A stretch of 64,000 bases of DNA from Terramyces sp. JEL0728 (lineage: Eukaryota; Chytridiomycota; Chytridiomycetes; Rhizophydiales; Terramycetaceae): the NCBI GenBank assembly GCA_027603945.1, contig JADIIU010000014.1:1-64000 (forward strand), read 5' to 3'. Position numbers and translations under genes: made by a program. Numbering within the stretch: position 1 is the stretch's first letter; each line of letters opens with the position of its first letter. A model generated the notes under the pieces. The model was not told the origin of the DNA and searched no databases. It saw nothing but the letters and a program-made list of their open reading frames with translations. Shown one piece after another: positions 1-64,000 of this stretch.

Positions 1-1383
1 GTTTCCTTTTCGTGTAACTCAGTGGTTTGATTTTCTGCTTCTATCTGGGATATTTGAACAATTTCAGCAGGAATGTCTTCAACTACCGCTTCAATTACTT
101 GTACATCAATTTCTTGCAATTTGACAGCTTCACTATCTTCTGCTTCAATTCGAACAGAATCAGCTTGCTCTTGCGACAACTGATCCAAAACTCCTACTTT
201 TTTGTTTTCGGTGACTAATTGAACATCTGCAGTTTCCATTGCTACTATTTCTCTATTTTCCACATCTTCTGTATTTTTAACAGAAACATCGACAATTACA
301 TCGGTGGTTTCGACAATTTCTTCGACTACTACTTCAGTTGTTTCTTCGACTACTACTTCAGTTGTTTCTTCGACTACTACTTCAGTTGTTTCTTCGACTA
401 CTACTTCTGTGGTTTCAACTGTATCGTCAGTAGTTTCGACTATCTCTTCCACAATAACTTTAGTAATTTCAACTGTTTCTTCACTATCCAGAACAATATC
501 CTTAGGTTGTTCTGCTACTACTTTACTTTCCAGGACTTGGGTTTCAACAATTTCCTGGTTTGATTCAACACCTTGATTTTCCTCTCCAACTTGTTCAACT
601 GTTGCTTTTTCTACTTCTATGGATGTATTTACATTGGTATCCTCAATATGAGATTCTGTGCTAACTTGGTCTGCAGGATAATCAACAAGTACATATTCCT
701 CGTCCTTTGGCAATGCTCCAATTAAAATAGTGACAATTGCCAATGCTGCCGCGCTAAGGACATCTTGGTTGTATGGAACATCTACAGGAGGGACGTGAAC
801 AAATAATGCTGATCCATCCTTGACAACGTAAAGGGAGGTTGCGTAGATAAATTCGCAAAGGAATCTACATTAATTCAAAACTACCTTCCGGCACCAATGG
901 AAGATTGAATGTGTTCATATCCTTGTGCTTTCATTTGAGTAAGGACGTGATCAACGTTTAATAAAGTTGAGTTTCTAAGTATGGCATCGTCGGCGCGAAT
1001 GCACATCCCGCCTTCTGGTAATTCGCCACTAAATTAATCACCAATTACTTTGCATCTTTTTCTCCATACATGTTGTTATGAGCGTTTTTTTCCAATCTAA
1101 TCGCTCCTGGACGACCAACTCCGAAATGAATTACCAATGAAGGGTTCAATTCGGCGATCAATGTTGGTACGGTGGTGCTAACATGCTTGTAACTAACTGG
1201 GACCAAAACTTTTTTAATTTCAAACCTTGAATTAACGTTGGATTACCCATCAATTGAGTTGGGAAGGGTTTTGACAGCTTCCCATGACGGATTGATATCT
1301 ACGGTACCGAATGGCTGCTGTTAGTAGAAGCTTACTCCAAATCCGGTAACTAAGACAGTTTTATTTTTAATGTTGTTTGACAT
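1..1383 (-). CDS. Pyroglutamyl-peptidase I with long acidic repeat tail (3' end cut by window)
   Basis: Removes N-terminal pyroglutamate from peptides (peptidase family C15). After removal of four introns (1315-1335, 1226-1246, 1029-1048, 865-884; 21, 21, 20, 20 nt) the protein starts MSNNIKNKTVLVTGFGPFG, the C15 N-terminal signature. All three catalytic residues are visible: Glu in RLEKNAHN, Cys in GRFLCEFIYATSL and His in FVHVPP. The peptidase domain ends near position 690. The frame then stays open to the window edge for about 230 more residues rich in Glu, Val and Thr, including four EVVVEETT-type repeats. Usual family members stop at about 200-220 residues, so the tail is unusual. Stop codon not seen. 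The domain call is firm; the role of the tail is unknown. Confidence 0.9.
321..416 (-). repeat. Four tandem 24-bp units encoding EVVVEETT
   Basis: Four head-to-tail 24-bp copies at 321-344, 345-368, 369-392 and 393-416. The first three are identical and the fourth has drifted. They lie in frame inside the acidic tail of the pyroglutamyl-peptidase gene, each coding for eight residues, so copy-number change would not break the frame. There are no spacers, so this is not a CRISPR array. Confidence 0.93.
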
Positions 1384-1782
1384 TTGTTGTAACTTTTTTT
1401 CGCTTTTCGATTCCCAGAACTCTGTCTGTGGCGCTTGGACTGCCGTTCACAACGCCAAAAATGAAATTGGGCACAAATGGATTTGACTTAACATGCTTTA
1501 AAGCCTTTATATGCCTCCAGGCTATTGCGGAATTGGAATTTGCGTTGGCGGGTTTGCTGTGTTAATGATCTTGAGTCTGGTGTACAGAATGATATGGTTT
1601 GTACTACCAGATGACTTGGAATGTGATTCCGATCAATTCTTTCGAAATTCGATATGGAACATGCGATGACAGTCTGAGTGTGATCTGACCTCATTGATGT
1701 GGTTGTTGCCAACTTTGTACAAAATCATTTCAGATCAAGTATAACGAAATTCTACATTCGTGCGCAAGTTCGAGCCAATAAT
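1384..1782. other. Intergenic region with no supported gene
   Basis: About 400 bp between the pyroglutamyl-peptidase start and the nucleotide-sugar transporter stop. Short frames exist on both strands, up to about 74 codons, but none resembles a known family or combines with the local intron type into something longer. It probably holds the peptidase promoter and the transporter 3' UTR. Confidence 0.5.
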
Positions 1783-2904
1783 CTACTTTTTATTATTGGA
1801 TACTGAAGCAATCGTATAGAGTGTTGTACCTCCAAATACGAGACAAGCACCTAGTGCCCCCATGTCAGAAAATGCATTCTTGAATATAAATATAGAGATA
1901 AATAGCGAAACGCATTTTCTAACCGTCAAGACCAAATTGACTGTAACTGACGATGCCATTGAACTCAGCTTTGAAACTCCAGTAATGCATACATCTATCA
2001 TTAATAAAATGTACATTGAGTGATGATATTCAGCCCCAAGTAGAAATACATTTCAGGGATAAAGATTTTGTGCAAAAAGTCTCCAAATACCAACTCCAGG
2101 AACTGTTTTGATATCGGCCCTGATAATACCCGCTCCATTAAATATCCAACAGTTACCAAATTGGAATTATTGTACTCGTTGATTTGGTGGATGATGTCTT
2201 TATAGAAAATCAAAAAGAATGGAAGAGAGAGCGTATGGATATAGAACACTCCTTCTTTCCAGTGCTTTCCATACTTGCCATAAGTAATTTGCTGATATTG
2301 GCCCATAAAACAAGACAAAATTAAAGCGATTGTCAATAATGCAATTCCAAAGATGAAATCCGACATGGATCCCTCCTGCTTTTTAGTTGTTGATGAACTA
2401 ATGGTTGACAATACAACCCCAATGGAAACAATAACCACTCCGCATATCTGCGGTAAAGAAAACCTAGTTAGAAATCCAATACTTTTGGTGAAAGAACAAG
2501 AATCCAACTGCCATACTGACTATAAGTGAAGCGGAACGAAAGATAATATGAAGCGGAACTGAAATATTGAACCCAAGTGCATAATTGTTCATTACAGATA
2601 CTGACCAAAATAATATTACAATCACCAACCAATTCAGCAGTGGAACCTGTCTTGCTTTTAATCTATAGTTTTTAAAATCTATTTGTGAGGTTGCAGCTTC
2701 AAGTGCAACGAATACGAATTGGGAAAATGTGATTAATTGAGTTGATTTGGGGAGTTCTTTCACAAGTACTTCCAGTGCAAACACATTCGAGCAACAGCCG
2801 CCAAATATTAATGCAAATACAATCATCCATTCCTTGAGAAATAACAGTGGAATTGCTTGTGCAATTTCTTTTGGTATTTTGTGCGGGTCGATTTTCCTTG
2901 CCAT
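1783..2904 (-). CDS. UAA-family nucleotide-sugar transporter (SLC35B4/Yea4-like)
   Basis: Multi-spanning ER/Golgi antiporter, probably for UDP-GlcNAc and/or UDP-xylose. Two introns (2464-2482, 19 nt; 1995-2014, 20 nt) join three exons into about 360 residues with some eight to ten hydrophobic segments. The stretch NNYALGFNISVPLHIIFRSA matches the SLC35B4/Yea4 core, and the C-terminal half continues with FSLPQICGVVIVSIGV and a last helix before a lysine-rich end, SNNKK. A KK near the C-terminus would fit ER retention. Family is secure; the sugar specificity is inferred only. Confidence 0.87.
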
Positions 2905-3064
2905 TTGTCTAAACTTTTTTCTCCAAAATTATTCCTCTTGAAAGCGGCTGCAATAAGGTTGAATTCCTAATTTGAAGGGACATTTACCATCGTTTTGAGG
3001 GGATTACTCGAATCCTTGTTCAAACTTGGAAAATCTTAGTTTCAAACTGAAATCGGCACATGGT

Positions 3065-5467
3065 TTATTTCTTGTAGTAGTAAATCTTTACTGCAACTCC
3101 TCTCTCATCTGCTAGCTTGCTGATTATCCTTTCCAATCCGTACCAATTTCCTTTTGCAAGATTCTCTCCAAACCTTGGCAAGTGTAAAGTGGAATTTGTG
3201 GACTTGCAATAATCCACCACCTTCTCGAAAGATTGCGTAAATATGTTTTGATTGATGGTGGCTCTTTGGGTTTCTGATTGTGCAACAAGAAGGGCAAGCG
3301 ATTGTTGCTTGAATGGGAGAATATGCGTGGATCCCAATACCAAATTCTTTACTGATTGAGAATCGCTATAGTACTGGTGCACAGATTTATCCTGGGATGA
3401 GATTGACCTAAATACTCCGCCATTTGGCCAACGACCAGAGTTGTCTACAACTTGTGCAATCACACATTTTTCATCAATTTCCACAGCTGGTCTAGTCACA
3501 TCGCCACGCGTATAGACAACTCCAGCATCGTATGAATAAGTGTCCGTGTGAGTGACCAAAATGTCCTCTAGATTTCTTGAAATATACCCATTGGCTCTCC
3601 ATTTATCCACCAGTTTCTGTCTTTGGATAAGTCTTCTCTCTTGAGCAAGTCTCTGGCGTTCATTGCGAATATTTTTAGTTTCATCATCTTCAATTTCGTC
3701 GAAATCTCTCTTTTTACCCTTGATTATGAAAAAAGTACCACTTGGTTAAGAATGGCATCCAGCGCTTGCTTGTCATCCTTGTAATCTTTGCCTTCATAAA
3801 CATAAATATCATCCACCATTGAATCCAAAAGCTTCTCTGAATCTACTGCCTCCTTTGTTTCAAACATCACCCTAATCTCTTCCTCCGTATAAACTTTAAA
3901 GTCTTCATTATTCACAAGCGAGTTCAATCCGTATTGGAACAAGGATAGGATATCCTTATTTTCTATTTGAATTCCTTTCTCCAACGAACTAAAGAACTGC
4001 TTCCCTTCTAATTCTTTCTTTTGAGATCTTCTCCAAATGTACTCATCAACGGTATGCGGTGAGATAAACCTAATGATGTTTACATTCTTTGTTTGTCCGA
4101 TACGGTGCGCTCTTGCCTAACATTAAGTGATATTACTGATGCCTGTCTATCATTGCTTGGATTAAAATCGCTATCCAAAAAGATTACTGTGTCTGCTGCA
4201 GTCAAATTTAGCCCAACCCCGCCAGCTTTGGTGCTTAGCAGGAATACGAATACGTTATTTTGTTGGAAATTAGAAACAGACTTGTTGCGGTCTTCTCCTC
4301 TGATTGATCCGTCCAATCTTTCGTAGCAATAATCTCTAATATCCAAGTAATCTTGCACAATGTCCAACATTTTGGTCATTTGAGAGAATATCAAAACCTT
4401 TCTCTGTTTTTCTTTCAAGTATTTCAGGATTCCGTCCAAAACCATTAGTTTTCCCGAAGCTTCTACCAAATGCTCCCCTTGCGTAAATGGTTCTGGTTCA
4501 ATCCCAGAGAAAAGGTAGGGGTGATTTGAACACTTTTGCAATTGAACGAGGACTGTGTTAATTTGCATTTACGATTGTGAACTCCTGCAGTTTTCTTTTG
4601 AAAGAGAGAATAGTCCTTTGAAAGCATGGAGAGATACACTTTTTTTTGTAATTTTGTCAGAGCTGATATTAGTTGATATTACGTGTATACACGATAGACT
4701 CTGTGATATCAGGAAGATCCAGCACCTAAGGTAAGGATTAAATACCTTTTCTTTTGTCCGCCGTAAAATCAACGGATCTACCAATTTGGCAAATTTGGAT
4801 ATATAATCCTTGCCCAATTCTTCTTTAGGATCAAATTCAAACAATTCTGAATTGCAAAATGACAACAGAGATTGCATTTCCTGCAGGCTGTTTTGGAATG
4901 GAGTTCCAGTCAAAAGTAATTTGTGCGGAATCGAAAGAGACAACAGAGCTTTATGGATCAATGAATTCGCATTCTTCAGTTTATGTGCTTCCTGCAATTA
5001 ACATATGCTACATCGACCACGAGATATTTCCAGCCAACGCTTTCAAAATACTCCAATTCTTTCAAAACAGTTTCAAAAGTGGTGATCACTACACCAGTAT
5101 TGGATTGTTTTTGTGCTCCTCGCTCTTCCTTTGTCCCATGGAAAGCAAGTGCTGAAATATTTGGTGTAAACTTTTGAAATTCATCCATCCAATTCTGCAG
5201 CAACGATAAAGGAACCACAATCAGAATTGGGTTGACTTTGCTTTTAACCGAGTCAATAAACGCAATTGTTTGAATAGTTTTCCCCAGTCCCATTTCATCA
5301 GCCAATATCCCATTCAAGTTGTTTGTCCAGCAACCGTGAATCCAATCGAGACCAATCTTTTGATGCGGCAATAGTGGTAAAGTAGAATTGACTACAGACT
5401 TTTGTAAATTGGCCAGCTTGGAGCTCAAGAGCACAATCGAACTGCTTGTCATTTTAAATTCGGACAA
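3065..5467 (-). CDS. ALC1/CHD1L-type SNF2 remodeller with C-terminal macro domain
   Basis: Snf2 ATPase that in animals slides nucleosomes at DNA breaks when its macro domain binds poly(ADP-ribose). Six 20-nt introns (4992-5011, 4726-4745, 4663-4682, 4553-4572, 4117-4136, 3719-3738) give about 760 residues, against 897 in human. Visible motifs: Walker A DEMGLGKT (about residue 57), DEAH restored by splicing (about 152), [28 protein letters not shown] and [10 protein letters not shown] basic linker precedes a macro domain (about 610-760) with [30 protein letters not shown] and a terminal IYYYKK, all as in ALC1. There are no chromodomains, which separates it from the true CHD1 at 53.5-57.9 kb. 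An AATAAA overlaps the stop. Confidence 0.93.
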
Positions 5468-5483
5468 GAAAAACTACTCATAA

Positions 5484-6014
5484 ATGGCATCAAAGCTATC
5501 CATCAACATTCCAATGGATGCGCAAGACATTTGATACCGATAACAGCCATTGAATGCTCTGTTCCTTACAGTATCTCAATTTTACGGACCTGTCCAGCAG
5601 AGATACATGCCAATACCAACGACTACAGAAATAGTTGACGAAAGCCAGTGGGTCCAATTAGGGATAATGATGGTATCCAACAAACAATCATTGGCGTCCT
5701 GGTGGCGTTCTCACACGGTGATTCTTGTCCAAACTAATACCAATGCTGTTATACTTTATAAGAGAATTCGGATTCAGAGCAGAAGATGTCTACTCCAAGA
5801 AGGACTGGATGAATGCCAACCAGGAAATTATTATTGAAAAATTCCAGAATCTAAAAGTAGAACCAAAATCACAACCGGAAATATTGATTGAGCAAATGAA
5901 TACCTTGAAGATTAGCAAACCAAAAAAGAAAAAGAGGTATTCGCCATACAGGCCGGTTAGAACTAGTAATCCCTATAGTGAAAACGACTGGGCGATTGCT
6001 GGCCAAGAATTGTA
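5484..6014 (+). CDS. Unresolved reading frame, possibly frameshifted or non-canonically spliced
   Basis: The last part (from about 5722) is open and protein-like: KLIPMLLYFIREFGFRAEDV, then a Lys-rich region and NPYSENDWAIAGQEL before the stop. Upstream, another frame carries QFYGPVQQRYMPIPTTTEIV and the third carries GVLVAFSHGDSCP, which abuts the last part with a one-base shift. No AG occurs between about 5660 and 5755, so a normal GT..AG intron cannot join them. It could be a gene with an unusual intron, a decayed gene, or a sequence error. No family recognised; the start at 5484 is a guess. Confidence 0.33.
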
Positions 6015-6240
6015 ATATACTATTTTCACTATCGCATTTCAATTTACTTTTAGTTGTACATAACCGACTAGGCGTCCTGCTTCCACGGATATCCAATTCG
6101 CAAGCAGCAGGATTACCAAACCAAACCAAATCTGTGTTTTACCAAACCAAAACCAAATCTGTGTTTAATATCACATCTAGGTTTCTAAAGGCAATGCTTG
6201 GCTCGTGTAACCTACACTACAAGTTTTTTCTTTTAAAGAA

Positions 6241-7502
6241 ATGTCGAAAAAAGAAAATATTAGAGCTTCATGGGACTACGAATATCATGATGAAGTGGAT
6301 CCTACAGTTGAAATATTCTACAAACCAATGAACATTACTCTACTATTCCTTTTTATCGCTGGACTAATTTACACTGCTCTCTTTGTCCTAAAAGATGACT
6401 TGATATTAAATACTAAAGTTGGCCTATGGACTGCAGTTATTGTGTTGGTGCTTACTGGATTATTACAATTCAAGGATGGGCCATTTATCAGACCGCACCC
6501 TGCCTTTTGGCGAGTAGTATTAGCACTTGGCGTCGCATATCAAATGTGCTTGGTAGTGGTGCTGTTTCAAGTAATTGATTGTAACGTAGACCAAAGATCA
6601 TGCTAGGCAAGCATTTAAATTTATTGATCCAAGTTTGGGGGTTCCTTTGCCAGAAAAGAATTATGCAGAAAACTGTGATTTGACCTGGGAGATCATGTAT
6701 GATCAGTTGGATGTATTTGTAATTGCTCATACATTCGGGTGGTTCTGCAAAGCCTTAATCCTACGTGATTATTGGCTGTGCTGGGTTATTTCTGTTTTGT
6801 TTGAAATCATGGAATATTCTCTTGGACACCAGCTGCCAAACTTTCAAGAATGCTGGTGGGATCACTGGATTTTGGATGTTTTGATCACCAACTGGTTGGG
6901 CATTTATCTTGGAATGAAGACTTGCGAATATTTCGAAATGAAAGTAAGATGCTATTAATCCAGCAATACTCATTTAGAGCTGTTGGTGAAATCAAGACTA
7001 TCAAAGGCAAAGTGCAACGTGGTATGCAGCAATTTACCCCACATTCATGGACCAAATTCAAGTGGGGAACCACAGAGACATTTTCCAGATACTGGGCCAT
7101 CATTGCGATCATTGTTCTGGTAATATATTTTGATTGTAGGAATTAATGTGTGAATTGAATGCATTTTACCTCAAATACTTGCTGTGGATTCCAGTCTCTT
7201 CCAGGTTGAATTTATGGCGGCTCTTGTTCTTCTTTTTCATGTGTCTGCCAGCTGTCAGAGAATATTATCAATACCTCGTTGATCCGAAATGCAAGCGATT
7301 AGGAATGCACGCATGGATGACCTCAATATGTATTCTCACCGAGCTATTAATCATCTTCAAGTTCTCTGAAGGAGAATTCACTACTCCGTTTCCAGAATAT
7401 GTTGTTATTTTCTGGGCCATATTTACAAGTTTAATCGTTGGATATTCCGTTTGGAAATTTGGAATCAAGCCATTTCTATCCAAAAAAGTTAAATCGGATT
7501 AA
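6241..7502 (+). CDS. Phosphatidylserine synthase, base-exchange type (PTDSS family)
   Basis: ER membrane enzyme that swaps the head group of phosphatidylcholine or phosphatidylethanolamine for serine. Three introns (6571-6589, 6944-6963, 7120-7139; 19, 20, 20 nt) give about 400 residues with eight or more membrane segments. Family landmarks are FKDGPFIRPHPAFWR, a DARQ-like stretch restored by splicing (KDHARQAFKFIDPSLGVPLP), CDLTWEIMYDQLDVF, LFEIMEYSLGHQLPNFQECWWDHW and LTELLIIFKF. This is the animal/plant enzyme type; yeast-like fungi use the unrelated CDP-diacylglycerol enzyme CHO1. The start follows directly on a pyrimidine/A-rich leader. Confidence 0.93.
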
Positions 7503-7556
7503 TTAATAAAATCTCATAATCAATAGCTGGCTTGTGAGTTAGGTCTTGTTTTCAAA

Positions 7557-10202
7557 TCAATTTATTATTTGTTTGTGCACATCAGAGAGGGTTTTGTAGA
7601 TTGAAGATTGAATTTTCTCATGCTGTGGTTTGCCCTCTATTCTAGTACCCAGATCTACGTTAAAAATAATTACTAGATAGCAGCAGCACAACATCTTGCA
7701 GAAGGGTAGAAAAGGTGGCCACCAGAATTGATAGCAAGTGCAAGGTATCCGAGAGCAAAGTTTCAATCCCATTTGTTGTTGGGGGTTTATCTTCCGTAAT
7801 TCCAGCAGCAGCACCTTTAAATACCTCAATAACCCACCTGGCCAATTTGAGTCTAGATTAAAAACAGTTACGTTTTATCCAAAGGATACTTTTTGCATAG
7901 AAAAGTCGCAAGGGTAATTCCAAACCTTGGATTTACATTTGTGATTTCAGCGCAATAATCTGTGCATACATGCATGCTTGGTATCAAGTCCACAACAATT
8001 GGGATAATATCAAAGTCATAGCCCTGGATATTTACTAGTCGGATACAAGCTGGCCGGTCCACAAATACTTGATGTACGTATTTACATATTAATTCAGGGG
8101 AGACGGAAATCATGCTAAATAGTCTTTGAATAACCAGTGAATCGTATGCTAACATGGCCGAATCTTTTTCGCTACTAAAGATTGTTCTTCCCGTCCTGAT
8201 TTTATGTCTAAACTCTGAACCAGAGTGATTAAGTATCTGCAGGAATATTTGTAAAAGTTTGTCCTTTGTTTGGAAAGCCTCAAATATAAGTAGAGGATTG
8301 GAAATGTAATTGCCAGTGATTCCAAAATAATTCAGAGTAGCGGTACATGTAATTGAAGGTGCGTTCAAATACTGTTTAACCCAGATTTGCCGATATTCGT
8401 AAGAATAGTCTCCCACCAGCAAATCCATAAAAGAGTTGAAATTCGACTGAAGCAGCTCGTTAGGTAGCAATTGCAGTACTTTGATATACTGGCTTTTTCT
8501 ACTTTCATCCAATTCTTCCATTATCGCAGTTTTCAAATCTTCGAACGTCTCCAAATGATCCACCAGGTATTCCAAATTCAGCATTGGCTTGTTTTGTGTC
8601 AATTCTAATAATTTGTTTGTAACATGATAGTATGAGGGTGATTGCAACGAGACCAATGCAACCATTTCAGGGAATATAAAATTCAAATTAGTCTGAATAA
8701 ATCCCAAAACTTTCTTTACCGGAATAATATCCAAGAGTGCATCGGTGTATGTATTTGGCTTTGTGTTGCCGGGTGACGATAGAGCGGTTTTCCGGTGCAA
8801 ATACACATAGTACGAAAGCAATGACACATGGTAATCAACTGGTTTGCCAACGGCTTTCGCTATATAATCCTCTGGAATAATTTTAATCGATGCTGATTCC
8901 ATTGACCTGTATTAAAAAATAATACTTTTTGCAATACAAGTGCAGCAAGTCTCGCAAAGGCTGGTTCATGTATGTTGCTTTTTCAAATACAAACAGGATA
9001 CCTGCAAGAAAATCAGCATCTTCTTGATCAAATATATTCGCTTGTAGTAAATTACAAGCCAACACTATTGACAAGTCGTGTTTTTCAGTGATTTCTCCTT
9101 GTTTCAAAAGAACCAACGAACTCTTTGCTAGCAATTCATTATTAAACATTTCTTGGATAATCTGTCTAATGAATTGGTATTTCTCTGAAGAAAACGAAAT
9201 TGGCAACTGCAGTGTGGTTGTTAGCAAATTTTGAATTTCTTGAATCTGATTTGTAAATATATACAGCCCGATTGAAAGGGCAAATTCAGATGGTTGCTCG
9301 CGCAGTAAATAATAGTATAGATTTTTGACTTTATCCAAGAATTAGCACTAATGTACCTTTTCATTCTCCTTGAACATCCTGATTGATAAAATCAAGAATG
9401 CAGTCTGATAAACCAATAGACTATGGTTATGGAATACTTACTTTTCGTTGTTCACGCGGTATTCCAGCACTTTTTGGATCTCGCTACAGGTAAATGCCAG
9501 ACTCCATGTGCAACACAGGGATATCAAACAACGAATCACCATACATCTATACCCAATTGAAATATCTTTGTTCTATATTAAACTAGCATTACTTCCATCT
9601 GTTGTAGAAGATCATTTTTGATAATTTCCATTCCAGAAACAGCTAAATATTCCTTTGTGCTCCAGGCATCTTTCAAACTAACAACTGATATGAGGAACTG
9701 AACTAATTCCATTTCATAAAACACAGTCCTGAGATCAATTTGCAGTTACCTAAACATTAAATCAACCAACCAGTTTATACATACATCCAGATACTTTTTA
9801 CTGTCGACCAGTATTTGTCTGATTGAATAAACATTAGCTCCACAGTCCGAGAATAGTAGTATCAGCTCCTTTACTTGATTACTTGAATCAGGAAATTCAA
9901 TCGAGAAATCCACTAGCGCTTGTGCAATCTGGATTAAAAAAACGTACTTGCTCCTGATACAAGTTTAAATTCTTCAATAGCGAGATAAAATCTGGCTTTG
10001 AGAGTGAAAATAAAAGCGTTATACTTTCCAATCGATAAAGATCATTGTCAAATCCAAATGTAATAAATGAAATGTACTGGTTTATATCATTTGATTGCTT
10101 AATCTCATTCAGATGCTGCTGGAGACCTTCCGAGTCGATACTTGATTGAAATTCGTTTTTAATTTTCATTTCAACTTTTTGATTGGAAAAGTTATTGCCC
10201 AA
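7557..10202 (-). CDS. INTS2: Integrator complex subunit 2
   Basis: Structural subunit of Integrator, the RNA polymerase II-linked endonuclease/phosphatase complex. Eight introns (9929-9947, 9729-9749, 9573-9592, 9421-9441, 9336-9356, 8907-8925, 7853-7871, 7655-7673) give about 828 helical residues; human INTS2 is about 1200. Diagnostic parts are LLSYYVYLHRKTALSS with DALLDIIPVKK, and VHQVFVDRPACIRLVNIQGY followed by LIPSMHVCTDY, which align with the human C-terminal region (HFQGY, GIPSMHICLDF). The frame closes only if 9336-9356 is removed, and that intron ends in TTG rather than AG. The N-terminal third is too diverged for me to align. Start chosen as the first ATG of the open exon. Confidence 0.86.
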
Positions 10203-10287
10203 TAATCCAATTTAAACTCAACATTTGTAAAAGCTAATGATTAGTATTCCATTTCAACAATCTAATACTATCGATATTTCGGTTTAT

Positions 10288-11862
10288 TTAAAAACTAAAT
10301 GCGTAGCCATCTTGATTTTCGGTTTGCGACGTTTCTTTTGGAAGTGCAGGAAGCTTTTCTGATTTTGGATCGACATCTGGCTTTTCAGATTTGTCGCTAT
10401 ATATCATGTTACTAGGCCTCCTTTCTGGCTGAGGGCTATGCAGTTTCTTTGTGCCTTTGATCATCTGGTTAGAATCAGATATGCCTTCCAATGATGATTC
10501 CACGTTATTGTCTGTTGGAATAATGATGACTGGCGTGTCCTTGAACGACGTCTTTTTCTCAAGAGTAACTTTTCTTTCCCTTGGGCTATTCGAATCGTAT
10601 TGCTTTTTGAATGCTGACGGTCTTTCCATTTCAACGCTTTCCTTACTTGTGCTTGCTGAAACACTTTTTGGTTTGCTCATTGCTGATTGTCTTTCAATAT
10701 CTACGCTCTCCTTACTAGCACTTGTGGACGTATTTCTGCTTCTTTCGATGGGAACAGGCTTGTCAATTGTAACTCTTCTCTCTGGACTTTGAGGGATTTC
10801 TGATGATTTATCAACTGATTTTTTCTTGGACGCTTCCGAAATAGTTGCACCTCGTTTTGGTGTTTTAGTTGGGGATGGGAAATGTTCTGCATCTGGGGAT
10901 TTGACCCTATTTGGAGTAATCGAATGAGATGACATGTATTGAGAGTTTGAAAAGAGGGAACCTCTTGTTCCGTAGACGGATTCGTCTTTTGATAGCGCAT
11001 TATACGGAACAGGGAATGGTACTTCGCAATCCGGAATAACATCACCTTCGTTTTGTAGAGCTTCGATGACAGCAGATAGCCCAGTCTCCCTCTTATGCAC
11101 ACCTTCTGGCGGATGTTTAAATCCGCACGGCATAGCTAACAACGTCAGTTCTTCATGCAGTAATTTCATTATTTTCGACTCCATCACATCGAATTTAGAT
11201 CCGCATTTTTCATATACTTTCATATCAATTCTATGGCACAAGTCATTAAATTTTTTTGTAATATCTTTGGTGATATTGGTATACATTTCTTTGATGGCGT
11301 CTACCTCCCTTTGTCTGCCGCTGGAGCAGTTTTCCAACCCCTCAAGGCGATTTCTGATATTTTCAGCAGAGCTTTTTTCTATATCAGATTAATCCTACCA
11401 TTCGTTTGTGCCAGCGTGCTCCCGTGTGTTTTCTTCAAGTTTCCAAACTTGCAGTCGGTCCACGAGCAGATCGCTGGTTCTATTCCGTGGATTTTATCAA
11501 TCTCTGCTGTCAAAGTCTTTCCTTTGAATTGCTTATTGAATTTTTCCTACAGTCAAAAAGATTATACTATCTGATCATTAGGAATTTCAATTTCCATCGC
11601 AAACACATCCAAAGAATCAGAGATCTTCAACTCGCAACGAGTTGCTGCAAAAGCTCTTTCGAATATCCTTTGAATTAGTAGTCAGATACACGTAGAGCGA
11701 TGCTTCTCTTTCTTTCCACGCGATCCATCCAAGTTTCGTGTAAATCTCAAAATTGAAGCAAGCCGTATGTTCTCCTGGGACTGTCTCTTCTACTGCAGCT
11801 AGATTTGCGACAGATAATGCCTGTTGATCTGATTTCCTTTGCTCTGCGCTTCTGCCAAACAT
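10288..11862 (-). CDS. Unknown protein: globular N-half, Ser/Lys-rich repeat C-half
   Basis: Not recognised. Three introns (11668-11689, 11547-11567, 11379-11398) give about 503 residues. Residues 1 to about 130 look folded (HTACFNFEIYTKLGWIAW, then VIFERAFAATRCELKI restored by splicing). About 160-260 is charged and helical, probably coiled coil. The rest is low complexity rich in Ser, Lys, Pro and Glu with an imperfect duplication, SASKESVDIERQSAMSKPKS then SASTSKESVEMERPSAFKK. Several SP/TP sites suggest phosphorylation. An AATAAA overlaps the stop. It faces DHH1 across a 184-bp divergent promoter. Confidence 0.8.
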
Positions 11863-12046
11863 TGTATTGTTGGGCAAAAATCAATTCATTGTTTTAAATG
11901 GCCAAACAATGCACCTGATGGCAACCCCAGAGTGCTATAAATGGCTACGAGGAAATCCCGTTATTCTGCCTTGTAATGCCTTCGTTGACTGAAGCATGTG
12001 GCGCCATTGGTACTCGCAACTTTTCTTCAAAATCTAACAACCAGAC

Positions 12047-13445
12047 ATGTCTGATTTGTCTCATCGTCTGCAAAACACTCATATAACGTATCTGAATAGC
12101 ATTTAACTTAGCGACGAAGGCGAAGAGTGGAAGAAAAACTTACATTTACCAAAACGTGATATCAGACCACAAACTTCAGACGTTACAGCTACAAAAGGAA
12201 ACGAGTTTGAAGATTATTTCCTCAAAAGAGATTTGCTAATGGGTATTTTTGAAGCTGGATTTGAAAAACCATCTCCAATTCAGGAGGAGGCTATTCCAAT
12301 GGCCCTGGCAAACAGGGATATTCTTGCTAGAGCCAAGAATGGTACCGGTAAAACTGCAGCATTTGTTATTCCAGTTCTTGAAAAAGTTTCCCCAGAAAAG
12401 AATCATATTCAAGGTGTTTAGTTGTTTAACAGAAGCATTGATTCTTGTTCCCACTCGCGAACTTGCACTGCAAACATCTCAGGTCTGTAAAACGTTAGGT
12501 GTGTATCTCTAATAGCAGGGAAGCATTTGAAACTTCAAATTATGGTAACCACTGGAGGTACTAGTCTCAAGGATGACATCTTAAGATTGAATCAACCAGG
12601 TAAGTGCAAACTAAAAAGTTCATATCATAGTTGCAACCCCTGGCAGAATTTTAGATTTAGCTGGAAAGAATGTTGCGGATCTATCAAAATGTACAACGTT
12701 TGTTTTGGATGAAGCGGACAAGCTATTATCACCAGAATTCCAGCCAATTGTCGAGCAATTAATTGGATATTGCGCACCACAGCGCCAAATTCTCTTGTTC
12801 TCCGCAACTTTTCCAATCATGGTGAAAGCATTCAAGGACAAGTTTTTATCCAAGGCACATGAAATTAATTTGATGGATGAACTTACCCTACGAGGTGTTA
12901 CTCAGTTTTATGCTTTTGTAGAAGAGCGACAAAAAGTCCATTGTTTGAATACACTATTCTCCAAAGTACGGTTGTATTTTACACTAGCTTCAAATCAACC
13001 AATCCATTATTTTCTGCAACTCAACCAGTCGTGTAGAACTTTTAGCCCGAAAGATTACCGAACTAGGATATTCCTGCTATTATATCCACGCTAGAATGAT
13101 GCAGAGTCATCGTAATAGAGTGTTCCACGATTTCAGAAGCGGGAAGACTCGCCACTTGGTTTGCTCAGGTTTTTCGTTTGTAACGTAGATTTGCTCACCA
13201 GAGGTATTGATATTCAAGCTGTAAATGTTGTAATCAATTTCGATTTCCCAAAGAATGCAGAAACTTATTTGCACCGTATTGGCAGATCCGGCAGATTCGG
13301 ACATTTAGGTCTGGCTATCAATCTATTGACTGTAGAAGACAAGATGAACTTGTATAAAATTGAACAAGAATTGGGCACCCAAATCGCACCTATTCCTGCC
13401 GTTATCGACAAATCTCTTTATGTTGCACCTGATGCAAATTACTAA
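12047..13445 (+). CDS. DHH1: DEAD-box RNA helicase DHH1/DDX6
   Basis: P-body helicase that represses translation and activates mRNA decapping. Six introns (12088-12111, 12414-12432, 12499-12518, 12600-12618, 12966-12987, 13169-13188; 19-24 nt) give 424 residues. DDX6-specific signatures are [20 protein letters not shown] and the Q motif PSPIQEE. Helicase motifs: AKNGTGKT (I), PTRELALQ (Ia), TPGRILDL (Ib), DEAD (II), SATFP (III), [24 protein letters not shown] (V) and [18 protein letters not shown] (VI), ending [17 protein letters not shown]. The start lies upstream of the first intron ([14 protein letters not shown]). The stop overlaps an AATAAA, and the next gene converges 85 bp away. Confidence 0.97.
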
Positions 13446-13530
13446 TAAATTGATGTGTGATAATGAAACTATGCCCAGGTTTTTATTGTTCTATCTGCAC
13501 AACCGGAAATCAAGCCAGTATCTCCCCATA

Positions 13531-15077
13531 CTAATGCGTGGATATATCCCTAATGTTAACGCAACCTACTTTGTGTCCAGTAAGGGTCAAGTCATTTTCC
13601 ATACTGCGAACGTCCCATCTTTTAATCGTGTGATCATGAGAGCCGCTGAACAGCACATCATAAGAAAATTGTAGCTGCCAGACTTCCCACCTGTGTCCAC
13701 TTAATGTTCCCACCCTAGAGTAATCGTTAAAGTTATAAACGGTAATATTTGCATCATAAGTCGATCCAATCAACATATTGGAGCCCGTAGCGACATCCAG
13801 AACCTATATTAATGAAAACTACCTCACTTGGATGATGTGCAATAGTTTTCAGGCAAGTTTGAGTGTGCAAATCCCAGATTTTGATGGACATATCATTTGA
13901 TGCACTGATGATCTTGTCGTCATGGAATTTAATAGAGTTTACACCGCCAGTATGCCCTTCCAATATTCCCAATTGTTGATTGGTATTGGTATCCCAAATG
14001 CGAATAGTATGGTCCGACGATGCTGTATAAAGTCTATTTTGTCGAACAAGCAAGCTGTAAATCTTTCCTTGATTTGACTCCAAACTCAGTGCTGGATCAT
14101 AACCTTCAGCATTGAGATCCCAAATGTTTAATCTGCCATCAGAACCACCACTATAGAGCAGATTGGTATTACTATTAAGACCAACTGTCCAGACTGACAA
14201 TTGGTGTCCCCTCATTGATTTAGTTAGTGCCCCAGAGTAAGAGTCAAATATATTTACGGTTCCATCATAAGCCCCTGGGTTAGTTATGCTATTGCCTGCA
14301 AATAACTTTCCATTATTAAAGTCTAACGATGTGATTCCGCTCCGCAATGACGAAATAGTCTTTATACATGCCATTCCACGCTCCTGCCAATTATGCTATG
14401 TTAAACAATAATTACGTGGGCAACCCTAGCTAATCTTGACGATTCACCATCCGCTGCCGGGTCAGCTAGTGGAGATGAAGGGGGACTGGCAGATTTGACT
14501 GAAGGTTCCCTGCTTCTTCCGCCGTTTAAAGTTTTGATAACCTCCTGCTGCTCCATTACCAATTTTTCCAAATGGGATATCCTAGAATCTGTGATTTTTA
14601 TAAACGCACGCAACTGGTGATAACAGCATGTCTCCAAATGCTGATTTAAAGTCATATTCATCCCAGAAAAATCACATCCATATTGCTGGTATAAACATTG
14701 CTTTGGGACAAATAAGCATTCGGTATCCAGATGATTCTGAATTAATTCATATCGCATTGTTTTTTGGCAGCCATCGTTTTTAAATGGACAGAATACGAGT
14801 AATTCCGAAACTAATCCTTGCACAACGAGATTCAAATGATAATCTCGTAAATAATCAAATACCTTGCAGTCCTATTTTTGTTCTACAGAGCGGACATTGC
14901 CTTTCGAATTCCAGTGCTTGATTTAAACATTTTAAACAAAACGAATGGTGACACTGGGAAGTAATAACTGGGTCCTGAAATAAATCCTGGCATCTTGGAA
15001 TTAAAAATCAATCACATTGGACATGTTAGTGATGGTGAAGGAGCTGTTATGCACATGGAAGTGCGAATTCTAGCCAT
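13531..15077 (-). CDS. TRAF7-like E3 ligase: RING, TRAF zinc finger, coiled coil, WD40
   Basis: Four introns (14994-15015, 14844-14862, 14396-14415, 13804-13822) give 488 residues. The first splice rebuilds the RING start CPIC (CPI from exon 1, C from exon 2), followed by HHSFCLKCL and CPLC. Next come TRAF-type zinc-finger pairs (CPFKNDGC, H, C; CLYQQYGCDF, H, C), a short coiled coil, a Ser/Pro linker and about seven WD40 blades (IRIWD, IKIWD, IKRWD). This order is that of animal TRAF7, a ubiquitin ligase in MAP-kinase signalling. Function is inferred from architecture; WD blades alone would not be decisive. The upstream in-frame ATG at 15077 sits in a good A..ATGG context. Confidence 0.82.
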
Positions 15078-15352
15078 TTGTCGAGAATGGCGCCGTGAAA
15101 AAATGAAAGATTTTCAACTCACTGATGGAGATGGTCTGGTGTTGCATATATCATGAAATCGCCTCGGATTTATTTAGTATTGGCCGTTGCCACGGACTGG
15201 CTATTTAGCGCGAAACATCTCGCACCGTGTTGAAATGAGGAGCTCATACCCGTATCTCCAAGTGATAATCAATCTCATTCAAGATTAAATTCGATTTTTC
15301 CTGGTTGTTATTCTCGTTTTCTGGAAGGTTCAAAAAAACTTTTGAAAAAAAG

Positions 15353-16845
<1,493 letters not shown>

Positions 16846-16878
16846 GTTTTGAAATAGTTTTAATTAAAAATTTAATGA

Positions 16879-17221
16879 TTATGATTTTATTTTCTCTAGT
16901 GCTACCGCTCCTTCCAAGACATACAGATATTTCCCGCCTTGATGATAGGCTATGATCCCGCCGCATCTGCAACATACCTCCCTCTGTTGCTTTTCAAATC
17001 CATCTTTCCTATAATTAAAACTCCAATTACCGCTTTATATATACAACATTTCCAGCTATCGTAGTCGATTTAATATCTAAAACTTCTTCGTCCACAACGA
17101 TCGCATTATCAATCGGTCTCAAGGGCTGCTCTTCCAAGTATTTGTTTGTCAGGTATACAAAATCTCCGCATAAGGTGCAGTGGTAAATAAGCTTATCCTC
17201 CAACTCCCAATTTTCACCCAT
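16879..17221 (-). CDS. Small zinc-ribbon-like protein of the STEEP1 (CXorf56) family
   Basis: Two exons with one 22-nt intron (17009-17030) encode 106 residues. YHCTLCGDFVYL then EEQPLRPIDNA resembles the STEEP1 start (YYCLCGQMVL, LPMRPRD), and the second exon supplies a Cys pair VCCRCGGIIAYH matching the later CAKCGLPLFY part. Human STEEP1 is about twice as long, so this is a trimmed version. In vertebrates the protein aids STING exit from the ER; a more general ancestral role is unknown. The ATG at 17221 is the first true ATG. RRP6 starts divergently 34 bp away, so the two share a very short promoter. Confidence 0.6.
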
Positions 17222-17254
17222 TTTTCTTTTTTTTGAAAAAAACACCTCTCGTAA

Positions 17255-19541
17255 ATGGATTTCAGTGAAAATTCGTATGAAGAATTCAGGGACAATTTAG
17301 TAAATTCCCTAGTTGAATTGACTCAATCTACAAAGTTCTTGCATCCATCAGAAGTATCCTTTCTTCGCGCTGATACAGCAAATGCAGCACAGTTGGACAC
17401 CATTTCAGACAAAATCTTGGAAGGATTTAATCAGACCGTCCAGTATTCGGGAGTCAAGGGTTCAAATCAAGAATTTTCAGGATTAAATGACTTTATGCAG
17501 CACTTTGAATCTGCTGGAGATGTTGTTGATAATATTTTTGAAAAAGCTGTACGTTGTAGTTTACATTAGGATATATTTTTGGATTCAACGAAAAAGAAGA
17601 GTAGCTCTCAGATATCGACATCTATCAACGTTGCACAGGCCCAGAATACTGCATTCGGCCAGTTTAAAGCAGTCTTGAGACCACAGCTGAAATTCAAAGA
17701 TAAAGTTGACAACAGCAATACTCCATGGGCACCAATAATAAAACACAAACCAAATTCTAAACAGCCCCTTAAAGCACAACTGTCGCCAGAAATGAAAAAA
17801 CATTTAGAATCGATTGGGCAGCAAGAGGTAAAATCACACCCGTACGACTATGAAATTAGACATATTGACTTTCCGAAATCAATGCTGGAAATCAGGGCTG
17901 AGAAAAAGTATCTGCCAATGGAAAGCACGCCATTTACTTGGGTAGATACACTGGAGGGACTTGAATCTTTGTGTAAAACCCTGGAAAAAAGTAAAGAAAT
18001 TGCTGTCGATTTGGAAGTAACGTTTTATTAATTATAGCACCATGATTTCCGATCTTTCCAGGGGTTTACCTGCTTGATGCAGATTTCTACCAGAGATCAG
18101 GATTTTGCAGTAGATACTCTTGAATTGAGGTCTGAACTATATCGCTTGAACGAAATTTTCACCAACCCAAAGATCATCAAAGTGCTTCATGGTGCAAACA
18201 TGGATGTTCAATGGCTACAAAGAGATTTTGGAGTTTACATTGTGAATTTGTTTGACACTTACCAAGCTTCGCTATTGCTGGAGATGGAAAAGCACAGCTT
18301 TGCCCATTTGCTGAAATATTATTGTCAAGTTGAAACCAACAAAAAGTACCAACTGGCAGACTGGAGAATGAGGTAACAGTAGCTAACCAAGGCCGTTAAC
18401 CAAAGAAATGATTCATTATGCGAGGACCGATACTCATTATCTATTGTATATTTATGATAAGATGAGGAATGAATTACTTGCACGAGGAAACGAAAACAGC
18501 AATCTGATAAAAGCAGCTTTGGAAAGATCTGCAGAAACTAGTTTAATTATTTATGAAAAGAGTATTTATGATGCGGAAACTGGAGAAGGAAGCAATGGAT
18601 GGAGACTAACAAAACAAAAATCGCCCGATCCAATGAACCAAGAAAACTTTGCCGTGTTCAGAGCACTTCATGCGTGGAGAGATCATGTTGCCAGACAAGA
18701 AGATGAATCACTGCGATTTGTGTTGCCAAATCATATGCTGTTTAATTTGTGCAGAACAATGCCCATTACAGCAAAGGATATACTATCTGTCTGCTCTCCA
18801 ACCCCTTCTCTAGTTCGTTTATATTGCCAGGAGCTTGCTGTATTGATATCCGAAACTTTAGAACAAGTGCGTTTGAACCCAACAGCAGCAGTTAAAGAGA
18901 GTCCAAAGGCCAAGAGCACAAAGAAACTAGCAGAAACTGTTGTGCTGCCGGAACCGGCAAAACCTGCATATAAAAAACTATCAAATCACAAAATTGTCGT
19001 AAAAGTAGTTGCAAAATCAAGCCTCTTTGGTAAACTATTTGAAAATCAAAAACAACCATCGCTTAAAGAAAAGGCAGATCAGATCCACGCTGAATTGAAG
19101 CTACTTGCGCCGGCATTAGATATACAGGATGAACCTGAGCCAGAGCCAGTCATGTACAACGAACAGGATCCGCTGCTATCCCTGCCAAAGCCTCAGGAGC
19201 CAAAGGTAGAAATAGAAGAAAATCAAATTAAAGTATATGAAGCAGATGGTGACGACGAAATTGTGGTTCTGAATCAAAGAAAGATTGACAAATTCGAACC
19301 GTTCGATTATTCTAAAGCACCAGATCCATTAGACAAAAAGAGAAAGGCAGATCAAGCGGATCCGTTTATGGTTCCAGAAGGTCCAAAAACAAAGGTATTT
19401 AGTCTTAATGTAGGTCTCCAAACCAAGAAATCGGGCAAAGTCCTCAAACAAATCTATGAGTTACAAATGATAACAAACCATATTATTGTAATAAAAGTTA
19501 GGTTTATTAGAGGATTGTATCTAATCTTGAGTACACAGTAA
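17255..19541 (+). CDS. RRP6: Exosome 3'-5' exoribonuclease Rrp6/EXOSC10
   Basis: Nuclear exosome RNase D-type nuclease for rRNA, snoRNA and RNA surveillance. Three introns (17549-17569, 18017-18037, 18373-18391) give about 741 residues. An N-terminal PMC2NT-like helical part is followed by the DEDDy core: [20 protein letters not shown] (first acidic pair, VDLE|HHDF formed by splicing), [22 protein letters not shown], and [14 protein letters not shown] with the fourth Asp and Tyr. Then comes an HRDC domain ([20 protein letters not shown]). The tail is charged, and the last 30 residues could hide an unrecognised intron. Its 3' end overlaps the end of VPS74 on the other strand by 21 bp. Confidence 0.94.
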
Positions 19542-20420
19542 ATACACTAAATTAAAATATAAATACCCCGCCATTATTTCTGTAGTTCCAACGCTCCTTG
19601 CTTTTTCGTTCAACTGAGCATGTTCTTGCAACATCTCATCTACTTTGACAAACGCTTGTTCCCGTTGAGCATGTGAGAGACCTACAAATGCATACTCTAA
19701 TACATTTGCAGCATATGCAGCGCAAATGCAGGCTATTGTCCTACGGTTTGGTGGTGGCCCTCTTCCCAGTAAAGCATCTACTATTCTTTGAATCAACGCT
19801 TCCTTGACTTTAGGGTTTGAAACAGGATGTGTTGGTGTATCAAACAGAATAAAGCTCTTCTTTTCTGTGCGTAGTACACCTTTATCTACTAATCCCTTTG
19901 CGATCCTTTCTCTGACTTGCTTTAGTTGATATCCAATTTTGTATAAATTCCAAGTTTCGCCTGCGGTTACAAAAAATTACCACTCAATAAATCTATCCAG
20001 TTGCTGACACTGTCGTTATCCGTTTTAAGGTATCGTAAAGTTTCATCTAATAATACTTCGCCGGTTAATCTTTCGTCAGTAACCTGAATGATTCTGTCTG
20101 GAAATGCTGGCTTTTTAGGGTCTTTGGCTGTAGTTATGCGGTTACGAAAAGATAGTTCAATTAAAATGGCTCCTCTTAGCACATACGATATATTGTCGTT
20201 CCAGAATGAAAGCAGCCCCTGAAATTAATGGATCGTTTACTTCGTTATCTTTTAATCCAAGCAAAAGAATTTCTTCCATGAGTGTGAGCTCACGACCTTT
20301 TGTTCCCTTGGAATCATCTTCATCATAGTCTTCACCTTCGAAAACATCCTTGTTTACTTTTTCATTTGAATCGTTTTCTTCATGATTGATTTTTCTTCGT
20401 TGGGTTATTCCTGAAGACAT
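19521..20420 (-). CDS. VPS74: Vps74/GOLPH3 phosphatidylinositol-4-phosphate effector
   Basis: Peripheral Golgi protein that binds PI4P and retains glycosyltransferases. Two introns (20219-20240, 19961-19980) give 285 residues. After an acidic leader come LTLMEEILLLGLKDNE and GLLSFWNDNISYVLRGAILI joined by splicing, then KPAFPDRIIQVTDERLTGEVLLDE, ETWNLYKIGYQLKQVRERI, LVDKGVLRTEKKSFILFD, and PPPNRRTIACICAAYAANVL, the core GOLPH3 blocks including the beta-hairpin region. The last residues diverge from relatives. Stop at 19521 lies inside the RRP6 coding sequence on the opposite strand. Confidence 0.95.
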
Positions 20421-20990
20421 TCTGCTTTTTTGAAAAATGAAATTTGAAAAAACCGAGCGCCAATAGTCACAAAGCTAAACCCACAGCAGCCTAATTTAGG
20501 TTGTTCCTGGATGTGGCCGTCTTTGATCAAAGAATACCAACTTGATTATTTTCAAATGCATCCGGACACAGAATACAGCCTGCCAACCATGGAGCTCCAA
20601 AGATATTCCAACTGTCAAGGGTTATGCGCACACACTACTGAGCCATTTATAAACCCGCTACCGCCAAGGTAGGCAGATAAAACATTGTAAGCTTTTATTG
20701 TATAAATTCAACTGTGCTAACGATTTAATTGCAACTCAAAGGAATTCTCATTGATCCATCCGTCTAGAGATTGAAATTCAGGAAAATCACATGATAATGC
20801 AATTTTGCTGTTGAATAATTATCTGCTGCTTCCAGCTGATTCATTTTGTAAAAACCATATCCCACTCTACGGCGGATTAATCCTGAGCGAAACTAAATTA
20901 ATTGGTTTCAGAAATAGAGATCGGCCAAACCGGCCTCATGTGAAACTTTCTCCACGAGAAAACCGCAAGAATTCTTTTGAAAATATTTTA
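20421..20990. other. Divergent intergenic region between VPS74 and the peroxisomal carrier
   Basis: About 570 bp. An open frame in phase with the carrier runs back to about 20805, but it lacks carrier features and I read it as leader. The rest shows no gene. It presumably contains both promoters; no clear shared motif was found by eye. Confidence 0.5.
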
Positions 20991-22009
20991 ATGGCTACAC
21001 CACTATCTGATGCAACTGCAGGAGCTATGGGATCCGTATTCGCAAATACCATTGTATTCCCATTGGATGTGTACGTTCATAATGCTAATCCCAGGGTAAA
21101 GACACGGATGCAAGTTCAAAATAAATCTTTGGACGCAAGCAGAGAATATAAATCACCAAGAGACGCAATATTAAAAATTTTAAAGACTGAAGGTGTCAAA
21201 GGGCTTTATGCTGGCATCGCTTCCGGATTAATGGGGACAGTCGTTTCCTCATTTTCATATTTTTACATATACTCTTACATTCGTGGATATTACTCTAAAA
21301 AGCTTGGAGGAGCTGCAATTTCAACCGCAATGGAACTTGCTTTAGGCGCACTTGCTGGTGCACTGTGTCAATTTATTGTATTGCCAATTGGTATTGTCAC
21401 TACAAGGTATTTTATCTCTAAAAAGACAACAAACCGATGAAAAAGAAATGACATTTGCTGCTACTGTTAAAAAAATTATCAAGGAGGATGGATTCAAAGA
21501 ACTATGGAAAGGGCTTCAAGCTTCGTTGGTGTTGTGTGTGAATCCGGCAATCACATTTGGTGTCTTTGAAAGAATAAAGGGCACCATCCAAAAAGCATCC
21601 GCAAATCCAAATGCAAATATCACCTCTGGCCAAGCTTTCATGATCGGTGCTCTTTCAAAAGCCCTCGCTACCGTTGTCACTTGTAAGTGTTGCTAACATA
21701 GATCCTTATATCATGGCTAAAGTTAGAATGCAGTGGAAACCATCCAAAAAGCAGGTCGATGGATTATCTGAGTCCCAAAAGAATTTCTTCAAATACAAGA
21801 GCGCGTGGGATATCTTGGGCAAGGTCTACAAGACTGAGGGATTGAAGGGATGGTATACGGTAATTATAGATTTATCATAGGGTATGACTGCCCAGCTTTT
21901 GAAAGCCGTTCTTACACAAGCAATCGTGTTTGCATTGAAAGAGAAACTCTCTCTCTACACAATCTTGTTGTTTACTACTGTGAAAAAGCCTGCTAAAATT
22001 GCTGCTTAA
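20991..22009 (+). CDS. Peroxisomal adenine-nucleotide carrier (PMP47/Ant1-like, SLC25)
   Basis: Mitochondrial-carrier-family protein that imports ATP into peroxisomes for fatty-acid activation. Four introns (21071-21094, 21407-21425, 21683-21701, 21860-21880) give 311 residues in three carrier repeats: PLDVVKTRMQVQ (restored by removing the 24-nt first intron), PIGIVTTRQQTDEKEM and VTYPYIMAKVRMQW. LWKGLQASLVLCVNPAITFG is typical of PMP47. PIGIVTTRQQTD in repeat two is the peroxisomal variant, separating it from the mitochondrial ADP/ATP carrier. The stop overlaps AATAAA (22008-22013). Confidence 0.9.
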
Positions 22010-22036
22010 TAAATTTTGGAGCTTAAGGTTTATATT

Positions 22037-23115
22037 TCAAATTAATCCCTTTTTCACAGCAATCTCTGCATTCATGATAGCGCTACCTGCCGCACCAAGG
22101 ATAGTATTATGCACTAGCAGTGTGAATTTGAAATCGAAAATGTTGCACTTGCGAATCCCGCCAACTACCACGCCATTTCCGTTTTCCAATAGAGCGTCTA
22201 ATCTTGGTTGGGGACGATCTGGTTGGGTACAGACCACAACACACTTGTTTGGCGCTGAATGGCAGTTCAGCTTTTGCGCTTCGCACACATAGTCTTCAAA
22301 CACTCTAGTAATTTCTTTGAGCGATGGTGCGGGCTTTTTGGCAAATTCAACAAAGACACTTTCAGTATGTCCATCTATAACGGCAACTCGGTTACAGCTT
22401 GCAGAGACTGCAATTGTGGCATGGCTTGCACCAGCTTTTCCCAAGATCTTGGCAGCTTCTTCTTCCATCTTTTCCTCTTCTCCAGAAATATATGGAACAA
22501 CGTTGCCCAAAATATCCAAACTAGGGACACCAGGATAGCCTGCGCCAGAAATCGCCTGCATGGTGGTAACTACAACTTTGGATAAAGGTCCAAATGCATC
22601 TTGAAGTGGTTTAAGTGCCGATACTAGACCTTTTATTAGTTCAGGCTACCTGTGGTGGAACAATTTGCATTAGTAACCAAAAATCCTTTTGATTTCTTGA
22701 ATTCTACTCTTTGCTGCTTAATTAAATCAAAATGTTCTGGGTTTACAACTGGCACAATTAAAGGAACCAGCGGGTTCATTCTGTGATTCTTTGCATTTGA
22801 GAATACTGCAAATTCTGCTTCCAAGAAAGCTAATTCAGTTTCTCCAGCTACTGAAGCATCCAACCCTGAAAATATAATTTTACATCCTTCAAAATATGAT
22901 GGTTCGCAGGGGCTTACTACCATGTTGGCAATTGATTTTGGGATTAAAGTTGTCATTTTCCAGTTTACAGCTTCTTGGTATTCCTTTCCGGCAGAGCGAG
23001 ATGAAGCACCGATTGCTTTGACATAGAATTGAGGATGCGTTTCTAATAATTGGATAAATCTTTGTCCAACTGTTCCTGTTGCTCCCAAAATACCAACTCC
23101 GATTTGTCCAGACAT
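22037..23115 (-). CDS. HOM2: Aspartate-semialdehyde dehydrogenase (fungal/archaeal type)
   Basis: Second step of the aspartate pathway to threonine, methionine and (in some lineages) lysine: aspartyl phosphate plus NADPH to aspartate semialdehyde. One 20-nt intron (22630-22649) gives 352 residues. Seen: nucleotide loop GILGATGTVGQRF, ASSRSAGKEY, catalytic Cys in TNANCSTTG at the exon junction, SGAGYPGVPSLDILGNVVPY, the active-site region GHTESVFVEF, and HNTILGAAGSAIMNAE at the C-terminus. The SLDILGNVVPYISGEEEKM stretch marks the yeast Hom2 group. Presence means the organism makes these amino acids, unlike animals. Confidence 0.96.
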
Positions 23116-23363
23116 TTTGAAAATTAATTTGGGTGATGAAAAATATCTCCAACATCAGCATTGTAAAATCAGCAAATACTCTATTAAACCCATGAGTCAT
23201 ACACCTCACATTGAATTTTTCAGTCTGAGAATTAAAGGAGAGGATGCAACTAGGTATTTTAAGTGAAACAAGTCCTGTACTTGAGTCAGGCACGGTCGGT
23301 GGAACGGTTACGTAGTCTGAAATGCAGCTCTGCCAACCATTGTTTTTTCAACTTTTCGCGGTA

Positions 23364-24935
23364 ATGGTGATGTTGTTGGAGGATAATGAAAAAGCTGAAG
23401 CTTCACTGACAAAGTTTCTGACAGAATTGGAAAATGGACCAATGATAGTAAGTAATGGTATCATCACTGTTGAAGAGAAGCGTCAAATCGTGATTTCATT
23501 GCTTCAAGCCCTGGACAAAAACGGAGATTATTTGAATTGGAATGACGAAGGTATATTGAAAATAATACAGTATTGGCGAAAGCGCTGACCTGCCTTCGAA
23601 TTTTATCAAGAGAAACTGAAGGGTCGGAAGGATTGTATACAGAACGTGCTGCAAATATTTTCGCATTTCATGGAGGATTAGCGGGAAATTTCGATTGCAG
23701 CAAATCATATTGCATCGAATCTTTGAAATGCTTGTCAAATATCCAAAGTGCAAGCATCCCAGTCCGGAATATTGTTACTTCCTCGCCTTTTGTCTCTACC
23801 TATCTTCCAACACTGAAGGTACAGGATGCTAATTTATTAGACTGAAGGAATTAACATCGGAGCAGTATTCTTGCTGGTCAGACTGATATTTTTTGCAACT
23901 GCAGTTGATCCAAATCTTCGGGAACTGTTTATGAATGAAGGAGCATTAGATGTGCTTGCGCTGGTAACTCGTAATTGATAAGCATTTATCGAAAGCTGTT
24001 AATTCTCCCGAATCCGACAGCTGGGTAGACCCTTCGGTTGTCATCAACGAAATTATTAAAGTCACATTCAACTTGACTGTAAATCAATCTGGAATTTGTG
24101 GATTGTTTGGCAAGATTGTACAAGTGGAAGAAGAAGATGATGGCAGTGCGTATAAATACAAAAAGCTGCTGGGTGAAATCATCCATGTATCTCTTACAAC
24201 ACCATTAGGAGACCCTCCAATGAGCCCTCCACATATTCATGCTATAAATGCGCTTATGAATTTTCCAGCGAAACCCCTGAAATCTATTTGGCTTCCCAGC
24301 AATTCACTATCCATGGTTGAGTTGCTGGTGAAAATTCTACACAGTTCTGTAAAGTCGTTATCGCCAGACAACAACCCAGATTTTTGTGAAGATACTGCTT
24401 TTGGAGGGCCAGCCGATCAGGCAATTATTCCTCTGCTGATTTTACTGAAAAAGCTGGCTGGAATTGATGAAGCAAAACAATATTTACTTGGGAAAATTAT
24501 GCCAAAGAATTTGGATAGAACCAAACCCCTAACAAAAGGAACCTTTCTCCCAAACTGCTTGATTAGATGCTTGACTGCTGTACATTTACTAAACACACGG
24601 GATTTCATCTGCGAGCTGATGATTACTTTATGCGACAATGACAGTAGGTTTTATTAATCCTAGGCGATCAATTCGTCGGGTATGTGGGATACGGCAACGC
24701 AGCTGGATTTTTGTATAATAAGGGCATCCCATCCAAGTATTCAAAGAGTAATCTGTCCGAAGAGGAGCACGACTCCAACATTGACCCAATTACCGGTACC
24801 ATAAAGCAAGATAAGCCCGACCCATGGGATGGAATGACAGATGAAGAAAAGGAGAGAGAGTCTGAACGATTGTTTGTATTGTTTGACAGATTAAACAAAA
24901 CTGGGGTGATCAAGATGGAGGCAAAGCGTGAATAA
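23364..24935 (+). CDS. RIC8: RIC8/synembryn, chaperone and GEF for G-alpha
   Basis: Cytosolic armadillo-like protein that folds and activates heterotrimeric G-protein alpha subunits. Four introns (23551-23570, 23819-23840, 23964-23982, 24644-24663) give about 496 residues. Recognisable parts are LTCLRILSRE, ESLKCLSNI, LVRLIFFATAVDPNLRELFM, the long helical middle, FVGYVGYGNAAGFLYNKGIP and INPVTG-like DPITGT followed by MTDEEKERESERLFVLFDRL, the Ric8 C-terminal block. An in-frame ATG also lies at 23322; I chose 23364 because homology begins just after it. AATAAA spans the stop (24931-24936). Confidence 0.9.
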
Positions 24936-24964
24936 ACTTTTTTTTTGTCAATAATTTATTTTGC

Positions 24965-26317
24965 ATGGAGGAAATTCGAAAAGATTCAAAATCATTACCA
25001 AATAGAGTAAAGTCCATTATTCATGATGCGAAATTTGTAGAGTTTGTAGCTGAAAGGATCCCCCAGCTTCCTATTATCCCCAACGAGCGAGCAGGATGTT
25101 GGTACGCAAATCCAAATCTCCATTCGCATGCAAAATCAGTTTACTTTAAATCCACCGATGGGCATTTTGGACAATGGGATTTTAATTTGAAACGGATGAA
25201 TTTTCATATTCTGCAATTTATTGGAGAACACCGCGGAGGAATTATAGTTGATGTTACAAGGAAAGGCAAGAGATTTCCAGATTCACTTTCAAAGACTATT
25301 CCCATATGGTGCGCAGTGATAAACAGTGCAGTTAGCACCTTGTCGGAAAATAGAGATTGGGACGCTAAGCTGCACACATCAAGAGCGGCAGTATCGGAAT
25401 CCGAAGCATCGCAGATCGAAGAGCGAATACCAAAGTTCGTGAGCAAATTGCTATCATCCTCCATTAACTTGACCAAATTGAAGGATACTATCCGGAAACC
25501 ACTGCGACCAATATGGATTCATCCATCCACTCTTATGTTTTCTGCTGATGATACCAGCTTGTTTTGGAGCCCTGAAGAATTCGACAGCCTTCCATTTTAT
25601 CCAATTATTTGTTTGTCGGCATCTATTTCTTGTGCGCAAGATTCAAAGGAAGATGGAGCACCTCTATTTCCTGTTCGTAATTCTTTCTCATACATCCAAG
25701 GTGCTGCAGATGATAGTGAAATGTGGGCACCTGGAATTACCTATCAACACTTTTGGGAAATAGCAAAGAAAGTAACTGAAAATACCTCAAGTACTCGGAT
25801 TGAAGAAATATTTAATCGCGTCAAATCACACATTTTTACATCTCCTGGTACCAATGATTATAATTGGATTGGGGATACGGGGATTGCCATAGGGAACAGA
25901 GCTGCAGCAGCTCCTCCAAAATGTTGGGACGAGTTTGACTTTATCATCAACTGTGGAGCACCTGAATACGAATATGAAGCAGAGGCAAATTATCTATACT
26001 TGGATATACCAGAAGGAAAGAAAGGACAAAACCAGCTGTTCAATTGCATTAAACCACTGCTATCCAAATTGGAAACCATGGAGAATTTTCCTAGCAGGCT
26101 GTTAGTCCATTGCATGCAAGGCAAGGATAGATCTGTAGGAGTTGCTTTGTCAATCCTTATTCAGTTTAATAGCCGACTCTCGGCCGAGTTTGAATTTCTA
26201 AAATGTCCAACAAAGGAATCAATTCTTAATGGCCTGTTAATCATCCAATCATATAGACATGCAGCTGCGCCAACCAGAGCGACAATGAAAAAGATTAACT
26301 TGTACTTTATAGAATAA
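24965..26317 (+). CDS. RIT1: Initiator tRNA 2'-O-ribosyl phosphate transferase
   Basis: Adds phosphoribose to A64 of initiator tRNA-Met, keeping it out of elongation; known from fungi and plants, not animals. Single exon, 450 residues. Seen: WYANPNLHSHAKSVYFKSTD, GHFGQWDFNLKRMNFH, GGIIVDVTRKGKRFPDSLSK with TIPIWCAVIN, and a C-terminal phosphatase-like domain with HCMQGKDRSVG, a HCxxGxxRS loop as in dual-specificity phosphatases. It is one of only a few intronless genes here. AATAAA spans the stop. The start is 29 bp after the RIC8 stop, so the promoter must be tiny or overlap that gene. Confidence 0.95.
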   Translation: MEEIRKDSKSLPNRVKSIIHDAKFVEFVAERIPQLPIIPNERAGCWYANPNLHSHAKSVYFKSTDGHFGQWDFNLKRMNFHILQFIGEHRGGIIVDVTRKGKRFPDSLSKTIPIWCAVINSAVSTLSENRDWDAKLHTSRAAVSESEASQIEERIPKFVSKLLSSSINLTKLKDTIRKPLRPIWIHPSTLMFSADDTSLFWSPEEFDSLPFYPIICLSASISCAQDSKEDGAPLFPVRNSFSYIQGAADDSEMWAPGITYQHFWEIAKKVTENTSSTRIEEIFNRVKSHIFTSPGTNDYNWIGDTGIAIGNRAAAAPPKCWDEFDFIINCGAPEYEYEAEANYLYLDIPEGKKGQNQLFNCIKPLLSKLETMENFPSRLLVHCMQGKDRSVGVALSILIQFNSRLSAEFEFLKCPTKESILNGLLIIQSYRHAAAPTRATMKKINLYFIE

Positions 26318-26543
26318 ACTCATGGTTGGCGGCACTGCCACGGGCCGCTTAAATCCAAAGTTTACTCCATCACGTTCTTTCTTTGATTTCCAATTAACCA
26401 ACGCCTTCTATTTTCTGCATTCCTCTCAAATTGCGGGATATTTCTGTGCACAATATCCAACTGCGGTGGAATTACACTTATGGTGTCACGTGAGGTTATA
26501 TCCCACAAAAATTTACTTTGAAAACCTCACAAATCTCATACAA

Positions 26544-28881
26544 ATGCTTGAAAAGTTTGATACACTTGACGTTGCATTGCTATCGTCAGTATTTGTTGCT
26601 ACCTTTGGGTATTTGTGGTATTCAGCCCAAGATTCAAAGCCGGCTCTTAAACCTGTAACCACAGCAACCCCAGTCAAGTAAGTGCTTCTTTACACCAGGA
26701 TAAAGTACGCTTCAGCCAAGGACTCATTGATTGAAAAATTGGAATCTCTAGGGCATGAACGTATGGTTGTATTGTTTTTTGGTTCCCAAACCGGAACTGC
26801 AGAAGATTTAGCGACAAGAACAATGAAAACCATCTCAAATAAGCTCCATATTCCAGGAGTTGTCATCGACACTGACGAATACAACATGGAAGAATTGGCA
26901 GAGCTCCACGACCTTGGAAAGGATTGGTTGTATGGATTCTTTATGGCCACGTAATAATTTGGTAACATAGATACGGAGAAGGAGAGCCTACAGATAACAG
27001 CGCAGATTTTTATTCCTGGATCATGGATGGAAATGGTGTTGGGTCTGATAAAGGTGATCAAGATGACCATATGACAGATGAACAAATCTGTGGTGGGCTA
27101 AATTACTTTGTTTTTGGACTTGGTAACAAAACTTATGAGCATTTCAATGCCATCGCCAAAAGATTAGATGCCAGATTAGCCAAGCTTGGAGCAACCAGAG
27201 TCGGTCAACGAGGCGAAGGAGATGACGACGATTCAATGGAAGGGGATTATTTAAAATGGGAACCGCAAATTTTGAACGCAATCAGTGAATACTTTGGAGT
27301 CGCCATTGATACAACTTCTCAGAAATCCAAACCCCATGTCCCCCTATTCCAAATCGAATATGTCGACACTGATCCCAAATTCAAGGGAGAGCTTTCTTCT
27401 GGGCAGCCTAGATCATGGAGTAATGACATCGAAACCAATGCCAAATCCAGCTATGACATCAAACATCCATATTACAGTAAATTTGCGATTAGTGAACCAT
27501 TATTTAAAAACGCCAGCGATTCCTTCAAATTCCCTGGCCACAAAGTCAGTTTCAATCATTCCAAAGTCTCAATCAAGGATGACGATATTACTATTCCAAG
27601 ACAATGCTACCACATTGAATTTGATTTAGGTAACAGCGGAATCAAGTATAAAACTGGAGATCATATTGGTGTCTATGGAAACAACTCTCTCGAAAGCGTT
27701 GAATATCTTGCAAAAGGATTGAAAATTGATAGCTTGGACAAGGTGATTAAGCTCGTTCCAAATCCTGATAATCCACTCTCGGCCAGTGCCAAACCCAACC
27801 TGCCAATGCCTTGCACTCTTAGAACCGCTTTAACCAATTATTTGGATATAAATGCTATTACTAAGCAACATCAACTGGAAGTAATTCGTTATTCACCATA
27901 GATTTTCGCCAAATATGCAAAAGACGCAGCCGAAAAGAAACTGCTGGAGGCATTATCCGACAATAGAGACAAGTACGTTGTTGAAGTTGAAACCCAGCAA
28001 AAGACCTTGGCCGACATTTTGCACGAGTTCCCATCAATTGCGGTTTGTATTTTTTAATAGTAGTTGCCCCTCAATGTTGCACTGGGCGGTATATTAAGGC
28101 CTATAGCTATTCGCTACTATTCTATCTCTTCTTCTTCTAAAGAATCCCCTAAGGTGGTCAGTGTTACTGCTGTTGTTGTTCGTTATGTGCTTCCTCATCA
28201 GCTGTCGAACAACGGAAAGAGAGTTGTCGTCAAGGAAGGCTTGGTTACTTCCTTCTTGGAAAGAATCCACGATCATAAAGCGGGCAAAATCGAATCCCAT
28301 GCTATTCCAGCTTCCGAACATATCCCAAAGCTGCACTATCCCGTGTATATTCGCTCCTCCAACTTCCGCTTGCCAAAAAATCTTGAAACCCCGGTTGTTA
28401 TGGTCGGTCCTGGAACTGGTGTTGCCCCTTTCCGTGGGTTTATCCGTGAGAGATTCTTGCATGCTAAGGAAGGTGAAAAAGTAGGTCCTACTTGGCTATT
28501 CTATGGCTGTAGAAATGCCGACTCGGTAATTTACGCTTATTTTAGGATTATTTGTACAAGGAAGAATTCAAAGAAATGTTGGACGAAGCCAAAGATCTTG
28601 ATATTGACTTGAAAATCATTACTGCATTTTCAAGAGACACTGACAAAAAAGTCTACGTTCAACATTGTGTCAAGGAACATGCCGAGAATATTTGGAACTT
28701 TTTGGAAACTCAAAATGGAAACTTTTACATCTGTGGTGATGCAAAGAACATGGCCCATGATGTGAACAAGGAGCTGGAAAATATTGCTGTTAATGTTGGA
28801 TCTATGGACGAAGAAGGCTCAAAGAATTGGATAAAGAAGCTTCGTAGCGATGGAAGGTATTTGGAAGATGTCTGGAGTTAA
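26544..28881 (+). CDS. NADPH-cytochrome P450 reductase
   Basis: ER-anchored diflavin reductase that passes electrons from NADPH to P450s, squalene epoxidase and others. Five introns (26678-26698, 26951-26970, 27881-27901, 28043-28063, 28526-28545) give about 744 residues. N-terminal anchor VALLSSVFVATFGYLWYSA; FMN site FFGSQTGTAEDLA and ATYGEGEPTDNSADFYSW (ATYG formed by splicing); FAD site RYYSISSSS and GPGTGVAPFRGFIRER; NADPH site LFYGCRNADSDYLYKEE; C-terminal YLEDVWS. The first intron falls between membrane anchor and FMN domain. AATAAA overlaps the stop (28880-28885). A P450 reductase argues against a fully reduced, microsporidian-style metabolism. Confidence 0.97.
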
Positions 28882-28911
28882 TAAATATTTTCCTAATCTC
28901 AATCTGTCCGA

Positions 28912-29666
28912 ATGTCGTTTTCATATGCACCAGCTGTCAGCCAATTGGCCAACTCGTACGACAAGGTGTTTGTAGCCAATATTGATATATTCACTGAACT
29001 TATTTCAGAAATGGCAGAGGAAGTGGAACGAACGTTGTTTGACCTTGACCAGGCTCAAAGAGAAGGAGGTGAACTTACGGATGAAATTTTGATGGGATGT
29101 GATCAACATATGATTGAATTGATTGAATTAAAGGAAAGAGCACTTGCCGAACAGAAAATGCTGACTAATATTCAAGGCAAAATGCAGCTAGGATCAAATC
29201 AAAAAGTTTCTGACATGTACGCAGCAGAGTTGCAGAAGGGATTCAGCCATGGAGATATAACTAAAAATGAAGAATATAAGCGATTCAGAAGTGCAATTTA
29301 CAAAGTTAGAAATCCGAATGGATATTTCTCTTTTGGCGGAAATGATTCAGATGATGAATTGAATGTTGTTGGTCAATCAGAACAAATCAAGTGTCCTCTT
29401 ACTGTAGATATTATTAACCGTAGCAAGCAATCATGGTGGATCCTTACACTGCACCTTGTAGGCACTCGTATTCCAAGGCGATTTTTGAATTGTTTAGAGG
29501 ACGTACAGCGGTTAGCTGTCCTGTGTCTGGATGTCGCCAATCTTTCAGCCAAAACGAATTGAAGCAAGATTTGGCATTAAAGAAACGTATAGCCAAAAAA
29601 TTGAAGGAAATGGACCGCGAACGAGAAGATCCAAGTGCAGAAGAACTCGAAGATGACTTTGAATGA
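28912..29666 (+). CDS. NSE2: SUMO E3 ligase NSE2/MMS21 of the SMC5/6 complex
   Basis: DNA-repair SUMO ligase. One 20-nt intron (29404-29423) gives 244 residues: helical N-terminal half that would bind the SMC5 coiled coil, then an SP-RING built across the splice, CPLT|QAIMVDPYTAPC with RHSYSK, CPVSGC and SQNELKQDLALKKRI. The spacing Cys, Cys-x-His, Cys-x4-Cys is that of NSE2 rather than Siz/PIAS. Acidic C-terminus. Starts 30 bp after the P450 reductase stop. Confidence 0.9.
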
Positions 29667-29703
29667 TTGTGATATATAAAATTAATCGGTTGTGTTTATT
29701 AAT

Positions 29704-30555
29704 CTACTCTGCGGCCAATTTGTTGTACTCGCTGGTCGGAACGTACACTTTTGATCTGCTAAACAATTTAATCCCCGCTTCCGCTTCTATTAGCCTTTCC
29801 TCCAGCAATTTCTTTTTTGTTTTGAGGGAATTCAATTCTATAACTAATGGGAAACTGTTGAGATCCTGGAGTATCGTTTCTTTTTGCTCTTTGAGTGCGT
29901 TTAGTGTTCTGATTCTCTCCTTCTCTGGCAAGAGGGTCTGGCCTTTTGGTACTCTAATATCAAGTAGAGTTTACTTTTGTTGCTCAAGTGCGAATAATCT
30001 TTCCTGCTCTCTTTTTGCCCACTCTAACTTGCGTTTAATAAGACTAAATTTAACTCTGGAATACTATTGTGGTATTTCGCCTTTCTTTGAGGTAGGTGTC
30101 AATGATACAGATGGAGATCTGGTAGGCGGTGTAGATTTTACTTTCTCCTTGTTCATTCGTATAAAGTTCCTACTTGGAGACTACCATCAGTAAAACTATA
30201 CTTTTTGGGGTGTATTTACAACCTAGTTAGTGTAGTAATACTGTAGGCTACATTTAATATCCAAATACTGTGGAAAGCTATATCAGCAACAATTACCCTT
30301 GAAGGAATATTCTTGAACTGTGATAATTTAAAGGGCTCTGCAGCTGGCGGTACTATCTGCATCTCCTTAACCTTGCGCTGCAATTTTCTCAGGTTGGAGA
30401 CGTTTTCTTTAATGTGATCCTTTGGTTTTCCTCCTGCTCTGATTAGATCGTCTCTTTTTATTACATAGTATTTACCGGATGCCTTTCGAGGGTTTAAGCA
30501 GCATCCCTACTTGTATTCCAGCCATTTGCTTCCTGTGTTCTTTTCTTGCTTCCAT
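29704..30555 (-). CDS. Enkurin-domain protein (ENKD1-like) with putative 6- and 9-nt micro-exons
   Basis: Probable ciliary/centriolar microtubule protein. My model uses seven introns (30454-30475, 30278-30296, 30248-30268, 30223-30241, 30181-30201, 30044-30064, 29954-29974) and gives 235 residues. N-terminal KDHIKENVSNLRKLQRKVKE and PFKLSQFKNIPSR match ENKD1; C-terminal LPEKERIRTLNALKEQKETI and KKKLLEERLIEAEAGIKLF match the enkurin domain. Between three introns lie exons of only 9 nt (30269-30277) and 6 nt (30242-30247). A single 74-nt intron would also keep the frame, but each piece has its own GT, branch-like sequence and AG. Start could also be 30516 (in frame). Confidence 0.75.
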
Positions 30556-31033
30556 TGAGATTGTGTCCGAAAAATTCAAAGTTGCAGTATGCCAAGACTA
30601 TGGAATTCAACTTTCAAAAGTAATTAGACATGAACTGGAAATTACCACCAGAATTCTGTAATGACGACAGTTACCCTGACTTCCGCAGTAAGATTAATCA
30701 CTAATAGGATCGGGGTTTCTTGTTTCGCTCGCCTGCATTTGCTCTCGTAATTGGCAGGCTCCACCCTTTAGATAGCCAAGAAGGTAGAAATGTTGGAGCC
30801 TCAAACTTTTTTGCCATCCTCGCTGATTGATACTATAGGCCATCGCTTAAAAGTAGCCAAGTAGGCTAGTCTGCGAATATTGCAACAATCTCAAAAAGGA
30901 TATTTCTCGAAACGTCCACCGTTCATCTGCAACATTAGATTAAATTAAAAGAGTTCACGGATCAGAGATGCTGGGACCTTAGTGGTTAACCAGTGCCAGT
31001 AAATATATATTGGATCGTGGACAGATAATCCAT
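30556..31033. other. Divergent intergenic region
   Basis: About 480 bp between the enkurin-domain gene and the MYND gene. I looked for a tRNA-like clover leaf, prompted by the GC-richer stretch near 30720-30800, and could not form one. Nothing else supported; it probably holds both promoters. Confidence 0.45.
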
Positions 31034-31693
31034 ATGAATGATTTATACGTATTAAAGAAAATCTCAAGGCTTTTGAATTCGACAATAATATTTTGCTGTA
31101 GTCTAGGATGTAACAAGGTCGCAACGATATTTTGCCCCAATTGCCAAGTACGCAGATACTGCGCTAGGGCTTGCCAAATTATCGATTGGCAATTGCATAA
31201 GAAAGAATGTGAATCAAGCAGTATGGAGCAAAAAGATCATCCCTTGGCAAATGATGATTTCATCAACCAATTCATTTCCTACTTTGACAGTTTGTACATC
31301 AACTACGCACTCATAGCCAACACCCACCTGTCAAATTCATATGAAACCGAAACAGTAGTATTCAAAATACATGCAGATATTGTCAATCAAAGATTCAAAT
31401 TTACGCTCAAAGAAATTGTAAAGTACCCTAGAGAAATCCCGATAAGCGTACTCCTGAATCAAAGAAATCCTCGAATGATAAGGGCACTCCAAGTAATGCA
31501 GCAGATGAATCTATTTAAAACCCAAAACCGCGGGTTATTTATATACACAATTTTCGAGCTGGTAAATCCCACAGACGAAAAGAAAAGATTATTTTCTTTG
31601 GGGCAAGTGTTCCCTTTAACCTGTATATACGAGCTACTAGATAAACACCAAAAAGAACTTGACTTGTTGCTCAACGTCAACTCATACGGCTGA
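31034..31693 (+). CDS. MYND zinc-finger protein
   Basis: Single exon, 219 residues. MYND finger near the N-terminus: CSLGC, FCPNC, RRYCARACQIIDW and HKKEC supply the C-x2/3-C, C-x2-C, C-x3-C, H-x3-C ligand pattern. The remainder (DFINQFISYFDSLYINYALI, then a mixed helix/strand C-half) matches no family I know. MYND domains usually bind PxLxP peptides in regulators. The track opens upstream of 31034, but this is the first ATG of the frame. AATAAA lies about 10 bp after the stop. Confidence 0.75.
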   Translation: MNDLYVLKKISRLLNSTIIFCCSLGCNKVATIFCPNCQVRRYCARACQIIDWQLHKKECESSSMEQKDHPLANDDFINQFISYFDSLYINYALIANTHLSNSYETETVVFKIHADIVNQRFKFTLKEIVKYPREIPISVLLNQRNPRMIRALQVMQQMNLFKTQNRGLFIYTIFELVNPTDEKKRLFSLGQVFPLTCIYELLDKHQKELDLLLNVNSYG

Positions 31694-31787
31694 CGGGTCC
31701 TAATAAACTGTAGGATAGTATGAATGCATCCACAATACTTGTATCAGAGCTCCAAATCGATTGTATATTTTTTTTCTTTTTTTCAGC

Positions 31788-34209
31788 ATGCTTAAACAAA
31801 GGTAATGGAAACATAACCGACAGTTTCAAAGTCGAGTCAACGATTGAGTCGATATATACAGGAGGAAAGTTCGACTTGGTAGAGGATTATTTATTGACTA
31901 CTGCTGGTGATGCGGTAAATATTTTAGATTTAAACGACTCGTCAAAACGAGAAATTAAGGATGATTCACTTGTCACTTCTTTTGCCACTACCAAAGATAG
32001 AATTATTATTGCATTCCAAAATCAGTTGCTAAAAACCTACGATTTCGACTTGCAAGAATTGAAAAGTTATAAAGTTCATGAAGCTCCAGTGCTGGTTATG
32101 GATACTAAATCAACACTAGTAGCTACTGGATCCGCAGATTCAACAGTCAAGTGTTGGGATATCGAAAAAGGACACTGCACGCATAATTTCAAAGGACATG
32201 GTGGGATAATTTCAGCTTTAAAATTCCACCAGTCCAAATTAATCTTGGCCAGTGGATCTGATGATTGTAAAGTTAGAGTGTGGGATTTGAAAATGAAATC
32301 GTAATTCTGTATTTATTGTAGCTGTATTGCAGTATTGGACTCTCACGTTTCTGTAATTAGAGGATTATCATTTTCCGATGAATATTTATTTAGCGGAAGC
32401 AGAGACAAAGTGTTTGCCAAGTGGGATTTGAGCACTTTTGAATCCGTTTTGACAAAGCCTACGTTTGAATCAATCGAAGCACTTGAAGTCGTACAATTTA
32501 ACGGTGCATTGGCAGTTTGCACTGCTGGCGAATCTGGCGTAATCAAACTGTGGGACTACGAAACCGGAGAGCTACTTCAAGAACAACATAAAGACAAAAA
32601 CAACTCACATGAAGTTGCTTATCTCTTGCATGCACCTGGCCGCAGCGATTTCCAAATAATTACTGCGACCAGCGATCAAAATATACATTTGTTTGATATC
32701 TCTGGACCTAGAATTAAAAGGGTTCGACAAATTGCCGGGTATAATGAAGAAATCTTGGATATGGTCCTTACAGGAAACGATAGCCACCTGGCAGTGATTA
32801 CAAACACCGAACAGGTAGTCTCGAGTTTATTTAGATTCGATTATACGATGTGGACACTAAAAATTGTAACATTGTATATGGCCATTCTGATATCGTGCTT
32901 GCTATTGCCAGCTCTTTTGACGGGAAGCTGCTTGTTACAGGGTCTAAAGATAATTCTGCTAAACTGTGGGAGATTGATTTGGAATCTGAAACCCAGCTTG
33001 AAAATACAGCGTCATTTGTGGGACATACCGGACCTGTTACGGCAATTGCAATGTCCAAGCAATCCGCCAAGTTCCTGATAACTGGAAGTGAGGATCGCAC
33101 TGTGAAATTCTGGCCGTTGGCAAATCTTGCAGATATAAAGGGTAAGATTTTCTAATTTAGCGAAATTTACTTTCCAAGCTCACGATAAAGACATCCAATC
33201 GATTGATGTGGCTCCAAACGATTCTATCTTTGTTACTGCTGGATTGGACAAATTAGCCAAGGTAAGCAATGGTTTACTTTAGATGTGGTCAGTTGAAGAT
33301 GGTTCTTTGTTGGGTGTATTCAAGGGACACAAGAGAGGAATTTGGAATGTAAAGTTTTCACCGGTTGATCAAGTTATCGCAACTTGTTCTACCGACAAAA
33401 CCTTGAAAGTTTGGAATATCAGAGACTATAGTTGTATCCGAACTTTTGAAGGACATTTGAATACTGTTTTGAACTTTTCATTTGTGTCTACAGGATTGCA
33501 ATTGTTGTCGACTGGGTCGGATGGATTGATGAAACTCTGGAATGTCAAGGACGGCGAGTGTGCCGGAACATTTGACAATCATGAGGATAGAGTAAGAATT
33601 GTTATTAACATAGATTTGGGCGGTAGCTGTTAACAAATCTGAATCAACAGTGTTCACTGGCTCTTCAGATTCTACCATTTCACTTTGGAGAGATACTACT
33701 GTGGAGGAGCAAGAAGAGAAAAACAAAGATGAAGACGCAAGATTAACCAAAGAACAAGACTTGAACTTGTTTTTGAAGCGCAAGGATTTCAAAAATGCTT
33801 TAATTTTAGCGCTTCAGTTGGATCAACCATTCAAAATACTTGGTATCTTAAAAAATGTGCAAAGCGAAAGAGTGGATGAAGATAGCGTTTTGGGATCAGC
33901 TTCGGTCGATCAATTCTTTTCATCCTTATCAAGCGAAAATGTAAAATGACTTGACTTTAGTTGGAAAAGATTTTGAACTACCTCAAAGATTGGAACACAC
34001 ACTCCAAGCACTCGCGAACTGCACAATTGGTCCTTGGGCTGCTAATCAAGAATATCGATCCACAGCAGCTTTTGGAAATCCCTAATTCAGAGCAAATTTT
34101 GGAGAGCTTGTTGGCGTATTCTGAACGTCATTTAACGCATGCTACACAACTGGTTAAGGAAAATTACTTGCTAGACTATACACTTGAGAGAATGGATGCT
34201 CTTATTTAA
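31788..34209 (+). CDS. UTP13: U3 snoRNP/SSU processome protein UTP13 (TBL3)
   Basis: UtpB subunit for 18S rRNA processing in the nucleolus. Seven introns (31802-31823, 32301-32321, 32815-32834, 33142-33160, 33262-33282, 33592-33613, 33941-33960) give 758 residues: two WD40 propellers (for example VKCWDIEKGHC, KLWDYETGELL, VKFWPLANL, LKVWNIRDYSC, MKLWNVKDGEC) followed by the Utp13 C-terminal helical domain (LNLFLKRKDFKNALILALQL, then LLDYTLERMDAL). Start: MLKQ|SFKVESTIESIYTGGK fits the TBL3 N-terminus. An alternative unspliced start at 31720 gives a poly-Phe leader and is unlikely. Confidence 0.93.
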
Positions 34210-34457
34210 AGCAGCACTCCTGTAAAATGGAACACTTTTTATACCTGGTCTATTTTGGCTCTGAATAAACAATGTGTCGACTCAGCTTTTCTATGTCGCT
34301 TTGAGTTGTATGTTTCTCATTGTACCATCTCCAATTGTGTTTTCATGAGTTTAGCCATTCTCATTCCCCAGCCATGCCAATGAAACAATTTTGAGCTGTC
34401 GTTCCATTGAATGAATGCAGCAATAATAAAATCTCAAATGTACGCGTTTTACTTTTC

Positions 34458-35050
34458 ATGGAAGACAAGGAACCTTCAAATAGAGAATCCAAGGTGAAAA
34501 CTCCAGAGATGATGAATCACAGAAAATCAGTTCGAGACAAACTGGGATATCAGAGAAGAATGTCACTATTCCCAAATCCAGTACAAGTAATGGACGAAGA
34601 AGCAATCAAAATATTCTTCAGTACGCACGGACTTACAGCAACCGACTTGGAAAGAGGATTTGAGTTGATTAGTTCAGACAAAAAGAAAATATATCCAGCA
34701 GATGTCAGACGGTTTGCCGAAAAGTATTTTTCAGACCTCCCAGATGAAGCTTTAAATTTAATTAGCAGTTGGAAGGAAGATGTTACCAAGGAGCAAATGA
34801 CAAACTTGCTTTTGAACAAAACCCTAATGTCATCCCCGTATGAATCTGCCTACAAGGTAAAATATTCTAACGACAGTGGATGACAACCGAAGAAATGAAA
34901 ATAGGTCCGAAAAGCTTAAAGAAACTCATAAAGAAATTGAACCCGCACAATCTGCCTTACAAAAACGATGTCAAAGGCATATTGAAAAAATACGATGCGG
35001 ATCAGGATGGAAATATAGGACTGGAAGATTTTAAGCGGATGGCAATTTAA
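34458..35050 (+). CDS. EF-hand protein
   Basis: Two exons with one 20-nt intron (34857-34876) give 190 residues. The C-terminal loop DADQDGNIGLEDF is a complete calcium-binding EF-hand (D-x-D-x-D-G-x-I-x-x-x-D in place of the usual E at position 12). An upstream pair is suggested by ATDLERGFELISSDKKKIY, where the acidic ligands are mostly missing, so it is a degenerate hand. Basic N-terminus. Might be a calmodulin-like or ciliary EF-hand protein; no orthologue recognised. An in-frame ATG at 34407 would add 17 residues. Confidence 0.72.
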
Positions 35051-35105
35051 TACCAGTGATTATAAATAGTTTTTTTTTCTGCTGAATTTTTTTTACAAAA
35101 CTGAA

Positions 35106-36393
35106 ATGGATTTCGATTTCCTCTTGCCTCCTCCTCCAGCTTCATGGGACTCTTCCAAAGATGTCAAGCTGCACAAAAGATTAGCCAAAGTTCTCTTGAA
35201 ACCAATTGAACCTGCCGGCCATGCATTCATGGGCAGAGTTCGTCGTCACAAAGCAAACCGCACTCTTGCAGAAGACTATGAGTTGAATCAAGCACTATTG
35301 GAAGCCCAAGGCGATAACGAAGATGAAGAAGAAGATGAACCAGAATCCAAGAAACTTTTGGCATCCGATCCAGTAAAATATTTTTTGATTATAGAGCAAA
35401 TGGAGAGACCAAGATCATTATGCTGTTATGGGGTTGTCAAAGAAACGTTATTTGGCTACCGATGATGATATTAAGAGAGCATATCGCCGTAAAGTATTGA
35501 AACACCATCCTGATAAGAAAGGAGGACACGATTCTTTCTTCAAATGTATTCAGAAAGCTTGGGAAGTGTTGACAGATCCAAAGAAAAGACGTCAATGGGA
35601 CTCATGCGACCCTACTTTCGACGAAACTATTCCAAATCCAAAAGATGCGGGAGACTTTTTCGAAATCTATGGTCCAAAGTTCCATAGTGAGGCTCGTTTC
35701 TCAAAAGATCCTGTTGTTCCTTCATTTGGTGGTGCCGACTCTTCCAGAGAAGAAGTAGAAGCATTCTACCAGTTCTGGTAATTCTTTATTAACCTAAGGC
35801 TGAACTTTGAATCTTGGAGAACATTTGAAAGAAGAGATGAAGAAGATACTGATAAAGCCGGGTCTAGAGAAGAAAAAAGATGGTTGGACAAGAAGAACGT
35901 AGCAGCCCGCAAGAAGCACAAGAAGGAAGATATTCAAAGAGTGAACAAATTTGTTGACCAAGCCTTCAACCTTGATCCTCGTATCAAGGCATTTAAAGCT
36001 GCAGAAAAATATGCAAAGAATGCCAAGAAGAGAGAAAAGGAAGCTGCCGAAACTGAGGCCGCAAGACTCGCTGAAGAAGCCAAAATTGCTAAAGAAAAGG
36101 AGGAAGAAGAACTCAAACTTAAGCAGCAAAACCAAAAGAAAGACAAAGAAGCAGTCAAAAATGCAATCAAAAAAGAAAAGAAGACTGTAAGAAGATTGTT
36201 CAGAGATAACAACAGCTTCTTGACTGCTGGTGCTGACGCTTCTGCGGTTGCTGTCCAAACGGAAAAGGTTGAAGCTGCTCTCAACTCCAACAATTTGGAT
36301 TATTTAACTGAACTCCGCACTAAATTTGAAAAAGCATTAACCGTTGGTAATGATGCTGTTGTCAAGGTATTGGCAAATGCAAAGCCAATTTAA
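35106..36393 (+). CDS. ZUO1: Zuotin (ribosome-associated J-protein, DNAJC2/MPP11)
   Basis: Ribosome-associated complex J-protein that triggers Hsp70 on nascent chains. Two introns (35373-35394, 35778-35798) give 414 residues. J domain from about residue 92: DQDHYAVMGLSKKRYLATDD with HHPDKK as the HPD loop. Then the zuotin homology domain (DPTFDETIPNPKDAGDFFEI, FNLDPRIKAFK) and a long charged helix for ribosome binding. Like yeast Zuo1 it lacks the two C-terminal SANT domains of animal MPP11. AATAAA occurs about 25 bp after the stop. Confidence 0.95.
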
Positions 36394-36442
36394 AGTTTGC
36401 AATAGAACTTTGAATAAATTCGGCATTTCATCATGCAGTTTA

Positions 36443-38176
36443 TTAGGTTTTTCCTTCAAGCTCACTTAATTTTTTCAACAGGGTTTCATTCTCTTTTTGC
36501 TTTTCTTCTAATTGTGTAACTGCTTTGATAAATCCAACTTCCAAATCCTGCAACCCAATCAATAATTCCGTCAAGTTTGAATCAGTATTGTTGGCTGATT
36601 TCTCTAATACGTATGATTTAAGTTTTGTTATAACCCCCGGTGTGTTTTGGCCTGGTGGAGGCGAAAGATGGGCAATTTTCTTCCACGCTACAGACAGTTT
36701 TTCTTTTTGCTGGTTTTGGAACAATTCACTAAGGGAATTGTTGGAGCTGCGTTCAACAACTGATGAGCTGGTTGAAAGATGGCTTGGCTTTGGTACAAAC
36801 TCTGGCTTTAGAGGATCGTCGCCAGACTTTGGTGGCGGTGGATAGAACATTGATTTATGTAAAGATTTACGGTTTTCGTTTACTTCATGGTCGGTACCAG
36901 AATTGGTTTTTCGAAGGGTTCCGACGCCAATCTGGACAATTTTTTGTGGTTTGTTCAACATAATTTGTGGGCGGTATTCGCCTCCAATAGACGATGAAAG
37001 ACTGAGAAGCATATGCTGAACAATTGGATCTACTTCGGTATTATCTACAGAATATCTTGGCGGAGGTGGAACTAGATTAAAAACTGCCTTACTGACTTGG
37101 TCTGCTTTAAATTTGGTGATGATTTCGCACACTTCATTGCACTGGGCTTGCATTGCAACTTCCAACGGTTTTTTCCCGCTTTTGTTTGTTCGTTCAGTAT
37201 CTGCTCCTCTCATCAACAGCCACTTTGTGCTTTCTTTTGAGTTTCTGCTGGCAGCAACATGAAGAGGTGTATTTCCACCTACATTTGTAGAGTGTATATT
37301 CGCACCGAAATCAGTCAAGAGAGCGACAATGCAATCAAAGTTGTTTAGTGCCGCCTTTGTTAAAACATGCTTACCTGATGGAGTGGTCCTCGTCCATGTT
37401 CATCAAAGTTTTCAGTGTTTGCCTTTGCAAGCAGTAATCTTAAAACACACTCGGAATTACCGGCTGTTGCAGCGTAGTAGATTGGAGTAAGCCCCAAAGC
37501 GTCCTGCACGTCCACCCAGGCACCAAATTGGATCAACGTCTGCGTTACGTAAATCTAACCTTTAAAGCCAAGCATTTGTTGTGCATTGCAGCAAGATGTA
37601 ACGGTGTTTTCCAATTGTCCTTGTCTCCCTGAGTCAATGTAAATTACCAATCTGTAATCCAAGAATGCCCCATTGTCCATTAGCCACATAATCATCTGTT
37701 GGTCGTTATTCATTGCTGCAGATGCAATTGGGGTTTCTGTGTTGATAAAAATTTACCTTGGTCCAGTAAGAAATTGAAATCGAAATTCTTTGTGGTTTTT
37801 TCTTTAACCTTATCTAATCCACCCTTTTGAATATCGTCCAACATCTTCCTTTGTTTCTTTGGATCGGCAGTATCCGCGCCAATTTTGGTTTTCAACTGGA
37901 AATCAATTTGACACTAAATTAACTGAAAATTACGGTTTGATCCAAATGGTATGAGCCAGCTGTATTTCTCTCATCTAAATATTTGCCCTGCTTTCCATCC
38001 TTTCCGTGCAGTAGCAAACCATAATTTAATACATCCTTGACATCTGAACACACTTTTTCTTCCAGCTGTTTCTTTACCGTAGCAATTAAATCGTTGCTGT
38101 TTATTCGAATAGCTTTTTGTAGCTTTAAGGATGGAATCGTTATCCTCAATACTACCGTTTCAGTCGCTGCTGCCAT
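36443..38176 (-). CDS. SHANK-like protein: SPN-type N-terminus plus ankyrin repeats
   Basis: Five introns (37914-37933, 37737-37756, 37629-37647, 37540-37559, 37355-37374) give 544 residues. The start VVLRITIPSLKLQKAIRI, then LNYGLLLHGKDGKQGKYLDE and QIDFQLKTKIG, follows the ubiquitin-like SPN domain of SHANK (VVRVGIPDLQ, LNYGLF, GKFLDEERLL). About five or six ankyrin repeats come next (WKTPLHLAAMHN, LGLTPIYYAATAGNSE, GRGPLHQA|ALNNFD, GNTPLHVAASRNSKESTKWL). No PDZ or SH3. The C-terminal 250 residues are Pro-rich and end in a coiled coil. Scaffold role is inferred from architecture only. AATAAA overlaps the stop (36439-36444). Confidence 0.78.
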
Positions 38177-38548
38177 TCTGTTTGAAAAAGAATAAACGAA
38201 TGACGTGTCCTGTCAAAAATTTAATCACCTCATTTGACAGCTAAAATTTTGATTTCATATCACTTTATTATGCTTCATATTCTTTGTGGTTGCAGATATC
38301 GCCTGCAATGGCGGCTTTGGCGTAGCAATGCAAACCATGATCAATCGTGGGAGATTTATCATGCGCACGGTTAGCCTCAGATTTAGGTTGCAGTAATAAA
38401 CACTACCGGAAATCGTTTTAGTTTGACTGCTATTATAATAGCTGAAGTTCAATTTGGCGAATATTTGAATCTAGTAGTATATCAGGAATAATTAGAGATT
38501 ATAATTCGCTCTCCTCATAAATAATCCTCTTGAAATTTTCCAACCGAA
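38177..38548. other. Divergent intergenic region
   Basis: About 370 bp between the SHANK-like gene and THOC5. A 65-codon minus frame at 38255-38452 has no family and no intron partner, so it was not called. Probably the two promoters. Confidence 0.45.
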
Positions 38549-40060
38549 ATGTCCTCAAAAATAGATCTCATTTCTCAATTGCAGCAATTAGAAAATGTAC
38601 CTACAATTAATGTCAGATTCCAGAAAATAATGACCGAATGATGATTCTATTTTTTGAGCTGCTTCAATTCTACAAATCCGAATTGAATAAAATCAAAGAT
38701 TTGAAATCAGAGTCAGCTACAGAAAAGGGAAAGCTCGATAATTTATATCTTGCTCTACAGAATTTGAACTACGAAATTGATTATTTAAATAGAGAGGTTC
38801 AAAAGTATGATTCGATCGATTATTCTTATCAAAACTTGGAAATGAAACCGCTGGAGGAATTTCTCAGGAATTATACTCATGTGGACGACCATTCAACAAT
38901 GATTGCGAGATTAGAGGACGAGCTGCAGGAGAGAAAAACATTGCAGAAAGAATTGGAAACTGTTCGAGATGAAAGAAACAAATTCAATACTGCTCTCAGC
39001 ACGAAAAAGGATGAACTTGAACAGTTAAACAAAGATCTGGAGGAATTGATCCAAGTACATCAAATCTAAAATAGTTTACTCTACCAATCCAAGAAAGACA
39101 TGGGTTAACTGTTACCGAGGACATTAATCTTTACCAACAAGCAGAGAAGCTTTCATTCCCACTTTATTGCTTGTTCAAACACCTAGTTGGATACGATTCG
39201 GTATATCCTGGTATGATAAAGTACGAAATTGTAGGCGCTCTGAATGAAAGTTACAAACCTAATGTGTCCAATTTTTATGATCAACACCCTGTGCAACTCA
39301 AATTAATATTCAATTCGCAAATCAGTCTACTCTTCAAGTTCCTACCGATCCTAGATATCGCTGTTGTGGAGACTGTTGTTTCTGTTCGCAACATACATCC
39401 GGATTTTCAAACATCTCACCTATTTCCTGGAGACGATGGACAAACTTCGCCAAATCCAGCAAATGAGTATTTGGACGATGGGTATATTAATTCTAACAAA
39501 GAAATTTTGCTTTTTCTGCAGAACATGCCACTGGAAATGCTTATAGCTGGGCCCAAGTCCTCTGCGGTTTAAATTACCCTACCAACGATCAATTTGGCTT
39601 GTCCAAAAACAAAAATTATGTGGATAACAAGCCGATTATCTCCGAGTTAAATGGACTGCTGTTGGAAAGAAAATCAAAATTGGACACCATCAGCAAAGTA
39701 TTGGAACCACTGGCACAGGGAAAGTTGCAGATGAAAGCGAAAATTACTGGGTTCCACCTGGTACTTTCTTTTAATACTAGAGCAAAACTAAATACAAATG
39801 CAATCTCACAATCAACGATCACATCTTTGGAGTTTTGATATCTTTACCTTTTACATATCCGGTAGATGTCTGTACCTTTGAAATAGTATCCTATCACTAT
39901 AAAAATGAAAGCAAACCAATCACATCAGAGCTAAAAGTAATCTAATCTAACTTAGGAAATTTCAGAAAGTGTAGAAAGTAACGTTGACAAAGATGAACAT
40001 GTAATCCACCACCAAATCACCAATCTAGTCCAATTACTATACGATTTTACAAAGAAATAA
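38549..40060 (+). CDS. THOC5: THO complex subunit 5
   Basis: mRNA export factor of TREX. Five introns (38597-38616, 39055-39074, 39482-39501, 39761-39780, 39937-39955) give 470 residues. N-terminal coiled coil (LYLALQNLNYEIDYLNREVQ), then a conserved core: LPIQERHGL region, LSFPLYCLFKHLVGY, and the highly specific LFPGDDGQTSPNPANEY followed, after splicing, by NAYSWAQVLCGLNYP, matching human LYPGDHGKKTPNPANQY and YLWVQKLGGLHFP. Shorter than the human protein (683). The stop TAA lies inside an AATAAA (40056-40061). Confidence 0.91.
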
Positions 40061-40073
40061 ATTCAGATTTATT

Positions 40074-40757
40074 TTACACACTTTGTCCAATGAGCTTTGC
40101 GAATTGAGAAATGTCCGGACACGGCTGCTGTAAATCAAATGAAAAGGCAGGGTGTATGCCCAACCAAGACACAGCAGATACATCCAAATTCAAATGAATC
40201 ACCGTGTCCAACTTTTTGTTTCCGTTGAGACACTTCGAAATAAATACTTGAACGACAGGATCAGTACCGACATTCAAAGTAGCAGCCATATAAGTTAGAG
40301 TAATCGGTAATACGAAATCAGTCGTAGCCCTAGTTGGAAAACGAATATTCGAAACGAACCCATTGCCTTGAAATGAAGGAATTACTTTTCCAGACGAATC
40401 CTTTACTTGCAAATTCACACTGATATTTCTAATGCCAATATTGATATAGCTAGGAGAGTATACAGAGACGTTAGTGGCAGTGTCAAAAGACAGGGTAATT
40501 TGACTCTGTGATAGCAAATTTTGTGCGTTTTGTTGTGATACTGGGACATTATTTACTAGTAATCCTTGTGAGTTTGCTGGGATGTAAGGATTCCCAACAT
40601 TTAATTGTGGGAGGGAAGGAAATACAAAATATAGCCCAACGCCAAGGAGAATCAAGATGATTAGGAAAGTTGCGATGCAGCTTCTCCTTCTTTCAAAGCA
40701 GCAGCACACTCTTCTTTTCCGTTTGAACTCCTGATAGTCCTCGCCATGTTTGTCCAT
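40074..40757 (-). CDS. Single-pass membrane protein with LEA-2-like outer domain
   Basis: Single exon, 227 residues. A basic cytosolic start with a Cys cluster (RVCCCFERRRSC) precedes one membrane helix (IATFLIILILLGVGLYFVF) and a beta-rich domain (ATNVSVYSPSYINIGIRNIS, FPTRATTDFVLPITLTY) typical of LEA14/WHy-like folds in fungal membrane proteins. The Cys cluster could be palmitoylated (inference). Convergent with THOC5, 13 bp between stops. Function unknown. Confidence 0.75.
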   Translation of the reverse strand: MDKHGEDYQEFKRKRRVCCCFERRRSCIATFLIILILLGVGLYFVFPSLPQLNVGNPYIPANSQGLLVNNVPVSQQNAQNLLSQSQITLSFDTATNVSVYSPSYINIGIRNISVNLQVKDSSGKVIPSFQGNGFVSNIRFPTRATTDFVLPITLTYMAATLNVGTDPVVQVFISKCLNGNKKLDTVIHLNLDVSAVSWLGIHPAFSFDLQQPCPDISQFAKLIGQSV

Positions 40758-41123
40758 TTTTGAAGTTTTTGTAACAGTTTCGCATATTTATACCCCCATT
40801 GCCGTGGCGGTTCAAAGGGATTACAAAGAGCGTACGAATGAAGCCTAATTGACGGTACTTGGTAGATTCAGTATGGTGCCAATTGTATACAATATTACGG
40901 CAGTGCTGATGCATGGATATAACTCAAAGTCATTGGCATTACCACACACTAGCAGCTTGCATTCTGAAAGCATCCACTGTCTCGATCCGTTCTGTAATCA
41001 AACCGGTGCAGTAAGAATGGACTAAGCATCTACCAGCTTGATCTGATCATTCAAGCCACAGTCTTACATAAGCTTTATTTCAAAAAAAAATCCACCCCAC
41101 CTTGAACGAATAATTTGACCCAA
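40758..41123. other. Divergent intergenic region
   Basis: About 370 bp between the LEA-2-like gene and the PABA synthase gene. No supported frame or RNA gene seen. Confidence 0.45.
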
Positions 41124-43575
41124 ATGCCAACAGAATCCAATGAATCTCCCAGGATACTCATAATTGACAATTATGATTCATATACTTTTAATCTATATCA
41201 ATATTTTACAGCGTGCAATAAACAAGAACCGGTGGTGATCAGGAATAATCAATTTGAATGGTAACGATTGGTTAATAAGGCGTGGATTCAAAAAAGATAT
41301 CTTGCCATATTTTGACGCTATTGTGATATCACCAGGTACATTTTAGATGATTTTAGGTCCTGGTAATCCAAATTCAAAACATGTATTCAATATTTTGATG
41401 TTAGGATTTTGGTATTTGCTCAGATATTTTGTTAGAATGCGATTTACCTATACTTGGAGTATGTTTGGGACATCAAGGATTGGCTGCCGTCCTTGGAGGA
41501 AAGGTATATTGTATTAATGAGGTGGTAAAAGCGGATCCCCCCATGCATGGCAGACTATCATCTATTCTACACGATGGGAAAGGGCTTTTTAAAGGAATCC
41601 CTTCTCCATTCCGCGCAGTGAGATATCACTCTCTCACAGTTTGCCCCAAGAGTTGGTTTTTGCTCACATAGATTTACCAGATGAGCTGGAATTAACTGCT
41701 TGGGTAGATGACAATAGCAAAGAGCCAAATATCATGGGGTTAATCCACAAAACGAAACAGATCTGGACAGTTCAGTTTCATCCTGAATCAATCTGTACGG
41801 AATATGGACAGACACTAGTATCAAACTTTTGTGAGATTGTGCAAAATTCATGGCAAAAGGTATGTCGCCGTTGACAATAGAAACCAGCAGTTTACAGCGC
41901 GCTTCCTGAAAATTTGAAATCTATGACTGTAATTCCTCCACCACTTGTATCGAAAACGACTCCAAAGACCAATTACAAAGCGATTGTTGAGAAACTATCG
42001 TATGCGAATTCAAAAGATGTATTTGAATTGCTATTTTCCAAGTTAGAAAAGTCATTTTGGTTGGATTCCGCCAAAGTTGAAAAAGGTCTCAGTAGATATT
42101 CCTTTATGGGCAGCTGTGATGGTCCAGAGTGGTAAATTGATGATTAACAAAGCTTCACTATTGAATACGATTTAAGTAGACGATTGGTGACCAAAACAGG
42201 ACACACCGCTGAGAAATTAAAGATAGCGGACAATGACACATTCTTTAAATACCTTGCAGAGATTGTAAATGATACGAGCATTGCCCAAGAAAACATCGAA
42301 TGTGCCCACCCAGTAGATATTCCGTTCATTGGCGGATTGGTTGGATATATCGGATATGAAATGAAAGCAGAAAGTATGAAATACCATCCGGCCCAAGAAC
42401 AGTTTATTACAGAGTCTGCAAGAGCAGTCCCTGATTCCAGCTTTATTTTCACAGATAGAGTTGTGATATTTGATCACCAAGAAAATTTAATTTATTTATC
42501 AGCTCTGGTGAACACTGGTGTCAGCAACTCTAGAAAGATACAGAACGAATGGCTCAAAGAAACAACGTCCATGATCAATTCGATTGATTCCGATTTTTCT
42601 TCTCAATATCTTGATAAGCAACTTGTAAAAATACCGCAAATCAAACTGTGCCATGAAAAGAACGAATATATTCGCAATATCAACAAATCCTTGGAGAATA
42701 TCATTGAAGGAGAGACTTACGAAGTATGTTTAACCACACAGCTAAAGGTGGATATTAAAAAACCACATCCTCATCCGTTTGAAATGTACAAACACTTGCG
42801 CAAGAGAAATCCAGCTCCATATGGGTCCTACTTGTCCCTTGGAAATGGATTGTTCATAACTTCATCCTCACCAGAGCGATTTTTGCGCATAACCAACAAT
42901 TCTATTTCAATGAAACCTATTAAAGGGACACTTCAAAGGGCTACAAGAATTAACTTTGCTGGAAATGAACAGGAAATTGAATTGGAGAATCAGAGGAGAT
43001 GCAACCACTTGGCAAACAGTGAAAAAGATCAAAGCGAAAACTTGATGGTATTTATGGCTAATCTAGATTGTTGACTTGATTCGAAACGATCTGAACCAAA
43101 TCAGTATACCCAATTCGGTATCCGTGCCGCATTTAATGGTTGTGGAATCTTATGCTACGGTTCATCAGTTGGTGTCGACTGTAGAGTCTGTACTTAGACC
43201 CGACTTGAATCCAGTAGATGCAATAATGAGATGCTTCCCGCCAGGTATTCTTTTCTAATCTCAGGTTCTATGACTGGTGCCCCTAAACTACGCACAGTTC
43301 AAATTATCGAAACTCTTGAAAATATACCGAGAGGGCCGTACTCTGGAGTAATCGGTTTCTTTTCTGTAACTGGGCAATCCGATTTTAGTGTTGTTATTCG
43401 TACTGCTGTATTCCATGATGAAGGCGATAAAACCAGTGTGTCTATCGGGGCTGGTGGTGCGATTGTTGCGCTGTCAAACCCAGAAGAAGAATTTGACGAG
43501 ATGATTCTTAAAGCGCAATCTGTATTGCCGAGTTTAAATGATACTTTTAGTTCTCACTTTGCTAAATCTGAATAA
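41124..43575 (+). CDS. ABZ1: Bifunctional para-aminobenzoate (ADC) synthase, PabA-PabB fusion
   Basis: Makes 4-amino-4-deoxychorismate from chorismate and glutamine for folate. Eight introns (41261-41279, 41336-41356, 41383-41404, 41652-41671, 41860-41880, 42132-42152, 43048-43066, 43245-43264) give 762 residues. Glutaminase half: [23 protein letters not shown] (formed by splicing), catalytic Cys in [11 protein letters not shown], and VQFHPESI. Synthase half: [62 protein letters not shown] and [16 protein letters not shown]. The K in PIKGT, where anthranilate synthases have T, supports PABA rather than anthranilate. Marks a folate-making organism. Confidence 0.95.
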
Positions 43576-43614
43576 TAATAGTAATTAACTTTGCTTTCTT
43601 TTTTGCAATCTAAA

Positions 43615-45258
43615 ATGAGGGTTGTTCTGGAAAGCTTGGAATCACACAGTTTTGGTAAGCAAATTTAATAAAAGAAACGATGCGGACAAAGATTGTGTTT
43701 GTATTATGGGGATTCATGGTGTTTCTAATACCGCTATGGCTATCGCTGACGCAAGTACAACGCTCTCCTATTCCTCATGAAAATATCCAAGGGTTGCAAG
43801 TAAAAGTAATATTAATCACAGTGGGATTCAACTGTTAAACTGGAAATTAGTTTGAAATCAAAATTAAATGGAAATGATATAGCAGATATCCAAAACAAAG
43901 TAAACAAAGTTTTGGATCAATCCAAGATATATTTACAAATAAGTAATGGGCAATCAAAGGACAATTTACCTGGGAGATATGCTTTTGAAATAGTTTGCTC
44001 GGAAGAGAATCTTCTTGCAATAAAAGAGTATCGTCAAATTATTCTGCATTTACAGGACTGCTCAACAGGTACGACCGAATTAACAAGATTCAATCAAATA
44101 CAAAACAGTATCAGTGCTATCGAGTGTATTTGCAGAGAAGAATCAACTGGAAAAAGAAAAGATCAAAATCCTGAAATACTCGCCAGAATATCAGGTGGTA
44201 TTTAGTTTACTGGTGGGCAACCCTGCAGACGGGCCATTAAACTGGGATATCCAACCTGTGGTTGATGACTACTTTGTGCCAATGATTTCAAAACTGTCCA
44301 ATCTAACATCATTCAGCATCAGTTCGCAAATCCAGTACTATTCCACCTTGCCTCTTTCTCCGCCAAAGACAAATATTGGCGGAAAAGAAGTTTTTAAATT
44401 ATATCCAAAGGATTTGACTCACTTTATCAATTCTGCCGAGTGGAATTTAGGTAATTTTGGTTTAAAGAAAGCGTCGGCTGTATCTTCCAATCCACCCATC
44501 CATTTTATTGTGTATGTTCCTCCAAAACAATCCAGTCCACTTCAAATATTCCATTCTGACGGATCAGTGTTGGAAAGTAATGCCTTTCTCATTCCACAAT
44601 TTGGGGGTATTCTAATTCGAAACCCATCCGCACAAATAACTGCTGGTGATCTTCAATCGATAATGGAATTATTCGCTCAGCAACTGCGACAATTATTAGG
44701 TGTATCGCCAATCAGCACAGCAAAACTTTTAAAAATCATGGTACTTTGGCAATGATATTAGAATGGTTTCAAAATTGTAATCGACAAACCAACCTACGGT
44801 ATTACTGACTGGGAACTAGATCGTCTCATTCGGAATAGAATCAATCAAAATGTCATCAACGCGGTTTCGACTTTATACTCGCTCTCGAATCTTTTATCCT
44901 CAATGTCAAATATGGCAGTGCTATCGCATATTACAGAGTTAGTAACCAGCTCGTTGAACTCTGTCGATAAAGTACTTTTTTGTTTTATATAGGTATCCAA
45001 AATGGTTGCTTCTGGGGATTTCAACAGCGCTTCGTTACAAGCAAAATCAGCTATTTCAAATGCAGAAAAGGCTTTCTTTGACCCAACAATGGTTTCACTG
45101 CTATATTTCCCAATTGAACATATGCTAGCTATCTACACGTAAGTTTTGCTTAACCTAGCCCATTCTTTCTTCCCATCGCAATGCCTCTAATATCCGCATT
45201 GGTTAAAGAATTGAAAATATTAAAGAATGCCAGACTAAAGAAGGTTAAAACAGATTAA
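43615..45258 (+). CDS. GPI17: GPI transamidase subunit PIG-S/Gpi17
   Basis: ER membrane subunit of the complex that attaches GPI anchors. Six introns (43655-43674, 43800-43821, 44069-44087, 44741-44761, 44972-44992, 45139-45158) give 506 residues. One membrane helix near the start (IVFVLWGFMVFLIPLWLSLT), a long lumenal domain with VVFSLLVGNPADGPLNWDI and EWNLGNFGLKK-type blocks, and a second helix at the end (YFPIEHMLAIYT joined to PFFLPIAMPL) before a basic tail. Two membrane anchors at the ends is the PIG-S topology. An internal ATG at 43680 would skip the first exon and also keeps frame. Confidence 0.88.
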
Positions 45259-45263
45259 ATATA

Positions 45264-45692
45264 TTACTTTTCCAATTCTTCAATTACTTTTGGGATAAAC
45301 TCTTCCATGCCAACTGCATCCGCGTCGTTTCCGGATGTACTAATTCCTTTAATCCTTGGGTCAAACTGAACTCTTTTTACAGATTCTCCTTTGGCTTTCA
45401 AAATATCTTCGACAGTTCCTGGAGGGGATTGCGAATCAAACCAGCCCAGATGATCCGCTATCAAATGTGTGTTCTCACATCCATCGCATTTTATCATTAC
45501 CACCCCTTTTGTATAAGCAAGCTTTGACATGGACTTGAATTGTCTATGGGAACATACTTTACAAGTGAACCCTATTATTAATCTTTCTTGTTGTGCAGGC
45601 GGTGTTGAATTGAATCTAACAGGAGTAAACCGAGTAGTTACATTGAAATTTAGTGGTCGGTGTATTGCTTTCCTTAGAATTAACCTGAACAT
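45264..45692 (-). CDS. TIM15: Mitochondrial Hsp70 escort protein TIM15/ZIM17 (DNLZ)
   Basis: Zinc-finger chaperone that keeps matrix Hsp70 soluble. Single exon, 142 residues. N-terminus MFRLILRKAIHRPLNFNVTT is a basic, Ser/Thr/Phe-rich mitochondrial presequence. Core: FTCKVCSHRQFKSMSKLAYT, a second Cys pair CDGCEN, and HLIADHLGWFDS, the zf-DNL signature. Ends five bp from the PIG-S stop (convergent) and starts 32 bp from the divergent NOP14 start. Means the organism keeps mitochondrial protein import. Confidence 0.95.
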   Translation of the reverse strand: MFRLILRKAIHRPLNFNVTTRFTPVRFNSTPPAQQERLIIGFTCKVCSHRQFKSMSKLAYTKGVVMIKCDGCENTHLIADHLGWFDSQSPPGTVEDILKAKGESVKRVQFDPRIKGISTSGNDADAVGMEEFIPKVIEELEK

Positions 45693-45724
45693 TTTTGGAA
45701 AATTTTTTGTTATTTTTTTTTGAA

Positions 45725-48711
45725 ATGAAACCTGCAAAACCTGAACAAAAGAATGGAGGTTCTGCAATTAAGCAAATAAAGGCAAAATTGGCTGCCGCTG
45801 GAGTATTCAACAAATTACAGAAGGTATCAAAAAAAGCCTCGCAGAAATCCTTGCAACATAGCGTGACGAATAGGAAGGAAGCAAAATCAATTTTGAAAAA
45901 CCTCTCACAAAAATCTCAAGTGGATAATCCATTCGAACAGAGATTTGCAAAGGAAAAGCACCAAGTGGTTGGCCGTAATATGAAAGGATTGAATGGAAGA
46001 CCTGGTCAGGTTAGGGCAAGAAATCAGCAAATTAGACAGAATACATTGTCTTTGGAAATGAAAAACAAGAATAGAGAAAATGTTCTGGTTGATAGACGCT
46101 TTGGTGAAAAGGATTCTGGTATGTCTGCCGAAGATAAAATGCTGGAACGATTCATGAAAGAAAAAACTGTAAGCATGTGCTAACATAGAAAAAAATGAAA
46201 GCTGGGGCTTCATTCAACTTGGAAGAAGACGAAGAGATATTGACACATATGGGACAATCGCTGGACAACATTACCAGTTTTGATGATGCAGGGTTGGAAG
46301 AAATGTCTGGTATTTGATCCATTAATCACAGATGACGGAAATATTGACCCATCAATAGTCAAATATACTCATTTTGGCGGGTTTGAAGAAGATAAAGATC
46401 CAAATGTCCGTAAATCCAGAAATGAAATCATGAAAGAAGTCATCCAAAAATCAAAAATGTACAAGGTAATTGGGCTTGATATTTAGAAAGAACGCCAGCG
46501 TCAAAAAGAAGAGGATTTGAACATTGCTGAAGAAGTGGATGCTGACTTGGATACGATTAGAGGACTACTTGCTCCTATGACAGATGTGATTCCAGCAAGT
46601 GAAGGGAAAATGAAAGTATCCGCAGGCCGACTGGCGTTAATATCTGGCAAAACCCCCGATGAAATTCCTCAAGAAGCTTTTGAAATTGTAAAGCCTAAAG
46701 TGGACGAAGATTATGACAGATTTGTAAGGGAGATGCAGTACGATAGACGTGCTAAACCAACTGACCGTACAAAAACCGAAGAAGAGCTTGCTCAAGAAGC
46801 CAAGGAAGAATTGGAAAAATTGGAAGTTGATCGCATCAAGCGCATGCAAGGAAAAGAAATAGAAGGTGGCCAAAGAAAAAAGTTTAAGAAAGAGCACAGA
46901 GAAAGCCAAGCGGATGACCTCGGATACGAAGAAATGCCAAAACAAAAAGAAGTCCAGCCGTTAACTTATAAGGATGGTGTTCTGGTCAACAAGGAGATTT
47001 TTATGAAGCCAAAACAAGAAGATTCCGACGAAGGCTCTGAGCAAGGAGCTGAATCTATGGAAAGTGAAGAGGACACTGATTCTGATGAAGAATCGAACGG
47101 ATCTGAAGATTCAGAAGGTATTGAAGACCAGCAGCCAGTCAGTGACAGCGATCAAGAGTTTTTTGACGGAATAGAAGACTCAAGAATGATTGAAACATTG
47201 AATGAAGAGTTGAATAGCGATATATCAGATGAAAACTATCAAACGGCACTCGAAGATATGTATGATGAAGAAGCAGAAACAATTGCAAAGAAAGTTTATA
47301 GAAAGAAAAGTAGCATAGAGAGTGCAAAGGAAGCTGCTGAAATCCCATATACTTTCAAAGCCCCAGATAATTATGACCAATTTTTAGAGTTAATTGACAA
47401 CCGAGATTTGGAGGGCCAGCAGACTATATTCCACCGTCTTTTGGTATTGTACCACGTAAAGCTATCCAAAGACAATGTGAACATTCAAGAAAATCTCATG
47501 GAAATTGTACTCGAGCATATTATCCAGCTCGGTGCAACAATTCCGTTGGAATATGCACTAGTAAAGTTTTATCAGAAGCAAAGCGTCAACCTATGCAGAA
47601 AGTTCCCAGCCAAAGCGGCTATATGGTATAGGTCATTTATTCAAACTTTAAATGAAAAACTCAACAAGTCTTTGCGCAAAACACCAAGGAAGAGCGGTAA
47701 TCCAGTTATTTATTGTAGCGTTCCCATCGCCAGGCGAGCTGTTGATTCTTCGAGATATAGTAGATGTGTTTTCGACCTCTGATCTTCAGCATACAGTAGT
47801 AACTCCAACTATGTTACTGCTCGCGCAATACCTTGAACAATCCCCAATAGTTAATATTAAAGATGCTGTCTCAGGCTTAATATTATGTAATGTTTTCTAC
47901 AAGGTGATTGCTTTTAATTTTAGTATGTCGTCCTATCAAAAAGATTTGTGCCTGAAATAATGAACTACTTGAACTTTATTATTATCCACACACTCGATAT
48001 TCAAGAGAAACACGAAAGAAAGAAAATCCACTCGCTAAAGAACTTGCAGGCTGATTTGGCGATCCAAGATTTCACTCAAAGTTTTGCAAAGATCGAGTTC
48101 AGCGCAATTTACAGCACTTTAGTAATCGAAGAGACGGATGATTTGCGACTTGCCATTCTTGGTGAAGCTCTTGTGTTGCTAAGACATTTGTGTAAATTAT
48201 ACAGTGAATCGAGTGTAATAATTGAATTGTTCAGTTCACTTTCTACTGCAATCCTAGATTCTGTCCCGGAAAGCGCTAATGAAGGGCTTAAAGTACATTT
48301 TGTTAATATTAGAATGTTTTGGAATCGTACAAGAGAACTGTACTGCCATTAATAGCAAGCGCCAAACTAAAACGCAGAGCATTGCAATATCAAAAGAGAA
48401 AAGCTATTCCTATCAAGACTTACAATCCTAAATTCCACGTTGGCTACTCTCTTGACAAGAAATATGACCCAGATAGAAATCGCGCGGAGCAAAGCAAAAT
48501 TAAAGCTGAATACAAAAAAGAATTTAAGGGAGCTGTTCGTGAGATTCGCAAAGATGCAGCCTTTTTGGGTAGAGCTAAAGTCGAAAAGATTAAAGAAAAA
48601 GACCGGGAATACAAGAAAAAGATGGACAAAATCAAAGGTATTTTGGCTGAGCAAGAAGGGGCAATGCGTGGTTATGAAAAAGAGGCCAAGAAGGGTAAAA
48701 AGAGCCGTTAA
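45725..48711 (+). CDS. NOP14: Ribosome-biogenesis factor NOP14
   Basis: Nucleolar factor for 18S rRNA maturation and 40S assembly. Six introns (46169-46188, 46310-46331, 46466-46486, 47697-47718, 47904-47923, 48293-48312) give 953 residues. Seen: NPFEQRFAKEKHQVVGR, MSAEDKMLERFMKEKT, FNLEEDEEILTHMGQSL, a large acidic central stretch (Glu/Asp/Ser runs, about 47000-47200), FPSPGELLILRDIVDVFSTS after splicing, DLQHTVVTPTMLLLAQYLEQ, and a basic C-terminus with YNPKFH, KKYDPDRNRAEQ and KAEYKKEFKGAVREIRKDA, which is the NOP14 end block. The stop overlaps AATAAA (48710-48715). Confidence 0.95.
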
Positions 48712-48751
48712 TAAATTGTTGTCTTTATTTTTTAGATCTCAAAATTAGTGA

Positions 48752-50747
48752 ATGGAGGAATCGAGCGAAGAACGGGTTGCAAGATTAGCTCTGGAAAAAT
48801 ACATCAGCGATAAACCCAATGATTCTGGTCTGAAGGAGGTCGTGGAACAATGTAAACCGCACTTGACGTATGTTGAAATCTGTGCACAGTTAAATATAGC
48901 AATTGCTGATACACCAAAACAGAAAAAAAGGAATTATATTAGGCCATATGCTTCACCAAAGTTCTTTGGAATGTCGGTGAGTGCAGAACCAGATATGATG
49001 CCTGTTAGACAGTCGCCATTACGAAAGCGATTAGACTACAGCGATTGTCAAGGAGATGATGGGAACGGCTCTGAAATTAGTGTAAATAGGAAAATAGAGC
49101 TGATTGCTGAACAAAGAATCGAAGAATTTATTAAGCTGAAATCTGAGGAATCAGGAATTAGAACAGTCGTAAACAAATGTAAACCTCACTTTACTTACCT
49201 TGAAATTTGTGAACAGCTTGCTATTGACGTGGAGTACGGTTTTGCTAAATTAGCGATTTATTGGAAATGAAAACGTCCAGAGGAAGTACTCGAAATACCA
49301 CACCTCAGCTAAATCCATTGGGAATTCATAACTTGGACAAAAATGTAGAAATATTGGGAGTAGAATCAGAAGAACTGCACCCTCTACCAATCGATGACAA
49401 ACCAGAAAATATCAAATCCTTAGAATTGCAAACCTTGTACAGGGTAGAGCTGCTACAACCGGTATCAATAGATCAAGAGTCAGAGCAATTTCAAGGAACC
49501 ACCGTGGAGCTTGATTCTACAACTTTGCAGCCTGTTTCAATAGATCGCAATTTGCCTTTAAAAAGCAGAGTCGAAAAGTGTAAATCAAGCTTTGTCACGG
49601 CGGTGTTTAACAGTATTAATAGTTTGGATCAATTGCTTCCCGATACCTTTCAAGATTTCTTTTATAATATGCTTTTACACACTGCTTTGATTGCGGATCC
49701 TACAAAATTACACACCGACCCTGATTTATTACTAATGCTGTATCCTTCGAATGCTGATGGTATTGATCAACTGACTAACTTTAAAATCAGAAACTTATGC
49801 GACGGGCTGGTAATTGATGTAAAAAGATCTTTTTTGGTTAAGCCAAGGTTAAAGACTGTGGAAGCAAGTGTAATGACTACTCAAATTAATATGAAGTCCA
49901 AGACTACTGAAACTGGTGATCTTCTTTCGCGTTCCACCATTGGCGTCAATACCGATAAATTAAGAACTCATTCTGTTTCAACCAATACAAAGACCATTAA
50001 AAATAACTCATTTGGTACTAATACAGAAGGGAAACAGTTTGTTTCTCGTTCTACTAACATCGCAAGGAATGAATTTTCCAGCTCTGTTGGCACAAACACA
50101 ATAACTGGTATTCAATTGGCTGACACTCCTCCGAGTGACCTGACAAACAAAACTCTCCACGAATCTGCTGCAAAGAGGTTAAAAACAGAAACAGGAAATG
50201 TAATTACTTCAATGAAAGCTCATCAAGGTTCGATATTAAAAGACTTGCAAGCAAAGATAAAATCAGATACCAAATCCAATTATTCTCGTGGCAAAGATAT
50301 TCCAAATTCTGAAACGCTGTTAAACCGAAATTTATCGACAGTAGCTTCAAAACCTATTAAAAATTCTCAAAAAAACAGCCCAGACCCAGAAACCAGGATT
50401 GTTCAAGAGAATGGGTCCAATTTTGATGGGAGTCCTTCACTGCAATCGGTAACATTGTCGAAACCAACAGTAAAACGTTCTTTGCCAAAGTCTTCCTTTG
50501 CAATTGAGCAAGAGCAATTTATCCTTACCATAAAAGCTGATATTGATAGATTACACAGCCAAGACGAAAATAGGAAAGCATTAATTAAAATGTTCGCCGA
50601 TAATGTAAGTTTGTCTGAAATTAGATGGATTGCGACTATTCTGAAGAAGGGGAGGTATTCGACGACAATGTTGTTCCTGGGGATTACTCAACGTTTGATG
50701 CAGAAACGCTCGCTAAGGCAAAGATGCTGAAATCGCTTGCAAAATAA
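48752..50747 (+). CDS. Unknown protein with duplicated 40-residue motif and GTNT-type repeats
   Basis: Not recognised. Two introns (49234-49253, 50605-50624) give 651 residues. A motif of about 40 residues occurs twice near the N-terminus: VVEQCKPHLTYVEICAQLNI and VVNKCKPHFTYLEICEQLAI; a weaker third copy may start at RVEKCKSSF. Then LLQPVSIDQ and TLQPVSIDR, and farther on a string of G/S-V/T-NT units (IGVNTDK, VSTNTK, FGTNTEG, VGTNTITG). The C-terminus, restored by splicing, is acidic (CDYSEEGEVFDDNV). Looks like a scaffold with short linear motifs. AATAAA overlaps the stop; the next gene converges 27 bp on. Confidence 0.8.
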
Positions 50748-50774
50748 AACAGTATCTTTATTTACTAAAACAGC

Positions 50775-51844
50775 CTAATTCCAAGTATTGACAATTCTGT
50801 GAGCAATTAATTCCTGTGCTCTGAAACTATGGTTATCATAAATTACCATGTCTTCAATATTGTTACACCGGTTCTAATAGCAAGACACGCACCAAACCCA
50901 GAGAGAAACAACACTCCCATTACCTTCAAAAATTTGTGGTAGCTAGAATTAAATGATGGTTACAAATAAACCTCTTCGGAAAATAAGCTGGTAATGAGCG
51001 CATCAATGTCGATATAATCATTCTTGAAATTTTGAAAGTAAATTTTCAATAATTCTTCAAATGTCGGAGGCTCTTCTGGGACTGGAATATTTTTAGGGAA
51101 GGAGCGGTCTGGTATTTGATCTATGCATTATTAGTCAATTACCTTTGTTTTCTGCTGCGTCATCCGGAATTTGTATATTTGTGAGAGTTTCTTCTTCGCT
51201 GAGCTTGGCAGATTTCTTTCCAATAGAGAAAACCAAGGTATCTAATTGGGGATCAGAAATTTTTGCTGCATCAACACTTTTGACATCCTGCATTTCCAGG
51301 TCGCTGTGAAAATTAGAAAAATCCAAATCAGAGAGTAAGATTGGAAGTAGCTTTGGAGATCCTGATTCTGGTATATCACTTTCTAGCTTTACAAATGAGC
51401 CTCTACTTGAAGTGCGATCCATCATAATGAAACTGCCTAGTATGTCTTGCGACGGAGAATTGTTGAATTTTTCTGGATATTTGTTTGCGAGCACTGCGGT
51501 TCGAAATGGCTGATCCATCATTGTATGAAACTGAGTGGGGATTGTTTTCCTGGTAATGCCTAGCCCGAGCAGTCCTCCAATATTATCGGTCTTGGAAACC
51601 TCCATTTCACTCCCATGTAGAGATACCATTTCCAGCGATTCGGAATCGCTTGATTCTCCGTGAGTATTTTTCTTGTTAACTTGAACCCAAGTCCCTACAA
51701 TTACTACAAATTACAATCAATGGGCTGGATAGTTTGAGGAGGAGTGGGAACCCTAAGAGGCCTTGAAAGGTTGATGGTTGGTAATGCTGTATTTTGATCT
51801 CTCTGATAGGATATTTCGTAAGTTTTTAATTCCTTCTTTTCCAT
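50775..51844 (-). CDS. Unknown Ser/Asp-rich protein with one C-terminal membrane helix
   Basis: Not recognised. Four introns (51695-51714, 51121-51142, 50943-50963, 50827-50846) give 328 residues. Most is low in hydrophobicity and rich in Ser and Asp. Near residue 50, splicing creates TWVQV followed by an acidic/Ser stretch (GESSDSESLEMV), which has the W-x-x-V/L/I form of an Atg8-binding motif. FLKVMGVLFLSGFGACLAIR close to the end is the only membrane helix, followed by about 25 residues. This is a tail-anchored layout, as in organelle receptors, but without homology the role is open. Confidence 0.68.
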
Positions 51845-51977
51845 TTGAGGCTAACTTGGAGAATGAAAAGCTTAATAGTTGGCACAAAATCAGCAGTGAG
51901 GTCAGGTGACATGACCATACGCCTCGCAGCTGATGTCAAATATGAACAATCGATATTATATAACAAAATTCTATTTA

Positions 51978-53411
51978 TTATTCCCAAATTCCAGCGTAAG
52001 AGCCTCGAAGGTTAAGCTGGAGAGGTCCCCCACTAGTAAATAAACGAGAACCGTACGGGTCGTAGGCCATTGAATATACCGCATTATATACAGGAATTCC
52101 TTGGAAATGCCGTTGGAATATAATATCTTTATCTAGCCAACCAGTGCCAGATTGTTGGAACAAAGATTTGTTTGACGAATTGCTAAACCATTCCAAATAA
52201 TTTTGAGATCGTAAGTCGTAGAAAGATATTCGTCCGAGACCGCCCCCAATAGTCAATAAACTATTCTTTGTGCATAAAGATCGTACGCCCCATCCGTCGT
52301 CTAAAGAATCTACTATATGAACAATTTTTCCAATCCTTGGATCAATTAAACTTATATGCGATTGCGAACCAACACTAATTAAATGATTGCTGCTGTCCAA
52401 TCCAAGACATACGGTTTCGTTTGTGTAATATAATGGTACAGTATTCGTAACAATGCATTTTTGAGAGTCCCAAACTTTGACAGTCCCATCAGCAGACAGA
52501 GTAAAAATATTCTTGGTATTTACATCAAATGCCAAATCTCTAACTTTTTGATCGTGTCTAATCTTTGAATTTAAAGGTTGGTATATTTTTTGCTTGGGCA
52601 AGTGAAATTCATCATAATCTATGACGGGATGATGGATTCTCCAGACTTTCAAAGATTTATCCCTTGATCCAGAAACTAAATTATAATCATCGAGCCAAGA
52701 AATGGAAAACACCATATCTACATGGCCGTCTAATTCCGCAATATGCTCAAAGTTTGGCAGCGAATAAACATGGATAGACTCGGAAGGCTTCCCAACTCCT
52801 GCAGCCAGCATTGTTTTCGACGGATTAATTGCGATGGAATGTATTCCCGAACACTGCATTAGCTTGTACAGCCCATTTTCTGCCGAACTAGGGTAGTTAA
52901 TCGCATTGCATCCTGGTATTTCAATTTGCCTCTTTGTTTTGATATTCAACACCACCATTCTCTGGCATTTTGTGCCTAGTATTACATGTTCATCGTCCAA
53001 CCACGCACACGAAAATACTTTATCAACACCAGCCATGTCAAATTCCTGCTCTTTCAAACTCCCTGGTAATTTTCTAATCACATACGATTGAAGAGAATTG
53101 TCGTACTCGCTCTTTCTTAGCTCTAAAGTAGATGGAGTGATTTCCTTTGAGTTTTGATTAAACTGGAACTGTCTTTCATGTTGCATGGGTCGGCTTCTTA
53201 CAGGATATTGATACATCCAATTAATAATCCTCTTAATCGTGTTTGACGTTTCTGGAGTATTGGTAATATTGATTGCTGAGTATGATGGCAATTTTGAATG
53301 TTTATGAATTTTAATTCCCAGCTCCCTTTGTCCTATTTGCTGAAATGTATTGCTTACTGGGTGATTTACGTCCCCCATCTCTTCAGATAAATCCTCTCGC
53401 TCAGAAAGCAT
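51978..53411 (-). CDS. DCAF12: DCAF12-type WD40 substrate receptor of CUL4-DDB1
   Basis: Single exon, 477 residues. In animals DCAF12 recruits proteins with a C-terminal di-acidic degron to the CUL4 ubiquitin ligase. Matches across the whole length: DKVFSCAWLDDEHVILGTKC, CSGIHSIAINPSKTMLAAG, NLVSGSRDKSLKVWRI, VRDLAFDVNTKNIFTLSADG, ETVCLGLDSSNHLISVGSQS, SLIDPRIGK, GGGLGRISFYDLRSQNYLEW, SGTGWLDKD and SGGPLQLNLRGSYAGIWE at the end. The terminal G-x-YAG-W and the VGSQxHxSxxDPR stretch are specific to this subfamily. AATAAA overlaps the stop (51974-51979). Confidence 0.9.
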   Translation of the reverse strand: MLSEREDLSEEMGDVNHPVSNTFQQIGQRELGIKIHKHSKLPSYSAINITNTPETSNTIKRIINWMYQYPVRSRPMQHERQFQFNQNSKEITPSTLELRKSEYDNSLQSYVIRKLPGSLKEQEFDMAGVDKVFSCAWLDDEHVILGTKCQRMVVLNIKTKRQIEIPGCNAINYPSSAENGLYKLMQCSGIHSIAINPSKTMLAAGVGKPSESIHVYSLPNFEHIAELDGHVDMVFSISWLDDYNLVSGSRDKSLKVWRIHHPVIDYDEFHLPKQKIYQPLNSKIRHDQKVRDLAFDVNTKNIFTLSADGTVKVWDSQKCIVTNTVPLYYTNETVCLGLDSSNHLISVGSQSHISLIDPRIGKIVHIVDSLDDGWGVRSLCTKNSLLTIGGGLGRISFYDLRSQNYLEWFSNSSNKSLFQQSGTGWLDKDIIFQRHFQGIPVYNAVYSMAYDPYGSRLFTSGGPLQLNLRGSYAGIWE

Positions 53412-53546
53412 CTTGGATTAAGTTTTAGGCTGATATTTCCAACGCGATAGTGGTCACGCGTTGTTAATAATGTTTATAGCCAAACACCAAATATTACAGA
53501 GAAACGGCTTATTAATGCTATTTCTTTATTTGCATATTATCGGTAT

Positions 53547-56500
53547 CTAATGCTCACGTTTTGATTCCTTCTTTGGTGATAACGGCTCAGTTGAACGAGA
53601 TCTCTTTTTAGATTCATTATCGTCTTTGGGGTTTCCATCCCCTGATCGACTTATTACGTTATTATAATTCTGAGTAAGTTGCGATTACCTTTAGTTTACT
53701 GGAGCTTTCTTCTTTCTTGGCCGCTCCTTGAACTCTTTCAAACAAGGCCTTATACTTCTTGGAAGAGATCACATTGGGCCAAAAGTAAGATGCTGTTTTC
53801 CATAAATGCTTTTCCATCGTCATTCTTTCTCTATCAGTTGGGATTTCCGCGAGGTAATTCAAAATGAAACTGCCAACAACAACTAGATTATCCTTGATGT
53901 ATAGCGCTATTTTCTTTTTGTCAATGTTTTCAGGGGTTTTCAACAACGCTTTCATTTGCTTTTTGACGGGATGCAAAATCTTCTTGCAGTTGGCTACCTC
54001 GGAATCATCCAGCGAATCATAATCAGACTCTTTTTCAGGCAGTTTGTCAACCTTGACCTTTTCTTCCTTTCTCCTGCTTTCACTTTCTCTGCGCGACCGT
54101 GATTGTTTAACCTTTTCCAAACGCTCTTTAGAAAATTTACCCTCCTCCTCTTCCCGCAAAGTTTTTAAAAGATAGTCTGCCCGGCGTTGCAAGTGAATAG
54201 CTCCAGGCAAGTGCTTGTCATTTGTACCCAAGAAAAACTTTTTGGCAAATGGAAGTGTTGCGTCCTCTTGCATCTGCTGCCATGCACCATATCCGTATTT
54301 GTAAATTCCAACTAAAAGCATCGCATCATCTTTTGTTCCCCAAGATGCCGTCCAATTAACCACTGGCTTCACTGACCAAGGTATTCTAAAAGAAGTAAGG
54401 TTTTGATTCTCCATTCTTACACATAAAAACTGTAAATCGGCGCTTCGTAGCAGTAGTTGCCCCGCATTAATGGCTGATACGGCTTCATAATTAGCGGTGA
54501 TTACTTTTGGCTTGCCTCCACTTTTCGTTTCTGGCTTTTGGTTCTTGACTGCTTCCTTACAAGCCTGTAGCACCCCCTCAATGAAACTTTCCACCACTTC
54601 AGGATCTTTATGTTCAACATCGGAATCTTTTGCAATATCTTCATTTCTCTTCTTCCAATCTCCATATTTAAACAAACTTCGGACAATGCTCCGCTGTTCT
54701 TTATCCGACAAGATATTGCTATCTCCTTTCTTCTTTGGTTGCTTGGCCGGCTTTCTCTTTCGTTTGGCATTTTCACTGGTAAAATCGGCGCCGGTGTAGT
54801 TGACTGGAGCTTTTCGTTTTCTGGTATCTGGCAAAAACTCGTCTGGAATCTCTTCATTAGGGTCTGCTAGCTCTTGTCGTAAATCTTCTGGTATAATATC
54901 GTCCCAGCTCATTTGCGCCACGTCGGAAACATTAAACTGGGTTAAGAATTCAGCAGAGCCGAGGGCGGTTCCAGACTGTTCTACTCCATGATGAACTTCA
55001 GCTCTAGAAAGAATATCGTCAAGATTCATTTCTTCCAATTTCGCGCTATCTTTTTCTCCTGGATTTTCCGATTCGTTCTTGAATAAATTTTGTGCACCAA
55101 ACTTTAAAATAGTCTGCAATTCTTCACTGCTGATCTTGTCTAGATTGGCATTGGCCTGTCTTGCTCCTTTCTGCATTATTCCGGTGCCAGAGGTATCCAT
55201 TGTGCTAATAATTGAGTATTCAAGAACCATTTTTCTTTTTGCCCTATCAATAATGTCCTCTTCAATAGAGTCTTTTGAAATAAACCTATACACGTTAACC
55301 GCTTTCTTTTGCCCTTCCATTAAAAACTAATTACCAATGCGGTGAGCTCTAGCAATAGCTTGTAGATCTACTATTAAAACCAAGTACCATTTTGCGGATT
55401 CCAATCAGAGTCAAACAAGATCACTGTATCTGCAGTAGCCAGGTTCAATCCCAGTCCTCCGGCTCTAGTCGAGAGTAAGAAGGCAAAGTCGCTAGAGTTT
55501 GGAGCGTTAAAATGCTCCATGCTTCTTTTTCTGGCCTCTGAACTTGTAGACCCATCTAGACGTTGAATTTGGTATCCTCGATAGTTCATATAGTCAGTTA
55601 AAATATCCAACATCCTGACCATTTGCGAAAAAATTAAAATTCGGTGCCCATCTTCTTTTAACCTCGTCAATAGTTTGTCCAGTAATACCATTTTGCCAGA
55701 ATTTACAATTATGCCTTTCAATTGATCCTGTCTGGAATGGCCCGCCGACTCTTCAGCTCCATTAAACAGATAAGGATGATTGCTAGCCTTTTTCAATTCC
55801 ATTGCAATATTTTGCAAACTTAGATTTTGATTTTTGCCCCCTTTACTAAGCAGATCAAAATTTTTAGTGAATACAGCTTTGTAATATTCTAATTGCATCG
55901 GAGAGAGTTCAACCCTTAAAATACGTTCAGTTTTTGAAGGAAGAGATTTTTCCACGTCCTTTTTAAGCCTGCGAAGCATCAGATCCTCCAATTTTTTTTG
56001 GAGATCCTTAATCTTTTCTTCCTGGTCTTCATCCCCAACATTAATTTCAAAATTTTCAAACTCTTGGAACTTGTCGGGCATCAAAAATTGAATTAGCGCG
56101 ACAAGTTCTTTGACAGTATTTTGAAGCGGTGTACCGGTTATCAACAGTCGATTGGCAGTCGAAAAATCTTTAAGGGCTTCATGAAGCTGAGACTCTGAGT
56201 TTTTTAGCCTGTGAGCTTCGTCGACAGCCAAATACGCCCATTTTACATTTCCTATTGCTTCTTTATCTTTCAATACCAATTCAAACGTCGTCAATAGCAC
56301 ATTAAATCTAAGTTTTGTGTCTCCAACTTGATGCGGAAGGTAAAATTCGTATTCTCTGATGATCTGTCTAGCAGCACTATCACCTTGGTAGCAAATAATA
56401 TTCATGTCGGGAGCCCACTGTTTAAATTCTTTCTGCCATGCTGCAATAGTTGAGAGAGGCACCACAACCAGAAAAGGCCCATTAATATTTTGCTGGTGAA

Positions 56501-57901
56501 AAAGGTATGACAAAAACCCAATTGTTTGTACGGTTTTGCCTGAGATTAAAAACTAAACACCTAAACCCATTTCATCTGCCAATATGCCATTCTGATTTTT
56601 ATGCCATAAGTGCGCCATCCAATTCACACCAAGTAATTGGTAATCTCTAAGTTCTCCGCCAACATTTAAATATTCTGGCTGCTTTTGGAAAGGTTTGTAC
56701 TCTGGCCGATTTTTCAAGGAAGAGTTTTTGTGAGGCAGTCTTAAACTGTTATTTCTATCCAAAAATGAATCAATTTCCACCTGATCTTCCGGATTTAAGC
56801 TGTCAATGGGTTCCCAAGTTGCTTCTGAATACTGCAATCCTGTCCATTTGCAAAGGTACTCAGTACCTCCCTCCTCATTTCCACAATAACCAGGCTCCAC
56901 CTCTCTGGTCGCCACAACTCTTTCTACGATCTTGTAGTCTTCCACGTGTGATCTTTCGATTTCAATCAAATCATCTAGGGTAGCCAGTTCAAACTCGGTA
57001 GTATATGGGTCCTTTCTTATCAAGTCTTCATTTTTTAGTTTCCTTATATAGTTTTCAAGCTTTTTGTAGCCTTTGTATGGCTTTAACTCGTTTTTCCGAT
57101 GCCATGTGTCTTTCCTGTGGGAGGATCCTTTCCACTTGACCAAATATTCAGGATCGCCATCTCAAGATTAGATTCGATCTACCTTCGTTTGTCCTTTTAT
57201 CGAATACCCCTTCAATCACCTTTCCTTCCACAGCTAAATAAGATACCGTTTACCTGCATCGTAATCTAATGTAGCTGCCTCTTTGGCTTTCTTTTTTTTT
57301 TTTTCTTCTTCAGATTCACTCATACTTCCAAGCTCATCATCGAGATAATTTTCGTTATCATAATATTTGACTGTGCTCCCTCTCGATGAAAAGCGAATAT
57401 ACTCCTGTTGCAGCCCAATTTTTGAAACCTTCTTTTTGTTCCTTGACTTTTTTCTGGAAGCTGATTCACCAAAGTCTGAATCGCTGGCCGCTTCACTGTT
57501 ATACTCGTCGTCCTCTTCTGAGTTGCTATCATCTTAAATTATATAATAAATTACAATTTCTTTTTTCTTTCCTGGATGGAATTGAGAAAGAGTCCTCTGA
57601 ACCGCTCATATTTGACATATCTTCATTGTATTCAGTGTCATCCTAATGGTTAGACCCGTTCAGATAAAACGGCATAAAGCGCACATTCACTTACTCTTTC
57701 CGAAATTGAATTTTTTGGCCGTCCAGATCGTCGTAATCCGTACAATTCTGGATTCATCTTTGCTTCATCCAATGGATCCAACTGGATTTTTGAAATTCTT
57801 TTCGTTCTAGGTAAAGAGATCTCTTCTGATTCATCGGAAGCAGATTGATAATTGTCATTACTAACGTCTGATTCAAAAATATTGTCTGATTCTATTTCCA
57901 T
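53547..57901 (-). CDS. CHD1: Chromatin remodeller CHD1
   Basis: Nucleosome-spacing ATPase bound to transcribed chromatin. Eight introns (57643-57670, 57533-57554, 57234-57253, 57161-57182, 56540-56560, 55368-55387, 55314-55334, 53670-53688) give about 1393 residues. Order: acidic N-terminus with LYGLRRSGR; chromodomain 1 ([12 protein letters not shown]); chromodomain 2 ([18 protein letters not shown]); SNF2 with DEMGLGKT (spliced), [30 protein letters not shown] and [17 protein letters not shown] (spliced); SANT-SLIDE DNA-binding region ([20 protein letters not shown]); and the CHCT helical domain ([20 protein letters not shown] to [11 protein letters not shown]). The first intron could instead be 52 nt (57643-57694), also in frame. 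The last intron adds a basic Ser-rich tail; without it the stop is at 53662. Confidence 0.95.
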
Positions 57902-58094
57902 CTCTACTGTTAATTACCGCAAAGAGATTCTGCATCCGTCACTTCCAAAATAAGAGGGGAGGGATGTTCTGTCTTTATTACCTTATTCTGGTACAATTGG
58001 TGTTGGTAAAATTAATCCAGTTAGCAATTGTTGTATGGATGAAGAAAAACAATTGGAAATGAAGGAAAAAAAATGTGTATTTTATACGTTCATG

Positions 58095-59351
58095 TTAAAA
58101 ATCTAGAGGTTTATTGCCATCAGTAGAACAGTTTGAGGATGGAGTTGCCTTGGAAGTCTTGTCAGAGTTCTCTGGAGGCAGCACGAAAGGCTCAATCGAA
58201 AACCTCTTTCTTCTAACTTTGAACCCCAGAGAGTGCAGCTGGACGTTCGAAAGTCGGGTAGATTCCACAAGTGAGTTAATTCGGAATATATGGACAGGAT
58301 GAATCAGCCCATGATAGTCAGATGTGTAGCTGGCATCAAAAAATTTGTAAGACCCTAAGTAAAGTTGGAAATACCCGCAAACGATTCTACTTCAATAACC
58401 GCATCTACTGCAAATTCGACTCGCTTTATAATATTGAAATAACTATCACCGTTATCGTTCTGGTAAAAATATTCAGGGAGAGTCACAAAGACCACAATGT
58501 TGGTACCTCGAACAAGACGTTTTAGTTCGTAAAAGAATCTGTACATGCCCTGCGTTACGAATTACATACATTCACCGATGGCGAGTCGTCCCAATTCACC
58601 GACCCAAAAGAATTAATACCCACTCGTAGAACTTTCGAATTGTTTTCACTGGCCCTAACCTAAGATGAAGCCTACCTATACACAGCCTGTTGAAACCGCA
58701 TCTTCAGCAGAGTAATTAGTTTTTCAAACGAATTTGAACCAATCTCTGCTGTTTCCAGCATTTCCTTGCTAATTAGGGAAATATTTGCTTTTGCAAGAGC
58801 AGTCTGGTCGATTTGCTTGGTTAAATCAAATGTATGACAATAAGTAGACACTACAATTAGTTATATGGACTTGATTTTCCGCTGCTGCTAAAACTATCTG
58901 ACACTTTTGGTAGAGATTGGTATCTCCATGCTATTGACATTCTGTCTGTGTTTCTATCTGAAGGTCTCAATGCACCCATGTTTCTTAATCCCACTGATTG
59001 TTTCAAAGGCACATAGTCCGAGTCATCTTCGATTTCAGTTGCTGCTTTGTTTTCAACTACTGCAGGTAAATCCAAAATGAAACTCTCAGGATTTCCATCC
59101 AAGCTGATATATGTAATGTCGTGTGATAATTCGATTCCCTCTGCAATAAAATATTTCATCAACAAGTTCGAGTATCCCGTATAGCGGTCTTGTTTTACAA
59201 CAACTGTTCTTCCCAGTGGTATTCCTCCTCCTAATATTTCATCGAATGATACGACTCCAGTTGAAGTAAGGATTTGGCCATTATGTGTTGATGCTCTAGT
59301 TCCTGGAGGTGCATTCTTAACTTTACTGCTGGTGCGTCGGAATCCTGACAT
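58095..59351 (-). CDS. ELP4: Elongator subunit ELP4
   Basis: RecA-like subunit of the Elp4-5-6 ring, needed for wobble-uridine modification of tRNA. Four introns (58851-58870, 58655-58675, 58550-58569, 58355-58374) give 391 residues. Seen: FRRTSSKVKNAPPGTRAS, GVVSFDEILGGGIPLGRTVV with no Walker A Lys, as usual in ELP4, YCHTFDLTKQI, DYHGLIHPVHIFRINSL and LGFKVRRKRFSIEPFVLPPE. The last two are diagnostic ELP4 blocks. At 58655-58675 two AG sites exist; only the second (21 nt) keeps the frame. Confidence 0.94.
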
Positions 59352-59401
59352 GGAATATTTTTTTCTGAAATTTCAAAAATGTATATTATAAAACCACACG
59401 T

Positions 59402-62170
59402 TTACTGGCGAAAATAATCTTCTTGAAATCCTTTATATTTCTGTTTGACCGGGAAAGCGTATCTTCCATTGCTTTCCAGCCATTTCTTATGGGCAAGAAT
59501 TATTGGCATGGAAAATAATGTATCAGCTTTGGGGTTATTTTTAGATGACCTCGGGTCATAGTCTTCTGAAAATCGGATATTAAGTCCTCTAGTTTGTATA
59601 TATTGTTCGGGCTTGAAAACTGATAAATTCGAAGCATATTTTCCTTCATTGGAAGCAGCAGGCTTGTTCCACCTAGCTGGCCTGTACGTGGAAGGTTTTG
59701 GTTGGTTAGTTGTGTTCCGTGCTCCAGCATTCCTTATCACCACACCAGACAGAGTTTCATTGAATCTTACGCCATGACTTGCTAGGGGTTTTCTTAAGGT
59801 TGGACGCAAATCTTCCATTGATTGATCCGGATTGAAATTAGGATAAACTTCACCATATTCCTGACCCGAAGCCAATGATCTCAAAAAGATTGGTTTGGTT
59901 CCTCTTTTTGATTGCAAATCTAGGCAGCTTAGAATGTATTTACCTTTAATAATTTTGATATGTTCTGACGGAATAAAGTGTAAAATGCGACCTTGCTGTG
60001 CTTGATATTCTCGCGATTTCTGTTGACTCCTGTCAAATTTCATTTCATCATCAGATGATTCATCTTGATAATTACTGTTAAATTGTTGCCACCAGGTACC
60101 AGTTTCGAAATCGTTTTCTAAACCTATTTTAAATATATATTTACGGTTGTGCACCACATTTGAAGCAGGTTCGTATTTCCGAAATTCTATATTTATGATT
60201 GGATCGTCTCATTAACAAATACTTACCATCTGTATTAAGTAATTTATATCCAAGTTTAATCATATACGATGTGATCGACGCATTTTGATTGATTAATGTA
60301 TATAGAATATTCGCTTGGTTCTTTGATGATAAGGCAGCCAGCAGATCTTTAGGTGCAAAGCGGCTGTTCGCAATCAATCTTAAAATTTGCTGAGGAAAGG
60401 CATTGAACTAAAAGTAAATACTTGTCAGCTTACCTTTTTAATATTTGACTCCAATTGTTTCATATTAATATCTTCGTACTGGCTGGCGATATCCATTAAA
60501 GTGCTTGGCTGAACAGTACCATGTGCAATCAACTTCTTTAGTTCAGATAAAGTAATTCCTTCTATAATTATGACCCATTTACGTTTTTTCCCTTTTAGTT
60601 TCCCAAACTGATCTTGAATGTTGCCAGCTGGCGACATTTGTTCAATTATTTTTCTAATTTCTGAATTTTGCCTAAAATTAAAATCCTGATTTACCAATAA
60701 TTTGGCAACTCTACTTCTTTAAAGAGCGGTTTGAGGGTGAAGATTAGAATTCTATTTGAACAAGAAAAATAAATCCTATCGTTGAAATCTACAACAATTT
60801 GAGAAACAGCAGATGGTAAATTAATCTGAAACAAAGGTTCCCCTCGTCTGCTCGACCAAATTCTACAGGTTGCGTCAACTGAGCCGGTTATTAGAATGCT
60901 GTGTAAATATATTGTCTTACTCTGAGTTTTGTGAAAATGCAGCACTTAAAACAGGACTCTCGTGCAAGAAAGTAAAACGCAAGTCTGCATGATAACCTCC
61001 GAATACAGGAATTTCTCCAACTTTCAGCGAGCTAAAATCTTTCAATAATATCTGTTCATCATACGATTCATCCAGCACATCAATACATCCGTTGAGTCTT
61101 TGGCTGATAACTTCCGCATCCTGTGGTCAGTTCAACCTAATATACCTTGAGTTCGGATTTTACTTGCACAATTTGCTTTTGATATGATGTGATTCTCCAC
61201 AATTTGCATGTATTATCTGCAGAACAAGTAGCTAGATGCTGTCGATCCAACGAGAGTTTAACAAACAAGATTGCACCACAATGAAACTTTTCCTTGTCAA
61301 CACTGGCATTTGCATCTGGTGTTTCGTTATTGGCCCAGGCTGGGTCTGGCGCAATATTATCTGATATTTAAATCGCTAATACCCATCTTCATTTCCACTA
61401 ATGTATTCCAAACAGTTACATGGCCGTCGTTTCTCCCACAAAGTACAAGATCGGGGTTGTCGAAGTTAAAATCAAAACTTCTCACAGCGGAAGGATGTCT
61501 CATACAAGAGTTTACTTGCTGGCCAGTTTTCCAGTCCCATACAATTACTTTTCCGTCATCAGAGGATGATATTACTCTCTCACCATCCCCCGAAAACTCT
61601 ACTTGATGGATAGCACCATTATGTCCTTCCACTACCCTAGATTTTAACAGCCACCTACTTTAAAGCTTTCCAAAGTTTTAAATCCCAGATGATAATCCGT
61701 TTATCTTCTCCTGCAGTTGCCAAGTATCTCCCGTTAATATCAATTGAGCAATTTCTAATTTCACCTTTGTGAACACATCCCCCAAATTTCCCCATCTATA
61801 TCAAATTAAAATCACTTCTGCCTTTAATATACTAGTTTCTGAATTTAAAGCGAATATCAATTTTCCACAGCAAATAACTAAAATATTTTCCTTTGCATTG
61901 ATGTCAAAACAATTGATGTTTAAGTCAAATCGAATACTTTTTCGAAGTGTAGTGACAACGATATGTCGATTTCCAACTTTTATATTCTTGCCTCCAAGTA
62001 TTGCGTCCATCACTATTTTTAGTTTTGGAGGTACTTCTATACCCAGGTTCAGCTTCAGCTTCGAGCATTTTTCTATTTCTCGTTTGAGGATCCATAGCGG
62101 TATCTCTAACTTTCGCAGAAGGAATGCGTCCATTATTTGTCAGTATGGAAAATCCGTTATAAGAGGGCAT
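59402..62170 (-). CDS. Large WD40-repeat protein, orthologue not recognised
   Basis: Nine introns (62013-62034, 61796-61815, 61637-61658, 61361-61382, 61121-61145, 60899-60920, 60672-60694, 60408-60433, 60208-60226; 19-26 nt, longer than the local norm) give 855 residues in one frame. N-terminus MPSYNGFSILTNNGRIPSAK, then DAILGGKNIKVGNRHIVVTT. WD blades include YLATAGEDKRIIIWDLKLWK, VISSSDDGKVIVWDWKTG, LCGRNDGHVTVWN, LATCSADNTCKLWRI and LITGSVDATCRIWSS. Helices follow (SELKKLIAHGTVQPSTLMDI, LLAALSSKNQANILYTLINQ), then an unfamiliar C-terminal region of about 280 residues (TGTWWQQFN, SLASGQEYGEVYPNFNP). It could be a ciliary or trafficking WD protein; I cannot place it. Confidence 0.72.
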
Positions 62171-63015
62171 TGATAAAGTGAAAAAGTACGCGTCTCTTTT
62201 GCTCAAAAACACCGTTCATTAAGAGATGAAAATTTGTCGTTCGTATTCCCAAATTGATAAATTTCAATAACTAAAAGTATCAAACTAACTAGACAACATT
62301 TAACTAATTGAAACTCACCTTAACTCTCCTGTGATTCCTGATGGTATTCTTAAAGTTACAAGACTAAACCTCGATTCTCCCATTCACGTTTGAAGTACTT
62401 TGATAAATCAAATCGAAGTAAGGGCCAAAGATGGAAACGGCTTCCCTATGGCTGCAGTACTAGTATTTATAAAATATAAACCAAGAATAGAATTGAACTC
62501 ATACTCCATATTGTGTTTATCTTTAAACATCGAACAGTAGAAGCTGCACTTTCAAAACTCCTGCAAAACATAAAGTCATCATGCTTACTATTATGAATAA
62601 ACCATTACTTTTAATAGAATGAACTCGGATATATTACTGCGAATAACGGGTCGAACTTGATCTTCGAACGAAATACTTACTGGCAATTGCATCTTTTGAA
62701 TATACTCATCCAAAGGATGCATTTGCTAGTCTTTAACATTATCTGTAAGTAGGAAAGAAATAAAAAGTTAATAGTTCATTTCCAAACTGAAGACTTGCCA
62801 GTGTACAACAACCATTAACGTGTAGAATGTACAGAATACATTGGATTAGAGTATGTTCAATAGTAGCTATTATTCTTGCGCCGTTAAGTCATCTACTCCA
62901 TATAGATTATTCAGTGCCGAGGGATTCACAATAATCTGATTTATGGTAAAGGATCTGACGACATCCAAGCTTTGAACAATGAAGATTTCTGTTGATATTT
63001 TTTCAAAATTTTGAA
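62171..63015. other. Divergent region with one doubtful small minus-strand gene
   Basis: About 850 bp, the longest gap in the window. A 20-codon upstream frame ahead of the WD40 gene overlaps its start, and an 11-codon frame starting at 62981 precedes the PIG-X-like gene. On the minus strand an ATG at 62722 opens MHPLDEYIQKMQLP and continues open to about 62615. A later frame, SFESAASTVRCLKINTIWSM ending near 62467, could follow, but joining them needs an intron of about 48 nt, far from the local size. No family matched. Confidence 0.35.
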
Positions 63016-64000
63016 ATGGAATCAAAACTCAAACCCCAATTGCAATATCTCGAAATACTGCTGGAGCAAAATATACCCGTCTTTGAGTTCATCTATATTA
63101 CGTCTTCAAATGTGGATTCAAAAATATTATGGCCAATATCTGGATTACATATATCAAGCGATTCAGCTTCTTTGACCGATAGCCAGCTGGAATTATTACA
63201 AAAATACTTTAAATTCACTGATAATGTTGAAAATATCTTATAGTAGGTCGAATTTAGTTCAATTGGAGAAATATTTTATGATTTAATCAAAGGTGCTCTT
63301 CCCAGTAACTCCTTGTTGGGAAATTTACAAGCGAAATCACTAGAAAACTTGAACTTCAAATTTCAGGTTGTTGAAACAGAAAATGATCTGAAGCCAAAGT
63401 TAGAGATAACTATAATATCAGCCTCAATATTGGAGCAGAAGGACACGCAATCAAAGGATATTTTGTCTATAGGAGGAAGTGGATACCATCCAAAATTCAA
63501 TTTCAAAGTTGAAGAAGATTCACAAATATTGATCTATGTTCCTCGTGATTACTTTGTTGATCCTTACGAAATTGAAAAGATAATGTTTGATAGCAGTCTG
63601 GACTTTACTCTCTCTGGAAATGTAGACTTGGAGGTTCCACGTCCGTCCAATGATGCTCGACCGCATATACTGGACCTGGCTGTTCTGGGTTCCAAGCAAT
63701 TCCAAATCCCATTCCACATGAGATACCAGGAACCATCTTCCAGCCATGACCGCATAAATGTAGAAATTATATCGCCCATAGTATACAATATCACCGCAGG
63801 TATTTTAAGCTAAGACAGATCCGTGTGAAGGCAATTTAGTGCCAAGAGCAATTAAAAATCTCATTCATCAAAACGATTTCGGGTGTCTTACATCCGAATT
63901 TATCGGGAAACAGGGCTATATTGCTGTCCCGGTAGGAAATAGAGGAATGGAAAGGAAGGTAGCGCAGTATACTTTCATAAATGCAGTGCTTGGATCACTA
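63016..64000 (+). CDS. PIG-X/Pbn1-like GPI mannosyltransferase I subunit (3' end cut by window)
   Basis: ER membrane protein that stabilises the first GPI mannosyltransferase (PIG-M). Introns 63226-63246, 63800-63818 and probably 63967-63986. After a weakly conserved lumenal part come SGNVDLEVPRPSND, QFQIPFHMRYQEPSSSHDRI and NVEIISPIVY, resembling the PIG-X block (P-x-HLRYHxPS ... PPxxF). The last visible part, GYIAVPVGNRGMERKVA, would lead into the C-terminal membrane helix. Together with PIG-S at 43.6 kb this indicates an active GPI pathway. Third intron placement is uncertain, since 63959-63986 (28 nt) also fits. Confidence 0.62.

Follow-up and report, generated by a model that had tools for sequence, protein, structure and literature searches.

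How small can introns become in an opisthokont with an ordinary gene set, and does their removal call for a modified spliceosome? The question is raised by the window analyzed here, the first 64,000 nt of contig JADIIU010000014.1 of Terramyces sp. JEL0728, for which a first-pass annotation proposed a class of ultrashort introns with a modal length of 20 nt. The closest relatives of the proteins encoded in the window are those of chytrids (Opisthokonta: Chytridiomycota, Rhizophydiales); a rhizarian, considered since mikrocytids and nucleomorphs share such introns, was rejected on these protein matches. Most introns detected in the chytrid DNA that we sampled are about 20 nt long, among the shortest in any organism known. 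We consider it very probable that these are ordinary U2-type GT-AG introns that have shrunk genome-wide in this fungus to approximately the smallest size that its spliceosome accepts.

A narrow class of introns centered on 20 nt

In the window, GTA, a branch motif and (T/C/A)AG follow one another at overall spacings of 19, 20, 21 and 22 nt 21, 33, 12 and 14 times, respectively, compared with means of 3.3, 3.4, 4.3 and 2.4 in a set of 10 random sequences matched for dinucleotide statistics. When the motif list was widened, 21 regions totaling 263,652 bases (the window and 20 further loci) contain 89, 139, 66 and 45 such spacings where 16.3, 14.3, 13.3 and 17.7 are expected, amounting to 339 observed over 264 kb versus approximately 62 expected. 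At other spacings between 12 and 100 nt the excess is modest, at most 28 versus 14 to 18 expected, and there is no comparable peak. The same class emerges when no motif is supplied: a gene finder informed by nothing but codon statistics and the dinucleotides GT and AG, in which all lengths from 12 to 120 nt counted equally, placed 90 of its 183 predicted introns in the 264 kb at 19–22 nt, with a mode of 20. Given false dinucleotide pairs (n = 5), this gene finder placed 10 of 166, 10 of 153, 11 of 155, 14 of 167 and 4 of 131 calls in that range. Assembly or sequencing errors that mimic short insertions in coding regions would not share GT, a branch motif, AG or a 20 nt mode, and the false pairs give no peak. 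We found no point in favor of such errors, and the chance that they explain the class appears negligible.

Removal of the segments restores the reading frame. For pattern-defined segments of 19–22 nt, the flanks are open in 218 of 289 cases if the segment is removed and in 35 of 289 if it is kept. When segments with this pattern but from five other length ranges are removed, the flanks are open in 10–15 of 39–58 cases in each range. Codons split by introns include no stops after splicing (0 of 117), a check that the gene finder does not enforce. The segments thus combine GT-AG ends with restoration of the frame upon removal, as U2-type spliceosomal introns do. An alternative is that they are skipped rather than spliced, through ribosomal bypassing, programmed frameshifting or DNA elimination; 173 of 217 introns have lengths that are not multiples of 3, which frameshifting could also give. 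However, GT and AG stand at fixed distances from a branch motif that fits the U2 recognition sequence, and spliceosomal factors are present (see below), making skipping highly improbable and suggesting, from sequence, that the segments are spliced.

How many introns the window contains depends on the model. A motif model with a length bonus predicts 112 introns, spread over 28 of the 34 gene models, and without the bonus 92 introns in 23 of 27, neither of which exactly reproduces the earlier figure of about 140 in more than 30 genes. Lengths of 19–22 nt account for 106 of the 112 and for 71 of the 92. Without a length preference, the motif model also put 56 of 273 calls outside 19–22 nt, 8 of them at 23–26 nt and 48 spread over 16–118 nt. 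We take most of these 48 to be false, and rare longer introns may exist; a 15 nt intron predicted inside the SF1 model would, if real, break the floor of 19 nt.

It is possible that a sizeable class of normal-length introns (30–120 nt) also exists, missed or scattered, and that the ultrashort introns are only the dominant class. The 42 of 273 calls that lie at 32–118 nt in the motif model without length preference would fit this reading, as would the public RUVBL1 model, in which two of the introns are 31 and 56 nt long. Yet the lengths between 32 and 118 nt have no peak, and false dinucleotide pairs yield similar totals (131–167 versus 183). The homology described below also bears on this reading.

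The sampled loci were chosen for RRM genes, and the 264 kb come from a genome of 15.0 Mb. The narrow, unimodal class below approximately 25 nt is a feature of the sampled regions; its presence across the genome is an extrapolation, as is the rough estimate of approximately 12,000 introns genome-wide.

Homology-supported introns in six conserved genes

Six conserved genes in the window contain 40 predicted introns, 35 of which lie at cleanly aligned junctions and are all 19–26 nt long (Table 1). The other five comprise two in CHD1, one in UTP13 and one in P450 reductase, where the alignment is gapped or absent, and a 41 nt call in the WD40 gene. For RUVBL1, DHH1 and the WD40 gene, protein-guided spliced alignment with no motif weights and 8–200 nt allowed gave 22 introns of 19–26 nt. 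For CHD1, UTP13/TBL3 and P450 reductase, junctions that align ungapped to solved chains were read by eye. RUVBL1 and DHH1 are gap-free against Boothiomyces, the alignment of the WD40 gene with Globomyces is ungapped up to 8 residues from each of its 10 introns, and 449 residues of RUVBL1 align without a gap to a solved human-type RUVBL1 chain. An ab initio model had assigned 31 nt to DHH1 intron 4, which homology corrects to 19 nt. Spacing counts, gene finder, frame test and homology together confirm the ultrashort class and its 20 nt mode, and the longest intron with homology support is 26 nt, not the 28 nt that the first-pass annotation considered necessary.

Table 1. Coordinates of the window and of introns supported by alignment
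Feature	Length (nt)	Position	Strand	Support or remark
Whole window	64,000	1..64000	.	gene-dense chytrid DNA
RUVBL1 intron 1	22	15394..15415	+	4/4 relatives
RUVBL1 intron 2	20	15516..15535	+	4/4 relatives
RUVBL1 intron 3	22	15756..15777	+	4/4 relatives; public model 31 nt
RUVBL1 intron 4	20	16020..16039	+	4/4 relatives; public model 56 nt
RUVBL1 intron 5	21	16346..16366	+	4/4 relatives
RUVBL1 intron 6	20	16669..16688	+	4/4 relatives
DHH1 intron 1	24	12088..12111	+	4/4 relatives
DHH1 intron 2	22	12414..12435	+	4/4 relatives
DHH1 intron 3	20	12499..12518	+	4/4 relatives
DHH1 intron 4	19	12600..12618	+	3/4 relatives
DHH1 intron 5	22	12966..12987	+	3/4 relatives
DHH1 intron 6	20	13169..13188	+	4/4 relatives
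WD40 gene intron 1	22	62013..62034	-	1/2 relatives
WD40 gene intron 2	20	61796..61815	-	2/2 relatives
WD40 gene intron 3	22	61637..61658	-	2/2 relatives
WD40 gene intron 4	22	61361..61382	-	2/2 relatives
WD40 gene intron 5	25	61121..61145	-	2/2 relatives
WD40 gene intron 6	22	60899..60920	-	2/2 relatives
WD40 gene intron 7	23	60672..60694	-	2/2 relatives
WD40 gene intron 8	26	60408..60433	-	2/2 relatives; longest supported
WD40 gene intron 9	19	60208..60226	-	2/2 relatives
WD40 gene intron 10	24	59920..59943	-	2/2 relatives
CHD1 intron	22	57161..57182	-	ungapped to solved Chd1 chain
CHD1 intron	21	56540..56560	-	solved Chd1 chain; inside [13 protein letters not shown]
CHD1 intron	20	55368..55387	-	solved Chd1 chain
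CHD1 intron	21	55314..55334	-	solved Chd1 chain; 33 nt after 55368..55387 intron
UTP13/TBL3 intron	21	32301..32321	+	ungapped to solved TBL3 chain
UTP13/TBL3 intron	20	32815..32834	+	solved TBL3 chain
UTP13/TBL3 intron	21	33262..33282	+	solved TBL3 chain
UTP13/TBL3 intron	22	33592..33613	+	solved TBL3 chain
UTP13/TBL3 intron	20	33941..33960	+	solved TBL3 chain
P450 reductase intron	20	26951..26970	+	ungapped to solved reductase chain; between MA and TYGEG
P450 reductase intron	21	27881..27901	+	solved reductase chain
P450 reductase intron	21	28043..28063	+	solved reductase chain
P450 reductase intron	20	28526..28545	+	solved reductase chain

In the three genes aligned with 8–200 nt allowed, no intron longer than 26 nt was needed, with three exceptions. 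Two concern the WD40 gene: the 41 nt call, made at its C end, where conservation is weak, and one of 52 nt at its start, which aligns weakly to P0123. The third, also of 52 nt, arose in the alignment to the DHH1 model of Globomyces sp. JEL0801. As for the longer introns in public models, the public RUVBL1 model of Terramyces sp. JEL0728 matches the window at each residue; four of its six introns are shared with ours (20–22 nt), and the other two are mis-spliced, with choices that delete residues conserved in relatives. A substantial class of normal-length introns is therefore unlikely.

Public models from Boothiomyces, Kappamyces and Globomyces have faults at the same intron positions, a hint that ultrashort introns are a shared trait; the public RUVBL1 model of Globomyces sp. 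JEL0801 is itself damaged. Given the conserved residues lost from the public RUVBL1 and the faults in three related genera, comparative studies built on such proteins may inherit false deletions.

Intron anatomy and the splicing machinery

As described in the first-pass annotation, the window introns mostly begin with GTA (102 of 112) and end in TAG (70), CAG (26) or AAG (15), with a single GAG. A motif search given no motif recovered the branch site from the 90 introns that had been picked without a motif model. Most introns have the branch-point A at position +14, +15 or +16 and 5–7 nt from the 3′ end; of the 45 20-mers, 41 have it at +14 or +15. The motif is complementary to GUAGUA of the U2 snRNA, although strict YTRAY occurs near the 3′ end in only 70 of the 112 window introns and is missing from the other 42, so that the three words CTAAC, TTAAT and TTGAT given earlier define the branch site too strictly. 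As mostly 4–6 nt, counting the final AG, lie between the motif and the exon, approximately 1–3 nt separate the motif from TAG, CAG or AAG, instead of the 3–6 nt previously noted. The commonest intron start is GUAAUU (14 of 90); at the 5′ splice site, the +5 G is largely lost and T is commoner there.

If these segments are U2-type introns at their minimum size, how might they be excised? Most would consist of two short spans, 14–16 nt from the 5′ splice site to the branch-point A, within a site like TTAAT, TTAAC, CTAAC or CTAAT, and then 5–7 nt to the end. The observed lengths could arise as sums of these spans: 19 as 14 + 5, 20 as 14 + 6 or 15 + 5, 21 as 15 + 6, and 22 as 16 + 6 or 15 + 7. Removal would be carried out by the major spliceosome through intron definition. 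In such introns almost no space is left between the footprint of U1 at the 5′ splice site and the helix that U2 forms with the branch site, and for this reason U1 and U2 may act in turn and not together. The 3′ splice site may simply be the AG that lies 5–7 nt downstream of the branch point, a distance too short to hold a polypyrimidine tract. The length distribution breaks off sharply at 19 nt, which may represent a physical minimum that deletions cannot pass.

The first-pass annotation expected introns of this size to have led to spliceosome adaptations and proposed a survey of U2AF, SF1 and U1 proteins. We found a U2 snRNA (140 bits, canonical GUAGUA), U2AF65 (above the family cut-off), SF1 (helix-hairpin, KH and zinc-knuckle matches), SF3B1, SF3B4 and SF3B6. 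Since these components are present and look ordinary, adaptation is not demonstrated, and the loss of most early recognition factors that marks the reduced spliceosome of mikrocytids and microsporidia is not seen. In searches with no eukaryotic positive control, U1 snRNA was not found with the Rfam family (41 of 233 candidates scored) and a custom pattern, the Pfam domain gave no candidates for the U1-70K N-terminal domain, and the U6 family search returned two hits at 27 bits (cut-off 44) in which no catalytic AGC was read. Of two U6 patterns, one gave nothing and the other gave 4 hits versus 3 in the reversed control, with no U6 recognized. A U1-70K motif was not found by regular expression in the sampled loci, which cover part of 74 RRM places. 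These negatives for U1, U6 and U1-70K are weak.

Another possibility is that splicing of the 20 nt introns in Terramyces involves no functional U1 snRNP, with U6 and U5 reading the 5′ splice site directly and the space of U1 thereby freed. Several observations would fit: U2 was detected at 140 bits but neither U1 snRNA nor the N-terminal domain of U1-70K was found, and +5 G is largely lost, with T commoner. Likewise, in mikrocytids, which have similar introns, only U2, U4 and U6 are reported as identified in the available text of PMC10245619. On the other side, U6 cannot be lacking and yet escaped these same tools, and the genome encodes a U1A/U2B″-like protein that among solved structures matches U1A best. 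We regard splicing without U1 as quite improbable and favor U1 and U2 acting in sequence.

Relation to other very short introns

Microsporidia, relatives of fungi, also have short introns, down to about 23 nt, within the fungal branch of opisthokonts. Unlike Terramyces, they have few introns and a reduced spliceosome; the available text of PMC10245619 calls their introns few and relatively short, and that of PMC3629993 yielded no figure for length. In the available text of the literature cited, genomes with ultrashort introns are those of ciliates, nucleomorphs and mikrocytids (PMC9505925, PMC10245619), the last of which, with introns of 16–17 nt, had been left out of the earlier list.

The heterotrich ciliate Stentor coeruleus provides a close parallel. 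As described in the available text of PMC9505925, its introns are uniform, ultrashort and GT-AG, with a 5-nt tail after the branch A, and are removed by a largely complete spliceosome in which Cwc25 and ISY1 differ; the most abundant Stentor intron starts with GUAAUU, the commonest start in Terramyces. However, the lineages are unrelated, Stentor introns are 15–16 nt rather than 19–22 nt, their branch A is at position 10–11 rather than mostly 14–16, and their branch region lacks a strong consensus, whereas the YTRAY-like site of Terramyces is clear. Chlorarachniophyte nucleomorphs have nearly the same length range (18–21 nt; PMC10245619, available text) but are relict endosymbiont nuclei with reduced genomes, in contrast to the 15 Mb nuclear genome of this fungus. 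Mikrocytids (Rhizaria) share a narrow ultrashort class and many introns; in the available text of PMC10245619, they have 224 predicted introns and a reduced spliceosome with 17–19 proteins identified, whereas Terramyces has U2AF65, SF1 and SF3b and, by rough extrapolation, approximately 12,000 introns. A 23 nt intron of Trichomonas vaginalis is likewise very short, with the branch motif close to the 3′ end, but the available text of PMC12316389 gives 63 active introns for that organism, others of which reach 196 nt.

Among the matches listed, we found no report of ultrashort introns in chytrids in the open literature. By term look-up, introns are not mentioned in PMC3207900, PMC11797018 and PMC9926174, and the available text of PMC13391722, PMC8476143, PMC11649378 and PMC6572847 describes no ultrashort chytrid introns.

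Our analysis supports the proposal that an opisthokont with an ordinary gene set has ultrashort spliceosomal introns, which recur across the sampled genome. The chytrid case makes minimal introns a question for opisthokonts as well, a group in which spliceosome structures from human and yeast are directly usable. Terramyces is free-living, and the strain belongs to a culture collection (JEL number) and has sequenced relatives, Batrachochytrium and Spizellomyces. The two spans of 14–16 and 5–7 nt constitute a measurable and testable lower bound. With most of its detected introns near 20 nt, this fungus offers a promising natural setting in which to test how short an intron cells can still excise.

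Introns of 19–22 nt in spacing, frame and gene-finder tests

The first-pass annotation had proposed a class of ultrashort introns, and three homology-free tests (spacing, frame and gene finder) agree on such a class, peaking at 19–22 nt. The sampled 264 kb, consisting of the window and 20 loci of ~10 kb picked for RRM domains, is a gene-rich, non-random 1.8% of an assembly of 231 contigs and 15,016,339 bases. In the window, GTA was followed by a branch motif and AG at a spacing of 19–22 nt 80 times, compared with ~13 times in random sequences matched for dinucleotide statistics; across all 263,652 bases there were 339 such cases, where ~62 were expected. The remaining spacings between 12 and 100 nt exceeded expectation slightly (at most 28 cases, where 14–18 were expected), with no peak of similar size. 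When the 19–22 nt segment was excised, the 90 nt on each side were open in one frame in 218/289 cases, and when it was kept in, the flanks were open in 35/289. Excising the same pattern at other lengths left open flanks in 15/48 (13–17 nt), 10/39 (24–27 nt), 12/52 (30–33 nt), 15/58 (40–43 nt) and 12/53 cases (60–63 nt).

An unbiased gene finder, which used GT, AG and codon statistics only and weighted all lengths over 12–120 nt equally, placed 90 of its 183 introns in the sampled 264 kb at 19–22 nt; with five false dinucleotide pairs, the share was 10/166, 10/153, 11/155, 14/167 and 4/131. A motif model trained on calls of 18–23 nt, run without length preference, gave 217/273 introns at 19–22 nt and 8 at 23–26 nt, with the remaining 48 spread over 16–118 nt. 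After splicing, none of 117 split codons was a stop (random codons, 3 in 64 of which are stops, would give ~5), a check that was not part of the finder's rules. An in-frame stop also occurs in 44/44 21-mers, which has no evidential value, since the finder would have kept any 21-mer lacking a stop as coding sequence.

Within the window, the motif model with a length bonus yielded 112 introns in 28 of 34 gene models (106 at 19–22 nt), and without the bonus 92 introns, 71 of them at 19–22 nt, spread over 23 of 27 models. The initial estimate of about 140 introns in more than 30 genes is plausible, but the figure itself was not reproduced. The density of 19–22 nt introns is 1.36 per kb of coding sequence, and scaling up from 217 in 264 kb gives a rough genome total of ~12,000 introns.

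Selected features of the window
Feature	Positions	Strand	Remarks
RUVBL1 gene	15353–16845		
Pyroglutamyl peptidase C15 domain, then long repetitive TTEVVVEE tail in the model	41-1383	-	Fusion or model error possible
Integrator subunit 2 match in a predicted chytrid protein	7557-9149	-	PF14750, 103.7 bits
Talin-type FERM_f0 domain and ankyrin repeats in one predicted protein	36443-38176	-	
CHD1 33-nt exon flanked by two ultrashort introns	55335-55367	-	

Homology support and public RUVBL1 models

Across six genes, 35/40 introns are supported by homology, 30 of them at 19–22 nt and 5 at 23–26 nt. Protein-guided spliced alignment, which permitted only GT–AG introns of 8–200 nt and applied no motif weights, placed RUVBL1 introns of 22, 20, 22, 20, 21 and 20 nt identically with 4/4 relatives. 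For DHH1, introns of 24, 22, 20, 19, 22 and 20 nt were obtained with 3/4 relatives, whereas the fourth, Globomyces sp. JEL0801, gave introns of 13 and 52 nt in two places. The WD40 gene (841 residues), aligned to Globomyces pollinis-pini, contains introns of 22, 20, 22, 22, 25, 22, 23, 26, 19 and 24 nt, each more than 8 residues away from the nearest alignment gap. Alignment to Batrachochytrium dendrobatidis placed 9/10 identically, a 52 nt intron elsewhere replacing the first; one alignment also called an extra intron, of 41 nt, at the weakly conserved C end. Junctions judged by eye from printed alignments to solved proteins were gap-free within three residues in CHD1 (4/6), UTP13/TBL3 (5/6) and P450 reductase (4/5). 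Weaker support comes from intron-bearing models of PSS, Ric8 and PIG-S, in each of which the Pfam match is unbroken through the model.

The closest public RUVBL1 relatives are those of Boothiomyces sp. JEL0866 (98%), B. macroporosus (97%) and Terramyces sp. JEL0728 itself (97%; NCBI lineage Chytridiomycota, Rhizophydiales, Terramycetaceae). With GT–AG introns, every residue of the public Terramyces protein can be assigned to a position in the window. The public model contains four of the six introns, each 20–22 nt long; for the other two an upstream exonic GT was chosen, and the resulting introns of 31 and 56 nt remove 3 and 12 residues that are conserved in relatives.

Among 41 named chytrid RUVBL1 models, hand-picked from the best 53 matches listed, internal deletions of at least 3 residues occur in four: Terramyces, B. 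macroporosus, Kappamyces and Globomyces sp. JEL0801. For the first three, Terramyces intron positions coincide with the end of the missing or foreign stretch or fall within it, and in Globomyces sp. JEL0801 a foreign stretch starts at one. The pattern is not clean, however, as insertions lie near intron 3 in Chytridium lagenaria and at other places in Powellomyces and Geranomyces, and the models of Globomyces pollinis-pini and Boothiomyces sp. JEL0866 are faultless. The faults in B. macroporosus, Kappamyces and Globomyces sp. JEL0801 are probably annotation errors due to ultrashort introns. These public protein models hint that Boothiomyces, Kappamyces and Globomyces may share such introns.

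Intron anatomy and recognition

In the 90 introns chosen without the motif model, a motif search found a YTRAY-type branch site with its A at +14 or +15 in 41/45 20-mers. In the 217 introns selected with the motif model, a set hence biased toward the branch motif, the branch A lies at 14 in 37/42 19-mers, at 14 or 15 in 98/105 20-mers, at 15 in 31/44 21-mers and at 15 or 16 in 22/26 22-mers. The length classes therefore mostly break down into two short spans, of 14–16 and 5–7 nt. Since a strict YTRAY is found near the end of 70/112 window introns called with the length bonus, the branch site tolerates variation. The majority sequence at the 5′ splice site reads AAG|GTAATT; position +5 is G in 20% of the biased set and, across the unbiased set's four length classes, in 19, 24, 25 and 17%. 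The final triplets (n = 90) are TAG (62), CAG (19), AAG (7) and GAG (2), and the A+T content of the 217 introns is 71%. Below 19 nt the counts drop sharply (2 introns at 18 nt versus 21 at 19 nt with the unbiased finder, 0 versus 42 with the motif model without length preference), which looks like a physical minimum.

Searches for spliceosome components recovered U2 snRNA with GUAGUA (140 bits), U2AF65 (TIGR01642, 334 bits against a cut-off of 310), SF1 with its helix-hairpin, KH domain and zinc knuckles, the N-terminal part of SF3B1, and both SF3B6 and SF3B4. The SF1 gene model holds a predicted 15 nt intron. One U1A/U2B″-type protein was found, and a second was recognized by eye only. U1 snRNA, U6 snRNA and the U1-70K N-terminal domain were not found, which proves little because the control genomes were bacterial and archaeal; U6 snRNA must exist in Terramyces despite the lack of a match.

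Most likely, these introns are recognized by the normal major spliceosome through intron definition. With the branch A at +14, few letters would separate the helix at the 5′ splice site from that at the branch, given their sizes, so U1 and U2 would most likely make their contacts in succession. The 3′ AG lies 3–5 letters downstream of the branch A and could therefore be chosen without a polypyrimidine tract. U2AF65 may be retained for protein contacts.

Other ultrashort-intron systems and possible haplotypes

PMC9505925 describes Stentor introns of 15–16 nt whose branch A lies at position 10–11, followed by a 5-nt tail; the Terramyces tail is about equal and its loop ~4 letters longer. PMC10245619 gives 16–17 nt for mikrocytids and 18–21 nt for chlorarachniophyte nucleomorphs. 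No fungal ultrashort-intron case was among the matches listed in open-licence literature, and Terramyces is classed as a new and apparently independent member of the ultrashort-intron systems.

Two pairs of contigs in the assembly, C37/C56 and C38/C125, gave hits with identical scores, as if two haplotypes had been assembled apart. If they are two haplotypes, these pairs could reveal allelic differences in intron presence or length.
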